A DNA stretch of 64,000 bases from Prorocentrum cordatum (lineage: Eukaryota > Sar > Dinophyceae > Prorocentrales > Prorocentraceae): the NCBI GenBank assembly GCA_963575745.1, contig CAUYUJ010009413.1:174001-238000 (forward strand), read 5' to 3'. The position numbers and the translations under genes are program-made. Positions 1 to 64,000 of this stretch are shown piece after piece (position 1 is the stretch's first letter; the number at the start of each line of letters is the position of its first letter). The notes under the pieces were generated by a model. The model searched no databases and was not told where the DNA came from. It saw only the letters and a list, made by a program, of their open reading frames with translations.

Positions 1-64
1 TAGTTTCTGGTCTTTTTCCCAACCATCCTGTGGTGTTGGGTCCTCGTTTTGAAGAGACGGTGCC

Positions 65-236
65 CCGCGTTCCTCTCCTCTTCTCCTCTCCTCTCCTCTC
101 CTCCTCCTCCTCCTCTCCTCCTCCCTCCTCCAATCAGCATCATCATCATCATCATCGTCATCATCATCATCATCGTCATCATCATCATCATCGTCATCAC
201 CCACCATCATCGTCATCATTATCATCATCGTCACAC
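65..236. repeat. CT-rich tract followed by (ATC)n microsatellite
   Basis: A pyrimidine tract of TCC/CTC units passes into an ATC/CAT microsatellite with scattered GTC interruptions. It sits between the hairpin end and the 90-bp array of composite copy 1. The same CT-rich then ATC order is found, inverted, in copy 2. Confidence 0.95.
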
Positions 237-240
237 CTCT

Positions 241-1765
241 CACGTTTCGTGGCCCCATAGGGAGCTCCACCGAAGGCCCCAGTGCTGCCGCCCGCATGCG
301 TCAGCCACACCCAATTCGGCACACCCCTTACACGTTTCGTGGCCCCATAGGGAGCTCCACCGAAGGCCCCAGTGCTGCCGCCCGCATGCGCCAGCCACAC
401 CCAGTTCGGCACACCCCTCACACGTTTCGTGGCCCCATAGGGAGCTCCACCAAAGGCCCCAGTGCCGCCGCCCGCATGCGTCAGCCACACCCAATTCGAC
501 ACACCCCTCACACGTTTCGTGGCCCCATAGGGAGCTCCACCGAAGGCCCCAGTGCCGCCGCCCGCATGCGTCAGCCACACCCAATTCGGCACACCCCTCA
601 CACGTTTCGTGGCCCCATAGGGAGCTCCACCGAAGGCCCCAGTGCTGCCGCCCGCATGCGTCAGCCACACCCAATTCGGCACACCCCTCACACGTTTCGT
701 GGCCCCATAGGGAGCTCCACCGAAGGCCCCAGTGCCGCCGCCCGCATGCGTCAGCCACACCCAATTCGGCACACCCCTCACACGCTTCGTGGCCCCATAG
801 GGAGCTCCACCGAAGGCCCCAGTGCTGCCGCCCGCATGCGTCAGCCACACCCAGTTCGGCACACCCCTCACACGCTTCGTGGCCCCATAGGGAGCTCCAC
901 CGAAGGCCCCAGTGCTGCCGCCCGCATGCGTCAGCCACACCCAATTCGACACACCCCTCACACGTTTCGTGGCCCCATAGGGAGCTCCACCGAAGGCCCC
1001 AGTGCCGCCGCCCGCATGCGTCAGCCACACCCAATTCGGCACACCCCTCACACGTTTCGTGGCCCCATAGGGAGCTCCACCGAAGGCACCAGTGCCGCCG
1101 CCCGCATGCGTCAGCCACACCCAGTTCGGCACACCCCTCACACGTTTCGTGGCCCCATAGGGAGCTTCACCGAAGGCCCCAGTGCAGCCGCCTGCATGCG
1201 TCAGCCACACCCAATTCGGCACACCCCTCACACGCTTCGTGGCCCCATAGGGAGCTCCACCGAAGGCCCCAGCGCTGCCACCCGCATGCGTCAGCCACAC
1301 CCAATTCGGCACACCCCTCACACGCTTTCATGGACCCATAGGGAGCTCCACCGAAGGCCGCAGTGCCGCCGCCCGCATGCGTCAGCCACATCCAATTCGG
1401 CACACCCCTCACACGCTTCGTGGCCCCAGCCCGCATGCGTCAGCCACACCCAGTTCGGCACACCCCTCACACGTTTCGTGGCCCCACAGGGAGCTCCACC
1501 GAAGGACCCAGTGCCACCGCTCGCATGCGCCCCGCACACCCATTTCGGCACCTCCACCAAACACAGCGTTTCGTGGCCCCACAGGGACCTCCACCGAAGG
1601 CCCCAGTGGTGCCGCCCGCATGCGTCACCCCCACCCCAGCACAGCATTTCGTGGCCCCACCGGGAGCCCCACCGAAGGCCCCAGTGGTGCCGCGCGCATG
1701 CGTCACCCCCACCCAGCACAGCGTTTCGTGGCCCCACAGGGAGCTCCACCGAAAGCGGCACCCGC
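241..1765 (+). repeat. 90-bp minisatellite array, copy 1
   Basis: Units start CACGTTTCGTGGCCCCATAG and repeat at exactly 90 bp from 331 through 1321 (331, 421, 511 and so on). After about 1330 the units become shorter and more diverged. Each unit holds GCATGCG and GAGCTCC. Because 90 is divisible by three, several frames on both strands stay open through the array; these frames (His/Pro/Arg-rich) are judged not to be genes. Variation is mostly single-base, which suggests recent homogenisation of the left part. Confidence 0.97.
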
Positions 1766-1810
1766 AATGCGATATTCACAACTGCACATGGCTGGGTCCT
1801 TCGCCAGGAT

Positions 1811-2584
1811 AATTTTGGGATTGTTTTGGTATGCTTTATTTTTCATCGAACATCCCCTTGTAGGGGGGCACGCCCGACATAACCCTATCTTTACTTTCCT
1901 TTCCTTTCCTGTTTTGTTCCTTCCGTTTCCTTTTCTTTCCTTTCCTCCTCCTCCTCAGGACGCGACTGCTTTGAACGACAGGGAGGACTTATTTGCAGGG
2001 CGTGCTTGAGGAGCAAGAGGAGGAGAAATAGGAGAAGAAGGAGGAGGACATAATGTCATACCCATGGTGTCGTATTCGATACTTGCCGATCTTCACCACC
2101 TCCATCACCCCTTCCGCACCTTAGTGAGCGCATTGCTCTTTAGCTGGATCACCGCATTCATTTTTACGAGCGCCACGATCTCCGTCATCGAAGTCCGCCC
2201 CGCCCAACGTCAAAATGGAGGGCTTCTGCTCTCTGACCCTTTGCCCCGAGGTTCTTCCTCAGTCCCCCGAGTTGCCTTCACACCGCAACTTCGAAGTTGT
2301 CCCTAGCCTGGAGGCCGCAGCGACGTCCCCATAGAGGGGCAGACTGAGGAGCTGGTGTCTTCGTCCAGGTAGTGCCGCTTGTCGACCTTGCTTTGTGGAG
2401 CGCTCAAGCGATCGAGCGTTCGAGCCCCTCTCCAAACACCGAACGTTTTTTTCAATCCGTGACCCCGGGACTCTAAACCATTCCTCTGGGGGCGTAGCGC
2501 GCCCCAGGTACAGCGCCGTTTTTAATACATGCTCCGCGTGCGGATCCTGTATGAAGCATGCAGGGATTTAGTATTCAAATTATC
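1811..2584. other. Spacer between inverted composite copies, with a small hairpin
   Basis: No gene recognised. It contains a TTTCC pyrimidine tract (about 1890-1960), a purine tract (2010-2050), an unrecognised 80-codon open frame at 2064-2306, and a hairpin at 2486-2507 (stem CTGGGG/CCCCAG) inside a block of about 35 bp that recurs near 6268-6300. Confidence 0.6.
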
Positions 2585-4528
2585 CCGGCGAAGGACCCAA
2601 CCATGTGCAGTTGTGAATATCGCATTGCGGGTGCCGCTTTCGGTGGAGGTCCCTGTGGGGCCACGAAACGCTGTGCTGGGTGGGGGTGACGCATGCGGGC
2701 GGCACCACTGGGGCCTTCGGTGGAGGTCCCTGTGGGGCCACGAAACGCTGTACTGGGCGGGGGTGACGCATGCGGGCGGCACCACTGGGGCCGTCGGTGG
2801 AGCTCCCTGTGGGGCCACGAAACGCTGTGCTGGGTGGGGGTGGCGCATGCGGGCGGCACCACTGGGGCCTTCGGTGGAGCTCCCTGTGGGGCCACGAAAT
2901 GCTGTGCTGGGGTGGGGGTGACGCATGCGGGCGGCACCACTGGGGCCTTCGGTGGAGGTCCCTGTGGGGCCACGAAACGCTGTGTTTGGTGGAGGTGCCG
3001 AAATGGGTGTGCGGGACGCATGCGAGCGGTGGCACTGGGGCCTTCGGTGGAGCTCCCTATGGGGCCACGAAACGTGTGAGGGGTGTGCCGAAATGGGTGT
3101 GGCTGACGCATGCGGGCTGGGGCCACGAAACGTGTGAGGGGTGTGCCGAATTGGATGTGGCTGACGCATGCGGGCGGCGGCACTGCGGCCTTCGGTGGAG
3201 CTCCCTATGGGGCCACGAAAGCGTGTGAGGGGTGTGCCGAATTGGGTGTGGCTGACGCATGCGGGCGGCAGCACTGGGGCCTTCGGTGGAGCTCCCTATG
3301 GGGCCACGAAACGTGTGAGGGGTGTGCCGAATTGGGTGTGGCTGACGCATGCGGGCGGCGGCACTGGGGCCTTCGGTGGAGCTCCCTATGGGGCCACGAA
3401 ACGTGTGAGGGGTGTGCCGAACTGGGTGTGGCTGACGCATGCGGGCGGCGGCACTGGGCCTTCGGTGGAGCTCCCTATGGGGCCACGAAACGTGTGAGGG
3501 GTGTGCCGAATTGGGTGTGGCTGACGCATGCGGGCGGCGGCACTGGGGCCTTCGGTGGAGCTCCCTATGGGGCCACGCGTGTGAGGGTGTGCCGAATTGG
3601 GTGTGGCTGACGCATGCGGGCGGCGGCACTGGGGCCTTGGTGGGGCTCCCTATGGGGCCACGAAACGTGTGAGGGGTGTGCCGAACTGGCTGTGGCTGAC
3701 GCATGCGGGCGGCAGCACTGGAGCCTTCGGTGAAGCTCCCTATGGGGCCACGAAACGTGTGAGGGGTGTGCCGAATTGGGTGTGGCTGACGCATGCACGG
3801 CGGCACTGGGGCCTTCGGTGGAGCTGCCTATGGGGCCACGAAGCGTGTGAAGGGTGTGCAGAATTGGGTGTGGCTGACGCATGCGGGCGGCGGCACTGGG
3901 GCCTCCGGTGGAGCTCCCCATGGGGCCACGAAACGTGTGAGGGGTTTGTCGAATTGGGTGTGGCTGACGCATGCGGGCGGCGGCACTGGGGCCTTCGGTG
4001 GAGTTCCCTATGGGGCCACGAAACGTGTGAGGGGTGTGCCGAATTAGGTGTGGCTGACGCATGCGGGCGGCGGCACTGGGGCCTTTGGTGGAGCTCCCTA
4101 TGGGGCCACGAAACGTGTGAGGGGTGTGCCGAACTGGGTGTGGCTGACGCATGCGGGCGGCAGCACTGGGGCCTTCGGTGGAGCTCCCTGTGGGGCCACG
4201 AGACGTGTGAAGGGCATGCCGAATTGGGTGTGGCTGACGCATGCGGGCGGCAGCACTGGGGCCTTCGGTGGAGCTCCCTATGGGGTCACGAAACGTGTGA
4301 GAGGTGTGACGATGATGGTGATGATGACGATGATGGTGGGTGATGACGATGACGATGATGATGATCATGATGACGATGATGATGATGACGATGATGATGA
4401 TGATGCTGATGGGAGGAGGGAGGAGGGGGAAGAGGAGGCGAGGAGAGGAGGAGAGGAGAGGGGGAGAGGAACGCGGGGCACCGTCTCTTCAAAACGAGGA
4501 CCCAACACCACAGGATGGTTGGGAAAAA
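2585..4528 (-). mobile_element. Composite minisatellite element, copy 2 (inverted)
   Basis: Reverse-complement arrangement of copy 1. It opens with GGCGAAGGACCCAACCATG, passes through the 90-bp array, then GAT repeats and a purine tract, and ends with the inverted hairpin end (ACACCACAGGATGGTTGGG). With copy 1 it forms a large inverted pair separated by about 0.77 kb. Confidence 0.7.
2640..4412 (-). repeat. 90-bp minisatellite array plus (GAT)n, copy 2
   Basis: The same 90-bp unit as the first array, on the opposite strand, with degenerate units near 2640-3050, regular units to about 4308, then a GAT microsatellite to 4412. A few units carry internal deletions (for example near 3470 and 3580). 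Open frames here are repeat artefacts. Confidence 0.95.
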
Positions 4529-4599
4529 ACGATGAGTTCATGCGTAAACTTATTCATACATTGCCTATACGACCACCCCTCGGGTGATAAGGAGGTTCG

Positions 4600-4815
4600 G
4601 GGGGGGGGAGGAAGCAGCGTCTCACTCGATCGGTCTCACTATCCATCTCACGATCGGTCTCGCTCGATCGATCTCACTCGATCGGTCTCACAATCGATCT
4701 CACTCGATATATCTCATTCGCTCGGTCTCACAATTGATCTGATTATCGATCTCACAATCGATCTCACATTCGGTCCCACTATCGATCTCACTACCGATAT
4801 CACATTCGATCTAAT
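4600..4815. repeat. Degenerate short repeat of GATCTCACTC type
   Basis: About 215 bp of irregular 10-22-bp units built from CGATCTCAC and TCGGTCTCAC. It lies between composite copy 2 and the long ATC tract. Confidence 0.85.
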
Positions 4816-4817
4816 AT

Positions 4818-4823
4818 TCAACG

Positions 4824-4859
<36 letters not shown>

Positions 4860-5893
4860 CCAACACCATCATTCAGGTACGGTCGATCACCAACACCATC
4901 ATTTTCATCGTCATCGGGACACTGTCGTCATCATCATCGTCGTCATCATCATCCACGCCATCATCATCAGGCCATCATCATCATCCCCATCATCATCTCA
5001 TCATAGTCATCATCATCATCATCGGCACACAGCCTTCGTCATCATCACCATCATCATCATCATCATCATCGGGACACCATCATGGTCACCATCAGTGTCA
5101 TCGTCAACCTCATCAACAACATCGGGACACCATCATCATCATCATCATTTAATCATCATCATCATCATAATCAACAGCATCATTCACATCATCGGGACAC
5201 CATCATCATCAGCAGCATCATCGTCACCAACCTCATCATCAATATCATCATCGGTACACCATCACCATCACCATCATCATCACCACCGTCATAATCATCA
5301 TCATCGGGACACCATAATCATCATCAGTCAGCAGCATCATCATTACCAACATCATCATCAACAACAATGGGCAGAAACATCAACATCATCGTCATCCCAT
5401 CATCATCAACAACATCATCAACATCACCAGCGGGACACAGCCATCGTCATCATCACCATCAGCATCATCATCATCATCGGGACACCATCATGGTCACCAT
5501 CGTTGTCATCGTCCACATCATCAACAAGATCGAGACACCATCATCATCATCAGCTCATTGTCATCATCATCAGCATCATCAACATCATCGGGACACCATC
5601 ATCATCAGCAGCATCATCATCACCAACATCATCATCAATATCATCATCGGTACACCATCACCATCACCATCATCATCACCACCGACATAATCATCATCAT
5701 CTGGATACCATAATCATCATCAGCAGCATCAGCATTACCAACATCATCATCAACAACAACGGGCAGAACATCAACATCATCGTCATCTCATCATCATCAT
5801 CATCAGCATCATCATCATCATCACCAGGACACCATCATCGTCATCATCATCACCATCAACACAACCATCATGATCATCATCAACATCATCATT
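4818..5893. repeat. Long ATC-type tract with higher-order structure
   Basis: About 1.08 kb of ATC/CAT microsatellite with punctuating words such as GGGACACCATCATC and AACATCATC. A block beginning near 5188 recurs near 5578, about 390 bp later, with very similar interruptions, so the tract grew by block duplication as well as by slippage. Histidine- and isoleucine-rich frames across it are not credible genes. Confidence 0.93.
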
Positions 5894-6082
5894 ATCGGGA
5901 CACCGACGGGGCACCGACGGGACACCGGCGGGACACCGCGGGCCCCCGGCCGCCCGGAAGGGAGTCATTTGGTCTGGCCGCGCCTCAGCCACACGGGACA
6001 CCAGCGGACACCGGCCGGACACCGCAGGCCCCCGGCCGCCCGGAAGGGAGACATTTGGTCTGGCCGCGCCTCAGCCACAGGA
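5894..6082. repeat. GGACACCG repeats and an 88-bp tandem duplication
   Basis: Short GGGACACCG-type units lead into two copies of a block of about 88 bp (GGCCCCCGGCCGCCCGGAAG then CATTTGGTCTGGCCGCGCC), at about 5940-5995 and 6028-6080. Confidence 0.85.
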
Positions 6083-6277
6083 GACTTTCTCTCGCCCGCC
6101 CACGCAGCTTCGCCTCGCCCGCACGGCACGCACGAACACGAAACCGAAATCGATTTTCCGGTAGGGGGGCTCTCCGTTCCACTTCGATCTCACCCCCCAA
6201 CCTCCGACTCACGTATTAAACATCCTATCTATTGTTTAAAATCCCATGGATTAAAAGCTGCCCTGTAAATCATTCCT

Positions 6278-6299
6278 CTGGGGGCGTAGCGCGCCCCAG
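6278..6299. repeat. Small hairpin, second copy
   Basis: CTGGGG/CCCCAG stem with an inner GCG/CGC pairing. It is the same block as at 2486-2507, preceded in both places by CATTCCT or a close variant. Unknown role; could be the end of a dispersed element. Confidence 0.6.
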
Positions 6300-6394
6300 G
6301 CACGCCTTCCACCGCCCCAGAGCCCGAGCCCCCTCGCCGGCGGAAGCCGGGGGACACATCCAAGGGCCTCGGACAACTGTGGCTTCGGACTCCC

Positions 6395-6755
6395 CCCCCC
6401 TCCCCTCCTCCTCCTCCTCCTCCTCCTCCTCCTCCTCCTCCTCCTCCTCCTCCTCCTCCTCCTCCTCCTCTCCGTCCTCCTCCTCCCCTCCCTCGCCCTC
6501 CTCCTCCTCCTCCTCCTCTCCTCCTCCTCCTCCTCCTCCTCCCTCCTCCTCTTCGGTCTTCGTCCCCTCTTCCTCCTCCTCCTTCCTCCTCCTCCTCCTC
6601 CTCCTCCTCCTCCTCCTCTCAGTCCTCCTCTTCCTCCTCCTCCTCGTACTCCTCTTCTCCTCGTCTCCTCCTCCTCCTTCTCCTCCTCCTCCTCCTCTCC
6701 CTCCTCCTCATCCTCCTCCTCCTCCTCGTCCTCCACCATCTCCCCCCCCCACGCA
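6395..6755. repeat. (CCT)n pyrimidine microsatellite
   Basis: About 360 bp of CTC/CCT repeats. Serine-, proline- or leucine-rich open frames here are artefacts of the repeat. Followed by further C- and T-rich sequence up to the composite element at 6822. Confidence 0.95.
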
Positions 6756-6821
6756 CCAGTGTTTTGTCCACGCCTCCCCTTTCCCCCCCCCCCCCCGCGC
6801 TCGTTCCGAAGCGTTTTTTTT

Positions 6822-8775
6822 CCCAACCATCCTGTGGTGTTGGGTCCTCGTTTTGAAGAGACGGTCCCCGCGTCCTCCTCTCCTCTCTTCTCCTCTCCTC
6901 CTCCTCCCCCTCCTCCTCCCTCCTCCCCCTCTTCCCTGCGTTTCATTACAGCGTTTCGTAGCCCCATAGGGAGCTCCGCCGAAGGCCCCAGTGCTGCCGC
7001 CCGCATGCGTCACGCACGCCCAATTCGGCACACCCCTCACACGTTTCGTGGCCCTAATAGGGAGCTCCACCGAAGGCCCCAGCGCTGCCGCCCGCATGCG
7101 TCACGCACACCCGATTCAGCACACCCCTCACACGTTTCGTGGCCCCATAGGGAGCTCCGCCGAAGGCCCCAACGCTGCCGCCCGCATGCGTCACGCACAC
7201 CCAATTCGGCACACCCCTCACACGTTTCGTGGCCCCATAGGGAGTTCCACCGAAGGCCCCAGCGCTGCCGCCCGCATGCGTCACGCACACCCAATTCGGC
7301 ACACCCCTCACACGTTTCGTGGCCCCATAGGGAGCTCCACCGGGCCCCAGGGTGGCTCACAGCCTCCAAGGCCCCAGTGCTGCCGCCCGCATGCGTCGGC
7401 ACACCCCTCACACGTTTCGTGGCTCCATAGGGAGCTCCACCGAAGGCCCCAGTGCTGCCGCCCGCATGCGTCACGCACACCCAATTCGGCACACCCCTCA
7501 CACGTTTCGTGGCCCCATAGGGAGCTCCGCCGAAGGCCCCAGCGCTGCCGCCCGCATGCGTCACGCACACCCAATTCGGCACACCCCTCACACGTTTCGT
7601 GGCCCCATAGGGGGCTCCGCCGAAGGCCCCAGTGCTGCCGCCCGCATGCGTCACGCACACCCAATTCGGCACACCCCTCACACGTTTCGTGGCCCCATAG
7701 GGAGCTCCGCCGAAGGCCCCAGTGCTGCCGCCCGCATGCGTTTCACGCACCCATAGGGAGCTTGCGTCCCGATTCGGCACACCCCTCACACGTTTCGTGG
7801 CCCCATAGGGAGCCCCACCGAAGGCCCCAGTGCTGCCGCCCGCATGCGTCCCGCACACCCAATTCGGCACACCCCTCACACGTTTCGTGGCCCCATAGGG
7901 AGCTCCACCGAAGGCCCCAGTGCTGCCGCCCGCATGCGTCACGCACACCCAATTCGGCACACCCCTCACACGTTTCGTGGCCCCATAGGGAGCTCCACCG
8001 AAGGCCCCAGCGCTGCCGCCCGCATGCGTCACGCACACCCCATTCGGCACACGCCTCACTCGTTTCGTGGCCCCATAGGGAGCTCCACCGAAGGCCCCAG
8101 TGCTGCCGCCCGCATGCGTCAATCACACCCAACAAATTCGGCACACCCCTCACACGCTTCGTGGCCCCATAGGGAGCTCCACCGAAGGCCCCAGCGGCCG
8201 CACTCATATGCGTCCCCGCCACCCATCCCGGCACGCCCCTCGCAACAACAAGTTTCGTGGCCCCATAGGGAGCTGCACCGAAGGCCCCAGTGGCACCGCC
8301 CGAATGCGTCACCACCCGCACCCAAGTCGGCACACCTCTCACACGTTTGGTGGCCCCATAGGGAGCTGCACCGAAGGCCCCAGTGGCGCCGCTCACATGC
8401 GTCCCCGCCACACATCCCAGTACACCCCTCACGCGCTTCGTGGCTCCATAGGGAGCTCCACCGAAGGCCCCAGTAGCGGCGCTTACATGCGTCTCGGCCA
8501 CCCATCCCGGCACTCCTCCCGCAGCATCATGTTTCGGGGACCCATAGGGCTCCACTGGAGGCCCCAGTGGCAGCCCTCACATGCGTTTCCGCCACCCATG
8601 TCGGCACGCCCCGCGCGTGTTTCATGTCCCCATTGGGAGCTTTACCGAATGCCCCGGTGGCACCCATCTCGGCACACCCCTCACACGTTCCGTGGTCCTG
8701 TGGGGAGTTCCACTGAAGATGAAACCCGCAGCTGCGGTACTGACAACTGCATATGGTTGGGTTCTTCGCCAGGCT
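6822..8775 (+). mobile_element. Composite minisatellite element, copy 3
   Basis: Same left end as copy 1 (CCCAACCATCCTGTGGTG and following bases), then a CT-rich tract, a 90-bp array, and the right end GGTTGGGTTCTTCGCCAGG. It lacks the ATC microsatellite seen in copies 1 and 2, so the interior varies between copies. Its right-hand units (8160-8740) are much more diverged than the left-hand ones. Confidence 0.7.
6955..8740 (+). repeat. 90-bp minisatellite array, copy 3
   Basis: Homologous to the arrays at 241 and 2640, with TCACGCACACC replacing TCAGCCACACC in most units. Insertions interrupt it near 7340 and 7745. Units beyond 8160 differ strongly (CGTCCCCGCCACCCATCCCGG type), so two subfamilies are joined in one array. 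Confidence 0.95.
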
Positions 8776-8820
8776 AATTTTGTGCAGCCCCCGCCTGAAA
8801 AATCAACGTCGGGGAGTTCG

Positions 8821-8890
8821 GCAGGCGGTGGAGGTGGATTTTTTGGGGGGCCGCGTGGGAGGGGGCGGTATATCCACATCCACCGCCTGT
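8821..8890. repeat. Foldback element with 19-bp arms
   Basis: Arms GCAGGCGGTGGAGGTGGAT (8821-8839) and its imperfect complement at 8872-8890 (17 of 19 pair), with a G-rich loop of about 32 bp. A similar foldback occurs at 23401-23460. Confidence 0.7.
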
Positions 8891-9481
8891 TGGGGTCCCA
8901 CAAAAGCTGTTACCCAGGATGGAATTCTGGGAGTGTTGAATTCAACATCTGCGCTAGTATGTATCCGTGGTCTAACGGCGGCCTACTGTAGCATAGTCCC
9001 GCTTAGTCTTGCCCGGTCCAGCTTCGTTGGGCTCGCTCCGCCGCAGGATTTGGCCTGATCTGCTTGTTAACAGCCACGTAAGATCGGGCCGGATAGCCCT
9101 CGGCCGTCCTCACGAAGACCTCGCCGGGGTTGCTTGCTAACCCACGCGCGCGGCAATGGCGATGACCCGCGACGCGCGTTGGGATATCCGAGTCTAGGCT
9201 GTCCTTGTTGTGTGCCATGGCGCACACCCGCCTCCAGCCAGTGGCATTGATTCAGCTCAGGAAGACCGAAGCGGCCACGAAGAGCGACGGCACATCCTGC
9301 CCATTCAGCAGAAGTCGAGTTCGGTGTGGCCGCGGGCGGCGCCCACAGCGGCCACTGTCGTATTCGGGCGCGTGTGCTGTTGGGCATCGTGACAAGCTGT
9401 TTCCCATATCCATTGCAGGTTTGCCGGTTCGCCGATACCTCGTGCAGACACCCTGCTTTGGGTTCGAAGGGCAGACGACGG
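8891..9481. other. Unassigned sequence with one possible minus-strand frame
   Basis: A 74-codon minus-strand frame at 9003-9227 has fairly ordinary composition but no family was recognised. The block around 9365-9395 resembles part of the TIR element at 13957-14168. Otherwise nothing is identified. Confidence 0.4.
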
Positions 9482-9605
9482 CAGAAACATAATGTCCCGG
9501 AGGTCCGCGCGGATGTTTTTGACTGTTGCTGCGCCCCCTGGGTGTTGCCTCCTGCGCCGCCCCTGGCGCGCTCATCGCCGATCAAGAACCTTGCGTGGGC
9601 CTTCG
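9482..9605. mobile_element. Foldback element family A, degenerate copy
   Basis: AAACATAATG followed by GGAGGTCCGCGCGGAT on the left and an eroded complement (GCCGATCAAGAA) on the right. This matches the family best preserved at 30749-30924. Non-coding. Confidence 0.55.
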
Positions 9606-9824
9606 GGGCATTCGCCGTGTGTTGGTCTTCTGTTGCTTTGTCGCGCGCTCGCGGCGACGGCGACGGCCCCGCGGCCGGGGCAGGAACTGCACCCTGCTGG
9701 AGGCCGACCCGACCCCGGCGCCCGCGGCACCCGACCCCGTGGCGACCCTGCTCTCCGAGGGCGCCGCCGCGCTGGTCCATCGAGGCCTGGGCCGATGACT
9801 GCGGCTGTCTCCCCTCCTGCCTTT

Positions 9825-9990
9825 CCTTCGGGGGTGGACAGACCTCCTACCCTGCCACGTCGATTAGCGAATTGGCCGTTTTCGGTTCGCGAGAGGGCGT
9901 CGCGGCCGTCATTTTTGCGGGTCCAGGTCCGTCGGTTTCGGTCCCAGGCCGTTTTCATTAAAGGGAGGTTTACTAAAGGGAGGTTTGACC
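9825..9990. mobile_element. Dispersed element family M, copy 1
   Basis: A block of about 165 bp (GGACAGACCTCCTACCC at the start, CGTCGATTAGCGAATTGGCC, then TTTACTAAAGGGAGGTTTG near the end) that recurs at 26240-26405 and 48066-48226. The ends are imperfect inverted repeats (GGACAGACCTC against GGTCAAACCTC). Non-coding. Confidence 0.7.
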
Positions 9991-10595
9991 ACCGCCGATT
10001 CCTTGTCATGATTCTCGAGCACTTCGATGGTAAATCAAGAAATCTTCCGCTCGTCTTGGACGGGATGTGTAGGTTCGCAAGCATCCAGTCAGAGCGCCCA
10101 AGGGGCCCAGTAGCGTCCAGAGTCCACGAATGGCGTTCAAGTAGCGCCACATAGCGCCCACAAGCGCCAAGTGAGAGAGATGTATTCTGTCCGCTTGGCA
10201 ACCGATTGGGCGCGCAATTGAGCGCCATGGGGAGCTTCCATGAGTTGCTTTCGAAGAATCTCGGACCGCGACTCGATCCTCCATGAGCCAGTTCTCGACT
10301 CACCTGGCGATGCGATGGCGGGCGTGACCGGGGGGAGGGGGGGAGGGGCCTGGTCACGTCACGATTCGCGCCAGCGCCGTCCGGGAGTGGCAGCTGATGG
10401 CTGATCTCCAGACGGCGCCAGCGCAGATCGTGGGGAGGGGGGGTGGAGGGGAGGGGGGAGGGGAGGGGAGGCAAGCTAGTTGCGCTCGCGTCATATCTGA
10501 CGTCCTACCCCTCCCTCCCATTTCTTACCATGGCGCTGATTTTCTCTATCCGCGGACGCGTGTCGTAGCGGACCTGTGGCTCCGCGCGCGCGTGC
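9991..10595. other. Unassigned sequence
   Basis: No gene recognised. It has repeated GCGCCCA/GCGCCAC words at 10080-10180 and G-rich tracts at 10335-10475. Confidence 0.4.
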
Positions 10596-10785
10596 GTAGT
10601 GGGTGGTGGTGCGCGTGCGTGCGTGCGTGCGTGTGTGCGTGGTGTGTGGTGTGCTGGTGCTGGTGCTGGTGCTGGTGTGCTGGTGCTGGTGCTGGGCTGG
10701 TGCTGGTGCTGTGCTGGTGGTGCTGGTGGTGGTGGTGGTGGTGGTGGTGGTGGTGGTGGTGGTGGTGGTGGTGGTGGTGGTGCGG
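10596..10785. repeat. GT-rich microsatellite series
   Basis: GCGTGCGT units pass into GGTGCT units and then a pure (GGT)n run, three related simple repeats end to end. Poly-Thr, Pro or Val frames here are artefacts. Confidence 0.95.
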
Positions 10786-10814
10786 CGCGGTGGTGGCGGG
10801 CGGATGGGCGCGCG

Positions 10815-10975
10815 AGAAAGAGGCCCGCGCTGGGGCGAGAACGCCATCCTGAACGACGGAGGCCAAACACCGATCCGAAAATGAGGCCCACGCTGCAGCG
10901 GGAGCACGATTCGGAACGATTCGGGAGCAGAAATGAGGCCGGCGCCTCAGCGAGAGCAGCATTTTGAAAAAAAAA
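10815..10975. repeat. Three degenerate tandem units of GAGGCCCRCGCTG type
   Basis: Units begin near 10821, 10882 and 10933 with GAGGCC(C/G), followed by a CAGCG-like word and an ending of the form CAT/GAT..TGAA or CGGAA. Spacing is about 50-60 bp. Unknown. Confidence 0.6.
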
Positions 10976-11195
10976 ACGCAGGCGAAAACCCGTTTCCCGG
11001 GAATCTGTGTGTAAAAAACAGTACGCGGGGGGGGGTCGGATATCTTCGGGACGCCATCAGGGGAAGTGGGAGAGTATTTTCATATTGTGTAATTGTGGAA
11101 CGGGGGAGGGAGGGGGTGGGAGGGAGGGGGGGGGGAGGGGGAGGGGGGGGAGGGGAGGAGGGCACGGGGCCGGTTCCGGGCGTCATTGCTCGCCG
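10976..11195. other. Unassigned, with a G-rich tract
   Basis: A poly-A run at 10968-10978, then a GGGGAGGG-type tract at 11100-11160. No gene recognised. Confidence 0.5.
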
Positions 11196-11335
11196 AGCGC
11201 GTTCTTTTACTCGCAAAGTGCCCACTCGCGAATGCCCGAAGAACATATGTTCGCTTGGATATAACTTACCTTAGATCCCCCGCGCCGGTTCCAGGCCATT
11301 TGCGAGTAGTGACCTTGCGAGTAGCGGAACGCGCT
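11196..11335. mobile_element. TIR/foldback element (family N)
   Basis: Left arm AGCGCGTTCTTTTACTCGCA and the following bases to about 11235 pair with a right arm ending at 11335, with a few mismatches over about 42 bp. A palindrome GAACATATGTTC lies in the loop. Non-coding, about 140 bp. Confidence 0.65.
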
Positions 11336-11767
11336 TGCCTCATTGCGAATCATGCAGCAACAACAACAATGGGCTCGAGTCTCGACCCTCGAGCCTCGTT
11401 CCTGGGGGCTCCCAGGCGCGGCGGGGAGGGATCGCGCCCGCCAAGGCGGTTCCGAGGTGCACGGCGTGGAGCCCTTCCTGCTCAAGTCGGTGGTCTGACG
11501 GCGCCCCCTTGGCGCGCTCCGGGGAGCGGTGCGGGGCTGTCTCTTGGGGTCGCGGCTCCTCCCTAGTTTCGGATGCAACTCCTGGGAGGTCAAGTTCTGA
11601 TTTTACCCTGGCTCGAAATCCGGCTCAATCCCGCTTCATCCCGCTTAATCCGGCTTAGTCCCGCCTAATCCGAGGCCCACTCCGGCGTAACAGCTCCCAA
11701 ATTGGGCTTAATCCTCCTTGATCTTTCCGACGAAAGCCTCCCAGTAGTTGCTTCCTAGGGGTGGATA
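11336..11767. other. Unassigned, with short CGGCTTAATCC repeats
   Basis: Contains degenerate 10-12-bp repeats of the CCCGCTTAATCCGGCTTAG type at 11610-11680. No gene recognised. Confidence 0.5.
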
Positions 11768-11930
11768 TCATGGCGGGGGTCGTGAGATCTCCCCGGATTT
11801 CATGGCGCCTCTTCTTATTTCAATACGCCCCTGGCTTCCCCCTGGAGCGCGCACATGCCGCGGGCCATGATTAGCACACACCCCTCTTGGACGCCCCCCT
11901 CTTGGCCGCCCCCGACCTAGAGTCAGAGGA
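11768..11930. mobile_element. Dispersed element family H, copy 1
   Basis: A block of about 160 bp with ATTTCATGGCGCCTCTTCTT in the middle and CCCCTCTTGGACGCCCCCCT at the end. It recurs at 22575-22735, 45780-45935 and 47030-47205. The last copy sits inside a LINE, so the family has moved. Confidence 0.75.
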
Positions 11931-12320
11931 GGCCGACCTTGGTGCGCCTGGACCCCGAGGAGGGGCCCAGAGCCCACTTGTGTGGTGCTGCTGCCTCAAC
12001 TCGCCCTGCTCAGCCACGCGCAGAGGGGGGTGGGGGGAGACGGTAGGCCTTCTTAGAAGCACCCCTGCTTCTTGAAAGGCGCGGGCCTTGTCTTTAGATG
12101 TGAGGCCCGCGCCTTCTAAGAAGCAGCCTCCTTCTAAGAAGCTTTCCCCCTCCCTCCACCCCCTTGTGCGCGCCGCCAACCTGCCTTGACAGTGACAGAG
12201 AGATTCCTGTGTCCGTGCTGCGCTGAGCACGGCTCACGCCGCAGCTGCAGGCCAGACGCGACCGGGCAAAGCAATGCGCGCCGCAAAGGCGCCGCGGTCT
12301 TTGCGGGCCGGGGTCGTGTT
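11931..12320. other. Unassigned, with a 22-bp-arm foldback
   Basis: A hairpin at 12067-12124 pairs GCTTCTTGAAAGGCGCGGGC with its complement, with two mismatches over 22 bp. No gene recognised in the remainder. Confidence 0.6.
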
Positions 12321-12625
12321 TCGAAGAAGAAAAACGCCACAAACATACAGTCAAAAACCCTAATAAGGACGCGCGACTTTACTCAGGGTACCCTTGCGTC
12401 CTTGCTTCTCCTTGCTCTTGCGTCCTTGGGGTTTTCGTCGTCCGCCGCTCCAAAAATCCCAACTTCGGCTTCCAATGGTCTTGCGTCCTTACCGCGCGTC
12501 CTTATTAGGGTTTTTGACTGTAAACTATTGGCGCTCCGCACGGGTTCCTGGGATTCGCGCCTGCCCCCCCCCCCCTAGGTCCAGCGCAGATCCAAGAAGT
12601 CCGCGCGGAGCGCCGACAGTTTCTG
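12321..12625. mobile_element. Family A foldback element interrupted by a nested TIR element
   Basis: The left part (GAAGAAAAACGCCACAAACATA) and right part (CAGATCCAAGAAGTCCGCGC) match the family A copy at 17645-17805. A 173-bp element at 12348-12520 splits it at a TA. This gives a clear order of events: A first, then B. Confidence 0.75.
12348..12520. mobile_element. TIR element family B with perfect 28-bp ends and TA duplication
   Basis: Starts CAGTCAAAAACCCTAATAAG and ends with the exact reverse complement over 28 bp. TA is present on both sides (12346-12347 and 12521-12522). A CAGT start plus a TA target is typical of Tc1/mariner-type elements. At 173 bp it has no room for a transposase, so it would be a non-autonomous element. 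Perfect ends suggest a recent insertion. Confidence 0.9.
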
Positions 12626-13039
12626 TCTGTGGCCTTTTTTGTTGCTGCTTCTCCTTCTTCTCCTTCTTCTTCCTCTTCTAATGTTGTTCTTCAGGCAACA
12701 CGAGTGAGAGGCAGGACTTGATAGGGTTGGGGGATCTTTTTCGCACCGCCGATGCACCGGCGATGCGGCGCCACCAGGGGCCTGGCCGTCGCCACCCCAG
12801 CGTCGCAGGTGCATCACGGGTGCATCGGCGACGCGGCGCGATCCTCGCGGGTTCCTTAGGTCGGCGCCGGGCGCCCCCTGCGGCGCATCCAGCGCCACCC
12901 TTGGGGAGCGCCGTGTGTGCCAGCGGGGTGGTATCAGCGCCGATCCAAGAAATTCGCATGGCCCTCTGAAAGTTTGTGCTTACGCAAGAATTATTTCCTG
13001 TCCAGCTAGTCTGCATGGGTTCAGTATAGTTCAGGAGGA
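12626..13039. other. Unassigned, with a half copy of family A
   Basis: CTTCTTCTCC tract at 12650-12680. The block at 12930-12990 (AGCGCCGATCCAAGAAATTC, then TTTGTGCTTACGCAAG) resembles one arm of family A. No gene recognised. Confidence 0.45.
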
Positions 13040-13150
13040 TATCCCCAGAAAATATGGGAAGATATGGGACAAACCCTGAACATATTGGAAAATATGGGGA
13101 ATCCTGTTATTTGTATCTATTTATTTGTGTGTCGCAGGGCCCCTTCAATA
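13040..13150. mobile_element. Dispersed element family J, copy 1
   Basis: CCAGAAAATATGGGAAGATA on the left, TATTTATTTGTGTGTC then GCAGGGCCCCTTCA on the right. Other copies lie at 26930-27065, 39300-39562, 44255-44425 and 54078-54217. Non-coding. Confidence 0.7.
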
Positions 13151-13956
13151 GTACCTCTCCGAAAGCAGGTGGTGCGTTGCCGCATCCACTTTCGTCTCCC
13201 ATTAAAGGTCCCTATCTGTATCCCTATTCCAATCCCTATCCTCGTCCCTCTATCACCATCTATCTCCCCTTTGTCCCTGTCCTGTATCTTTCTCCCTATC
13301 CCTTGTGTTCTTATCATACATCCCGATCCCTATCCCCATGTCCTTATCCCAAGGTCTTTAGCTGCATGTTCTTACCCCATGTCCCGATCCCGATAACCCC
13401 CATCGTGGCCCCCCATTGTGACCTCCATCGTGGCCCCATCGTAATTGCGTGAATATGTTTAGGGTTTTCGCCACAACGGTGTCACGTTTCTTCTAATCTG
13501 CTCTGGCTCCATCTGGGCGGTCTCCGCGTACGCTGGAGACAATCGACGCAAGAGATCGGGGTCGACCTGGTGGGATTGGACGTATGCCGTCAGGTAAGAT
13601 CGCCAGGACGTCGTTCGCCAGGCACCCTTCGGGAGGAACAAGGAATGGCATGAACATAAACTTTCGGATGTCGTTGCTTTTCTCTTGAATCGCCAATCGC
13701 AGCAACGTTGCCTTCCCGCTCGAAAGCAGCGTCTTCGGCTCCCGATTGCCAGCTCGGCGCCCGCGGTGCAGGAAAGGGGGGGACACCTCGCCGATTGAAA
13801 CGAAGCTGCGCGGATTTCTCTGAGAGTTTCCGTCTGCGCGTGCCTCTGCCCGCCTGCGCCCCCCCCCCCTCCTCCACTCTGCGCGCGACTGCCCTCGTCT
13901 TCGCCTTTCTCTCTTTCACGCAAGACCATACGCCTATCGGTTGCCACGATTGGTCT
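13151..13956. other. Unassigned sequence
   Basis: 13200-13400 is a degenerate CCCTATC-type pyrimidine tract. 13460-13950 has a 208-codon minus-strand frame without recognisable domains, not supported as a gene. Confidence 0.4.
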
Positions 13957-14168
13957 GGACGCCCGAAATGGGTACGGAAAGAATGGGTACGATGCCCAAC
14001 AGCAGTTCCTGTTCATTTTGAACAGGACTCGCTGTCCGCGCCGCCGCGGCCTGTGTCCATTTGAGACAGAAGGCCGCCCGCCCAACAGCGGCCGCTGTTG
14101 GTTTGGGACAGCATTTGTTGTTGGGCGTTGTACCCATTTATTCAGTTTCCGTACCCACTTCGGGCGTC
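13957..14168. mobile_element. TIR element family E
   Basis: Ends GGACGCCCGAAATGGGTACG and its complement, 24 bp with one mismatch. Inside are further palindromic words (CCCAACAGC and GCTGTTGG). A worn copy lies at about 28066-28250. Non-coding, 212 bp. Confidence 0.85.
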
Positions 14169-14214
14169 CAAAATTGGCCCCACGCTGGTGCGGATTGCCT
14201 CCGCGTCGCCGCCG

Positions 14215-14325
14215 GAGACAGAGCGTCCCAGAACGTCCTCAGAGCGTTCTCGACGGTCTGAGAAGGCCGCGGCGCCCGAGACATCCTCCAGAGCCGCCGG
14301 GTCTCAGAGAGTCTCAATTTTATCC
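14215..14325. repeat. Dispersed repeat, copy 1 of 2
   Basis: A block of about 105 bp (GAACGTCCTCAGAGCGTTCT, GAGAAGGCCGCGGCGCCCGA) recurs at 25270-25380 with about one change in six. The central CAGAGCGTTC/GAACGCTCTG words are palindromic. Unknown family. Confidence 0.7.
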
Positions 14326-14387
14326 TCGCCCAAGTTTATCCTCGTCCTGGCGTCGTCTTCTTCGTCGTTCGTTCGGACCCTCGACTT

Positions 14388-14582
14388 GTGATGTTCCAAC
14401 TTACTTTAGCATTGATCACCAGAGAGAATTTCGAACACCAAGAAAATACCGAAACTGTCGGGTTTGCGCATGTCGGGCAGGCCCTGGGAGGCGATACTCG
14501 TGCGACACTGCTTCGAAACTGTTCTGGGTGCTGGGAATTATCTCTGGGAAGTGGTCCTTGAGTACGACTGGAGCAACATAAC
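14388..14582. mobile_element. Dispersed element family F, copy 1
   Basis: Left end TGATGTTCCAACTTACTTTA, right end GGTCCTTGAGTACGACTGG then AGCAACATAA, imperfectly inverted. A related copy is at 26600-26770 (GTGGTCCTTAAGTAAGATGG). Non-coding. Confidence 0.6.
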
Positions 14583-14896
14583 CCTTGACTCGAACCTCGC
14601 ATCGTCCACCCCTCGGCTCTCGGACCTCCGTCGGGCTCCACGCCGCCGTCTGGCGCCAGCGTGCCGCGCGCGGCGGCCTGCGAGGAGAGGCCGCCGCGTC
14701 GCCCTGGGCGCTGACCTTATGTCGGGCATGTCCTCCTTCGGGCGGATTATAGACGAAAAAGAAGGATTTGTTTACCAATAGTTAAAGCAGTCCATCAATA
14801 GTCGAAAATTCGTCCCCTGACTAGAATGTTCCTCCTGTAGACGGACACGCCAAATTCTTGACGCTGACCACCCCCGCCTCTCCCGGGAGGAGACAT
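14583..14896. other. Unassigned sequence
   Basis: No gene or repeat recognised. Confidence 0.4.
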
Positions 14897-15019
14897 CGGA
14901 GGCGAGGATGGGGGCGAATAGCCCAGGGGCGCCGCCGACAGTCCATGCCTTCGGCGACGCTCGCTGGCGACTACGTGGCATTGCCGCCCCTGGGCTATTC
15001 GCCGCCATCGTCGCCTCCG
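14897..15019. mobile_element. TIR element family O, 35-bp near-perfect arms
   Basis: CGGAGGCGAGGATGGGGGCG and the next 15 bases pair with 14985-15019 with only two mismatches. Total 123 bp. Non-coding; would fold into a stable hairpin if transcribed. Confidence 0.85.
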
Positions 15020-15169
15020 AAAAAAACACACGCAGACACACACACAATCAAGATCTCCAGGACAGTATTGAAAATATGGGAATTGGAGGGCAATACGAGA
15101 ATCCCAAACACATAAAAATGAGCCTGGCGAAGGGCCTAACCAATTGCAGCTGTGAGTATCGCAGTCGTG

Positions 15170-16420
15170 GATATCGTGTTCGGTGGAGCTCCTGGTGGGG
15201 CCACGAAACATGAGATGGGGTGTGCCAAAGTGGGAGGGCGGCGGCACACGGGCGCTGCCACTGGGGCCTTCGGTGGAGCTCCCTCTGGGGCCACGAATCG
15301 TTCGAGGGGTACGTCAGAATGTGGCGGCACCGCCACGCGGACCCTGCCGCTGCGGCCTTCGGTGGTGCCGCCTCAGGCCACGAAACGTGCGAGGGGTGCG
15401 CCCAAATGTGGCATAGAACCGCATGCGGGCGCTGCCACTGGGGCTTCAGGTGGAGCACCCGACGGGGCCACGACACGTGCGAGGGGTGCGCCAGAATGTG
15501 GGATGGAACCGCATGCGGGCGCTGCCACTGGAGCCTCAAGTGGAGCACCCTACTTGGCCACGAAACGTTCGAGGGGTGCGCCAGAATGTGGGATGGAACC
15601 GCATGCGGGCGCTGCCTCTGGGGCCTCAGGTGGAGCACCCGACGGGGCAACGAAACGTGTGCGGGGTTCGCCGGATTGGAGGGTGCAACCGCATGCGGGC
15701 GCTGCCATCGGAGCCTACGGGTGCCGGAAATGAAAGGTGAAACCGCATGCGGGCGCTGCCACTGGAGCCTCAAGTGGAGCTCCCTGTAGGGCCACGAAAC
15801 GTTTGAGCGGCGCTCCGACAGTGGAAGGTGAAACCGCATGCGGGCGCTGCCGCTGGAGCCTTCGGTGGAGCTCCCACGGGCCCACGACGCGTGTGAGGGT
15901 TGACCGAAATGAGGGTGGAACCGCACGCGGGCGCTGCCACTGGGGCCTTCGGTGGAGCTCCCTGTGGAACCACGAAGCGTGTGAGAGCTTCGCCGAACTG
16001 TTGGGATGTAACCGCATGCGGGCGCTGCCACTGGGCCCTCAGGTGGAGCTTCCCTACGGGGCCACGAAGCGTGTGAGGATTGACCGACATAATGGTTGAA
16101 ACCGCATGCGGGCGCTGCCACTGGGGCCTTCGGTGTAGCTCCCTATGGGACCACGAAACGATTGTCGCCGAAATGGAGGGACGATCCATCTGTGGGCGCT
16201 GCCACTGTGGCCGTCGGTGGAGCTCGCAAGGGGCCCACGGAACCTGTAAGGTGTGCACTGACAGGGGTGAAACCGCATGCGGGCGTTGCCACTCGGGCCT
16301 TCGGTGGAGCTTCCCATTAGGCCACGAAACGAACGATGGGGTCGCCGAAATGGTCGGTGGAACCGCATGCGGGCGCTGCCACTGGGGCCTTCGGTGGATC
16401 CCTCTATGAAGCCAGGAAGA
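15170..16420 (-). repeat. Diverged minisatellite of the 90-bp family
   Basis: Units retain GCCTTCGGTGGAGCTCCC, GGCCACGAAACG and CGCATGCGGGCGCTGCCACT. The spacing is 75-95 bp and many substitutions are present. Open frames are repeat artefacts. Confidence 0.93.
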
Positions 16421-16445
16421 TTGTGTGGTTGCACCGGAATAGGTG

Positions 16446-16494
16446 GCGACGATGATGACGATGATGATGGTGATGGTGATGGTGATGGTGATGG

Positions 16495-16538
<44 letters not shown>

Positions 16539-16596
16539 CTGATGATGATGATGATGATGATGGTGATGGTGATGATGATGATGATGACCATGATGC

Positions 16597-16634
<38 letters not shown>

Positions 16635-16715
16635 GTGATGGTGATGGTGATGATGATGCTGATGATGATGATGATGATGATGTTGATGGTGGCGGTGATG
16701 CTGTTGATGCTGTTG
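16446..16715. repeat. (GAT)n microsatellite in composite copy 4
   Basis: 270 bp of GAT/GGT repeats occupying the same place as the ATC tract of copy 1. Confidence 0.97.
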
Positions 16716-16809
16716 GTGATCAAGGAGGAGGGAGGGAGTGGGAGGATCAGGAGAGGAACGCGGGGCGCTGTCTCCCCAAGACGAGGACCCAACGCCCCAG
16801 GATGGTTGG

Positions 16810-17271
16810 AACATAGAGGGAATCTGATGACTCGTGATTTATATTTGTGTGTCCCTGGACCCTTCCCTCTCCGAGGCTGGGGCTCTGGGGGTTGCTGAGC
16901 TTCGAACCGACTTGAGTCACAGACACCCTCGGGTCCTGACAAAAATAACGGCGAGGGATGTGTTTTGCTATTTTCTGCCTCTGGAGGCCCTCGCTTGGTC
17001 CCGGGGAATGGGTCGGGGCCTCTGGGGGTCGACGCAACGCAAGAATCAGGACGTGGTTACGGCACCTTGCAGATTCTTTTCCGGGATTTTGCCATGGGGT
17101 AACGTCTACGCTTGCGGGGTTGTTCCGAAGTCGTCCGTGTCGCTCATCAAAGGTTCATCAACCTGCTCGTTGGATCGAGGCTGACTAGGCCTCGGCTCGG
17201 GCCCCAGTGCAGGGCCTGGTGCACGCTCCATCGAAAGCCTGGGTGAGTATCGAGGAATAAATTGTTCTGAC
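16810..17271. other. Unassigned, with a family J fragment
   Basis: 16835-16875 (ATTTATATTTGTGTGTCCCT, GGACCCTTC) resembles the right half of family J. The remainder is unassigned. Confidence 0.5.
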
Positions 17272-17500
17272 GACGAAGGGCCCAACCATTTCCAGACATG
17301 CTCGCGTCGCGCAAAGATCCCTGCGGGAGGGTCTTGTCCGTGTTGGTTATCTGGAGGCCTCGCTGGGCCTGGGGATCGAAAGCCAGCCCCGGGGAAAGGG
17401 TCGGGATCTCCAGGGAACCCCCACTTATCAAAATCAAGGCATCGCATGTTTCGGCTTGGCCCGAGGAAGGACCCAACAAGATGCAGCCGTGTGTACCGGC
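17272..17500 (-). repeat. Two solo right ends of the composite element
   Basis: 17272-17300 (GACGAAGGGCCCAACCATTT) and 17458-17500 (GGAAGGACCCAACAAGATGC, then a minisatellite-like GAGCTCCC) both match the inverted right end of the composite element. No matching left end or array follows, so they are decayed or solo ends. Confidence 0.55.
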
Positions 17501-17644
17501 TTTAGTAGAGCTCCCTTCGGGGGCGGCTGCGTAGCATCCCGCACTTGCGGACAAGAGCGAAGGACTGGGCGGGTGCGTCGCAGGTGGGTCCTGGGGGGGA
17601 TGGCGGGGGAGACGACGACAACAATAAAACAGCAGTAAGAATCG

Positions 17645-17805
17645 AAGAAGAAAAACGCCATAAACATGAATTTCTGCCGCTCCGCGTGGATGTTTTGGAT
17701 CCGCGCGGGGGCACCCCCTGGCGGCGCCGCCGGCGCCGCCCCTGGCCCGCTCCCGGAGGGGGGTCTGGCGCAGATCCAAGAAATCCGCGCGGAGCGCGGA
17801 ATGGC
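17645..17805. mobile_element. Family A foldback element
   Basis: AAAACGCCATAAACATGAAT on the left; CGCTCCGCGTGGAT..TTGGATCCGCG pairs with CGCAGATCCAAGAAATCCGC and the following bases on the right. The middle is GGCGGCGCC-rich. Non-coding. Confidence 0.75.
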
Positions 17806-18043
17806 AAGTACCCGCACAGCGGAAGCACACTTCAACCGCGCACCCGGGGAGAATGCATGGCCGTGCGGCCCCCGCATTCTGACTGAGCTTTGTGCCTAGT
17901 TCCCGGGCTGCGCGGTGTCCCCGTCGCTCCACCCGCGGCGCCCGCTCGTGTGGACGCCGCTGCTCGCGGCGGCGCGCCTCCCCCCGACGATTTTAAGTCG
18001 AAGTCCCGTGGACGCCTCGCGGCAGCCCACCGCCGACCCCGCA

Positions 18044-18245
18044 GTGTCACGGGCCGGACGAGAGGGGGGGATAGGGCAAGGGGGGGTTATGAAATCTGCT
18101 GCATGCAGCTGGTTTCGGCCCCACCGAGGGGCCCATTCCTCGATACAGAACCGCCTCCGGCACCGGGAGGCGCCGGGAAAATTAGCTACGTGAGCTGATT
18201 CTCGAAACCGAAAATGGACAGGGAATGGACGTCCGAGCGATGGCC
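18044..18245. mobile_element. Family D copy fused to a half copy of family C
   Basis: 18044-18203 matches 24750-24905 (family D) closely, including GCTGCATGCAGCTGGTTTCG. At 18204 the D right end is missing and sequence switches to the right half of family C (GGAATGGACGTCCGAGCGAT). This looks like a recombination or insertion-deletion junction between two elements. Confidence 0.7.
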
Positions 18246-18469
18246 AGTGACATTCGTTGAATTTTGTCCGCGGTTCGGTCGATTCGGCTGTGTCGCAGTC
18301 GGCTGCGTTCGGTCCAGTTCGGCTCGGTCGTTGTTCGTGTTTCGAATTGCCCCGTCGCCGCGCCTCTCTGGGCTGCTTGCGGCCCATCAGTCTTGACGTC
18401 CGTTTCGGTTCAGTCGTTTTTTGGTTGTGGTGTCGCTTCGGACGGCCTTGACAATCACAGATTGTTGGA
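18246..18469. other. Unassigned, TTCGG-rich
   Basis: Degenerate TTCGGTC/GTTCGG words at 18270-18350. No gene recognised. Confidence 0.4.
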
Positions 18470-18650
18470 GCTTCGCTGGACCCCATGAGCCGTTGGCGGG
18501 ACGCCGATGTCCCTGTGGATCTGCCGGATCTGAGCTGGACGCTCTCGCCAGAGCACCTGGCGCCACCTTTGGAGCGCGCCGTGCGCCAGGGAGGGGGGTG
18601 TGCAGCGCCGACCCAAGAAGTCTGCGAGGACCTCCGACAGTTTGCCCTTC
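18470..18650. mobile_element. Family A foldback element, degenerate
   Basis: GAGCTTCGCTGGACCCC on the left, GCGCCGACCCAAGAAGTCTG and AGGACCTCCGACAG on the right, matching the family A arm structure. Non-coding. Confidence 0.6.
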
Positions 18651-19432
18651 TGCCCCGTTGTGTTCTTCATTGTCCCGAGGGGAGACGCACCCTGAACGCC
18701 CGGTGAGCCAGTGGGCGGAAGTGGATTTCAATCATTCCGTGAGCAATTGTGAGCTCGTCGTGGAGATGTGACCCGTATGTTGCGGGCACTGTTGCCTCTC
18801 GAGAGGAGAGCGCCCCACGAGCGCACCACTTAGAGCATGTTACGCACCAGTCATAGGGTGGTCCCAAAGATGGGTATGCATTCGAAGGGATGTTGCTGCT
18901 TCTTCGAATCAGCGATTCGTGGTGGATGCTTTGGCGGGTCCGACATCTTTGACATGTGTCGTTCGTATACATCGTGTGTCCACCAAGGAGATTGTTTCCC
19001 ACCCGGCAGGGTGGGATCGTAAGAGTTTACGAACAGACCTCACGACTTGATCACCCTGCGTACCGTGGCCGCCAGATCTCGAGGTCCACCCAGTGTCCCC
19101 AGAGTATCCCACCACCCGCACCTTCGACGAGCATGACAGAAGTGAGCAGAACAGCGCATAACAGAACATAGTATGACAGAACATGACCAAACACAGTTTG
19201 ACATAACGGAGCATGAAAGAACACAGCATGACACAGTCACCCATGATTTAGCAACATATCAGGCTTGTTCCCACTCCAGAACACAGTAACGCTGGCGGCG
19301 ATGGTTACCCCGCCAGCGGGAGCCCGACCCACGAACCCGACATCGGGATCTGAAAATTTGCCAGGGGCGGGTGTAGTTGCTTGGGCAGGGGTAGTGCAGC
19401 ATTCGGAACTGCGTGTATGAGTATGACAATTC
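18651..19432. other. Unassigned, with ACAGAACATGA tandem words
   Basis: 19135-19235 repeats ACAGAACATAGTATG / ACAGAACATGA / AGCATGAAAG-type words at 12-15 bp. No gene recognised. Confidence 0.5.
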
Positions 19433-19660
19433 GGAGGAGGAGGAGGAGGAGGAGGAGGAGGAGGAGGAGGGGAAGGAGTCGGAGGAGGAGGAGGAGAAGG
19501 AGGAGGAGGAGGAGGATGTGGAGGACGAGGAGGAGGAAGAGAGGGGACAGAAGAGGAGGAGAAGGAGGAGAAGGAGGAGGAGGGAGGGGGAGGAGTTTGA
19601 GGGAGGGAGGAGGAAGGATGGAAGAGGGAGGAGCGGAATGGAGGAGGAGGAGGCGGAGGA
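19433..19660. repeat. (GAG)n purine microsatellite
   Basis: About 230 bp of GGA/GAG repeats. Glu/Arg-rich frames are artefacts. Confidence 0.95.
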
Positions 19661-19691
19661 GGCTAGGCGCCGAAGATTTCGGTGGCCTCCA

Positions 19692-20035
19692 CCCCAGGTA
19701 ACGGTAACGATCGTACCTGGGGGGGGGTATGGGGTTGTACCCCCCACACATGCAGGTGCTTGATGGCAAGTTTTTTTTGCTCACATATGTATTGCGGCTT
19801 TCACGTATTACGGTGGCACAAACAGGCTTATTGGTGGTGCTCGAGCAAGCGTTGCGTTGCTTGTTTTTAGTGATTCTGACATGGTCTGGCGCGCTGTTCG
19901 TAGGCGAACGCAACAGGTACGAGAAGGAGGGGAACGGCGACGACGAAGAAGGCCGAGGGAGGTACGTAAGGAACAGCTTGTATGAGGTAACGGTCGGACA
20001 CGCACCAGCCGCTGCAAGCGCGGTGGCGGTTTCTA
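19692..20035. other. Two short palindromes, then unassigned sequence
   Basis: 19692-19723 has 9-bp arms CCCCAGGTA/TACCTGGGG; next to it GGGGGGTA..TACCCCCC. Nothing recognised from 19760 to 20035. Confidence 0.5.
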
Positions 20036-20039
20036 TATT

Positions 20040-20265
20040 GTCGCCGCCGCGGCCGCCGCCGCCACCGTCGTCAACCTCGTCGTTCGTCGTCGTCGTCGCC
20101 GCCGGCGTCGCCGTTCTCGCTGCCGCCCGCCATCGTCTTCGTCGTCGTGGTCTTCCGTCGTGGTCGTCGTCGTCGTCTTCGTCGTTGTCCGACGTCGTCG
20201 TCGTCGTTGTCGTCGTCGTCCGTCGTCCGACGTCCGTTGTTGTCGTTGTCGTGGTCGTGGTCGTA

Positions 20266-20335
<70 letters not shown>

Positions 20336-20340
20336 TCGTC
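20040..20340. repeat. (CGT)n / (TCG)n microsatellite
   Basis: 300 bp, degenerate at the left and pure CGT at the right (20270-20335). Poly-Val, Arg or Thr frames are artefacts. Confidence 0.96.
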
Positions 20341-20519
20341 GGATGCCCTGGCTCACCACCGCCGTCCGCCTGTTCTATGCGCTTACTTCTGGGCCGATCC
20401 CAGCTCCTAGGGAATCTGCTGATGGTCTAGGCTCTTTGTGGCCACAACACCCCCTCGGTCCCGTATTTGAGGCTCCTTGCGGCCAGGCTACACTTTCAGC
20501 GTCCGCCTGGGTTAGGCGG

Positions 20520-20850
20520 GGGGCAGGGGGAGGGGGACGAGGAGCAGGAAGAGGAGGCTCAGGAGCAGGAGCACGAGCAGGAGAGGGAGCAGCAGGAGGA
20601 GGAGGAGGAGGAGGACGAGGAGCAGGAGGAGCAGGAAGAGGAACAGGAGGAGGAGGAAGACGGCGACGACGATTCCAATGACGACGCCTTCGACGACGAC
20701 GGCGACATTGACGACGACTACTTTGACGGCGACTCTGACGCTCACGGCGATAATGACGATTGCGATGACGACGACGACGTTGACGACGACGACGGCGACG
20801 ACGACGACGGCGACGACTCCGACGAGGACTCCTTGAACCACCTACTTTGA
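20520..20850. repeat. AGGAGC and GAC-type low-complexity tract
   Basis: GGAGCAGGAGG units pass into GACGACGACG units with GGC/TTC/TCC interruptions. A plus-strand frame (20467-20850) reads Glu/Gln- then Asp-rich. It could be an acidic low-complexity coding tract but has no other support. Confidence 0.8.
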
Positions 20851-21001
20851 CGCCGATAATTGTGAATCTGAGTTCGATGACTGTTGCGACAACGCCCCCA
20901 ATGATGCCGACGACGATTTTGGCGGAGATTGTGGTGCTCGCGCTATGGTATGATTGTCACAGGCGCATACTGGTCGCTCGCAGGCCATTGCGGTGCTCGC
21001 A

Positions 21002-21267
21002 TGTGCCTTGACAGTGCCCCCAGACTTTGTGCTCGTGATGGATTCGCAGGTCACTGCTGCCTTCGCAGACATAGGGTGCTGCTTGGGCGCGTACTATGGC
21101 GATAGCAACGCGACCACGCACCGACGAACCCGACTGTGCCTTGACAGTGCCCCCAGACTTTGTGCTCGTGATGGATTCGCAGGTCACTGCTGCCTTCGCA
21201 GACATAGGGTGCTGCTTGGGCGCGTACTATGGCGATAGCAACGCGACCACGCACCGACGAACCCGAC
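21002..21267. repeat. 133-bp tandem duplication
   Basis: Two virtually identical units starting TGTGCCTTGACAGTGCCCCC at 21002 and 21135. The unit length is not a multiple of three, so a coding frame would change between copies, which argues against a gene. Near identity points to recent duplication. Confidence 0.95.
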
Positions 21268-22062
21268 CCGCCCAAGTGTTACAGTTGATTGGGTCCAAGA
21301 GGCCTCGCCCCGGGAGTTAACCGGGGTCTAGGGACCCCCCGGGGTAACGACCGTAACCCCCCAGAATGAACATCCATGTTTCATGGTTTGTAAGTTGCAA
21401 TGACGTCTGTTCAACGCTGCCGTGCTTCGTCTGGATCCCAGCCCCGACGCGCACAGTGGAATGCGTCCTTGAGGGGAGGGGGGAGTGTGACCCATCCAAG
21501 AGGGCCAATCACACACCTTCCACTACGCATGCTGATGATATTACAGCATGGTAATATAACCACTTACCAGCGGATCCATCCAGCACTCGACGGACTTCTG
21601 CGACACAGCTCGATATGCGCTAGATATTACCACCCACTTACTCCAACTCGATTAGATCATGCTGTTACGACCTCCACCTTCGGGGGGGAAGAGAGCTGGT
21701 GATCTAGTAGTTGTCCTCGAGAGGCGAAGTGTGGGAAGTGTGCGGCGTGGATGGGGAGAGGGGACGGGGCCAGAGGCAGGGGGAGGTTGAGAGTGCCGCC
21801 CCCCCGTGCCCAAGAGCGGCCAGACCCCGAGCGTCCACCTGGGAGCGCGTGGAGAGGGGAACAGGCGACGGGGGTCAGGGAAAACGCTACATTCGGCGCC
21901 AATCCCCGATCCATGAACCCATTGCATCGCGTAGTTGCTGAGTCGTAGTGATGCGTTTTGCTGGTAGGACGTTTCGTGGAGACTGCAGCGGGTTCGTACC
22001 GTGGGTGAGAGGGGAACAGGTGACGGGGGTCAGGGAGGGGGGCTGCGGGGGGCGATAGACAG
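21268..22062. other. Unassigned, with a short repeated block
   Basis: GAGAGGGGAACAGGCGACGG and GGGTCAGGGA at about 21852 recur at about 22010. G/C palindromic words at 21310-21360. No gene recognised. Confidence 0.45.
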
Positions 22063-22195
22063 GGGAGGAGGAGGAGAGAGGAAGGAGAGGGAGGAGGGAG
22101 GAGGGAGGAGGAGGGGGGAGGGGGGAGGGGGGAGGGGGGAGGAGGAGAAGGGAGGAGGAGAAGGAGGAGGAGGAGGAGGAGGACAGGAGAATCCG
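22063..22195. repeat. (GGA)n purine microsatellite
   Basis: GAGGAGGAGG and GGGGGAGG units, about 130 bp. Confidence 0.93.
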
Positions 22196-22375
22196 ACATC
22201 CTCACTTTGTGGCACGTTGCCCCCAGAAGTCCTCTCTCCCCTGGGCGGGCTCTTCATCCCGAGCTGGCTCTTCACGGCCCCGGGGCCAGGCGAGGGTCGG
22301 TAGGGGCCGAGAACGGCGAAAAGCCTCCGCCTTGATTTCGTCGATATCGTGGGCGGCCGAGGGGGGCGATGACTA

Positions 22376-22515
22376 CAGTGGGGGCCCATGCCAAGAAACA
22401 CCCTGCTTGCCTCCAGGGTGCCCAGTGTTTCTTGGGTTTTGATGGTTTTGCGATGGAAAGCGTGACGTGTCCACACCAGAAGTCCATGGACGTCCTGGGG
22501 TCTCAGGGCTGGAAA
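22376..22515 (+). mobile_element. Family G element (CAGTGGGGGC end), copy 1
   Basis: Preceded by TA, begins CAGTGGGGGCCCATGCCAAG and continues AAACACCCTGC..CAGGGTGCCC. Homologous to 23927-24101, 57570-57732 and 60013-60191. The right end is not clear in this copy. Confidence 0.7.
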
Positions 22516-22574
22516 TCATGGGGGTGATGACTAGGAGGTGATGACCAGGGGGGTGTGATGACTAGGGGGGTGGG

Positions 22575-22735
22575 TATCATGGCGTGGGCCATGCTATTGC
22601 CCCAGATTTCATGGCGCTTTTTCTTATTTCACAACTTTCCTGGCCCCCCCTTGCGCCTCGCACATGCCGCCGGCCATGCTTTGCGCCCCCCCCTCTTGGA
22701 AGCCCCCCTCTTGGCCGCCCCCGAAATACGTTGGA
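22575..22735. mobile_element. Family H element, copy 2
   Basis: CAGATTTCATGGCGCTTTTT and CCCCCTCTTGGAAGCCCCCC match the copies at 11768, 45780 and 47030. Confidence 0.75.
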
Positions 22736-22847
22736 GGCTTGGCTGTTGGATCCACGCGGGCTTCCTGCGGCCGTGCGGGGCGACTCGGGCACCCCCAGAG
22801 CGCCCTCGTCGAGGCGCTGCGGCAGGAGGGCATCCAGAGCTTCTGTG

Positions 22848-23055
22848 AAGCCCGACGAGAACAGACGACAATTTCCGGAATTGGGAGAAAAACACAACAA
22901 AAACAACACACACACACACACACCCACACACAAGAAAAAACAAACACACACACACACACATTGTGGAAAAACACACACAATAAAAAATCAACAATTACAC
23001 AGTCTGTGTGTTTTTCCCGACGAGAGCCGACGACAATTTCCAGAATTGGGAGGGG
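22848..23055. repeat. CA-rich microsatellite flanked by ~37-bp direct repeats
   Basis: CGACGAGAACAGACGACAAT with TTCCGGAATTGGGAG (22848-22884) recurs as CGACGAGAGCCGACGACAAT with TTCCAGAATTGGGAG (about 23018-23055). Between them lie about 130 bp of (CA)n with A-rich interruptions. Confidence 0.85.
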
Positions 23056-23077
23056 AGAGGCGCCACTTAAAGGAGCG

Positions 23078-23288
23078 TCCTGGAGGCCTCGCGCGGCGCG
23101 CAGCAGATGTATTTTTTAGTCCGCACGTCCGCCCCGTCAGGTATGGGACGACGTCTGCGCGGCGCTGGCCAGACGCAATTCCGACGTAAGTCCGCCATGA
23201 ATCTGACGCAATGTGTGAACCCTGCGCGCAGGCGACGTGGATCCGGCACACATTTGGTCTCGAGTTGCCGCGCGAGGCCTCCAGAGGA
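23078..23288. mobile_element. TIR element family I, copy 1
   Basis: Left end TCCTGGAGGCCTCGCGCGGC; right end GCCGCGCGAGGCCTCCAGAG is its imperfect inverse. The interior has GTCCGCACGTCCGCCCCGTC and GGGACGAC, shared with 31445-31783. Non-coding. Confidence 0.8.
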
Positions 23289-23400
23289 TCTTCCCCACGA
23301 GAGCCAGAGGGACACCAGGACAGGGGAGGGCAGGGCAGGACTTGCGTCCATATCCACTGCATCTCGGAATTTTAGGCTCCCTTCCCCAGCAGCCCGAGTC

Positions 23401-23460
23401 GCACTGGATGTGCATAGATATCTGCCCCCCAGAGGGTAGATTTTTATCCACATCCAGTGC
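23401..23460. repeat. Compact foldback with 27-bp arms
   Basis: GCACTGGATGTGCATAGATA and the next seven bases (23401-23427) pair with 23434-23460, with four mismatches and a 6-base loop. Design and core (GTGGATGTGGATA) are similar to 8821-8890. Confidence 0.8.
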
Positions 23461-23926
23461 GCGTTGGCCTTGTGGCGCCCCGTCTGCGGGAGTCAAAGAC
23501 ACACTGACTGTGGTTCATGAATGTTGCGCGCAGGGAGGAGGTAAGCAACACAACACAGAGAGACATGAGGAGCACATGGGAAGTGGAAAGGAAGACGAAC
23601 ATCCAGGAAATCTGGAAGAGTGATGGCATCGAGGGACCTGTGTCCACTGAGCCGTGGCTCCGGGGGCCCCTTCCAGGGGGGGATGCGGGAGACTCTGCGG
23701 CAGCGCTGGGCGACCATCGCGGCGGCGGCGGGCCTAGGGCACCGCGGCCGCAGCCGGTGGGGCGAGAGCTGGAAGCCCCCCCCCTCGCCACAGGAGGAGC
23801 TGCGGGCCACCTCGCCGCCAGGGGCCGATCGGGGCGCACGAGAGGGGGAGATACAGTCAACACGGGAAGGGGAGACGTGTGTGTGTGTGCCTCGCAGCCT
23901 GCCCAAGAGAAAAGTCAACACTGCGG
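23461..23926. other. Unassigned sequence
   Basis: Moderately long frames on both strands, none with recognisable domains. No repeat recognised. Confidence 0.4.
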
Positions 23927-24101
23927 TGGGGGCTCATGCTATGAAGCACCCTGCTTACCTCCAGGGTGCCCTGTGTTTCTTGGGTTTCGATGGTTTTGCA
24001 ATGGAAGGCGTGACGTTCCCACGCCGAAAATCGATGGAGGTCCTGGGGTCTCAGCGTTGGGTTTCTTGTTGAGGGTTTCTTGTGGTCGGGCCCCCCCACT
24101 G
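23927..24101 (+). mobile_element. Family G element, copy 2
   Basis: GGTGGGGGCTCATGC on the left; CGGGCCCCCCCACTG then TA on the right. Interior shared with the 22376 copy (CCCTGCTTACCTCCAGGGTG, TTTCGATGGTTTTGC). Confidence 0.75.
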
Positions 24102-24749
24102 TAAGCATAGTCGACTTCCGAAACATCCTTACCTCCTCGGTCCATTCGTAACGCCTTTCGATGGCCAGCCCCGCTCGAACAGCCTCGGCATGGGCGTCCA
24201 AGGCCCTTGCACACTTATCGCGCATCCCTACTATCAGCTTTGATTGCATTTGACGCGAGCCCCCGGAGTGTGTAGCGGGAGAGACTCCCCTCTCCCTGCC
24301 CCCCCGTGCTCTCTCGGGGGATGGGGGGCAGTTTTCCCGGCGGCGACCGATGCGTGACTGTTCCACCCTCGGTACCATGAGCCCCAGCAGGCGTTTCAGG
24401 TTGTGCTGCCTGCTATGGTTCGCGTGATGTTGATACACGCCGCTCGGGCGACCTCGGGCCGCTCAAACATGCATGAATCTAGTAAGATTAGCCCTGCAAG
24501 TTTTCTATCTCTTGGGTTCGCACTACGGTTTATGATGAGACATGCTGTACGACCCGCGCGATCAGGATGCATGCGCAAGCTTCAACGCACCCCCACCCCC
24601 GATCCAATGTTGGTGGGCATGGCTAGCGGGGGCAGGATTTCGGCCGGTCGACTAGTTGCGTTGCAGCTGCCAGTCTTCGATTTGGGGTGCGGGGAGTGTT
24701 CATAAACATCAACATGCAAGGTGCAAGGTGTGGTCCATCATCCCTATGT
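24102..24749. other. Unassigned sequence
   Basis: No gene recognised. Slightly lower GC than its neighbours around 24460-24560. Confidence 0.4.
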
Positions 24750-24941
24750 CGGGCCGGGCGAAAGGGGGGGATTGGGAAAGGGGGGGTTACGAAATTTGCT
24801 GCATGCAGCTGGTTTCGGCCTCACCGAGGGGCCCATTCCTCGATACATAGCCGCCTCCGGCGTCAGGAGGCGCCGGGAGAGCCAGCTACGTGAGCTGATT
24901 CTCAAACCCCCCCTTTGCTATCCCCCCCTTTTCGCCCGACC
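24750..24941. mobile_element. TIR element family D
   Basis: Ends of the form GTCGGGC..GAAAGGGGGGGATTG and its complement (CCCCCCCTTTTCGCCCGAC), with internal palindromes GCTGCATGCAGC and CCGCCTCCGGCG..GGAGGCG. A truncated copy lies at 18044. Non-coding, about 190 bp. Confidence 0.8.
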
Positions 24942-25117
24942 CGACTATGGCAGGTTCGCATCGTTTCGACGCGGCGACGACCCCAGCGCGGGTGTTCGAG
25001 ACTGAGCGCCGCCTGTGGCCCAGAGACGGCCCATGTATAACGATCTGGCGATCGTGAGACCGCCGATCGCTCAAGGTCGAGCGGTCCGCGCGGTGCCGGG
25101 AACCGACGGCACTACTT

Positions 25118-25241
25118 GGCATCGCTCGGACGTGTGCAGTTTTTCTCGGCGAGGGCGATCGAGGAGCATCCTGGATCATTTGGCGAAAAAGCCACGCACG
25201 ATACCGAAAAAAACACAGGGAATGGACGTCCGAGCGATGCC
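25118..25241. mobile_element. TIR element family C, copy 1
   Basis: Perfect 16-bp ends GGCATCGCTCGGACGT. The interior has CGATCGAGGAGCATCC and GAAAAAGCCACGCACGA. Homologous to 27666-27790 and 40102-40226. Non-coding, 124 bp. Confidence 0.88.
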
Positions 25242-25269
25242 AGGTCTATCGTCACGACACGAACTGGAA

Positions 25270-25380
25270 GCAGGTAGAGGGCGTTCTGGAACGCCTTCAG
25301 AGCGTTCCCGAACGCTCTGAGAAGGCTTCGGCGCCCGAGACGTGTTCCGGAGCCTCCAGATCTCAGAGATTCCCGATTCT
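25270..25380. repeat. Dispersed repeat, copy 2 of 2
   Basis: Matches 14215-14325 (CTTCAGAGCGTTCCCGAACG, CGGCGCCCGAGACG). Confidence 0.7.
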
Positions 25381-25702
25381 ACAGGCCTACGCCACATCCG
25401 CCGACACCTTGTATTCCTTGTTCGCTCAGGTATCGCTTCCTTCTTTATCTCCCTTCCCCAGGGGCTCTTGGGGGTCCTTGGTGCCTCTGTGGGGGATGAG
25501 GCGGAGGAGGGGGAAGATAAATAGTTGGAGGAAGGTGAGGATGAGGAAACGGCGTCAAGCGGACTCCAGCCGATTTATCTTCACCCGATGTTCTCCTCGT
25601 CATGTCTTCGCCTTACCAATCTGTTGTCAACGCCTTCCTGCTTCATGTTTCTATACACTTCTTCCGACCGCTGGGCGGGACAGCCAGGGTCGGACTAACA
25701 GA
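25381..25702. other. Unassigned sequence
   Basis: No gene or repeat recognised. Confidence 0.4.
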
Positions 25703-26048
25703 CCCCCAGTAGACCATCCCCTTCTGTGACGTCCCCCTCGCCTCGCCCCAAGACGTATGTCATGCGGCCTGAGAGGAGCGTGAAAGGCGAGGGTTACCTC
25801 ACGGAAGGGAATGGTTTGCTAGGGGTCGGTTAGGCCGTGCCCGAAGGGTTTCTGGCAGTTTCTCCCAGGACTTCTCTCGCCTCGGGATGCTTTCCAGCAA
25901 ATGCTCCTCGCTGGGGGCGTTCCTGGGATGCCGGAATCGCCCCAAACGGCCGCCAGAGGCCCGAACAATGACCCGAACCCCAGAATCTTCCGTAGCGGGG
26001 GGCAGTTTGAAAGGCGAGGGTGACGTCACGGAAGGGGATGGTCCGCTA
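25703..26048. mobile_element. TIR element family K with an internal end copy
   Basis: Left end CCATCCCCTTCTGTGACGTC is inverted at 26007-26045 (GACGTCACGGAAGGGGATGG). A third, direct copy of the right-end word lies at 25777-25817, so either two elements are nested or an end was duplicated. Non-coding. Confidence 0.7.
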
Positions 26049-26239
26049 TTGTTGTGGAGGACGATCAATGGAGAGGAAGCATGTTGCCAAGTCATTCCAG
26101 ATGTTTAGAACATGTGATAAAATTGTTCTATACATATAATGCACATGAAACATCTCAACATCTTAAACACATGTTTGATTCGATGACAGGACTGTTAGGG
26201 TGTCCATTGTCGTGGCATCCACAACGCTATTGATTCGGG
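26049..26239. other. Short AT-rich stretch
   Basis: 26100-26180 is markedly AT-rich, with ACATGTGATAAAATTGTTC and AACACATGTTTG words. Nothing recognised. Confidence 0.4.
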
Positions 26240-26405
26240 AGTGGACAGACCTCTTACCCTGACGCGTCGATTAAGGAATTGGCCGTTTTCGGCTCGCGAG
26301 AGGGCGTCGCGGCCGTCATTTTTGCGGGTCCAGGTCCGTCGGTTTCGGTCCCAGGCTGTTTTCACTAAGACGAGATCTACTAAAGGGAGGTTTGTCCATC
26401 GCCGA
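26240..26405. mobile_element. Family M element, copy 2
   Basis: Nearly identical to 9825-9990 over CGAGAGGGCGTCGCGGCCGT and TTTGCGGGTCCAGGTCCGTC. Confidence 0.75.
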
Positions 26406-26599
26406 CTATTGGTCGGTTCGATACAGGGGCCCTCTTGGGCCATCTCGGGGGCTTCTTGCGGCCCTGTTGGCCCAGCTTGAGGCGCCTCTGGGGCCCCCGG
26501 GGCCAGGCGCCAGATGTCCGCAGGCCTGGCAGTTGCCCGCCCGCGCGCGCGAACAGATCCCTCGGGACAGGATCGGGGGTCCCGCGCCGCGAAAAGATC

Positions 26600-26770
26600 C
26601 TTGGTCGCGCCAGAGAGAAGTACCGAAACTCCATGATTCTCACGTGTTGGGCCCTGGGAGACCCGCGTTCGACACTCTGTCGACACTCGTTCGGCACTCT
26701 TTCGACACTTTTCCGGGCGCTCGAACATATTTGTGGGATGTGGTCCTTAAGTAAGATGGGAGCAACATGA
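26600..26770. mobile_element. Family F element, copy 2
   Basis: AGAGAGAAGTACCGAAACTC and TGTGGGATGTGGTCCTTAAG match 14440-14582. TCGACACTC-type words repeat within it. Confidence 0.6.
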
Positions 26771-26929
26771 TGCTATTGGTCGGTTAGGCCGCGCCCGATA
26801 CGGGGGCTCTGTGGTCTTCTCGTCCCGCCGATCGGGGCGGGGGTGCTGCCGCCTGGCCCCGTGCCTCGGTGCGGGTCGCTTCCAGGCCCGCGCAGGAAGG
26901 CGCCGGAAAGTCCGGAGGCACAATTTTTC

Positions 26930-27065
26930 GCCGACTCCCAGGAAAACATATGGGAAAAAAATGGGAAGTGGGGGGGAAGACAAAAACCCAGAAGATATAG
27001 GGAAGTGTGGGGAATCCTGCTATTTGTGCGTATTTATTTGTGTGTCCCAGGGCCCCTTCAGAAAG
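26930..27065. mobile_element. Family J element, copy 2
   Basis: GACTCCCAGGAAAACATATG on the left; GCGTATTTATTTGTGTGTCC and CAGGGCCCCTTCA on the right. Confidence 0.75.
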
Positions 27066-27118
27066 GCCAGAGGCACCAGCCAGCGCATTCGCCCACCTTC
27101 CCATTGTCGGGGGCCCCT

Positions 27119-27315
27119 AAACGGTGTGGTAACCACACCGTGTGGCGAGTCGGTGAGGATTCGGGGTCACCGCACGGTCTTGGGACTCGGGTCGTTCTCC
27201 GAGGACGTCTCGGGCAACAGGGGCCTCCGGGGTCCCAAGACCGTGCGTTGACGGACTGCGCGGTGAGGTCTCTTGGGGTTCGAGGTCACCGCACGGTCTG
27301 TCACCACACCGTTTC
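27119..27315. mobile_element. TIR/foldback element family L
   Basis: Ends AAACGGTGTGGT/ACCACACCGTTT (12 bp, perfect), with a second hairpin GGTGTGGTAACCACACC at the left end. GTCACCGCACGGTCTTGGGA and GGTCCCAAGACCGTGCG form an inner inverted pair. Non-coding. Confidence 0.8.
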
Positions 27316-27665
27316 GGGACTCCAAACATTGCCATCCCCCCCATTCGTCCGACCCGATTTGCGCAAGCCTCGGCACAGCTGAGCGACGTTGGCCAGAGAT
27401 TCTCCTATGTTCAGCCTCGTGCACCTTCGGGGTCAGGGAGGGTTCGTACACCCTTCCCCCCCCCTTCCTCATCCTCCCCCGCTTTTTCCTGGCATCCGCT
27501 TGTCCCGCAGGGGCAGCACGTCTGGGGTGGACGAACAGCGGCTTGGGAACAAGCGCAAAGGCGCGCCCACTGGGGCTGTAGCGGGGCGTGTCCTGGGGTG
27601 CGAACGGTCTGAGACGGTGGAGAGCAGCAGGGACGGAGAAAACGTGTGTGCGCGACCTATGGCTT
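27316..27665. other. Unassigned sequence
   Basis: No gene or repeat recognised. Confidence 0.4.
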
Positions 27666-27790
27666 GGCATCGCTCGGACGTGTGCATTTTTTCCCGGCGA
27701 GAACCATCGAGGACAACCCTGGACCATCGAGCAACAAAAAACACGCACGAAACCAAAAAATGTACGGGGAATGGACGTCCGAGCGACGGC
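27666..27790. mobile_element. TIR element family C, copy 2
   Basis: Left end GGCATCGCTCGGACGT; right end as in copy 1 with one mismatch (CGAGCGACGGC). Same interior. Confidence 0.85.
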
Positions 27791-28769
27791 AAGATGGGGC
27801 CGTCATCTGGGGTTCTGTGTGGGTGCGCAGGGCCTGCGAGGGGTGGGCGAGGAGGGAAGCTGGAGCCACACGCAGTGGCGCCGTGGGGGGGCCGTCGCTG
27901 GGGCTCGCTGGCGGGGGTGTGAGGCGGCCGAGGACAGCGGGCCCGAGTGGATGTGGTGGCGCACGCGGCCGTTCCCGCTGCGGCCGGGGCTGGGGTTCCC
28001 CATCGGGCGCGACGCGCGCGACGGGGTGTGCCACATCGCACGCGCGAAGACTCGGGACTCGGCACGGTGCCCAACATCAGTCCCTGCTCATGTTGAGCAG
28101 GTCTCGCTGTTCGCGCCGCCGCGGGGCGTCTGTCTGTTCTTGGGACAGAAGGCCTCCTGCCCAGCGTCGGCCGCGGTCGGTCTGGGACCATCTTTGCGGC
28201 TGGGCATCGTACCCTGTTGGTCCGTACCCACTTCGGGCGTTCAGAAGCACATGCCTTCGGCATAGATGGGGCTGGCCACTGCGCGCGAAGCATGTGGAGG
28301 GTGGGCCAAACCAGATGGGACGTGGGCCCCGCGTGCTTGCGGGCGCGACCGTTCGGACCTCTGCGGTGCCGTGGCAGGCCTACCCCATTTAGTGGGGTGC
28401 GAAGCACTTGAAGGGCGGGCCGTATGGGTTGAAGGGCAAAGCCTACCTGCTTCTAGAAGACCAATCTCTGGGGCATGTGCCACAACATAGTTGTCATGTT
28501 CTGGCTACCAGCGTCTTCAGACACACAACTGGTTGTCGTTACGTATATCGGCGCACTCTGCGGCCGTTGCGTTCGGCGCAGTACGAGGTCGGAGAAAGGT
28601 TGGACCCGTCTACGGTATGTTCCTGTTCTAACGTAGGTCCCACATGTTATTCCAACGCATCGGACCCACTGACAGCTGTAAGTGTCCCCCCACTGAGGCC
28701 GAAGTTCGGTTCTAGAGAATGGGGGAGGACGAAAACAAGGGATCGGAGCAGCAGCAGGGAGGTATGGGA
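27791..28769. other. Unassigned, with a worn family E copy
   Basis: 28066-28250 matches family E internally and at its right end (GTCCGTACCCACTTCGGGCG); the left end is eroded. The remainder has no supported gene. Confidence 0.5.
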
Positions 28770-28825
28770 GTGGGAGGAGGAGGAGGTGGAGGAGGAGGAG
28801 GAGGAGGAGGAGGAGGAAGAGGAGC
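28770..28825. repeat. (GAG)n microsatellite
   Basis: About 55 bp of GAG repeats. Nothing else recognised up to 29172. Confidence 0.93.
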
Positions 28826-29172
28826 CAAAAAAGGCGGGTCGACTGGCGTTGCGGAGAGAAATGACGATCAAGCTTCAGTGTGGCGGGAGGGAATTCATCG
28901 CCTAATGGGCGACGTAGGCCGTGGGCTAAGCGACAAAAGCCTGGTCGAGAATTCCGGTGAGCGCCTTCGGCGCATCTGCCGCAGCCGCTGCTGTCCATCC
29001 GGATGTGTCCATCCAGCGTCGCTAGTCGTCTGTCTGATGTGCTTGCGGCGGGGCACGTCGCAAATGACCCGTAGTGCCTCCAGCTTCAAGCGCACGCCTG
29101 GCGGGCGCGCAAGGTGCCATCACTCGGAGACCTTCGCTGCACCCATCGCGCTGCATTTCCATGATTCTTTTT

Positions 29173-30260
29173 CCCAACCCTCCTTGGTTGGGTATTCGTT
29201 TTGAATATGGCACTGCGGTCTCCAGTCCTCCTCCTCCTCCTCCTCCTCCTCCTCCTCCTCCTCCCCCTCCTCCTCCCGCCTCCCGCCTCCCGCTTCCGTC
29301 TTGTCTCCTCTTGCCTTGCGCATACCTCGTGTGTGTGTGTGTGTGTGCATCCAGGCTGCGGTACCTCTTGTGTGTGCATCTTGCCAAGGGGCTGCGATCT
29401 GCGACGCTGTCGCCACTTTCGAGGGCTGCTGGTGGGTCCTGCGGAGTGAGGCACCGCGGGGTCCTGAGCGAGACCTCGCCGTCCCTGGGGGGGCTGCGAT
29501 CTGCGACGCTGTCGCCACTTTCGAAGGCTGCTGGTGGGTCCTGCGGAGTGAGGCACCGCGGGGTCCTGAGCGAGACCTCGCCGTCCCTGGGGGGGCTGCG
29601 ATCTGCGACGCTGTCGCCACTTTCGAGGGCTGCTGGTGGGTCCTGCGGAGTGAGGCACCGCGGAGACCTGAGCGAGACCTCGCCGTCCCTGGGGGGGGGG
29701 GCTGCGATCTGCGACGCTGTCGCCACTTTAGAGGGCTGCTGGTGGGTTCCAGCGGAGTGAGGCACCGCGGGGACCTGAGCGAGACCTCGCCGTCCCTGGG
29801 GGGGCTGCGATCTGCGACGCTGTCGCCACTTTAGAGGGCTGCTGGTGGGTCCAGCGGAGCGAGGCACTGCGGAGACCTGAGCGAGACCTCGCCGTCCCTG
29901 GGTGGCTCTGGAGAGCTGCTGCGGGATTCGTTAGGCGCAACGGGCGCATGGCACAGCCAACGGGGATGAGTTGTGAAACAGACCATCTGCCGGCGATGGC
30001 CATAACGTTGCGCTTACACGTATCCCGCGGGGGCTCTCAAGAGCTGCTGTGGGAGACGTTGGGCGCAACGGGCGCATGGTGCAGCCAACGGGGATGCTTT
30101 GTGTTATTACGTAGCCCTTATATCTTGATCGGGGGTCTGCGAGCCTTCCGATTTACTGGTCGCAAAATCACATGCGTCTATGTTACGTCATCGCCCCCGT
30201 TGTAGTAACCTTGATATACTTATGCCCCGCATTGCGAACGGGTTGGGTACGTCGCCAGGG
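29173..30260 (+). mobile_element. Composite minisatellite element, copy 5, with a different payload
   Basis: The left end CCCAACCCTCCTTGGTTGGG forms a clean 7-bp hairpin and is followed by TATTCGTTTTGAA, matching copies 1 and 3. It is followed by a CTC microsatellite, as in copies 1 and 3. The right end GGTTGGGTACGTCGCCAGGG then TAATTT matches copy 3. The interior, however, is a 102-bp repeat with no clear similarity to the 90-bp unit. This shows that the ends and the payload are separable. Confidence 0.7.
29391..29905 (+). repeat. 102-bp minisatellite, five units
   Basis: Units begin GCTGCGATCTGCGACGCTGT at 29391, 29493, 29595, 29701 and 29804. Length differences come from a G run. The unit is a multiple of three, so frames stay open on both strands; not judged a gene. 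A further 65-bp block (GGCGCAACGGGCGCATGG) is repeated at about 29911 and 30040. Confidence 0.95.
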
Positions 30261-30748
30261 TAATTTCCCTCCCCCCTCGCTTCGGAGGCGACGGCAGGGC
30301 GCATGGGCGATCGGAACTCCTGGATGCACGCAATGCCCACCTCCCAGGGCCCATTATAGTTCGATCCGACCGATTCGATTCAAGTTCGCCGGGCTCGCTC
30401 GATCTTGTGTACTCCAGATTTCGTAATAAAGGGAGGGGGTCTCATTTCGGGGGGGGGGTCTCTTCCAGGCTATCTTGGAGGGCCTGGGGGGTCTGGGGAC
30501 GATGTTTTGGAGGGTTCTCCCACGGGGGAGGTCTGAAATGGCTTGTCTTGGAGGGTCCAGACCCGCTCCCTTTTCTTACGAAATCTGGAGTATGGGGTCC
30601 AGCGATCCGATGTGGCCCGATGCTTGTTTGCACAGCGTATCTGTGCCTCCGGGCGCAGTGATCCGATTCGGCCTCGACTCCGTGGCGATGCAGCGCGATC
30701 CGACGCACGCTCAGATTCGATCCGATGCCCCGGCTCGATGCGGACGTA
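30261..30748. other. Unassigned, GATCCGAT-rich
   Basis: Repeated GATCCGAT / GATTCGAT words at 30355-30380 and 30600-30740; G-rich 30430-30510. No gene recognised. Confidence 0.4.
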
Positions 30749-30924
30749 GGGGAACAGAAAGTGGCATAAACATCAAAGCTCGGAGGCCCGCGCGGATTTC
30801 TCGGATCGGCGCTGGGAGCGCGCCAGGGGCGGCGCCGGAGGCGCCGCCTGGGGGCCCCAGCGCCGATCCGAGGAATCCGCGCGAACCCTCCGAGTTTTGA
30901 TGTTTATGTCACTTTTTGTTCCCC
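30749..30924. mobile_element. Family A foldback element, best-preserved copy
   Basis: Starts GGGGAACAGAAAGTGGCATA and ends with its near-complement over about 68 bp per arm (CATAAACATCAAA..CTCGGAGG, CGCGCGGATTTCTCGGATCG), leaving about 40 bp of GC-rich loop. As RNA or single-stranded DNA it would form a very long hairpin. Related copies: 9482, 12321, 17645, 18470, 40775, 44095, 45556, 63306. Confidence 0.88.
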
Positions 30925-30934
30925 GATGACTGAT

Positions 30935-31440
30935 CCTTCCCGCTGGGCGATACATCCCTTTTGCCTCTCGTCGCCCTGCCTCGGGGGGTGGATGGGGGGG
31001 GGGGAACGAGGACGAGGGCGGAGGGGCACTGTTGAAGGGAGCTCGTGGCGATGGGGCAGAAAGGGGGAGGGGAGAGGGAAGGGGACATCAAGGAGAGGAA
31101 GAGGGAAGGGGAGGGGAGGGAAAGGGAGAGGGAAGGGAAAGGGGAGGGGAGAGGGAAGGGGAGAGGGAAGGGGAGGGGAGAGGGAAGGGGAGAGGGAAGG
31201 GCGATCCATCCCTTTTGCCTCTCGTCGCCCTGCCTCGGGGGGTGGGGGGGGACGAGGACGAGGCCGCAGAGGCACGGCTGGAGAGAGCACGGGGCGATGG
31301 GGCAGAAAGGGGGAGGGGAGAGGGAGTGGGAGGCGGAGGAGGAGCAGGAGAAGGAGGAGGAGGAGAAGGCTCCTCCTCCTCCTCCTCCTCCTCATACTCC
31401 TCGACATTAGGGAGAGGAAGAGGAAGGGGCGGCCGAGAGG
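30935..31440. repeat. 140-bp direct repeat and purine tracts
   Basis: A block beginning CATCCCTTTTGCCTCTCGTC at about 30951 recurs at about 31208 with the same following G-rich and GATGGGGCAGAAAGGGGGAG words. AGGGAAGGGG-type repeats lie between (31075-31200) and GGA/CTC repeats after (31330-31395). Confidence 0.85.
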
Positions 31441-31444
31441 AAAA

Positions 31445-31783
31445 TCCTGGAGGCCTCGCGCGGCGCGCAAAGTGTTACATCTTCTAACCCGCACGTCCGC
31501 CCCCGTCGGACGTGGGACGACGCTCGCGCGGTGATGCTCCGACGTAGGTCCGATGTAAGTCCGATTGGCATCCAACGTAAATCCAACGCAAAGTGTCACA
31601 TCTTCTAATCCGCACGTCCGCCCCCGTCGGACGTGGGACGACGTTCGCGCGGTGATGCTCCGACGTAGGTCCGATGGAAGTCCGATTGGCGTCCAGCGGA
31701 AATCCAACGCCACCCGAAGTGCAGCCGGCGTGCCTCTCCGAGGACAACTGGGCCTCGAGTCGCCGCGCGGGGCCTCTCCAGGA
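31445..31783. mobile_element. TIR element family I, copy 2, with internal tandem duplication
   Basis: Ends TCCTGGAGGCCTCGCGCGGC and the imperfect inverse GCCGCGCGGGGCCTCTCCAG then GA. The interior (GCACGTCCGCCCCCGTCGGA and TCCGACGTAGGTCCGATG) is present twice (about 31488 and 31610); the copy at 23078 has it once. It lies immediately upstream of the LINE. Confidence 0.82.
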
Positions 31784-31784
31784 C

Positions 31785-31893
31785 CCCCTCCTCCTCCTCC
31801 TCCTCCTCCTCCTCCTCCCCCACCCCCTCCCCCTCCCCCTCCTCCTCCTCCTCCTCCTCCTCCTCCTCCTCCTCCTCCTCCTCCTCCTCCTCC
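31785..31893. repeat. (CCT)n microsatellite upstream of the LINE
   Basis: About 110 bp of CTC repeats between the family I element and the LINE 5' region. The long frame running through it is an artefact. Confidence 0.95.
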
Positions 31894-32165
31894 TAGGCGT
31901 GGGCTTGAGGCACGGGAGGCCTTTCCCCGTGTCGCGTTTTGCCTGCGCCCAGCCCCGTGCCCGCGGCCCCGTGCGCGCGATAGGCAGGGGCGCTCTGGTT
32001 GCCTCGCGTCTGCCCAGGAGCGGACTGAGCGAGGCAAGGACGACAGCGAGGTCCAGGTCACCTGCGTGGCATCGACGCCAGCGACGGTTACGACAGACTG
32101 CGCGACACTTGTTGCGCCTGGATCGTGCGCGTCATCTTCTATCACAACACCACGGCTCCCAGTTC

Positions 32166-33068
32166 ATGGGAGGCGGCAAAGGGGGCCGTGGATCGCAGCG
32201 GGATGACCCGCGTGAGCCGCGCTGGTCGTGTACTGCTACTCGTCAGTGTGGCTATGCTCGTAACTTCGCCACATCGGCACGGTGCTACATGTGCGGCAGG
32301 GACAAGTCGGGTCAGCCAGACCCCGCAGGACCTCCAGACCGCACACGGCGCCGACCGTCGAGGCCACCGTCTTCTGGGCGGGGCAAGGACAAGGCCCGCG
32401 ATGACAGAGAGAAGGAGGCCTCAGAAGACCCATCGGCATCTGAGGCAGTCACTCGAGCACGCAAGGCAGTGGCAGCTTTGCGTCGTCTGGGCCTTGATGA
32501 TAGCAGTGGCTTGGTGGTCGCTGCACGCAAGGAGCTCCAGGCCGCCGAGGCCACGGAGCGGTCACAACGAACGCCTGACGATCTTCTCCGCCGAGCTCTG
32601 GATCGACAGGCTGCAAAGACTCGGGAGGTTACCGCGTTACAGAGTGAGGTGGACAAGCTCAAAGCAGAGTATGACACCAAAGCAGCCGAGTTGCAGACTG
32701 CGACGGCGGATCTGGCGACGATTCACTCAGAGGTTACCACGGCACGTGCTGCAGTACTGGCTACAGGGCGTTCAGCTCCAGATGAAGGTGGTGATCGGAA
32801 CGTGTCGGGCGCTCTCGAGCGCTTGGAGCAGATTGTGCAGGCAGCGCCTTCTACCACGCCCGAGAACCTTGGAGCGCTCTGCGCATCGCTCAGCACACAT
32901 GTCACCCAATTGCAGACGGCCTTGGCACAGCACCGACGGGCTCATGCGCCGCCCGCTTTGGCCTCTGGTTCTTGTATTCCAGCTACACATCCATGGGACG
33001 AGCTCCTGGCCGCACACGACGATGCTGCTGGGACTGATGAGTCCGACATGGACGACGACGCTGGGTAA
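32166..33068 (+). CDS. LINE ORF1: zinc-finger and coiled-coil protein
   Basis: 300 codons from the first ATG after the repeat-driven upstream frame; this start is chosen because sequence before it is low-complexity. Residues 20-43 (W20, C22, C28, N33, C40, C43) form a W-x-C..C..N..C-x-x-C pattern like RanBP2-type zinc fingers, with slightly wide spacing. A charged Arg/Lys/Asp stretch follows (about 50-90). Residues about 135-200 look like a coiled coil (TALQSEVDKLKAEYDTKAAE). The C-terminus is acidic (DESDMDDD). By analogy with other LINE ORF1 proteins it should bind RNA and multimerise; that is inference. Its stop is 19 bases before the ATG proposed for ORF2, so reinitiation or coupling is possible. 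Confidence 0.75.
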   Translation: MGGGKGGRGSQRDDPREPRWSCTATRQCGYARNFATSARCYMCGRDKSGQPDPAGPPDRTRRRPSRPPSSGRGKDKARDDREKEASEDPSASEAVTRARKAVAALRRLGLDDSSGLVVAARKELQAAEATERSQRTPDDLLRRALDRQAAKTREVTALQSEVDKLKAEYDTKAAELQTATADLATIHSEVTTARAAVLATGRSAPDEGGDRNVSGALERLEQIVQAAPSTTPENLGALCASLSTHVTQLQTALAQHRRAHAPPALASGSCIPATHPWDELLAAHDDAAGTDESDMDDDAG

Positions 33069-33087
33069 CGACGTACAGTTTTTCGAC

Positions 33088-36000
33088 ATGCCTCGGTTGT
33101 TCAGCGACGGTGCTATCAGGCCTTTCGACCCAGGTCGAGATGACTATGAGCTACTGCATGCTGACCAGCCTTCATTACTTTCTCCGTGTGATGCACTGTC
33201 GGGTGACCCTAGGATCTCGGCTTCAGCATCGACTAATACAGGCACTACTAGTTTGCCATCGCTCGGTGATACGCACTGCTCAGCCGTGCAGAAGGGACTT
33301 GGCAGCGCCAGAGGGTACCGACCTGCGGTCCAATTGGGGCCGTATGGTACGCACTGCTCAGCGTTGCCCACCCAGCCTGCGGCCAGAGGGTACCGACCAC
33401 CGAGCAATGATGATGGCTCTGCAGCTGTGCAGGTTGCTGTTACGAAGAGTGGCGAGAGGCTATCTTCAATGACTTGGTCCAGCGATCAGCCAGCTCACCG
33501 TCAGCGGCGAGGTCTTCGTGGTTCGCGACGCAAGTCGCTGATGATGGTTAGTTTCAACAGTTCAGGATGGCCCCAGGCCAAGGATCTTCTGGACAACATG
33601 CGGCATATATCTATTGTTGCCGTGCAGGAGCTGCACCTCCATGGGAATGGACGGCTACAAGCCGAAGAGTGGTGTGTGCGGCAAGGATGGCAACCTTTCA
33701 TCTCGGATGCAATTGTTTCGGAGTCAGACAAGCCACGTGCAGGCGTTGGGCTCTTTGTGCGCAGCAACATCGGGGTGGTCAAGCTTTCGGCCTGCCTTCG
33801 TGATCATGTTGTTGTACCTGGTTTCAGTGTGGCCGTTCTGGTTCGTGCTGGACCACGTGGAGGCTTCGCCGTGGCCTCCTCTTATCTGGAGCAGGGCTTG
33901 AAGCTGGGCGGAGCGAATACGTCTCGCATCTCACGCCTAGGCTCATGCCTTCGATACTACGGGCTCCCCTTTGTCGTGGCAGGTGACTGGAATGTTAAGC
34001 CAGAAGTTCTCGACCAGTCGTACATCACCACGAAGCTAGATGCGAGGGTGGTTGCCACGGCTGAAGGCACTTGTCGGGATCCAGGTTCTGGCAATTATTC
34101 CAAGATTGATTTCTGGCTGGCGAGCGACACGTTGGCGGCGGCGATGGGTACTCCGACTATATGTGGAGGCTACCCTGCGCGTGTGCACTATCCAATCCAG
34201 GTTTCTCTTGGGCCTCGTCCTCGCGCTCAGAAAGTTCGCCGTTTGCTCGGGCCCCAACTTCTCCCGGTGCACCCTGTCGTGACGCCCGACACGGACGACG
34301 ACGACGAGGATGGAGAGGTGGCCTATGCTGATCGTGGCCTACCAGATGTAGAATGGCCACAGCTAATGCGTAGTGACGCAAGTTTAGGTTTCGGTGACGC
34401 TGCAGGTCACGCCCAACGCTTGGACGGGCTTGCTGCAGATTTGTACAAGGGAGTGGAGGCTGAGTTGCTCCCACTCTTTGACACAGGCGGGCAGCCTAGC
34501 AAGTTTTCGGGCCGCGCGGAGGGCCCACGGTATGCGTACAGCACTGCAGGAGGCGCTTTGGCACGGCAGCAGCCTAGTGGCACACGCTTATCACGTGCAC
34601 TACGTACATTACAGCAGCGCATTCATGATCTGCGTCACGCATACCAGTGCAATAACACTATATTATGCACACGTATTTGGGCGCACTTAGTCGATTTTAT
34701 GGGTGGGCATGGGAAGGATGGTAGACTTCGCATGTCGATGCCTAAGTACCTAGTGAACGACCTTGTGCATATCATCACGTGTATATCGGCACAGCCACCT
34801 GTGTATTATTGCAACATGCTGCAGTTCCTTGGTGACTTCTGCGGTCGAGCTGCTGAGACTGAAGAGCGCAGACTTGGGTCTGCCAGATCTAAGGCTTTTT
34901 CATCCTGGCTGAAGAAGGCGTTGCGCGGCAAGTCAGGTCCCGTCCACCGCTGGACCAAGCCGCGCGGGTGGCAGCTCGCTGAAGTTGAAACTGAGTTAGG
35001 CCCTAGCAGCTTTCCTGATGATATTGCCACGGCCCAGAGGGCCGCTTGGGGGTCGATCTGGGCTGGAGTTGATCATGAGCCTGACCATTGTGCGGCTAGT
35101 GTCCAGGACAGTTCTGGCGATGATCACCTTGGGGATTTGCAAGAGCTGCTTGCGAAGGGCCCTCGACTGCCGCCTTTGAGGATCGGTGAACTTCGTCGAG
35201 CTGCCAAACAGTTCTCAGGAGGGACAGCGGTCGGAGCTGATGTTTTTCGACCTCGGCATTGGGCACTTGCGTCAAATGGTGCTCTGGCAGTTTTGGGCTA
35301 TTTATTCCACCTTTGTGAATCGTGGGGCCAGTGGCCTGCCCTAATCAAGAATGTGCACATCGTCCTCCTGATTAAGCCGTCTGGGGGATATCGTCCAATT
35401 GCCTTACTTCCGTCTATCTATCGCATCTGGGGCAAGGCGCGTCTCAATTGGGTTCGGTCTTGGGCTAGCTCGTTGAATCGGGGCTTCCTGGCGCTTGGGG
35501 CCCAGAAGAGCACGACGGACGTTGCCGCAAGATTGTTGGTCCAAGCTGAATCTACCTCTATCGAGGTGGCGGACTCCCCCATCACGGTGCATGCGATTAT
35601 AGATATTGAAAAGTGCTTTGACCGTGTGCCGTGGAGACGGCTACTTGGATCGGCGGTGCAGCATGGCTTTCCTCCTACCCTCATGGTGCTTGCTGTGCGC
35701 ATGTATGCGTCCGCTCGTCGCCTCTCATGGGATGCGTGTTTCTCGGCCCCTGTATGGGCTACGCGGGGAATATTGTCTGGGTGTCCTCTGGCGATGTTCT
35801 GTTTGCAATGTGTGATGCTTACGCCTTTTGATTCGTTGTCTGGGCACACCCAGCACATCGACAGGTCGATCGACATTTACGCCGACGATATCACGATTGC
35901 CATTGTTGGTACTGCCTATGCTATTGTTGATGCTGCTTGCTCCCTCCTCACCATCCTTGTGGACATGCTGCACGCCGTAGGTCTGCCGCCTGCGCGCCAC

Positions 36001-38157
36001 AAGATGACGCTCACATGCAGTTCTCCCGCCATTGGCATGAAGATTGCCAAACGCTTGGCATGGCGCGGGTTTTGCTATCAGTCCGCTCTGGAAGTTCTGG
36101 GAATCGAGGTAAATGCAGGCCGGCCTATTCGGCATCGTAGGCTTCGTGAACGCATTCACAATACTCGTAAGCGTCAACCTCGGCTTCGACGGATTCAAAA
36201 AGCTGGGTCCCTGGCCGCTCGTTTCGCTAAGCAGGCCCTTCCGTCGGCCATGCAGTATGGAGTTGGGGTCCATGGGGCTCCGCCGCAGCTCGTCGAGGCC
36301 ATGAGGGGGATTATGCGGGGCACTTGGTACACTCCAGGATCTACTACCTCTGCGTGGCTAACATCGTGCCTCCAGGGCTCTATGTATGAGGACCCCCAAG
36401 TTGCCTGCTGGGTTCAACCAGTTTATCAGTGGGCTTTATTGTTTCGGGATCGTGGTGTTCACCATAGCACCCTGCAGAAGGCTTGGACGCGTCAGGTCTT
36501 CCGTGTCCTCCAAGCGGCGAAGCCTTGGGCTAACGTCGCTGGGCCAGCAGGAGCGATGCTCTTGGCGGTGCAGGCTCTTGGCTGGAGGACGACCTCAGCC
36601 TCTAGTATCGTTACGGATGTTGGAGATTGTTTGGATCTTTTGACAGATGCACCTGTGACGGTGCGTGACCTCGCTCGTGCTGCTGCCGTCCGCCGTATGT
36701 GGGAAGCATGGAGTTTGAGGTCAAACCCTGCTGATGATAATATGGACCCCAAGGAGCCCCTCGGATATTGGATGGAGCCCATTCTGGGACTCTTGAAGGA
36801 TCGTCCGCATGACCCCGATGAGGACCCTGAACCTGACCCTGAAGGCCCTTGGAAGCTTACTGTGTCTGAGGATGGGCTCTTGAGGGCCTTGGTGGGAGGG
36901 GGACTTTGGTCCCCGCATCGACTTTATCGGCATGGATACGCTCGCACATCTTGCTGCCCTGCGTGTGATTGTGAAGTATGCACCTCATATCATATTTCTT
37001 GGGAGTGTGTCGGACGTGCAGCACAGCAGCGGGCGGCAATGCGTAGTGTTGATTGTCGGGGCCTGCCGCCACGCTCGCCTGGCTCCTGGTTCTGGACAAG
37101 AGGCATGGCACCTCGGTCATGTTTTCCGCCAGTGCCTCCACGAGATGATAGTGGACGCTGGCACATTCAATACGGGTCCCTTGACAATGTCACGGGGGAC
37201 ATCTACACGGACGGTGCGTGCAGAAAAGCATGGTACTGGCCTGAGGCTACGAGAGCGGGATGGGGGTTCGTGAAGTACGTTAGGCGTGACATCCAGCTTC
37301 TTGTGTACGGAGCTCTTCCTGGACCCATTCAGAGCTCACCTAGGTCTGAGTTGTATGCCTTTTTGCAAGTTCTAGTTGTATGCATCTTACCCATACATGT
37401 GCATACCGATTTTTATGGCCTTGTTGAGGGCCTTGTCTTGGGCCATGGTTTCTGCTGTGGCCCCAGGCGGCCAAATACCGACCTCTGGGAGGCTATCTGG
37501 AGAAAGCTTGATGACCTCGGCGGCCTTGGAGAGGCCATTCAAGTTTCGCATGTCAGGGGTCACCAGTCTGGCGACTCCGTAGAGGCACGGTCCAACAGAT
37601 GGGCCGATTTCGCCGCCTGCCGCGGGCGGGACCTCCACTCAGCTAACAAGGCTGCATTCACTTCCATGAGGATAGCCCTCAGGTCTGTGAGGGGTGTGCT
37701 CAAATGGCTTTTGCAGGCTCATTCGTCTCACTTGTCACATGGACGCGTGGCCACTTTTCGGCGCCCTCGGAAGATGAAAGTTCGGTCTAAAGTCAAAGCT
37801 TCCAGGGCGCCTGAAGCTCATCTGAAACACGTTTTTACGCCGGTTCGGGATAAGTTCTGGCGGTGTGATTTTTGCAAGAAGGGGGCCAGATCTGAGGAGA
37901 GGGTGCAGCGTTTCTCCAATTGGGTTTGCCCTGCGCGTGCTGCGTCCAGCCGTGGGCCTAGGGGGACTTCGCTCTCTCCTGGTGGTTTGGGCGCTGGCTC
38001 CGAGCCTCGGGAGGCTCTGCCCCCCCCCGACTCAGGGTCAGCCTGGCAGAGGGGTGCAGCCTATGAGAGCTTCGACCTCGTCAGGCACCGAGGTCGACCT
38101 CTCTGGGCCCCTCCCCTCGACTGCTCGCTGTACCTTGGGTGGTGCGTCCCTGGGTGA
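33088..38157 (+). CDS. LINE ORF2: endonuclease, reverse transcriptase and RNase H
   Basis: 1689 codons from ATG 33088, the first in-frame ATG after the ORF1 stop; the frame is open well upstream, so the start is not certain. Endonuclease/exonuclease/phosphatase fold at about residues 152-372: MVSFNSSGW, VQELHL, VAGDWN (about 299), YSKIDFWLAS, VHYPI. Reverse transcriptase at about 750-1000: GGYRPIALLPSIYRIW, IDIEKCFDRV (D839, D845), ILSGCPLAM, YADD (931-934). Cys/His motif near 1288-1307 (CCPACDCEVC..H..C). RNase H at about 1370-1510 with TDGA (D1375), SELYAF (E1421), HTDF (D1441), GHQ (H1492) and NRWADF (D1507). All catalytic acids are present. Near 38020 the good coding frame moves to the next frame, so this reading ends early. 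Acts by target-primed reverse transcription (family knowledge). Confidence 0.88.
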   Translation: MPRLFSDGAIRPFDPGRDDYELLHADQPSLLSPCDALSGDPRISASASTNTGTTSLPSLGDTHCSAVQKGLGSARGYRPAVQLGPYGTHCSALPTQPAARGYRPPSNDDGSAAVQVAVTKSGERLSSMTWSSDQPAHRQRRGLRGSRRKSLMMVSFNSSGWPQAKDLLDNMRHISIVAVQELHLHGNGRLQAEEWCVRQGWQPFISDAIVSESDKPRAGVGLFVRSNIGVVKLSACLRDHVVVPGFSVAVLVRAGPRGGFAVASSYLEQGLKLGGANTSRISRLGSCLRYYGLPFVVAGDWNVKPEVLDQSYITTKLDARVVATAEGTCRDPGSGNYSKIDFWLASDTLAAAMGTPTICGGYPARVHYPIQVSLGPRPRAQKVRRLLGPQLLPVHPVVTPDTDDDDEDGEVAYADRGLPDVEWPQLMRSDASLGFGDAAGHAQRLDGLAADLYKGVEAELLPLFDTGGQPSKFSGRAEGPRYAYSTAGGALARQQPSGTRLSRALRTLQQRIHDLRHAYQCNNTILCTRIWAHLVDFMGGHGKDGRLRMSMPKYLVNDLVHIITCISAQPPVYYCNMLQFLGDFCGRAAETEERRLGSARSKAFSSWLKKALRGKSGPVHRWTKPRGWQLAEVETELGPSSFPDDIATAQRAAWGSIWAGVDHEPDHCAASVQDSSGDDHLGDLQELLAKGPRLPPLRIGELRRAAKQFSGGTAVGADVFRPRHWALASNGALAVLGYLFHLCESWGQWPALIKNVHIVLLIKPSGGYRPIALLPSIYRIWGKARLNWVRSWASSLNRGFLALGAQKSTTDVAARLLVQAESTSIEVADSPITVHAIIDIEKCFDRVPWRRLLGSAVQHGFPPTLMVLAVRMYASARRLSWDACFSAPVWATRGILSGCPLAMFCLQCVMLTPFDSLSGHTQHIDRSIDIYADDITIAIVGTAYAIVDAACSLLTILVDMLHAVGLPPARHKMTLTCSSPAIGMKIAKRLAWRGFCYQSALEVLGIEVNAGRPIRHRRLRERIHNTRKRQPRLRRIQKAGSLAARFAKQALPSAMQYGVGVHGAPPQLVEAMRGIMRGTWYTPGSTTSAWLTSCLQGSMYEDPQVACWVQPVYQWALLFRDRGVHHSTLQKAWTRQVFRVLQAAKPWANVAGPAGAMLLAVQALGWRTTSASSIVTDVGDCLDLLTDAPVTVRDLARAAAVRRMWEAWSLRSNPADDNMDPKEPLGYWMEPILGLLKDRPHDPDEDPEPDPEGPWKLTVSEDGLLRALVGGGLWSPHRLYRHGYARTSCCPACDCEVCTSYHISWECVGRAAQQRAAMRSVDCRGLPPRSPGSWFWTRGMAPRSCFPPVPPRDDSGRWHIQYGSLDNVTGDIYTDGACRKAWYWPEATRAGWGFVKYVRRDIQLLVYGALPGPIQSSPRSELYAFLQVLVVCILPIHVHTDFYGLVEGLVLGHGFCCGPRRPNTDLWEAIWRKLDDLGGLGEAIQVSHVRGHQSGDSVEARSNRWADFAACRGRDLHSANKAAFTSMRIALRSVRGVLKWLLQAHSSHLSHGRVATFRRPRKMKVRSKVKASRAPEAHLKHVFTPVRDKFWRCDFCKKGARSEERVQRFSNWVCPARAASSRGPRGTSLSPGGLGAGSEPREALPPPDSGSAWQRGAAYESFDLVRHRGRPLWAPPLDCSLYLGWCVPG

Positions 38158-38842
38158 GGGGGTGGAGAGGGCGAAGCGACCCGCCTCCCGCAGCCCCTCG
38201 GTGGGCCGTGTGTCGCGGCAGAGGCTGCTGCGTGAAGACCTCCCTCGGAGACGGTCTGCCTCGCCGCCAGAACGTTCCGTGCGGGCTAGGGTGAGTTTCG
38301 ACCCTGTCGTTTTGAGTCGCACTGTTGATGCGGCTGAGTTGGCACAGGCGGTCCAATCAATTGATCGGTCCTCTCCCTCGCCCGACTCTCGTCCCCTTGT
38401 CGTGAGTCGTCCGAGTCGTCCGAGATTCCTTGACAGGGAAGGACCAGCCTTTGTGCCTGATATGCCTCAATCAAAGCGGCAGCGGCTCCAGCCTAGGGGT
38501 CGCCCGTCGCTGTCGCAGACTACTGTCCCAGCCGCGTTTCTTCCGTTGACGGGTATCGTGCCACCAATCGCTTCTCGCGGTCATAGATGTTGGGTCTCAG
38601 AAGGCCACATTGTCTTATGCATTCGTTGCGGGTTTTACAGCTCGGGCGTGGCCAGTCACCTTCTGTTGGAGTGCTCACCGCCACCTGTCATGAGCGAGCG
38701 AGCCCAGAGGAATCGACGTTTGTTTCTTGACAGGTTTCATCCTGCAGATGAAGGCCGTGTGAACTCACGGCGCATCCCACAACCAAGGCCCCTTAGGGTG
38801 GACGATGCTGAAACCTCCTGGCTGCGTCTCCTAGGGCATTGA
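38029..38842 (+). pseudogene. ORF2 C-terminal tail, displaced one frame at a C9 run
   Basis: After nine consecutive C at 38020-38028 the frame used by ORF2 becomes low quality and stops at 38157, while the next frame stays open to 38842. That frame has a Ser/Arg/Pro-rich linker, then HRCWVSEGHIVLCIRCGFYS, LLLECSPPP and an R-rich end (LFLDRFHPADEG). C-x2-C..C near the terminus is common in LINEs of this kind. The most economical reading is a one-base length change in the homopolymer (real mutation or sequencing error). Programmed frameshifting is possible but less likely. Confidence 0.7.
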
Positions 38843-39299
38843 GTTGTTTTTTTCTTCGGCCCGTCCCAAATCTCCTGGACTCTGGCCGTGGCTCCAGGAT
38901 CGGTCCTGGTGCCCCTTTTAACTCGTTTAGTTTTTGTTGGTGGGGTGGCTGGGTGGTCCGTTGTCGACGTCCGTGAGTCGCGTGCGCGCGCGCCCCTCGC
39001 GCGCGCGCGCGCGCACCTGGTGTACGGCGATTACAGCCAGGACCGCCCACGCCGCCGCCGCCGCCGCCCGTCGTCCGTCGCCTCCTGCCGCGATCCTCTT
39101 GGTGGGCGGGTTGCGTCACTTTGGATGACTGGGGGAGGCCGCTTGCCCCCCCCGCTTTAAGGTGTATGTCGGTGCTCCGCGCGACATTTCCCTATAGCGT
39201 CGTCCTCCTCCTCCTCCTCCTCCTCCTCCTCCTCCTCCTCCTCCCCCTCCCCCTCCTCCTCCTGCTCCTCCTCCTCCTCCCCCTTCCAGGACATTACGA
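38843..39299. other. Presumed LINE 3' region and (CTC)n tract
   Basis: T-rich just after the stop, a GCGCGCGC run at 38998-39015, GCC repeats at 39045-39065 and (CTC)n at 39199-39288. No polyA tail is evident. No gene. Confidence 0.5.
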
Positions 39300-39562
39300 A
39301 TAGCAGGAGGGGAAAACTACACAGACAGAATGAATCGTCGACTCCCAGGAAAGTATGGGAAAATATGGGAAGTGGGGGGAAGAGAAAAACACCGAAAGTA
39401 TGGGAAAGTATGGGGAATCCAGTTATTTGTGTGTATTTATTTGTGTGTCCCAGGGCCCCTTCATGGGAAGTGGGGGGGAGACAAAAACACAGAAAATATT
39501 AGGAAATATGGGGAACCCAGTTATTTGTGTGTATTTACTTGTGTGTCCCATGGCCCCTTCAT
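39300..39562. mobile_element. Family J element with an internal duplication
   Basis: AGCAGGAGGGGAAAACTACA on the left, GAAAATATGGGAAGTGGGGG inside, and two copies of the right half (each ending TTTGTGTGTCCC..GGCCCCTTCAT) at about 39455 and 39562. The left end matches the copy at 54078. Confidence 0.8.
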
Positions 39563-40101
39563 AATTAGGGAGGCAGGAGGGGGAGAGAGAGAGAGAGAGA
39601 GAGAGATAGAGAGAGAGAGGAAAAAGGGGGAGCGCGGCGGTCGCAGTAGCGGCTCAGGCTCCGGGGGAAGAGAGAAGGGTGAGACCAGGCCCGCGTCCGA
39701 GGGAAGAGCGTTGAACACTTTCACGAGCTCAGACTGCCGGACATCCGAGGGGGGTCTCTCTGTTTTGGGTCCAGCGTGCTTTCCCAGGAGCTCTGCGCGG
39801 ACCTCTGCACTATCATGCTCATGCGTGTCTGGGAGAAATTCAAAAGATTCGGATACCGCTGCTCCCCAGACCTCCTCCAGGGTCCGCTCTGGCCAGAATT
39901 CCGGGGCGACTCCGCCGTAGCGACGAGGGCCTCCCAGGAGGCCCAGATAGGCCGAGCCCGCTCGGGGGGTCTCGGTATCGGTACCTCTCCCCTCACTGAC
40001 TTCGGAGGGCACCAGAGCTATAGACCTGCACCGATCCCGGCCCGTCCGATCCGAGGCACGGGATCGATGTAGGTGCATTCTGCCGACGGCAGGGGGCCCT
40101 C
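39563..40101. other. (GA)n microsatellite and unassigned sequence
   Basis: GA repeats at 39580-39622. The rest has no supported gene. Confidence 0.5.
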
Positions 40102-40226
40102 GGCATCGCTCGGGCGTGTGTATTTTTCCTTGGGCGAGGACCATCGAGGAGCATCCTTGATCAATTGGCGAAAAAACCACGCACGAAACCGAAAAAAACA
40201 CAGGGAATGGACGTCCGAGCGATGGC
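40102..40226. mobile_element. TIR element family C, copy 3
   Basis: GGCATCGCTCGGGCGTG on the left, GGACGTCCGAGCGATGGCC on the right, interior as in the 25118 copy. Confidence 0.87.
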
Positions 40227-40548
40227 CCGGGGCGTATACACCGATCCTGGGCCCAGGGTGATCCTGGCCGGGATCGGTGTTGGTGTATTTCTGGTGCCCT
40301 CCTATGACTTCCGCTGAGCCTCTGGACAGGTGCGGCGAGGCTCTTCCGAGCAGGCCGCGCGGGCGCGAGCGCCGACGCCGCTCGGCCCGCTGCGCTGCCT
40401 CGTGGGGCGAGGCCTGTCCGAGCCTCCTGCCCGCGGGGGGTGGGCGGCCCGCGGTGTCCGGGCTGGCGCGTGGCAGAAGGGCGCCGGGCATCGTCGCATG
40501 CCGCTGTTGCCCGCCAGCATTCCAGCAGTGGCGGTCCTGGCGTGCCTC
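40227..40548. other. Unassigned sequence
   Basis: Long frames on both strands but no recognised domain. Confidence 0.4.
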
Positions 40549-40719
40549 TAGTCCTACCAGACACTGTTCTGGGAACCTTTTGTGGCTCCCACGAAATGTT
40601 CTCAGAGCATGTCTGGTTGGGACTCTCTTGTTTTATCCCATCGGGCTCTATGTTCTAAGAACGTTGTTTTTGTTATTCGAGCATTTTTCGGGTTCTGAGA
40701 ACATTTCGTGGTAGGACTA
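40549..40719. mobile_element. TIR element family P
   Basis: Perfect 11-bp ends TAGTCCTACCA/TGGTAGGACTA, plus an 18-bp perfect inner pair (40589-40606 with 40694-40711, CCACGAAATGTTCTCAGA). The left arm has about 30 extra bases relative to the right. Non-coding, 171 bp. Confidence 0.82.
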
Positions 40720-40774
40720 TAGGAATGCCGGGACGGTCGGTCCCTGCTCCAAGCATGTCGGTTGAGGCAGGAAA

Positions 40775-41005
40775 CACTGCGTAAGCACAAACTTTACCGC
40801 TACTGTGCGCTTCCCTCGTTTTCGCTTTCTTGAGGGCCTGGCCATGGAGGCCAACGTCGCGACGGCGGCATTTTCCGCGAAACCCTGGGAGAGGTCCGGG
40901 GAGCAGCTAAGAACTGCAAGCTGGCCCGCGCTGGCCCAAGAATTCCGCGCGGACCTCCGAAATATGAGTTTGTCTCTCTGCAGCTTCTGTTACCCAAGCA
41001 GTGCT
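40775..41005. mobile_element. Family A-like element, worn
   Basis: ACTGCGTAAGCACAAACTTT on the left and CCCAAGAATTCCGCGCGGAC, CTCCGAAATATGAG, AGCAGTGCTTACACA on the right; the outermost words are roughly inverted. Confidence 0.55.
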
Positions 41006-41078
41006 TACACATAGGGCACGTTGCTTGCGTCAAGAACAACTCCAGACGCTTCGCGTATCCCCACCTGTTGGTGCTGCG

Positions 41079-41411
41079 TGAGGCTCCGCCTAGCCGCTTT
41101 AGGTGAGGCTGCGCCCCGTTGATTTAGGTTAATTTGTCGTTGCGTGCCCCGCTTTGACTGGACTCGCCGCTGGCGCGCTCGCCTGCGGCCGCTGACTAAA
41201 AAAGTATCCCCACCAGTTTTCCTGGCAGCCCGGGTAGCTTGCATCCCCCGCCCCCGGCACCTCTTGCAGCCCCGGCGCTGAGGCTTCCCCCGGCGGTAGG
41301 TCCTGCTTTGCTCCGCGCTAGGTAATTAGGCTCCCGCGCGGCCCGCTCGGACCTTACTCGCCGCTGGCGCTCTCGCCTGCGGCTCCTAACAAAGAAGTAT
41401 CCCCACCAGCC
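41079..41411. repeat. ~135-bp direct repeat pair
   Basis: CTCGCCGCTGGCGCGCTCGC, then AAGTATCCCCACCAG, occurs at about 41160-41219 and again at 41357-41411; similarity extends about 70 bp upstream of each. Confidence 0.8.
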
Positions 41412-41494
41412 AATCCAGAAACGATGTCCAGGCGAGTTGAGGTGATCGGGAAAGTGCGGCAGCAAAGAGTGGGACGGCCGAGCCGTGCAAAGGA

Positions 41495-41955
41495 GTGAGG
41501 AGGAGAAGGAGGAGGTGGATGGATGGATGGATGAGGGAGTGGGAAGAAGGAGGATGAGTAGGATGAGGAGGAAGCGGAGGAGGAGGAGGAGGAGGAGGAG
41601 GAGGAGGAGGAGGAAGAGAAGGAGTAGAAGGAGGAAGAGGAACAGGAGGACGAGGAGGGCGAGCATGCCATGTCTTTGCGTTTCCCAGAGGTCTCTTGGA
41701 TGCCGCTCGGAGTCTCTTGGGGTATCTCTTGGGCGACTCTTGGTTGCCTCTTGGGACGTCTTGGGGATCTCTTGGCGGTCGTGGGGGGCTCTTCGGCGTC
41801 TTGGGTGCCTCGGGGGGGGCTCCTTGGGCCGCTTGGGATCCTTTTGGGGGCCTCCTGGGGGCCTCTTGGAGGCCTCTTGGGGCCATCTTGGGGCCATCGT
41901 GGGACCTCTTGGGGCCTCCTGGGTGCTTCTTGGGGCCATCTTGGAGGAGATCGAT
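41495..41955. repeat. (GAG)n tract and CTTGGGG-type minisatellite
   Basis: 41575-41660 is GGA/AGG repeat. 41690-41955 consists of degenerate 13-25-bp units of the type CTCTTGGGGCCATCTTGGGG. Gly/Leu/Trp-rich frames are artefacts. Confidence 0.88.
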
Positions 41956-42179
41956 CAAACAAGAAGGAAGCTTTAATTAGGGTCCCCCCCATCAGGAGGC
42001 CAAAATGGGGCCAAAACCATGGTAAAACAACCAATGATTTTGGCTTCCTCGCCTAGGCCGTTTTGGACGCTCCGACACCTCGCGGAACCCTTTGTCCAGG
42101 TCCAGGGGAGGGGGTAGGGGGAGGGGGAAACCCCTCCCCGAAGGGGAAGAAGGAGGGGTGGAAGAGGAAACTCTCTAAA
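41956..42179. other. Unassigned sequence
   Basis: Nothing recognised. G-rich at 42100-42150. Confidence 0.4.
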
Positions 42180-42730
42180 CCACCGGCGCCCAGAGGGCTG
42201 GTGGGATTGGATGAGTCTGGCGATGTTTCGCCACGTTGCCGCCCGTTGTCGCCTCGTTGTCGCCTCGTGCGCTAGGTGTGTCTGGCGAGGTTTCGCCACG
42301 CTGCCCCCCGTTGCCGCCTCGTTGCCGCCGCCGGACGCTGGGAACTGGGTGGGTCTGGCTTCGTTGCCGCCTCGTGCGCTGGGTGGGTCCGGCGAGCTTT
42401 CGCCACGTTGCCGCCCGTTGCCGCCTCGTGGCCGCCTCGTGCGTTGGGTGGGTCCGGCCAGGTGTCGCCACGCTGCCGCCTCGTGGCCGCCTCGTTGCCG
42501 CCAGGTGCGCTGGCTGAGTCGTGCCAGGTTCCGCCTCGTTGCCGCCCGTTGCCGCCCCGCTGCCGCCTTGGGTGCTGGGTTAGGGGGGCACATGCGAACC
42601 CTATCCCTACCCCCCACGATTTCTGAGGGGGAGGGTGGGGTTCACTTCGCTCGGGGGGTAGGCCCCTATGGGTGGATCCGGCGAGGTTATGCTACGTTGC
42701 CGCCCGTTCCCGCTTCGTTGCCGCCTTCAG
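42180..42730. repeat. Degenerate ~65-70-bp tandem repeat
   Basis: Units contain GGCGAGGTTTCGCCACGTTG, CCGCCCGTTGCCGCCTCGTT and GTGCGCTGGGTGGGTC-like words, roughly six to seven copies with different numbers of the internal CCGCCTCGTTG word. Confidence 0.85.
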
Positions 42731-43865
42731 CTTGCACCACGCATACTGCACTACGCAGGTCGCCCCAGGGACTTCGCCCATCCACAGTGCAAGTACTTAC
42801 CAGTTGGGGTCCACGCTGGCTGACGTGAATTCCTGCATCGATTCCGGACGCTCGGGTTTCATCCTGGGCCCCGTCACAGGCAAGACCGGACTTGGGGCAA
42901 CAAGCTGGCCTCGGGTCAAGGGGTCGCCGCGCTCTATCGCATCCCGTTGTTTCGGCAGGTTCGACCCGTGTCGACGCGGCGGCGGCCTCAGCTCGTGGGT
43001 TCAAGGTCGAACGCCTCCGTCGAGCGATCTGCGGCACCTCGACCGTTCAAGGTTGAGCGATCCACTACCACGCTTGTGCGCAAGCTTCACGACACTGCCG
43101 TGCCTACCATGGCGAGGGACGTGAATTGACCACCTCACCGATCCTGGCCAGACCAACCCGGTGCCCAGGACCGGTGCAGAGGCCTTCCTGGCTTGACCAG
43201 GGAGGCGCAGGCCACAGGCACCGGTCCGGGGCTCAGAAAAACGCGTCCGATTGTGCCGACATTCGCGCGTAAGTTGCCTGCGTCTGGTTTTTTTGGATCG
43301 AGCCTCAAGCGACATGAAAATTAGGCTACGCGTTTCGCCCCCCAGGGGAATTCCGAGGCAAATTGACAGTGCAGCATCGAACCAGCAACGTCGACTGCAT
43401 CTCTGCGCTCCGCCTCCGGTTCCATCGTCGACGTTGATCGTTCGGTGGCGCGTAAGCGCCGTCGTTATCAAAGCAGCGTGGCGTGCTTGCGGCCCGCGTA
43501 AGCCGCCGCGTGAGGTTGCTGCATCGCCTTGCGTGAGGTCGCTCGGTCACTCTCAGTGGACGCTCTCAGTGGACGTCCCCCGAATCATCGTCTCGGAAGA
43601 GGGCCAGTCGAGGCAGCGGCAGCCATGCTTGGTGTGTTTCGTCCTTTTTGAATCTCTTGGAGGCCTCTTGTCGCCACGGCTGGATCCGCCTCAAAAGACG
43701 GGTCGGGCAGGGGTCAATGACGGTCAATGGACCTATTTTGAGCGGATTCGGATCGGGGGGACAGCAGCCGTTGTCTCATCCGCCCCTTCCATTCCATCAG
43801 GTTGTTAAACAACCGTCATCGCAATGTTGAGGTCGTCTGGCCTAACGCTCACCACCGGGCCTTAG
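42731..43865. other. Unassigned sequence
   Basis: Frames up to 185 codons without recognisable domains. TTCAAGGTCGAAC / TTCAAGGTTGAGC words near 43000-43060 were considered for tRNA and rejected. Nothing supported. Confidence 0.4.
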
Positions 43866-43868
43866 TCC

Positions 43869-43900
43869 CCAACCATCTTGTGGTGCTGGGTCCTCGAGTC
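43869..43900 (+). repeat. Solo left end of the composite element
   Basis: CCCAACCATCTTGTGGTGCT then GGGTCCTCG matches the hairpin end of composite copies 1 and 3 with two changes. No array or right end follows. Confidence 0.65.
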
Positions 43901-44094
43901 CTGCCTCCCGAATCCCTCAAGCGTAATCAACCCTGCAGTCCCTGAGCCCCGCATCCCTGTTTGGGCGTCGAGCCACCGCCTGGACACAGCGACAGGCCGC
44001 CGAGACAAAAAGCTCGTGGCCAGCCCCCCGGCAGGAAGACACCTAGCGGTCGCATTGCGGCCTTCACGGTGGCGCTGCCACTTGTCGAGGAGCA

Positions 44095-44215
44095 ATCAAA
44101 CAACATGAACACACACACATTTTCGACGCTCCGCGCGGCTTGTTTGGATCGGCGCCGAGGCTCCTCTGGCGGCGCTTGCAGCTCCGATCTCCGAATGTTT
44201 ATGCTTATGCAATGT
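44095..44215. mobile_element. Family A foldback element, short copy
   Basis: GACGCTCCGCGCGGCTTGTT and TTGGATCGGCGCCGAGG on the left; AGCTCCGATCTCCGAATG and TTTATGCTTATGCAA on the right. Confidence 0.6.
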
Positions 44216-44254
44216 GTGCCAGGAGGGAAAAATCACAAACACAAATGCTCGTCG

Positions 44255-44425
44255 ATTCCATCGAAAATGTGGAAATTATTGGAGGGGGAGGGGAAGACGG
44301 AAACACGTAGAGAATGTGGGGGATCTTGAGATTTGTATACATATATATATATATAGATCTATGATATTTATATATATATGTATATATAGATCTATGTATT
44401 GTTTGTATGTCCCTGGACCCCTGTC
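44255..44425. mobile_element. Family J element with an inserted TA repeat
   Basis: CGATTCCATCGAAAATGTGG on the left, TTGTATGTCCCTGGACCCC on the right. The middle has expanded to (TA)n with two GATCTATG words (44340-44400). Confidence 0.65.
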
Positions 44426-45555
44426 AGTGTTGCTTCTCGAACCTGGCCGTGGAGCCTCGCCGAAGACATGGACCGTCGGCGCCACTGGATGGATGATCTG
44501 CTCGGCCCAGGGTCCGGGCGGTTGTGCGCGCCGCGGCCGGGTGCCGCACTCAAGAGGATCCCGTCCGCCTACGGCCACTCTCTGGCTGCCCGAGGACCGC
44601 CAACAAAACGTCGGAGCGGCTCAGGGGGAGAAGGTAGCAGCCCAGAGCCCGGGGAAAGTCTGAGGTCCGGGAGCCCAGGGGCCCTTCGGAACCCTCGTGC
44701 CGAGAGTGTGCAGCCAATCTGGCTCCCCAGGGGAGCCCGAAGGTTTGGGCCAACATGAGGTTGGGGGCATGCTTCGACGTTGGAGGCAAGGTCTTTGCTT
44801 GCCGTGGAAGAGGTCGCAGTCTGGAGCCCGGAGTCATCGTTGGACCTCGTGGTCTCCATGAGCTGCGAAACGCTCCAGTTTGACATCCGCGTCGGCCGCC
44901 CAGGTCGTCTGCCCTGAATCTGCCTGGTTACGCATCGAAGTTTGTCTTCCTTGTCGTTTCAATGTGATCGATGATGTACGTTCGCCGGCGAATCATTGTT
45001 CGTTTTTGGATGGCGTCTTCTGCCCAGCCTCGCTTAGGCAGAGCCCCTCCCACCTGGCGGCCATGGGGGCCCCCGGCGCGCTCCGCGCGGCGGCCGCTGC
45101 CACATGCGCGCTGGGCTGCCGAGGCCCGGACACGTGCAGGAGTGGCCGGCAGAACGCGGAAGGAGTTGTCGGGGGCGGCCAAGAGGGGGGCGATGGTCAG
45201 GACCCCGGGTAAGGGGATCCCGTTAGTGGCAGGGCCCTGGGGCCCCTACATTGGCCAGAATCACCAAACCAGGTCTGCCGTAGCAGGGTTTTTTTCTGGT
45301 GACGGCAGTTCCGGTTCGTGGAAATGGGACGGGGGGCCAAGAGTCGGAAGCTGGGCAAGGGCTGCTAAAACCGTGGCAACTAAAGCGGCCCTCCCAGAAG
45401 GAAGAAACAACTTCCCCGAATGAGGCGCGGCACGCGAAACAGTCAATGGGTTTCTTCCCGGAAGGACGAAGACAACGTCCCGGAGGTCGAATTAGAGCAG
45501 CCGCGGATCTAGCAGCCCTTGCCCGGCTTCCGAAAGAGGGGGGCAATGACCGGGG
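44426..45555. other. Unassigned sequence
   Basis: Frames up to 149 codons, no domains recognised. No repeat family identified. Confidence 0.4.
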
Positions 45556-45765
45556 GGGGGCACGAACAATGACAGAAACATAAACACTCGCGGGTCCGCG
45601 CGGATTTCTCGGATCCGCGCTGGACCTCCCCGGCGCCGTGCACGCTGGCACGCTGGCGGATCCGCCCCTGGCACGCTCCGTGCGCCAGGGAGGGGGTCCA
45701 ACGCCGATCCGAGAAAACCGCGCAGACCTCCGGGTTTTTATGTTTATGTCATTTCTCGTTCCCCT
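45556..45765. mobile_element. Family A foldback element
   Basis: CACGAACAATGACAGAAACA and GGTCCGCGCGGATTTCTCGG on the left; the matching inverse ending TTTATGTTTATGTCATTTCT then CGTTCCCC on the right. Loop GC-rich with GGCACGCT words. Immediately followed by a family H element. Confidence 0.85.
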
Positions 45766-45779
45766 ATAGGAGGGGGGAT

Positions 45780-45935
45780 ATCATGGTGTGGGCCATGATA
45801 TTTCCCCAGATTTCATGGCGCCTCCTCTAATTTCATTACTTCCCTGGTCCCCCTCGGGCCGCGCACATGCCGCCAGTCATGATTTGCGCCCCTCCCCCTC
45901 TTGGACACCCCCTTCTTGGCCTCCCCCGAAGTTGC
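45780..45935. mobile_element. Family H element, copy 3
   Basis: GGGCCATGATATTTCCCCAG, ATTTCATGGCGCCTCCTCTA and CACCCCCTTCTTGGCC match the other copies. Confidence 0.78.
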
Positions 45936-46719
45936 CTCGAGCGTCCAGTAAAGGAGGTGCGATTGGGGGATGGGGGGGGGAAAGGTGCATCGGTGTGCCA
46001 TGCTGAGCCCCAAGGGTGCCCCCTGGGGCCCAACAGGACACGAAAGCTGCATTTTTCTCTCAACCAAAAATATCGACCCCTACTAATTAACGCCCAGATG
46101 CATCTCTGTATATGGCCATCCAAGTGGATGTTGTTGGCCTGCCAGGCCCCCGTTCCGTAGCTATTGCTGGACTGTGATACAAAATATAGTTGGGGTTAGG
46201 CTATTGGGGACACAGTAGTCATACCGATCTTGAGTGGCTCTCCAGTGGCTCTCCTTGTGTGCCACAGATGCGTGTCCCGTGTTTTACGTTCGAGGTTTTG
46301 TGTTTGCGTTTGGAAATTCACCCATTGGTGGTGCGAACCCAACGTTTACACTGGCCTTTTTCTGGATCAGCTCGTCACGCGTCTAGTATCCATTTGTGTT
46401 CTTCCAAGTACATCAACGCAGCCACGCCTCACGATCTTCCCTATCCACTCTCGGATCAGCTCCTCGCTATTCTCCAGAGCCTGGCCAGGCCCATCCTCGC
46501 ACTTTGGATGGCGTGCAGCGTGCAGACCCTGCTGGCCTCTTGAAGTCTGAAGTGAGGGTCACATTCTGAACTCCAGCCGGCCTCCATACGTGTACGTGTT
46601 GCCAAATTTGCCGATTTTCCGACAAAAGTGCGCGGCATCGAGGCGCGAGATCCACTTTGAAAGGGCACTGGTCTGCCTTCCGTGTGGAATGCATCATGCG
46701 AAACGCCCTGATTGGTCTA
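45936..46719. other. Unassigned, possibly 3' flank of the minus-strand LINE
   Basis: Mildly AT-richer at 46050-46110. No supported gene. Confidence 0.4.
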
Positions 46720-47640
46720 CGTATACGCTTGGCCATGCGACGGGCCGCTTTTCCCATAAGGCAAAGCAACGGTAAGGTAAAGGTGATGGTTCCGCAGAGG
46801 CCCTTCGAGGTGGCGGGACCTTCGATCAGTCGCGCGACAAAGCTCTGCGTGCGAAGTCCACCCGGTGCGACTCTCCGCTGCGCGGGCCCACTGCCGCAGC
46901 ACTGCCTGCGTCGCGTGGTGTCGCAGCGTGTCCTCCCATGCCATCCAGCGCCGTCTGGACGGCCGCGTTTCCCGGGCGCTCCTGTCCCGCACGGTTTCTG
47001 TCCTCGGGGGCGGAAAAGAGGGGGGTGATGACTAGGGGGGGGTGGACATCATGGCGCGGGCCATGATATTTCCTCAGATTTCATGGCGCCTCTTCTTGTT
47101 TCATTACGTCCCTGGCCCCCCCGCTGGGCCGCGCACATGCCGCTGGCCATGAGTTGCACCCCCCCTCTTGGACACCCCCCTCTTGGCCGCTCCCGACAAT
47201 CGCTGTCTCTGCAGAAGGATGCGCGCCATGCCCATGACGTCGCGGGCATCCTGGCCACGTGGTCTGCCCAGAGCCAATCTCTGTCCCGCCTGGGCCTGCA
47301 CCCATTCCCGCATGCCAACGCGCTGCGCCAGCTGCCTGGATTCGTGCGTCGTGCGAACGATCCACTCGTGCCAGAGCTTGTCAGGTTCTCGCCGGAAACT
47401 GCATTTGCGTCGCATCATTTTGTTTTGGGTGGACCTGGTTGCGCTGTCTTCTGCAGCTCTCGGTGTCCAAGAACTCGCCCTGTACAGCCTGCAGCCCCCA
47501 GCAGAAGAGTCGAACACATTCTGCCCTTTGATGACAGACACACTCTGGTTCACTAAGAGAGACGTCATCGCCCAGAACTTCCTCCAGGCGATACCCGTTC
47601 TGTGCTCGAGTTCCACTCTGGTGACGTCGAACACCGATCA
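46720..47640 (-). pseudogene. C-terminal region of the minus-strand LINE
   Basis: 47104-47634 reads EPDKLWHEWIVRTTHESRQL and RVGMREWVQAQAGQRLA. After the family H insertion the sequence resumes as RRWMAWEDTLRHHATQAVLR and QWARAAESRTGW (46717-46992). W..R.T..R.L and W-E-D-x-L patterns are common in the C-terminal part of LINE ORF2 proteins. Confidence 0.6.
47030..47205. mobile_element. Family H element, copy 4, inside the minus-strand LINE
   Basis: CTAGGGGGGGGTGGACATCA on the left; CCCCTCTTGGACACCCCCCT on the right. LINE C-terminal coding similarity continues on both sides, so the element inserted after the LINE. Confidence 0.8.
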
Positions 47641-47789
47641 CCCAGTCCCCAAAGCTTCAAGATCGCCCCCTTTCTGGAAGCTCATGCACAGAGAAGGCTC
47701 CATCAAAAGCAACATCGCCCCGTACAAGTTCGGTTTGTCTCTACCTTGTACTTCGTTGGATGTAGTTTCAGCCCCCGCCTCGCCAAGGC

Positions 47790-48630
47790 TTCTCAGAGCA
47801 TGAACACCATGCGCTTCAACGAAAGCCACGACTTGGCCAACAATGTCGTGTCGTCGGCAAACACAAAATGCGGGAGATAAGCACTCCGCACTGACTGTGC
47901 GGTGCCGTACTCGCGTCGCTGCCAGACCGCCTCTACCTCCCGCAAGATGTTCGCCAACACCAAGTTGAGCAGCACCTGCGATAAAGGGTCTCCTTGTCGA
48001 ACCCCCCTCTGCACCTCGAACTGTTTCCTTTCGACCCCGGAGGCTAACTTCACGCACGCCGTCGTCCCAACAGTGACACGTCGATTAGTGAATTGTCCGT
48101 TTTCGGTTCTCTAGAGGGCGCCGTGGCCGTTATTTTCCAGGCTTGCGCCCGCCAGGTTTGGGCCTCAGATCGTTTTCACTAAACCACGTTGTACTAAAGG
48201 GGCGTCTGCCCAACCCCGAATTATGCTGATGTCCGCCCACGTGCTGGTCAGGGCCTCGAAGAGCTGCTCGCGGGTCACTCTGCCAACAGCCCTTCCCACG
48301 ACCAGTGCGGCCGCCCACGGCTCCTCCCCCCACTCGGCCGACTTCTCCGCGACCAGCCGGAGAACGTGCAGAGCGTCGTCGCAGACCCTGCGGCTGCGAA
48401 AGCCGTACTGCTCCCCTGTAAAAGATGTTTCGACCGTCTGCTGCTAGCGTAAACGTAAGATGAGATTGAAAAGCTTCGCCATCCTTTGGATTATCGAGAT
48501 CGGTCTGTAATTTGCCACACTCCTCCTGCCACCCTTCTCGAGTATAATGAGTAAGCGTGCTGTTTTCCACTCCGGATGCGAATCCATTGTTCCTTGCACG
48601 ATGTCGGTAAAGTTTCCGCCATTGCACAAG
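47790..48630 (-). pseudogene. Reverse transcriptase remnant of the minus-strand LINE
   Basis: 48444-48629 reads LLIILEKGGRRSVANYRPIS, ending at an in-frame TAG. Beyond it, EQYGFRSRRVCDDALHVL and EEPWAAALVVGRAVGRV follow. The last word stands where D..KAFDRV is expected, so the first catalytic Asp is lost. After the family M insertion (48066-48226), 47793-48053 carries GVRQGDPLSQVLLN and FVFADDTTLLA. Inactive. Confidence 0.8.
48066..48226. mobile_element. Family M element, copy 3, inside the minus-strand RT
   Basis: ACACGTCGATTAGTGAATTG and TTGTACTAAAGGGGCGTCTG match 9825 and 26240. RT similarity lies on both sides. Confidence 0.75.
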
Positions 48631-49379
48631 TCAATCTTTCATGGCCTGTGCGCACATCCCGGTGACTAGAGCGTCTGCCGCTCCAGTTTTCCCATTCTTC
48701 ATGCGCTTGAGTGCGGTGGAAGTCTCGACTGGCGGCACCAAATGTGACATGTGCTGCTCTTCTGGGCGCGCTTTGTCATCAAGGCCGTCCACGTTGGCCT
48801 CCTGCGTAACATCCTGGTCACCTCTTGGCCTGTCGCCTCAAACACTGTCCCAATCCGGTCAATGTCAGCGTGCCGTTGTTGCAGTCGTTGTAAAGTTTTT
48901 ACACTTCGCTCGTGCTCGGCAATCTTGGTATTTGCACGTGATTGCCGCAACCGTCGTTCTTTCTGGAGGTCTCGCCATAGTTATCTGCTGGATGACGAAT
49001 TGTGGATTGTGCTCTTGCTCTTGCTTGGGTCTGAGCACGCTGTCTCTGGCTGCCAGGGCCGAGTCCACAAGCATGGCCTTCACATCCGTTACGCTGTTGT
49101 ACCCTCTATCGAGAGTGTCCTATAATGATTTGGATAATTTCGCCGGCGTCCCGTTCTGGTCTAACTGGGGGGCTGGGGTTGCCACCCACGAATCACCCGA
49201 ACCTTGTGGCTCTGTGCAGGCATGTCTATCGAGACAGACAAGTGGACGAAGAGAGCCCGGTGATCAGATGTCCCCTCCAATGCTGTCGCAGTGCCGGCGG
49301 GCGGTAGGAACAACCGTGACACATCGATTTGTCGTCGCGCTGATGTGCTGAATAGTCGGTGCGTCTACAAGTGTGCTAA

Positions 49380-50035
49380 TTGATGTCCTCGGGGATTGCG
49401 CACGCCAATCCCGTGCTGGTCAATGACATCGTGATAGTCAGCCAAAATCACATCATCACATTATCATCATCGCATTATCATCACATCATCATCATCGTCA
49501 TCATAATCATCAGCGCACGCCCCTTCTTTGCTGGTCAATGACATCGGGATCATCAGCCAGAATCCGCCGTCCCAGAACTGCATTCGCGTCAAAACCCACG
49601 ACCACTAGGCGCTTTGCTTTTCGCGCCTGGTGCACCGCCTTCTCTATACCTCCAGCGAGCCGAACTCATACTCAGTTGGGTGTTCTGCGTGACCTACATG
49701 CGAAGGTATAACACAAATATTGTGCCCCGAAGTACTGAGATCCAACTATGCCAAAGTAGAGCTAGAAACTGTAAAACTAATTTGCGCCCCTGCCTGAACC
49801 CACCGTATGTGTACCAAGAAACCCGCACTACGCTTGTTGCTCCCAGATTGCAAACAGCACCACAAATGTCCAGTCTCTATCAGCTTCTTTGCGGGGTTAT
49901 CCATCTTCGGACCCGCCTGGAAGAGCAGCAAGTCCCATCGTTGGAAATCGTCCAGAGCGGCTCCAATATCAATAATATTTCCCTTCTCCATCCTATTTGC
50001 ATTCCAGCTGACTACCATCATCGACTCCACCATGA
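49380..50035 (-). pseudogene. Endonuclease remnant of the minus-strand LINE
   Basis: N-terminal part 49746-50033: MVVSWNANRM and RWDLLLFQAG, the usual start of an endonuclease/exonuclease/phosphatase domain. Lower down, 49560-49615 reads RLVVVGFDANAVLG (the G-D-x-N-A-like motif) and about 49376-49440 reads DVIDQHGIGVRNPRGHQL. The domain is split by the ATC microsatellite cassette at 49405-49560 and by frame changes. Confidence 0.65.
49405..49560. repeat. ATC microsatellite flanked by ~45-bp direct repeats
   Basis: GCGCACGCC..GCTGGTCAATGACATCG(T/G)GAT..TCAGCCA occurs at about 49398-49445 and at about 49512-49557, with ATC/CAT repeats between. It lies inside the endonuclease remnant. Same architecture as 22848-23055. 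Confidence 0.85.
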
Positions 50036-50279
50036 GCGTGCTGTAGTCATCACCCTGCCATGGGGCTAGATAAATCAGCCGACGCCGTAGACTCCAGCTT
50101 CACCACCCCTTTCCGCCGAAGCAGCGTAACCGGCACATCACAGCAATCCCCTTAGTACTTCCCACGGCCCCCTCCCCGAGATCTCCCCGATTCCCACTCG
50201 CCGCCGTGCATCAAATTGCGCTTCTCCTGGAACCCCGCCACTTCCCGTAGGAGCGTCATGCGGCCGTCGCTTCACACCG

Positions 50280-50700
50280 CCGCCCGCTTGTCCTTCCACC
50301 AAGAAATGCCCTTCTTGTAGTTCGTATCTATTTGCTGCTTGATGGTGTCGCCGTCCCCGCCGTTCGACTCGACGATCGTCCTGATTACCTTGCTCACTGC
50401 TTACTCCCTCCTAACCTCCTCCGATTTGCTGTCCTGGTACTTGGAGTCCACATTACAACTCATCATCTTGCCCTAGGACTCGTGTTTGTGACTGCCGGCT
50501 TTCGCGCCCATGTACTTCCACATGGCGTCGGTAGTTTTGAAGAACCGAGCTTTGCGATTTTCCGCAAACTTCCGAAGGTATGCGAAAGTCTTCGCCAGGT
50601 CCTCGACCACTCCCGTGAGAACGTCTCCGACGAATATGATAATATCCATCGTGCTCGTGTCCTCCGGAACAGGCCGCAAGTAGTCGTACGGCTCTTCTCT
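50280..50700 (-). pseudogene. ORF1 remnant of the minus-strand LINE
   Basis: The minus-strand frame 50473-50679 reads IIIFVGDVLTGVVEDLAKTF and AENRKARFFKTTDAMWKYMG, with normal protein-like composition. The following stretch to about 50280, broken by stops, reads VSKVIRTIVESNGGDGDTIK and KGISWWKDKRAAV. Position upstream of an endonuclease suggests an ORF1 product. No named domain was recognised. Confidence 0.5.
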
Positions 50701-51693
50701 TCCTTCCGCTTGCTTGTTTTGCTAACCCCGTCCCCGTCGGCCGTGGCGTCCGTGTCGTCGGATTGTCTTGTGTATGTATTGCTGTTGAGGCCGTGGAGTG
50801 GCTCCAGGGCTTGGGACAGGTACCAGCATTCCTAGTGAGTGACGTCACCTTTCGGATCGGCGGCCCCGGCTTCGAGGGAGTCTTGGGCATGGCTGGATGG
50901 AGGGATCTTCTCGCAGCCGCGGAGTCCACGTGTTTACCTTTGCCAGGCGAGCGTTCTCGCATCGGCCTGGTGCGGAGGGCAGGGCTGCGATGGGGCCTTG
51001 GTCTCGCCTCGCACGCAGCCTTGCTGGTGGAGCTGCGCGCAGAGGCCCCCGAGCGCGCCCTCCTCCAGCGGCCTGTCGCTCGCCTTGACGGTGCCGTTCA
51101 TGCTGGGCGGGGGCCTCGCAGCAAAGAACACCGCGGCTTCGGTGTTGGCCGGTTTCGAGGGCGCCTTCCGCGGTGCGCTGAGCATCCAAGACATGGACGC
51201 CGCACGGGCCACCGTCAACCAGGCCATGCGGGCGCGGCTGGCTACCCAGACGGGCCTGGGCACAGTCCCCGAACGCCCGCATGTGGCTGCCCGGAGGCAG
51301 AGCGCCCCGCAACGGCCAGTGAGGGCGGCGGCGAAGCAACGGATGCGGCTGCCGACGCTACCCTCCGCAGCAGGCTTCGGCGCCTGCGCGGGCTCCAGCA
51401 TGCCTGTGCGCTTGGTGCTCGGCCCATGCTGGCGCCCGCAGTCGCCGGCAGGACGCCTGGCGCCCAACGAGCAGGGTTGTCTTTACCGCTGGATCCGTGG
51501 CTGCGGCACCCAGCGGCCGTGCAGGGCGGCGGCGCTGGCTCTTGGCGTTGCGGGGGGGCCCAGCAGCACGCCCCAGCTTCTTCGAGGGGCCGTGGCGGCA
51601 GCTCTGGCAATTGCGCTCGCCCCCGCAGCTGGGAGAACAGCGGTTGCGACGGCTAGACGGGTTGCCGGGGCTCCCAGACCAGGAGCCGTGGAC

Positions 51694-52493
51694 GGCGGAT
51701 CTCGTGGCCGATATCATGCAGCGAATGTCCCGTTGGAAGAAGCCCGGAGTAGACGGGCGGGCGGTCAAAGATTTGCGTCTGTTGCCGCGGAAGTTGAACG
51801 GCTGGACCGCCGACGTTCTTGAGGCAGTGGAGGCCGGCGGCCGGTGGCCGTCCGAGGTCGTTGAGCTCGAGGGTATGGCGCGGGTGCTGGGCCCATGGGT
51901 TGCCGGCCCATTTGGCTCCTCCCATGATCTACCCCGTCTGGGCCGCTGTCCGCGCGCGGCTGCTCGCCCGCTGGCGCCTCAGTTGGGCGGGATGGGGCGT
52001 CCGACGGGGCGCCGAGGAGCTGGCGCGGGAGCTCGCCGTGGAGCTGGGCGCCGCCGCAGCTTTGTCGGAGGCGCTTGCCGGCGCAGCCGTGGACTGGCGG
52101 AAGGCCTTCGACAGCGTCGACTCGGAGACTCTGCCCGACGTCCAGGCCCGCGCGGGAACGCTGCTGGCATGGGTCGCCCAGCCTGCCACGAGGGCGCGCG
52201 CGGCCAAGCGCCTGGCCCGCGATGGGCGCGACATCGGTGGAGCACGGTCGCCTGTTCGGGGCCTGCTGCCAGGCTGCGCCCTGGCGGTCTTCTTTCTCAG
52301 CGTGCTCGCGCGCCCGTGGTTCCAGCGCGCGGGGTCCGTCGACGACAGGCTGCGGCGGCGCCTCTACGTCGACGATTTTGCGCCGCGGGCCCGCGGCAAG
52401 GCCGACGAGGCGGGCGGCGTCGCAGAGGTTGTCAGCAAAGGGGCGCAGCTCGCGGAGGCGTTCGAAACGGCAATAGCTAGGATGGCACCTTAG
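51694..52493 (+). pseudogene. Reverse transcriptase remnant of the plus-strand decayed LINE
   Basis: In one frame, 51694-51880 reads WKKPGVDGRAVKDLRLLPRK and VEAGGRWPSEVVEL. In the next frame, about 51930-52493 reads AAVDWRKAFDSVDSETL (about 52085), LLPGCALAVFFLSVLAR (about 52258) and LRRRLYVDDF (52353-52379). A frameshift lies near 51880-51930. Both catalytic regions (D in DWRKAFD, VDD) are still visible. A further stretch to about 53048 (RDLGAVAHVGPARRRAVASA) resembles the region downstream of LINE RTs. Confidence 0.78.
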
Positions 52494-53269
52494 TCGCGAT
52501 TGAAGCCGCCAGCTCGAACGCGATGGAGCCGCGGCGTGGGCTGTCCACCCAGGTGCCCGCGATCGCCGTCCACTGGCTTCCGCGACTTGGGCGCGGTCGC
52601 CCACGTTGGGCCCGCCCGGCGCCGAGCTGTCGCCAGCGCGCGAGCGAGGGCCCGTTTCGCGCGCGTCGGGCTTTGGCCCATGCCGCTTCACCAGCGTTGC
52701 CTGCTGGGCGCCGCAGGTGGCGCCGGGCTTCGCGGGGCGTCGCGCGGGCGCCCGCCCGCCCGTGGACTCGCGGTATTCCAGGCAGCTGCGCCGGCGGCCG
52801 TGTGCCAGGGCGCGCTACGTGCCGCGGCCGAGGAGGCGTTTGGCGCATTGGGCCTGGCGCGGCGCGCGATCGCGCCGCTCTGGCAGCTGGCGAAAGCGCT
52901 CCGCCGGGGCAGATTCCCGAGCGATCTGCGGCGGGAGGCAGAGGGGCCAACGGCCGCGTGCCACGGGCGCGGAAGCAGGCCAATCGGGGCGGCCACGTGG
53001 AGCCCTGCGACATTGGGGTTCGGCTCCGATGTCGAGTTCTGGCGCTGAGCCCTCGGGCACCCAGACGGGTGGCGGCCTGCCGACAGGGCCTTGTGTGGCA
53101 CCCAGCAGGTGCTGCTTGAGGCCTGGGTCCGCTGCGAGGCGGGCGAGGTGGCCGCCCGGCGCGCCGACTTCGCCCGCCTCCGGGTAGGGGTTGACCGGCG
53201 GGCCACTCGGCGCTTGCTCGTCAGCGGGCAGACGCGGCAGGGGCACTGCGCGCGGCGCTCGCAGGCAAC

Positions 53270-53860
53270 GTGGTAACTGAGCCAGCGGCCGCCAGGTGGG
53301 GCCAGCCAGCGACCTGCCCCCGCTGCGGCGCCGCGCGCGAGGACCAGGAGCACCGCTTCTGGGCCTGCCCAGCGTTGGCGACCGCTCGGGGCACGGGTCT
53401 GCAGGTGTCCAGGCCCGCGCTGGCCTCGATCCGGGCCGCCTGGCCGCCGGGCGCGGCTCTCTTCGGGGCGCTGCCCGCGGGCGCCCGCCTCGACCAGCCT
53501 CGGAGCTGCCGGGTCCGCGTCCGCAGAGGCTTCGCGCATGGGCGGACGGCGCCTGCCAGCGCTTTGGCGGCCCCCCTGCTGGCGTAGGCGTCGCGGGCGC
53601 TGCGGCCCGTGGCTCGAGCGCCCGCGCAGGGCCCGTCGACCTCGGCGGCCCTGTCGACGGCGCGCAAGCGGCGCGGCGGGCGGAAGTCTCCGCCGCCGCG
53701 CGCGCGGTCATCGAGGCAGGCTGGGCCGTCGAGGTGTCGACGGACTCGCGCCGCGTCCGCAGCGGGTCGCTGCGTTGCTGGCCAGGGCGCGCCATTCATG
53801 GAGTGGCAGCACTCTGGCTTTTGGGCTCGGATCGCGCCGCGCTGCCGCAGCGGCGCCCTG
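53270..53860 (+). pseudogene. Zinc motif and RNase H remnant of the decayed LINE
   Basis: The frame 53270-53587 carries CPRCGAAREDQEHRFWACPA (CxxC..H..C), typical of the segment between RT and RNase H. The adjoining frame (53296-54177) carries WADGACQ (about 53540), QAARRAEVSAAARAV (about 53665) and VEVSTDSRRV (about 53733), matching the D, E and D motifs of RNase H. Two frames are needed, so it is broken. Confidence 0.72.
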
Positions 53861-54077
53861 ACGGCGCGCCGGGCCGAGGTGCCCTCGGGCGCCGTGGCGG
53901 CGCGTGCCCGCGGGGTGAGCGCCGCGGATGGGAAGGGCGACGCAGCGGCCGACCTCCCAGCCAGCGCCGCAGCTGCGCCGCGGATGCTGCCGCCCGATCT
54001 GCGCGCCGCGCGGGGCCGCCAGCTGCGAGCCCTCGAAGCGGCGCGGCGGCTGCTGGCGGCGGTGGAGCTCGCTGCGT

Positions 54078-54217
54078 TGAATCAGGAGGGGAAAGAGCAC
54101 ACAGACACAATTCATTGTCGATTCCCCAGAAAATATGGGAAGTGTGGGGGGGCCTAGAAAATTCTGGAAAATCTTAGGGTCTATTTTTTTGTGTTCCCCA
54201 TGCAGGGCCCCTTCATT
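54078..54217. mobile_element. Family J element inside the decayed LINE
   Basis: AATCAGGAGGGGAAAGAGCA and CGATTCCCCAGAAAATATGG on the left; TGTGTTCCCCATGCAGGGCC and CCTTCA on the right. GC-rich LINE sequence continues on both sides, and the AT-richer insert stands out. Confidence 0.8.
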
Positions 54218-54660
54218 GAAAGCGGGCCGCGGCAGCCGCGCGCAAGGCGGCCCGCTCGCGCGGCGGCGCAGGGCTCCTGCGGGGGTTCGCCCTCGCCACT
54301 GGCCGCGACTGCAGGGCGCGCCGGCGGCGCCGGCGCCGCGCCGCCGCCAGCCGGCGACGGGGCGCGCCGCCCGAAAAGCCAAGGCGACGTGGCGCCGCCG
54401 CCGCCCGGCGAGGCCGCGCGCGCTCTGCTCGCCGGCCGCGCATGGCAGGCGCGCGCGGCCATGCGGGGGCCTGCGTGGGTGGTGCACCGCAGGCGCAGGT
54501 GCTCATCGCCGCGGTGGCGCGCACTCGCTGCGCGGCCCTGCCAAGGCTGGGCCCGCGAACTGCCGCGGCGGGCGGCGGCGCTCCTCCTGGTGCCGGCAGC
54601 GCGCGCTGGCGGTGGCGAGGTGGCTTGGCACGCGGCGTTCGCTGCGCGCCTGGCCGTAAT

Positions 54661-55029
54661 TATTTGCCAGCTCTCCCTCTCCTCGCCCCTCCTCAGCCTC
54701 GGAATCATAGAGACAATCCAAGTCAAAAGTGTCCGTGATGGCCAGCAACACCTGAGCGATGCGCTTCGCCTTGTCAACGTCGGTTGCCATCTGGTCGAAC
54801 CGTTTCAACGTAACCGAGTGCCCCCGGTAATAATTCTTCCCCCTCAACCTCTTGAGTAGTTATTATCCCGTGTCAATAAGATTTACCTGTGGAGACAGGC
54901 GGCGAGGTCGAACTTGACAATCTAGGGGAAATTACGAATAGAAGCTGCTATCATCTCATTTTGCCTAGCAACATTATACATAACACAAAACAAACGCTGA
55001 GCATGGCAATGGTGGTCTCACCATGTCAG
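54661..55029. other. Unassigned, lower GC
   Basis: Sharp drop in GC after 54655. A minus-strand frame (54503-54847) was not recognised. Confidence 0.4.
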
Positions 55030-55185
55030 CTTTCGCAATCAGGAGCGCGTGGCAGGGCTATGGGTTTCTCACCTTTTCCAGTTTCCCCAGGTCACGAACG
55101 CGCGGCAGGGCCATGGGGATTTAACTTTCTCATCCGCTCCCGAGTCAGGAACGCGCGGCAGGGCCATGGGGACCAGACCTCGAAG
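55030..55185. repeat. Three ~60-bp units with GCGCGGCAGGGCCATGG
   Basis: AACGCGCGGCAGGGCCATGG or a close variant at about 55045, 55098 and 55151, each preceded by CAGG or ACG words. Confidence 0.8.
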
Positions 55186-55434
55186 TTACATGTTTTATCG
55201 AGCAGGCAGAGCATTGAGTATACTTCTTAGCGCATCCCTCACGGTTCGTGGCCCCTCCTAGTTCATCCTCATCGTATCATCATCAGCATTTTTCGCCGGG
55301 AAAATCGTTGATGATCCCCGCCTACCCAGAGGCTCTTGAAGCTCTCTGAATGCTTAAGCCTTAAGCATTGGGGGAGCTCTCCCGGTGTCCAATGCTTAAG
55401 GGTTTCACGCCCCTGACGATTTCCAAAATTGTTG

Positions 55435-55965
55435 CGCGTTATTAAAAAAAGCGCGCTGGGCGACCGCAAAAACAACATAATTAACGCCAAACGACAGTTC
55501 AAATCAAAAACAACAAACGAAAACCATCGAAATTCACCGCCCAGCCAGCGCAAAACTCTTCGCGCGGTCCAAAAAAGCGCGCTGGGAGACGAAGGAATCA
55601 ACCACTTTGGCGCCAAACGAAAGCGCAAACTTAAAATTAAACACAAAACGCGCATTCGACCACCCAACAGACGGGAAACTCCTCGTGCGATTCGTAAATG
55701 CGCGCTGAGCGACACAAGAAACAACATGTTTAGCGCCAAGCGGAAACGCAATCCCCGTATTTTTGTCTGTTGTTCTTCTTTTTTTTCGGTTTATATAAAA
55801 AGAAAACAAAACAAACAAAACAAACACATTTTATAGCCCACCAAACGGAAACACTCTTCGCGAGATTGAGTGAATACACGCTGGGCCACCGAAGCGAATA
55901 TTCTTTCAGCGCCAAGCGACAGCACACATAAACAAAAATGCTGTAAACAACAAGGCGCATTGTAC
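55435..55965. repeat. AT-rich satellite, about four units of ~125 bp
   Basis: Units share CGCGCTGGGCGAC, a CGCCAA(A/G)CG word and a CTCTTCGCG or CTCCTCGTG word, starting near 55450, 55580, 55703 and 55876. Composition (A-rich plus strand) is unlike anything else in the window. The third spacer is expanded by A/T-rich sequence at 55770-55830. Confidence 0.8.
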
Positions 55966-56080
55966 CACGAAAACGCAGAACCACATATGGTTAAATAAAA
56001 CATTTAATTGATAGACGGGCGATGAGGGCAAACATACACACCGAAACACGAAACTGATTTCCCAGAGCGTCTGGCTCGAA

Positions 56081-56657
56081 ATGGCCGAGGTGTCCAAACC
56101 TTTCTTTCGCTGGAGAACGCTCGTCGAAGACGACTTCTTTGGCCTGCCCGGCCTGTGGTCGTTCCCGCCAGATCCCCGCCCCCGCTGCGCCATTCTCCCG
56201 CGCGATGTGCCAGTCTTCTTCCCACTGGACTACTATGAAGAACGTCTGGATTATTCTCGGCACAATCCCCCTGGCGCTGAAGATGTGCTCCATCCATGGG
56301 AGCCCTTGGTCTGGCGATGGGCTGATGATCGTGTGGTTCTGGGAGGACCAACAAGTACCGATACCGCTATCCCCAAACCTCTCCAAGAGTACTCTCTGAA
56401 CAGAATCTCGAGGCGAATCCAACCGTGGCAACGAGGAATCCCCAGAAAGCCCAAGAAGGACAAAACGGCGGCGGGGTAGCGGTGTCGGTGCATTTTCCTC
56501 TTCTGAGGTTCGGCTTCCTTGGTTCGCCTACCCCGAGTGCATCACGAGTTCTGAAGACTCCGACGCTGAGACCGTCAACTCGTCCCGTTCCAGGGGCCCT
56601 CCTATCGTCGACCTCGACCCGCCCATATTTTTGGACTCGCCCATGGACATCGATTGA
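56081..56657 (+). CDS. Candidate host protein, two frames, function unknown
   Basis: From 56081 a frame reads RWRTLVEDDFFGLPGLWSFP, PRDVPVFFPLDYYEERLDY and HPWEPLVWRWADDRVVLGG with balanced composition. Around 56400 coding quality passes to the next frame (LPWFAYPECITSSEDSDAET, PIVDLDPPIFLDSPMDID), which stops at 56655-56657. The change could be a short intron (a CTCTGAACAG acceptor-like word ends at 56405), a one-base shift or decay. No family recognised. The acidic Ser/Asp C-terminus is notable. A minus-strand frame overlaps the first part (55991-56431) but looks less protein-like. Confidence 0.5.
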
Positions 56658-56854
56658 GGCCAGGGACTTGGGGGAAAAATACGGGGGTGGGAAAGGGGGC
56701 TCCGTTAGATACCGTAAGATATCGTAAGATGCACCCTCTCACCAGGCATTCTGGCCCACTGGGATGTAGAAACGCCTCGACATGTAGAGGCATATGTAGG
56801 ACCAGCTTCAAGGTCTCTCCCCCTACCTCACCTTCACAGCCTTTTCGGCTTCAG

Positions 56855-57018
56855 ATGGCGTCGGCCGGTCAAAGGACCGAGGGCCCTTCCGAGGAGGAGG
56901 GCCCCCAGGGGGCCCAGGACTTCCCGCGGGCCCCAAGCGAGCAATGCGACGCTCTCGTGGCCGCCATCAGCGAGGTCGGCGCGACGCAAATCGCACGCGC
57001 CCTCCCCCATGAGATAGC
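56855..57018 (+). CDS. Exon-like island 1
   Basis: ATG directly after TTTTCGGCTTCAG. It reads MASAGQRTEGPSEEEGPQGA, then QCDALVAAISEVGATQIARA, then meets GTAAGATG at 57019. Composition is protein-like; function unknown. The phase at 57018 does not join cleanly to the next island, so the junction is unproven. Confidence 0.45.
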
Positions 57019-57123
57019 GTAAGATGACGTAAGCTACACGATATCCGAAGAATACACCCACCCATGCCCATAGGGGATCGCCCCCGCCCCCCCATATGGG
57101 CGTGGACGTGCGGCGCCCCCCAG

Positions 57124-57213
57124 GGCTTGACTACGGAGCGGGTGCAGCGCTGCGAGAGGATCAAGGAGCTCTTCGTGGTGGGGACGATCGCGCCGCCAGA
57201 TGGCAAACCCAAG
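57124..57213 (+). CDS. Exon-like island 2
   Basis: After CGCCCCCCAG, 30 codons: LTTERVQRCERIKELFVVGT and IAPPDGKPK, ending before GTGCCC. Both boundaries are AG and GT. Unknown protein. Confidence 0.5.
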
Positions 57214-57350
57214 GTGCCCTCCTCATTCTCTACTCTCCACCCCCCCTTCCCCATAAGATATCGTAAGATACCGTAAGATGGGGGAGATGCGAGGGCGCGC
57301 CCCTGCACCTCCCTCATCCCGTCTCCACTTCTCCACGCCCTGTGCCCAGA

Positions 57351-57415
57351 GGTGAGCCAGAACGACATCAAGTCGAAGTTTGATATCATCAAGGCGATCT
57401 TGACGAGGCTGAAAG
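57351..57415 (+). CDS. Exon-like island 3
   Basis: Reads VSQNDIKSKFDIIKAILTRL; phase-compatible with island 2 if the acceptor is the second AG of GCCCAGAG. The donor end is unclear (about 57415). Confidence 0.4.
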
Positions 57416-57569
57416 GCCGGCCTTCGGAACGCACTTTCAGATTCTTACCCCCCCCCACTCTCTCTCCTTCTCTCTCTCCCTCTCCCTAGTCCTTCATGTC
57501 CCTCGTCCTCGAGAAACCCTTGCCATCTCGCTAACTTCTCGACAAACCCTTGTCCCCTCGTGTCTCTTG

Positions 57570-57732
57570 CATTGGGGCTCATGCCAAGAAACGCCCTGCT
57601 TCCCTCCAGGGTACTCTGGGTCTCTTGGGTTTCCGCGGTATTCCTGGGGAAGTGTAAGGTCCCCGGACAAAAAAATGATGGGTTTCTGAGGGGATTTCTT
57701 GCGGAAAGCTTCTTGTGGCCGAGCTCCTACTG
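57570..57732 (+). mobile_element. Family G element, copy 3, in an inferred intron
   Basis: CATTGGGGCTCATGCCAAGA on the left, GAGCTCCTACTG then TA on the right, interior as in the 22376 copy. Confidence 0.78.
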
Positions 57733-57797
57733 TACGCCACCTCGCGCCATGCGGGCGCATGGCGTAAGGTAGCGTAAGATATCGTAAGATGGCACAG

Positions 57798-57995
57798 GCT
57801 GCGTTTCGAAGGGGCCTTGAGAACCGCCGCCTAGGGGTCCAGCCCACCGCAGATGTCTACAGCATGGCAGTGCATGAGCTGGACAGGTGCAGCGAGTGGA
57901 ACATGGGCCGCACTGTCGAGCAGGAGAGAGGCGATGTGCCCTCGAAATGGAGCAACTACGAGGGATCGGTCGAACGGACATCGAAAGATAAAACC
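57798..57995 (+). CDS. Exon-like island 4
   Basis: 66 codons between GGCACAG and the header GTAAGATACC: AFRRGLENRRLGVQPTADVY, SMAVHELDRCSEWNMGRTVE, PSKWSNYEGSVERTSKDKT. This is the most protein-like island; no family recognised. Its 3' edge coincides exactly with the first header of the longest header array. Confidence 0.6.
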
Positions 57996-59369
57996 GTAAG
58001 ATACCGTAAGATATCGTAAGTGACAGACTGGCCGTCAGACAACGACGAGGAAGACACACATGTCTATAGCATTGCGCTATGCGGTGCTATGCTATGCCAA
58101 GCTGGGGCATCAAACGCCATACTATACCATAAGATATCGCAAGTGCCAGGCTGGCCGACGAACAACGATGATGGACGCACACACACACGCATATAGCATT
58201 GAGCTATGCTGTGCTATGCTATGCCACGATGTGGCATCAAACGCCGTAAGATACCGTAAGATATCGTAAGTGTCGGGCTGGCCGACGATCAACGATGTTG
58301 AACACACACTCACACACGCATACACACATATATATATGTAACTAGTATTGAACTATGCCATGCTATGCTATGCTATGCCACGCTGCGGCACCAGACGCTG
58401 TCAGACACTGTAGGATATCGCAAGTGCCAGGCTGGCCGTCGGACAATGATGATGAAGACACGCAAGTATCTGAAGCATTCAACTATGTCATGATATGCCA
58501 TGCCGCGCTCTGGCATCAAACGCCGTAAGATACCGTAAGATATCGTAAGTGCCAGGCTGGCCGACGAAATACGATGAAGAACACACACATATCTATATAC
58601 ATATGTACGTACACTGTTGAACTATGCTATGCTATGCCACGCTGTGGCATCAAACGCCGTAAGATACCGTAAGATATCGTAAGTGACAGACTGGCCGTCA
58701 GACAACGATGATGAAGACACACACATCTACAATATTGAGCTATGCTATGCTATGCCACGCTGCGGCATCACACGCCATAAGATACCATCAGATATCGCAA
58801 CTGCCAGACTGGCCGACGAACAATGATGATGAACACACACACGCACAGACACACGTATATAGTATTCAACTATGCTATGCTATGCTATGCCACGCTGCGG
58901 CACCAAACGCCGTAAGATGTCGTAAGATATCGTAAGTGCCAGGCTGGCCGTCGGACAACGTTGATGAAGACACGCGCGTATCTGTAGTATTGAACCATGC
59001 CATGATATGCTATGCCACGCTGTGGCATCAAACGCCGTAAGATACCGTAAGATATCGTAAGTGCCAGGCTGGCCAACGAACAACGATGAAGAACACGCAT
59101 ATCTATATATAAACAATATTGAGCTATGCTATGCTATGCCACGCTGTGGCATCAAACGCCATAAGATACCGTAAGATATCGTAAGTGCCAGGCTGGCCCA
59201 CGAACAACGATGAATAACACAAACGCATATACATACAATCTTGAGCTATGCTATGCTATACTATGGCATCAAACGCCGTAAGATACCGTAAGATATCGCA
59301 AGTGTCAGACTGGCCGACGAACAATGATGATGAACACACGCACGCATATATACATATGCAAACCCGCAG
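57996..59369 (+). repeat. Tandem array of header units, GCCAGGCTGGCC class (11 units)
   Basis: Units of 90-155 bp: the GTAAG header, GTGCCAGGCTGGCCGACGAA, an ACGATGATGA word, a CA-rich and ATATAT-rich stretch, then TTGAACTATGCTATGC and GCCACGCTGTGGCATCAAAC before the next header. GCCAGGCTGGC and GCCACGCTGTGGC are hairpins. The CA/TA stretch accounts for most length variation. Confidence 0.92.
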
Positions 59370-59480
59370 GTCATCCACGCGATGGTCAGCTATTTGTTGC
59401 GCCTGGCCAGATCTTCCAGAACAGGGTCAAGGGGCCGATGTGGGTCCAAGGGTCTCCCTCTACCTCAAGAAGAGGATGGG
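59370..59480 (+). CDS. Exon-like island 5
   Basis: After AACCCGCAG. One frame reads DGQLFVAPGQIFQNRVKGPM, another VIHAMVSYLLRLARSS; which is used depends on the junction phase. The right boundary is uncertain. Followed by GGA-rich sequence and a header at 59524. Confidence 0.4.
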
Positions 59481-59690
59481 GAGGTGGAGGATGAAGAGGA
59501 GGGGAATGGGGATGGTGGGCGTTAGATACCGTGAGATAGCGTAAGTTGCTCCCCTCTCCCCTCCCCCTCAAAGAAAGGAGATGGAGGAGGAGGAGAAGGG
59601 GGAAGGGGGATGGGCGCGGATGCTCGTGAAAAAAAAACGAGTGAAATTTGCGTCCCGCTTCGGGCGTCATGACCCTTGCGGATCGATCAG

Positions 59691-59969
59691 GCTCGCAAGA
59701 TGAAACATTGGGTCGTGAGGTCCGGTCGTGAGTTTTGGGCCCGCAGCCATGTGGGCCCCCAGGACGACCAGATCGCCGAGTTGAAGAAGTTGGTCCCTCC
59801 CGAGCCTGTGACCAGGACTAGGCGCGGTGCTTCGTCGGAGATTGAGACCCCAGAGAAGGATGATGACCCAGAGAAGGATCCGCACCCGGTTCAGATCAGC
59901 CCCGGCAGTCTGGGATTGGGTGCGGCGTATGCTGATCCGTGGCTGCAGGATGGTACCCATGGGCCACGA
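59691..59969 (+). CDS. Exon-like island 6
   Basis: After GATCGATCAG: RKMKHWVVRSGREFWARSHV, DDQIAELKKLVPPEPVTRTR, an acidic EIETPEKDDDPEKDP stretch and LGLGAAYADPWLQDGTHGPR, then GTAAGAG. 93 codons in one phase. Unknown protein. Confidence 0.5.
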
Positions 59970-60012
59970 GTAAGAGAAATAGCGAGGTGCATGAGTATGA
60001 GGAGGGGGGCAT

Positions 60013-60191
60013 ACAGTGGGGGCTCATGCCAAGAAACACCCTGCTCCCACCAGGGTACCCTGGGTCTCTTGGGTTTCGGTGGTTTTACAAAAGGAAACGA
60101 AGGGGTTCCCAAGCAAAAACATCGGCAACTTTCCTGGTGATTCCGTGTTGATTGTTTTGCGGAAAATGTCTCGTGGCCGGAACTCCTACTG
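60013..60191 (+). mobile_element. Family G element, copy 4, in an inferred intron
   Basis: TA then CAGTGGGGGCTCATGCCAAG on the left; GGAACTCCTACTG then CA on the right. It lies 40 bp after island 6 and is directly followed by a header at 60198. Confidence 0.82.
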
Positions 60192-60197
60192 CAGGCC

Positions 60198-60560
60198 GTA
60201 AGATACCGTGAGATATCGTAAGTTGCCCTCCGAAGGAAAAGGGGGGAGGAACAAGAAATAAGATGGTGATGATGTTGGGGCACAAGTACCGTTAGATATC
60301 GTAAGATATCGTAAGGTCCCCCCCCCCTCTCCCCATCATATCCCCTCCCACTCAGAGGAAAGGGTGCGGTGGAGGAGGAGGGGGGGATGGTGGGGATGTT
60401 CGGACAGTATGCCATCAGTACCGTTAGAAATCACGAGTCATCGTAAGTTGCCCCCTCCCCCACTTCCCCTCAGAGGGAGGAAGAGGGGGAAGGGGGATGG
60501 TGATGATATTTGGGCACAAGTACCGTTAGATACCGTAAGATATCGTAAGTTGCCCAGGGC
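60198..60560 (+). repeat. Tandem header units, TTGCCCC class
   Basis: The header is followed by TTGCCCCCTCCCC, a CTCAGAGG..GGGGGA purine stretch, then GGTGATGATATTTGGGCACA and AGTACC before the next header. Four related units, including one near 59524-59610. Different body from the array at 57996. Confidence 0.85.
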
Positions 60561-60877
60561 CCTGCGCGATGATGATAGGATCTCGGCTCGAGATGATTCA
60601 AGGTATGTTTGTAATTTGTGTGCATATATAAATATATGCACATATACGTATATGTGTATGCATATACGCGTATGTGTATTCTTGTATTATGTATACACAT
60701 ATACACACATGCGCATAGTATGTAAATCCAGTTATGTCAACGCGCACTCACTAACGTTAGATGTCGTAAGATAGCGTAAGATACATGTTCTGTGGCTATA
60801 TATAAATATGTATACATCCACAGGGAGAGAGAGATAGAGAAAGAAACACAAGAGGGGAACAAAACGATGTCCCCCAG
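60561..60877. other. Inferred intron with TA/GT-rich repeats and one header
   Basis: ATATATAAATATATGCACAT-type sequence at 60620-60720, a header at 60752 with the TTCTGT(G/A) body, then GAGA repeats before an acceptor-like CCCCCAG at 60877. Confidence 0.55.
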
Positions 60878-61118
60878 GAGAGGGCGAAGCCGAAGTTCAA
60901 GAGAGCGAACCTCCTGTCCATGGAGCCCGAGGCTGTGCCTATCCCAGACGGCGAGGCTCAGGAGGCGCCGAAGAAGGAGGACGTGGACCTTATCGTGGCG
61001 GAGCTGGCAGATGCCAATCCCTCGCTGACGGAGGCTCAGCTGGAGCAGATCGCGGCCAACCTGATGATGTCCAAGGCGGATAGCGTGCACAACGTGGATG
61101 GCATCAACAAGGACGCAG
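60878..61118 (+). CDS. Exon-like island 7
   Basis: After GATGTCCCCCAG: ERAKPKFKRANLLSMEPEAV, DVDLIVAELADANPSLTEAQ and LEQIAANLMMSKADSVHNVD. Its right edge may be GACGCAG followed by GAAGGA (a GA donor, a type reported for dinoflagellates), which would make the phase fit island 8. Function unknown. Confidence 0.55.
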
Positions 61119-61357
61119 GAAGGAGAAAAAAGGAGAGGAAGGAGACGGACGGAGAGGAGAGGACGGAGGAAGGACGAAAGCTGAAGGAGGGAAGGGATGG
61201 AGGAAGGACGGAAGAGAACGGATGGGCAAGAGGAGAGGACGGAGGAAGGAGAGGAAGGAGAGGAACGAACTTGTGGTGCCTATCCCAGGCGTCCTCGGTC
61301 TATAGGACGCCTGGTGGCGGCGGGGGTGATGGGTGCAGGCGGCCCCCGCGCCCATAG
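61119..61357. repeat. GGA-rich purine intron
   Basis: 61130-61265 is AGGAAGGAGAGG-type purine repeat; ends in CGCGCCCATAG. Confidence 0.7.
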
Positions 61358-62009
61358 CCTCCGCCACGAGCCGGGAGCTCGTGGGCCACGCAATGGTCAT
61401 TTCCGACGACGAGTCTCTGGGCTGCGAGGGGAAGCCGAGCGGCGAGCCGCAGGCGGGAGGCGAGCCGCAGGCGAGTGACGAGTCGCAGGCGGGTGGCGAG
61501 CCGCAGGCGAGTGACGAGACGCAGGCGGACGGCGGCAAGCCGCATGGCTCGTGGCAGGAGCACGATGATCTCCCTGAAGGCGCTCGCTCAGATGAGGACG
61601 ATGAGTGCGACGAGGAGGCGCCGCATGAGGACGCGCAGGGCGCGCAGGAGGCGCCGGAGGAGGCAGAGGAGGACAAGCGTGGGCTCGCGCCGCCGAGCGA
61701 GCCCCCGCTGGCGGCAATGTTGCTCTTGGAGGCCCAGGGCAAGAAGCCGCCGCAGTCGCGGGCCGCCCGAAAGGCGGCTGAGGATGGCATGGAGGAGGCG
61801 GCCGCTGAGGAGTCAGAGGAAGACGCAACAGGTGAGCCCAAGCCCAAAGGGAAGGCAAAGGCGACAGCAAGGATGAAGAGGCCGGCAGCAGCGATGGCAT
61901 CATCTTCAGCACCAGGTGATGACGCATCGATGCCATCATCTTCAGCACCATGTTCGGACGCCGCGGAAGCAACATCTTCAGCACCAGGTGCCGCGGCATC
62001 GAAAACACC
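61358..62009 (+). CDS. Exon-like island 8, acidic repeat protein segment
   Basis: 217 codons in one phase. It contains LVGHAMVISDDESLGCEG, a repeat of the type GEPQASDE (about 61440-61530), long Glu/Asp tracts, PPLAAMLLLEAQGKKPPQSR, a basic stretch GKAKATARMKRPAAAM that could act in nuclear import, and SSSAP repeats. It ends exactly at a header GTAAGATACC (62010). If the intron is retained, translation stops at once. Function unknown. Confidence 0.55.
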
Positions 62010-62440
62010 GTAAGATACCGTAAGATATCGTAAGTGACAGACTGGCCAACGCATACCGATGATGATCACACACACACACACCTATACATACACCATAGCA
62101 TTGAGGTTATGCTGTGCTATGCCACGCAGCGGCAACAAACACCGTACAAGATCGTAAGACACCGTAAGTGCCAGGCTGGCCGACGAACAACGATGGTGAA
62201 CACGCACATCTATATATATACACATACATCCAGACGTAGCATTGAACTATGCTGTGCTTTGCTATGTTTTGCTGTGCTACGGTGCAGCATCACGCACCGT
62301 AAGATACCGTAAGATATCGTAAGTGTCAGGCTGGCCGTCAGACAACGACGATGAACACGCACACACATGTATGTATATGGATGTTCAGATAGTTTTGAGC
62401 TATGCTATGCCATGCTATGCTCTGCCACGCTATGTTGTTT
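62010..62440 (+). repeat. Second tandem header array, GCCAGGCTGGCC class (3 units)
   Basis: Units at 62010, 62141 and 62298 are homologous to those at 57996-59369 although a different inferred intron is involved. The third runs into a TTTTGCTGTTG stretch. Confidence 0.88.
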
Positions 62441-63065
62441 TTGCTGTTGTTCTGGTTTGGGGGGTGCGGCAGAGGCGGCTCGGGTGAGGAAGAATTAGAG
62501 GTTATCATTCCGTGTTGTTTTTCACCCACGCACACGCGAGCATCAGATACCGTAAGATATCGTAAGGTGCAAGTTCTGTAATACGTGAGTACACATATGC
62601 GTATGTTTGTGTGTGCGCCGGTGTGCGCGCGAGACTATTATGTGAAATCAGACGCGCTAGCATTACATACCGTTATGTATCGTTAGACAGCTGTTGCATG
62701 ATATACGTATATACGTATATACAGATATGCATGTGTATACGCACATTTCAGTATGGCAATACGCATATATGTTGTTATGTGTATATGCATGTACGAATGT
62801 GTGTACAAGTGCATCGACATGTGTTCATGTGTGTATGGATATTTACACATAGTATGGTAGACCATGTTTGTTGAACTGCATGCGCTAGCGTTAGATACCG
62901 TAAGATAGCGTAAGGTACAGGTTCTGTAGTGCTGTAACTTTTATATACACATACATATGTATATACACATACGTGTGTATGGACGAGGAGAGGAGGTGGA
63001 GGGGGGGGCTTGATCCCCCTCCTCCACCTCGCGAAACCCCACCTGGCCTCGTATGCTTCCCAAAG
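62441..63065. other. Inferred intron with three TTCTGTA-class headers and GTATAT repeats
   Basis: Headers at 62547, 62667 and 62891, the first and last followed by GTGCAAGTTCTGTAATACG or GTACAGGTTCTGTAG; ATACGTATATAC-type and GTGTGT-type stretches between. Ends in GCTTCCCAAAG. Confidence 0.6.
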
Positions 63066-63259
63066 ATGGCGCCCGCAAGAGCAAGTTCGGCAAGACGCTC
63101 TGCGACCCCACTGACTGGAACGCGCGGCATCAGGAGTTCCTCGCGTTCATGCCGGCCAAGCTCCACCCGAACCCCGGACCCCACGGCGAGCACTCTTACA
63201 GCAAGAACATCACGATCGGGAAGCGCGGCCACGACTGCAGGGTTGAAGTATCCGGGTAA
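63066..63259 (+). CDS. Exon-like island 9, terminal
   Basis: Reads GARKSKFGKTLCDPTDWNAR, HQEFLAFMPAKLHPNPGPHG and SYSKNITIGKRGHDCRVEVS, then TAA at 63257-63259. The frame is also open back to an ATG at 63053. Composition is protein-like; no family recognised. Phase with island 8 does not fit directly, so another exon or a separate gene is possible. Confidence 0.5.
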
Positions 63260-63305
63260 ACAAACTTCCGAGGTGACAACAACAAATAACCGACTAATAA
63301 CAAAA

Positions 63306-63490
63306 CTACATGAACAGAAATGTTCGGAGGTCCGCGCTGATTCCTTCGGCTGGCGCTGGACTCCCCTGGCGGCGCCTATGGCGCTGCCCCTGGCGTGCTC
63401 AGCGCGCAGAGGAAGGGTGTCCGGCGGCGATCCAAGAAATCCCCGCGTTGACTTCCGAACGTTTATGTTTATGCCATCTTTCTTCCTCAA
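63306..63490. mobile_element. Family A foldback element, last copy
   Basis: AACAGAAATGTTCGGAGGTC and CGCGCTGATTCC on the left; GGCGATCCAAGAAATCCCCG and CGTTTATGTTTATGCCATC on the right. Confidence 0.8.
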
Positions 63491-64000
63491 CAAAAACCTC
63501 CTCCCTCTTCCCTTCGTTTCCTCCTCCTCCTGACTCTCCCCTTCATCTCCTCCTCCTCCTCCGGCGGCGGCCCGCGGGCCAAGCAAGGAGGAAGGGGTCG
63601 AGGGCTTCCGCTGAGCCGAGAGCACCAGGCCGAATTCGATCCGCCGCCCCATGGGGAGGGGTCCTGGGGGATCTCGGTCCGCCACCCGCGAGGGCGATGT
63701 GCTCGGCCCGTCACCCCGCGAGGGGGGATGCGGACGAGGGGAGAGGAAGAGGAGTCAGGAGAGGCGTGGGAGGAGGAGGAGGAGGAGCAGCAGCAGTAGC
63801 AGCAAGAGGAGAAGGATGAGGGGGAGGTGAGGTTTTGGAGGACACAACTGAACAGCGACATGAAGGTCCGCTTCGACCGCTTCGTGTAGTCGCGCGTGAG
63901 CTGATTACAGTCAACCCGCATATCAAGGATGGGCAGCCTTTACAAGGGTACCCTTGCATCCTCGCCTCCTCGGTCTATCCTTCGCCGCTGTCGCTGGGCG
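63491..64000. other. Unassigned, with CTC and GGA tracts
   Basis: CTC tract at 63520-63560 and GGA/GCA tract at 63765-63820. No supported gene up to the window end. Confidence 0.45.

Follow-up and report, generated by a model that had tools for sequence, protein, structure and literature searches.

Does the recurrence of one pair of conserved ends around tandem repeats, at several places in a 64,000-nt stretch of a Prorocentrum cordatum contig (hereafter the window), reflect a mobile element, and if so, of which kind? We find that the five loci in question, termed E1 to E5, are five copies of one non-coding jumping element with conserved ends around short tandem repeats. That these elements are genuinely mobile we regard as nearly certain. 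Together with their copies in the rest of the genome they probably constitute a high-copy, non-autonomous, HINE-like (Helentron-associated) rolling-circle family.

Elements in the window

Two end profiles were built from E1–E5, one from the five left ends and one from the five right ends. Within the window, strong matches occur only at E1–E5, both for the left profile (E 9e-23 to 5e-13) and for the right profile (E 3e-16 to 3e-11), which confirms all five loci at the positions and in the orientations given in an earlier note on this DNA. E1 (13–1816, forward strand) opens with a T-run (13–17), followed by the left end (18–80), TCC and ATC microsatellites, a 90-nt array (232–1753) and the right end, which extends up to TAATTT at position 1815. 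The left end of E1 contains a palindrome, CCCAACC-loop-GTTGGG (18–45, forward strand), representing the 5′ subTIR plus its complementary inverted repeat, and its right end (1784–1815, forward strand) contains the inverted copy of CCCAACCAT with one mismatch, followed by TCCTTCGCCAGGATAATTT. E2 (2577–4529, reverse strand) is an inverted near copy of E1, with 1728 of 1793 aligned nucleotides identical (96.4%) and 154 additional nucleotides near the right end, corresponding to about two 77-nt units. E3 (6814–8781, forward strand) consists of a T-run and left end followed by a TCC microsatellite, the 90-nt array (6950–8719) and the right end. Among the 90-nt arrays of the window, that of E4 (15116–16811, reverse strand) has diverged furthest, and E5 (29168–30266, forward strand) combines ends of the common kind with an unrelated array of five 102-nt units (29388–29902).

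In addition, the left profile detects a decayed left end at 43867–43896 (forward strand, E 1e-5) with no detectable right end, and the right profile detects two decayed right ends on the reverse strand, at 17259–17295 (E 6e-4) and 17460–17499 (E 2e-3), the latter adjoining sequence that matches the 90-nt unit very weakly (E 0.4). The window also holds a LINE open reading frame with reverse transcriptase at 32125–38157, for which a search for related proteins gave 5 hits, one of them named Symbiodinium.

Occurrence across the genome

The paired-end family holds genome-wide, far above chance. The right end TTCGCCAGGNTAATTT (at most one mismatch) has 21,175 matches in the 4.13-Gb assembly, as compared to 43 for a reversed-pattern control. 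For closer analysis, exact right-end matches were followed in contig order from the top of the list, which is not a random draw; of the first 72, 70 served as genome loci, and the two skipped ones lie near a contig start and close to another match, respectively. The earlier note had suggested a search for both ends in the same orientation, and 31 of 40 longer loci, centred on and picked by the right end only, indeed contain an upstream left end that points the same way. The number of complete elements amounts to 55, with lengths of 537–3015 nt. Two pairs without a clear end anchor were omitted for the analysis of ends (53 elements), and three more with short flanks for the analysis of target duplications (50 elements).

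The first 100 listed right ends are spread over dozens of contigs, hence the copies do not derive from one segmental duplication, an origin that the earlier note had named as grounds for abandoning its proposal. A second right end is present in 9 of the 70 right-end loci, and abutting head-to-tail copies were found in 4 of 71 sources.

Structure of the ends

The element ends read T-CCCAACCATCC...TTCGCCAGGNTAATTT. The right end described earlier is shared by all five window elements, but the word given for it was too short, as the end continues to CGCCAGG-N-TAATTT; E1 and E3 contain that shorter word unaltered, E2 with one mismatch, and E4 and E5 with two. TTCGCCAGGNTAATTT occurs in all five with at most one mismatch. 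Allowing up to three mismatches, it matches five times in the window versus a mean of 1.1 in shuffled sequences, of which 1 in 100 reaches five. TCGTTTTGAA is exact in four of the five elements and changed in E4. At the right terminus NTAATTT, N is C in 49% and A in 45% of cases.

The two termini proper are not inverted repeats of each other. An opposed arrangement of CCCAACCAT at both ends, as claimed before, is exact in E2 and E3; in E1 it is broken by a mismatch, in E5 it is reduced to 8 nt (CCCAACCC) and in E4 to just 5 nt. Across the 53 elements, a 9-nt subTIR is found inverted at the opposite end in 34 (exact) or 44 (at most one mismatch). Shuffling yields p values of about 0.001 for E2, 0.002 for E3 and 0.008 for E5, and no significance for E1 and E4, each taken alone. 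There is also a direct motif common to both ends, measuring 10 nt in E2 (GTTGGGTCCT), 9 nt in E5 (GGTTGGGTA) and 4–8 nt in the others.

The left hairpin, formed by the 5′ subTIR and the complementary inverted repeat close behind it, is stable (z below −1.5) in 41 of the 53 elements, E4 being the exception in the window. A stable hairpin in the last 40 nt (z below −1.5) is present in 1 of the 53 only. About 21–37 nt from the 3′ end there is a CAAC...GTTG palindrome, in which 96% of cells are paired when T-G is counted, as compared to 64% in the best slid version. The inner two pairs consist almost invariably of G-T, a two-sided change occurs in one cell only, and the palindrome is weak, reaching z below −1.5 in 4 of 53 elements. 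This palindrome overlaps the 3′ subTIR, which lies about 19 nt from the element end. Both ends are canonical in 34 elements, one end is variant in 14 and both are variant in 5. General co-evolution of the two ends was considered and rejected, as among these five a matching change is found in E5 only.

Insertion sites

Flanks beyond the ends are unrelated among the window copies and the sampled genome copies. In the 53 elements, the 5 nt just outside the left core are rich in T and the sequence further out is near random, and the T-run preceding CCCAACC varies from 0 to 8. At the right boundary, where conservation of TTCGCCAGGNTAATTT is a product of locus selection, a fourth T follows in 51% of elements and the sequence is near random thereafter.

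Alignment of flanks, proposed earlier as a route to empty sites and target duplications, gave different results for the two. Uninterrupted relatives of the targets show that the points of insertion are T-rich, and that insertion usually comes with two additional nucleotides. Spanning matches to joined flank pairs, i.e. candidate empty sites, were found in the window and the fetched loci for 18 of 53 elements. Nine of these are clearly readable; by manual reading, 8 of the 9 show a T-rich tract, and in 7 of the 9 the filled site exceeds at least one relative by 2 nt, a difference absent from L041 and L026. Of the remaining pairs, four are neighbouring element copies (L012, L040, L052, L075) and five are less clear (L016, L055, L062, L076 and E4). 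In the window, the target of E2 has an uninterrupted relative in locus L034, and E4 resides in a dispersed repeat, copies of which are uninterrupted elsewhere. Target duplications of 3–10 nt show no excess over shuffled sequences in the 50 elements, and a 2-nt duplication of T is indistinguishable from the terminal T's. An apparent 5-nt duplication at E4 was dismissed, since among the five true flank pairs the best offset is matched by a single element, which is also the case in most mismatched pairings. Paired ends, unrelated flanks and empty sites thus support the earlier view of a non-autonomous mobile unit with satellite cargo.

Interior arrays

Repeats of the 90-nt family, shared by the arrays of E1–E4, are present in 54 of the 55 complete elements, always in constant orientation (never inverted, 54 of 54); the sole exception is E5, the 102-nt repeat of which is unrelated. 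By profile count, an element holds 3 to 32 units. Within the window, every one of the 70 significant unit matches falls inside an element. In the window and the 70 loci taken together, 706 of 1,084 significant unit matches are inside complete elements, and the other 378 form 42 arrays, of which 35 adjoin an element end and the remaining 7 run off the end of the fetched sequence; none of the 42 is a free-standing unit array. The family has carried these repeats, and in one of its branches a gene-like fragment, to many places. This fragment, of 73 codons, lies at a fixed position in 6 of the 70 loci. An open frame of 1851 aa containing it turned out to belong to a further element, next to a run of N; two other long frames measure 1116 and 1913 aa.

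Relation to known elements

We compared the family with published systems, as described in the cited portions of the respective accounts. HINEs frequently, though not obligatorily, carry microsatellites and/or tandem repeats in their middle part (PMC4067079, PMC7492417), and the present elements display subTIRs, a 5′ complementary inverted repeat, T-rich insertion without duplication and a middle of microsatellite and tandem repeats. The Pacific oyster element Cg_HINE and the bivalve Pearl elements are described with a left module of subTIR, complementary inverted repeat and microsatellite, a central tandem array of constant orientation, a right module with subTIR, a T-rich target without duplication, and unrelated arrays between related ends (PMC7492417), all as seen here. 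In contrast, Pearl holds up to six units (PMC7492417) as compared to 3 to 32, and the present family has a (probably) dinoflagellate host, a weak 3′ palindrome overlapping the subTIR, and a 3′ end that follows the subTIR after only about 19 nt. The Drosophila element DINE-1/INE-1 and mite HINEs share with it the subTIRs, boundary T strings of varying number, TT or T-rich insertion, microsatellite and central repeats (PMC4067079). They differ in that the 3′ subTIR of mite HINEs lies 38–60 nt from the end, and in that the published family rule calls for 11 identical bp (PMC4067079), whereas the subTIR core here measures 9 nt. A demonstrated Helentron partner and a 3′ stem-loop of normal stability also set those elements apart from the present family.

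Classical Helitron1 elements begin with 5′ TC and end with a 3′ hairpin followed by CTRR. They insert between A and T (PMC10741241), and this class was rejected for the present family, which has a T-run followed by CCC on the left, NTAATTT on the right and T-rich insertion sites. Dinoflagellate introners, including those of P. cordatum, are likewise non-autonomous elements of the same host group with inverted repeats near the ends (PMC10666404, PMC7789003). They are defined, in the cited portions of these accounts, by inverted repeats of 8–20 nt and direct repeats of 3–5 nt at the intron edges (PMC10666404, PMC7789003); here, no direct repeat of 3–5 nt was detected in the flanks and the interior is a satellite array.

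Possible mechanism and alternative explanations

This data may suggest a mechanism by which a Rep/helicase, encoded in the same genome by an autonomous Helitron or Helentron, would recognize the CCCAACC/GGTTGGG motifs at both ends and nick at the terminal T's, whereupon one strand would be peeled off or copied and pasted between T's elsewhere. Array length may shift by slippage or unequal exchange, abutting copies may result from read-through or from a new insertion into the 3′-terminal T's, and the gene-like fragment may have been acquired once and amplified afterwards.

The genome does contain Helitron Rep domains, with 151 matches (150 of 1,615 candidates scored; best E 6e-56) and none in 14 control genomes. 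An autonomous relative with the present ends, as anticipated in the earlier note, did not emerge, as no Rep domain is linked to these ends in the stretches sampled. For a Rep family with a 1099-aa open frame, the left end is absent from the 2.3 kb ending at Rep, and for a family with a 1797-aa open frame it was not found in 1.4 kb (1.1–2.5 kb before Rep); both sampled stretches stop short of the termini of those elements. The best trace in the two is a weak match (E 0.04) to the inner part of the left end. Eleven copies of the 1099-aa family match over the full 2301 nt with identity rounding to 100%, which places the 5′ end of that family beyond this stretch.

A different class of single-strand (HUH) transposons, e.g. 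Replitrons or an enzyme of the IS200/IS605 kind, might drive the family instead, which we consider rather unlikely. Such classes also use short subterminal repeats or hairpins, and both the direct motif at the two ends (as in E2 and E5) and the stable hairpin on the left rather than the right would agree with them. Replitrons resemble the present elements in size (0.9–4 kb), in short direct repeats at or near their ends and in a possible HUH-type mechanism (PMC10741241). However, they are reported to generate duplications of 2–8 bp (PMC10741241), and none of at least 3 nt is seen here, a 2-nt case being masked by the terminal T's; moreover, the present elements encode no protein to compare. 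The order of subTIR, inverted repeat, microsatellite, array and subTIR makes the HINE layout the closer fit.

Less probable still is an SVA-like retroposon read in reverse, in which the T-run would be an A-tail, the hairpin the 3′ tail for the LINE enzyme and the array the VNTR. Reversed, the element does end in GGTTGGG-A(n) with a run length of 0 to 8, and the LINE frame in the window encodes a reverse transcriptase. Copies driven by LINEs are often shortened at the 5′ end, and here 31 of 40 extend to the opposite end. The failure to detect target duplications (3–10 nt, 50 elements) and the inverted and direct motifs common to both ends led us to reject this explanation, and the left-end profile matches the LINE at chance level only (E 4.4).

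An origin from a Crypton-like recombinase element, or from a cut-and-paste DNA transposon that lacks obvious terminal inverted repeats, we deem very improbable. Sharp ends, no evident coding capacity and no detected duplication would suit either. Cut-and-paste elements normally leave a fixed target duplication, however, which is what the 50 elements lack at 3–10 nt, and the termini themselves are not inverted repeats. Segmental duplication, or scattering of a satellite by recombination without transposition, is scarcely credible despite E1, E2 and E3 lying within 9 kb and the second right end in 9 of 70 loci, and is excluded for the sampled copies by contig spread, unrelated flanks and uninterrupted insertion sites.

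Three scans of viral contigs gave 0 matches, a search of phage records with the LINE region and one of plasmids with E1 returned no match, and Rfam had nothing at the gathering threshold. Prokaryote contigs contain 7 matches of a 19-nt word, where an estimate from size alone predicts about 4, and TAATTT follows in none of the 7.

Significance for dinoflagellate genomes

Tandem repeats in HINE- or DINE-1-like elements are described from insects, mites, molluscs and sea urchin (PMC4067079, PMC7492417). Among the papers retrieved on Helitrons or Helentrons in conjunction with dinoflagellates, minisatellites or introners, no title or displayed abstract opening discloses an element of this kind from a dinoflagellate; helitrons as such are noted in Symbiodinium genomes in the cited part of PMC9087856. 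Given its 21,175 right ends in a single genome, the family would extend satellite dispersal by HINE-like elements to dinoflagellates, the genomes of which are large and repeat-rich. The gene-like fragment makes rolling-circle shuffling of coding sequence testable in this group.

A further-reaching proposal, which we put forward as unlikely, is that the 90-nt minisatellite was mainly made and spread by a distinct dinoflagellate rolling-circle lineage whose stable hairpin sits at the 5′ end instead of the 3′ end. The array would stay inside the element, expand and contract there, and be replaceable by another while the ends are retained; this vehicle would also have spread the gene-like fragment to perhaps two thousand sites. 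If so, the fragment would seed these sites with sequence for new exons or regulatory DNA.

Structure and genomic distribution of the element family

The earlier note proposed, from the sequence alone, that five loci of the window form a non-autonomous mobile unit with a satellite array as cargo. Profiles built from the five left ends and from the five right ends score these same loci strongly in the window (E1, 13–1816, plus strand; E2, 2577–4529, minus; E3, 6814–8781, plus; E4, 15116–16811, minus; E5, 29168–30266, plus), and the loci are real; three decayed single ends are detected as well. The proposed right-end word recurs but stops too early, as the end continues to CGCCAGG-N-TAATTT in all five elements (at most one mismatch). 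E2 is a near copy of E1 in the other orientation, identical to it at 1728 of 1793 aligned nt and longer by 154 nt, about two 77-nt units. A 90-nt repeat, in constant orientation relative to the ends, is common to E1–E4; E5 carries an unrelated 102-nt repeat, yet its ends are related. Beyond the ends, column agreement among the five elements is at chance level (about 0.22–0.28 on the right).

The genome of Prorocentrum cordatum is described with 4.15 Gb and a G+C content of 59.7% (PMC10666404); the assembly used here comprises 4.13 Gb in 21,875 contigs, and G+C in the window is 60.1%. With at most one mismatch, the right end matches 21,175 times in the assembly (10,497 + 10,678), versus 43 times for the reversed pattern. 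Seventy genome loci were sampled, every one picked by an exact right end, so that the word up to TAATTT is invariant by choice of loci. Of the 40 loci having 4.5 kb of upstream sequence, 31 contain a left end there that is oriented like the right end, a pairing expected from the earlier note; together with shorter loci and the window this yields 55 complete elements of 537–3015 nt (median 1464). The 90-nt family is present in 54 of them and inverted in none. Ends of the closest pair of elements are 98% identical, those of the median pair 71%. All 70 significant 90-nt unit matches in the window fall within elements. For window and 70 loci combined, 706 of 1,084 matches lie within complete elements; the other 378 form 42 arrays, among which no free-standing array was seen, because 35 adjoin an element end and the remaining 7 are truncated where the fetched sequence stops.

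Insertion sites

The family is almost certainly mobile. The base before CCCAACC (position −1) is T in 96% of 53 elements, and T also occupies −2 in 89% and −3 to −5 in 73–83%, with near-random composition farther left; the base directly after TAATTT is T in 51%, followed by near-random composition with some T excess. Target duplications of 3–10 nt did not exceed those of shuffled flank pairs in 50 elements. Joined flank pairs, searched against the window and the fetched sequence, gave spanning matches in 18 of 53 cases, of which four reflect adjacent element copies, five (E4 included) are less clear, and nine display clearly readable uninterrupted relatives (L039, L041, L047, L059, L064, L013, the minus copy of L015, L026 and E2). 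Both checks had been suggested beforehand. By our reading of the alignments, insertion occurred in a T-rich tract at eight of the nine sites, and at seven the filled site exceeds at least one relative by 2 nt, L041 and L026 being the exceptions. A variable number of terminal T's, as described for Helentrons (PMC4067079), would yield such an excess.

Several elements are inserted in a dispersed AT-rich repeat (13048–13147, 26928–27060, 39330–39562, 44260–44440, 54085–54240 and around E4). A right end directly abuts the next left end in L040, L074 and L075, and L012 starts immediately after the right end of another element.

Terminal motifs

An inverted motif shared by both ends had also been claimed. 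Right ends carry an inverted copy of the initial 9 nt of the left end; among 53 elements this copy is exact in 34, and 44 have it if one mismatch is allowed. Left ends fold on themselves (z below −1.5 in 41 of 53), right tails reach this value in just 1 of 53, and a weak CAAC...GTTG palindrome overlaps the right subterminal inverted repeat (subTIR). In E5 both ends are altered alike (CCCAACCC; GGGTA), where E1–E4 read GGGTC in the left end and, in the right end, GGGTC, GGGTT or GGCCC. Such matching change is not general: both ends are canonical in 34 of the 53 elements, 8 depart from this form on the left only, 6 on the right only and 5 on both sides, and of these 5 E5 alone matches itself.

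Classification and candidate driver

Non-autonomous Helentrons (HINEs) are described as an ordered series of 5′ subTIR, inverted repeat, microsatellite, tandem array in fixed orientation and 3′ subTIR, inserted in T-rich targets with no detectable duplication (PMC4067079, PMC7492417). The family shares this order of modules and this target behaviour, and it works like a HINE. Membership of that class is no more than probable, since its 3′ palindrome is weak and the two Rep families sampled could not be linked to these ends. Anatomy, target behaviour and the Rep domains in the genome suggest that the mover is probably a Helentron-type Rep/helicase.

With 150 of the 1,615 candidates scored, Helitron_like_N (PF14214) matches the assembly 151 times (best E 6e-56); 14 control genomes gave no match. 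One Rep family has 11 copies, matched over 2301 nt with identity rounding to 100%, which suggests very recent activity. It comprises L078 (G000 C18150:65300–67600) and copies on 10 further contigs, and has a Stc1-like zinc domain (PF12898, E 1e-6) upstream of Rep. An autonomous relative with the same ends, as envisaged earlier, could not be linked: the left end is absent from the stretches searched upstream of Rep in two families, which stop short of the element termini.

A gene-like fragment and other features of the window

Six of the 70 loci (L009, L015, L041, L042, L061, L065), representing one branch of the family, contain a non-repeat, gene-like fragment, matched over 129–185 nt at a fixed place about 93–277 nt from the right end. 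Read on the antisense strand of L015, it stays open over 73 codons, the sole basis for its presumed gene origin; Pfam gave no match. The genome holds 2,042 candidate places; the best 150 of these, which were scored, are all 93–100% identical, 147 of them being free of stops. The pattern resembles a single capture with subsequent amplification. A copy with a long frame proved to be another element adjoining a run of N.

The window further contains a LINE-type ORF of 2010 aa (32125–38157, plus strand) which encodes reverse transcriptase and RNase H domains; a match to an endonuclease falls slightly short of its cut-off, and the nearest matches of the ORF include a Symbiodinium protein. Two arrays 2.7 kb apart (57934–59350 and 62003–62381) have a roughly 125-nt repeat in common, and two 133-nt tandem copies at 21002–21267 are 100% identical.
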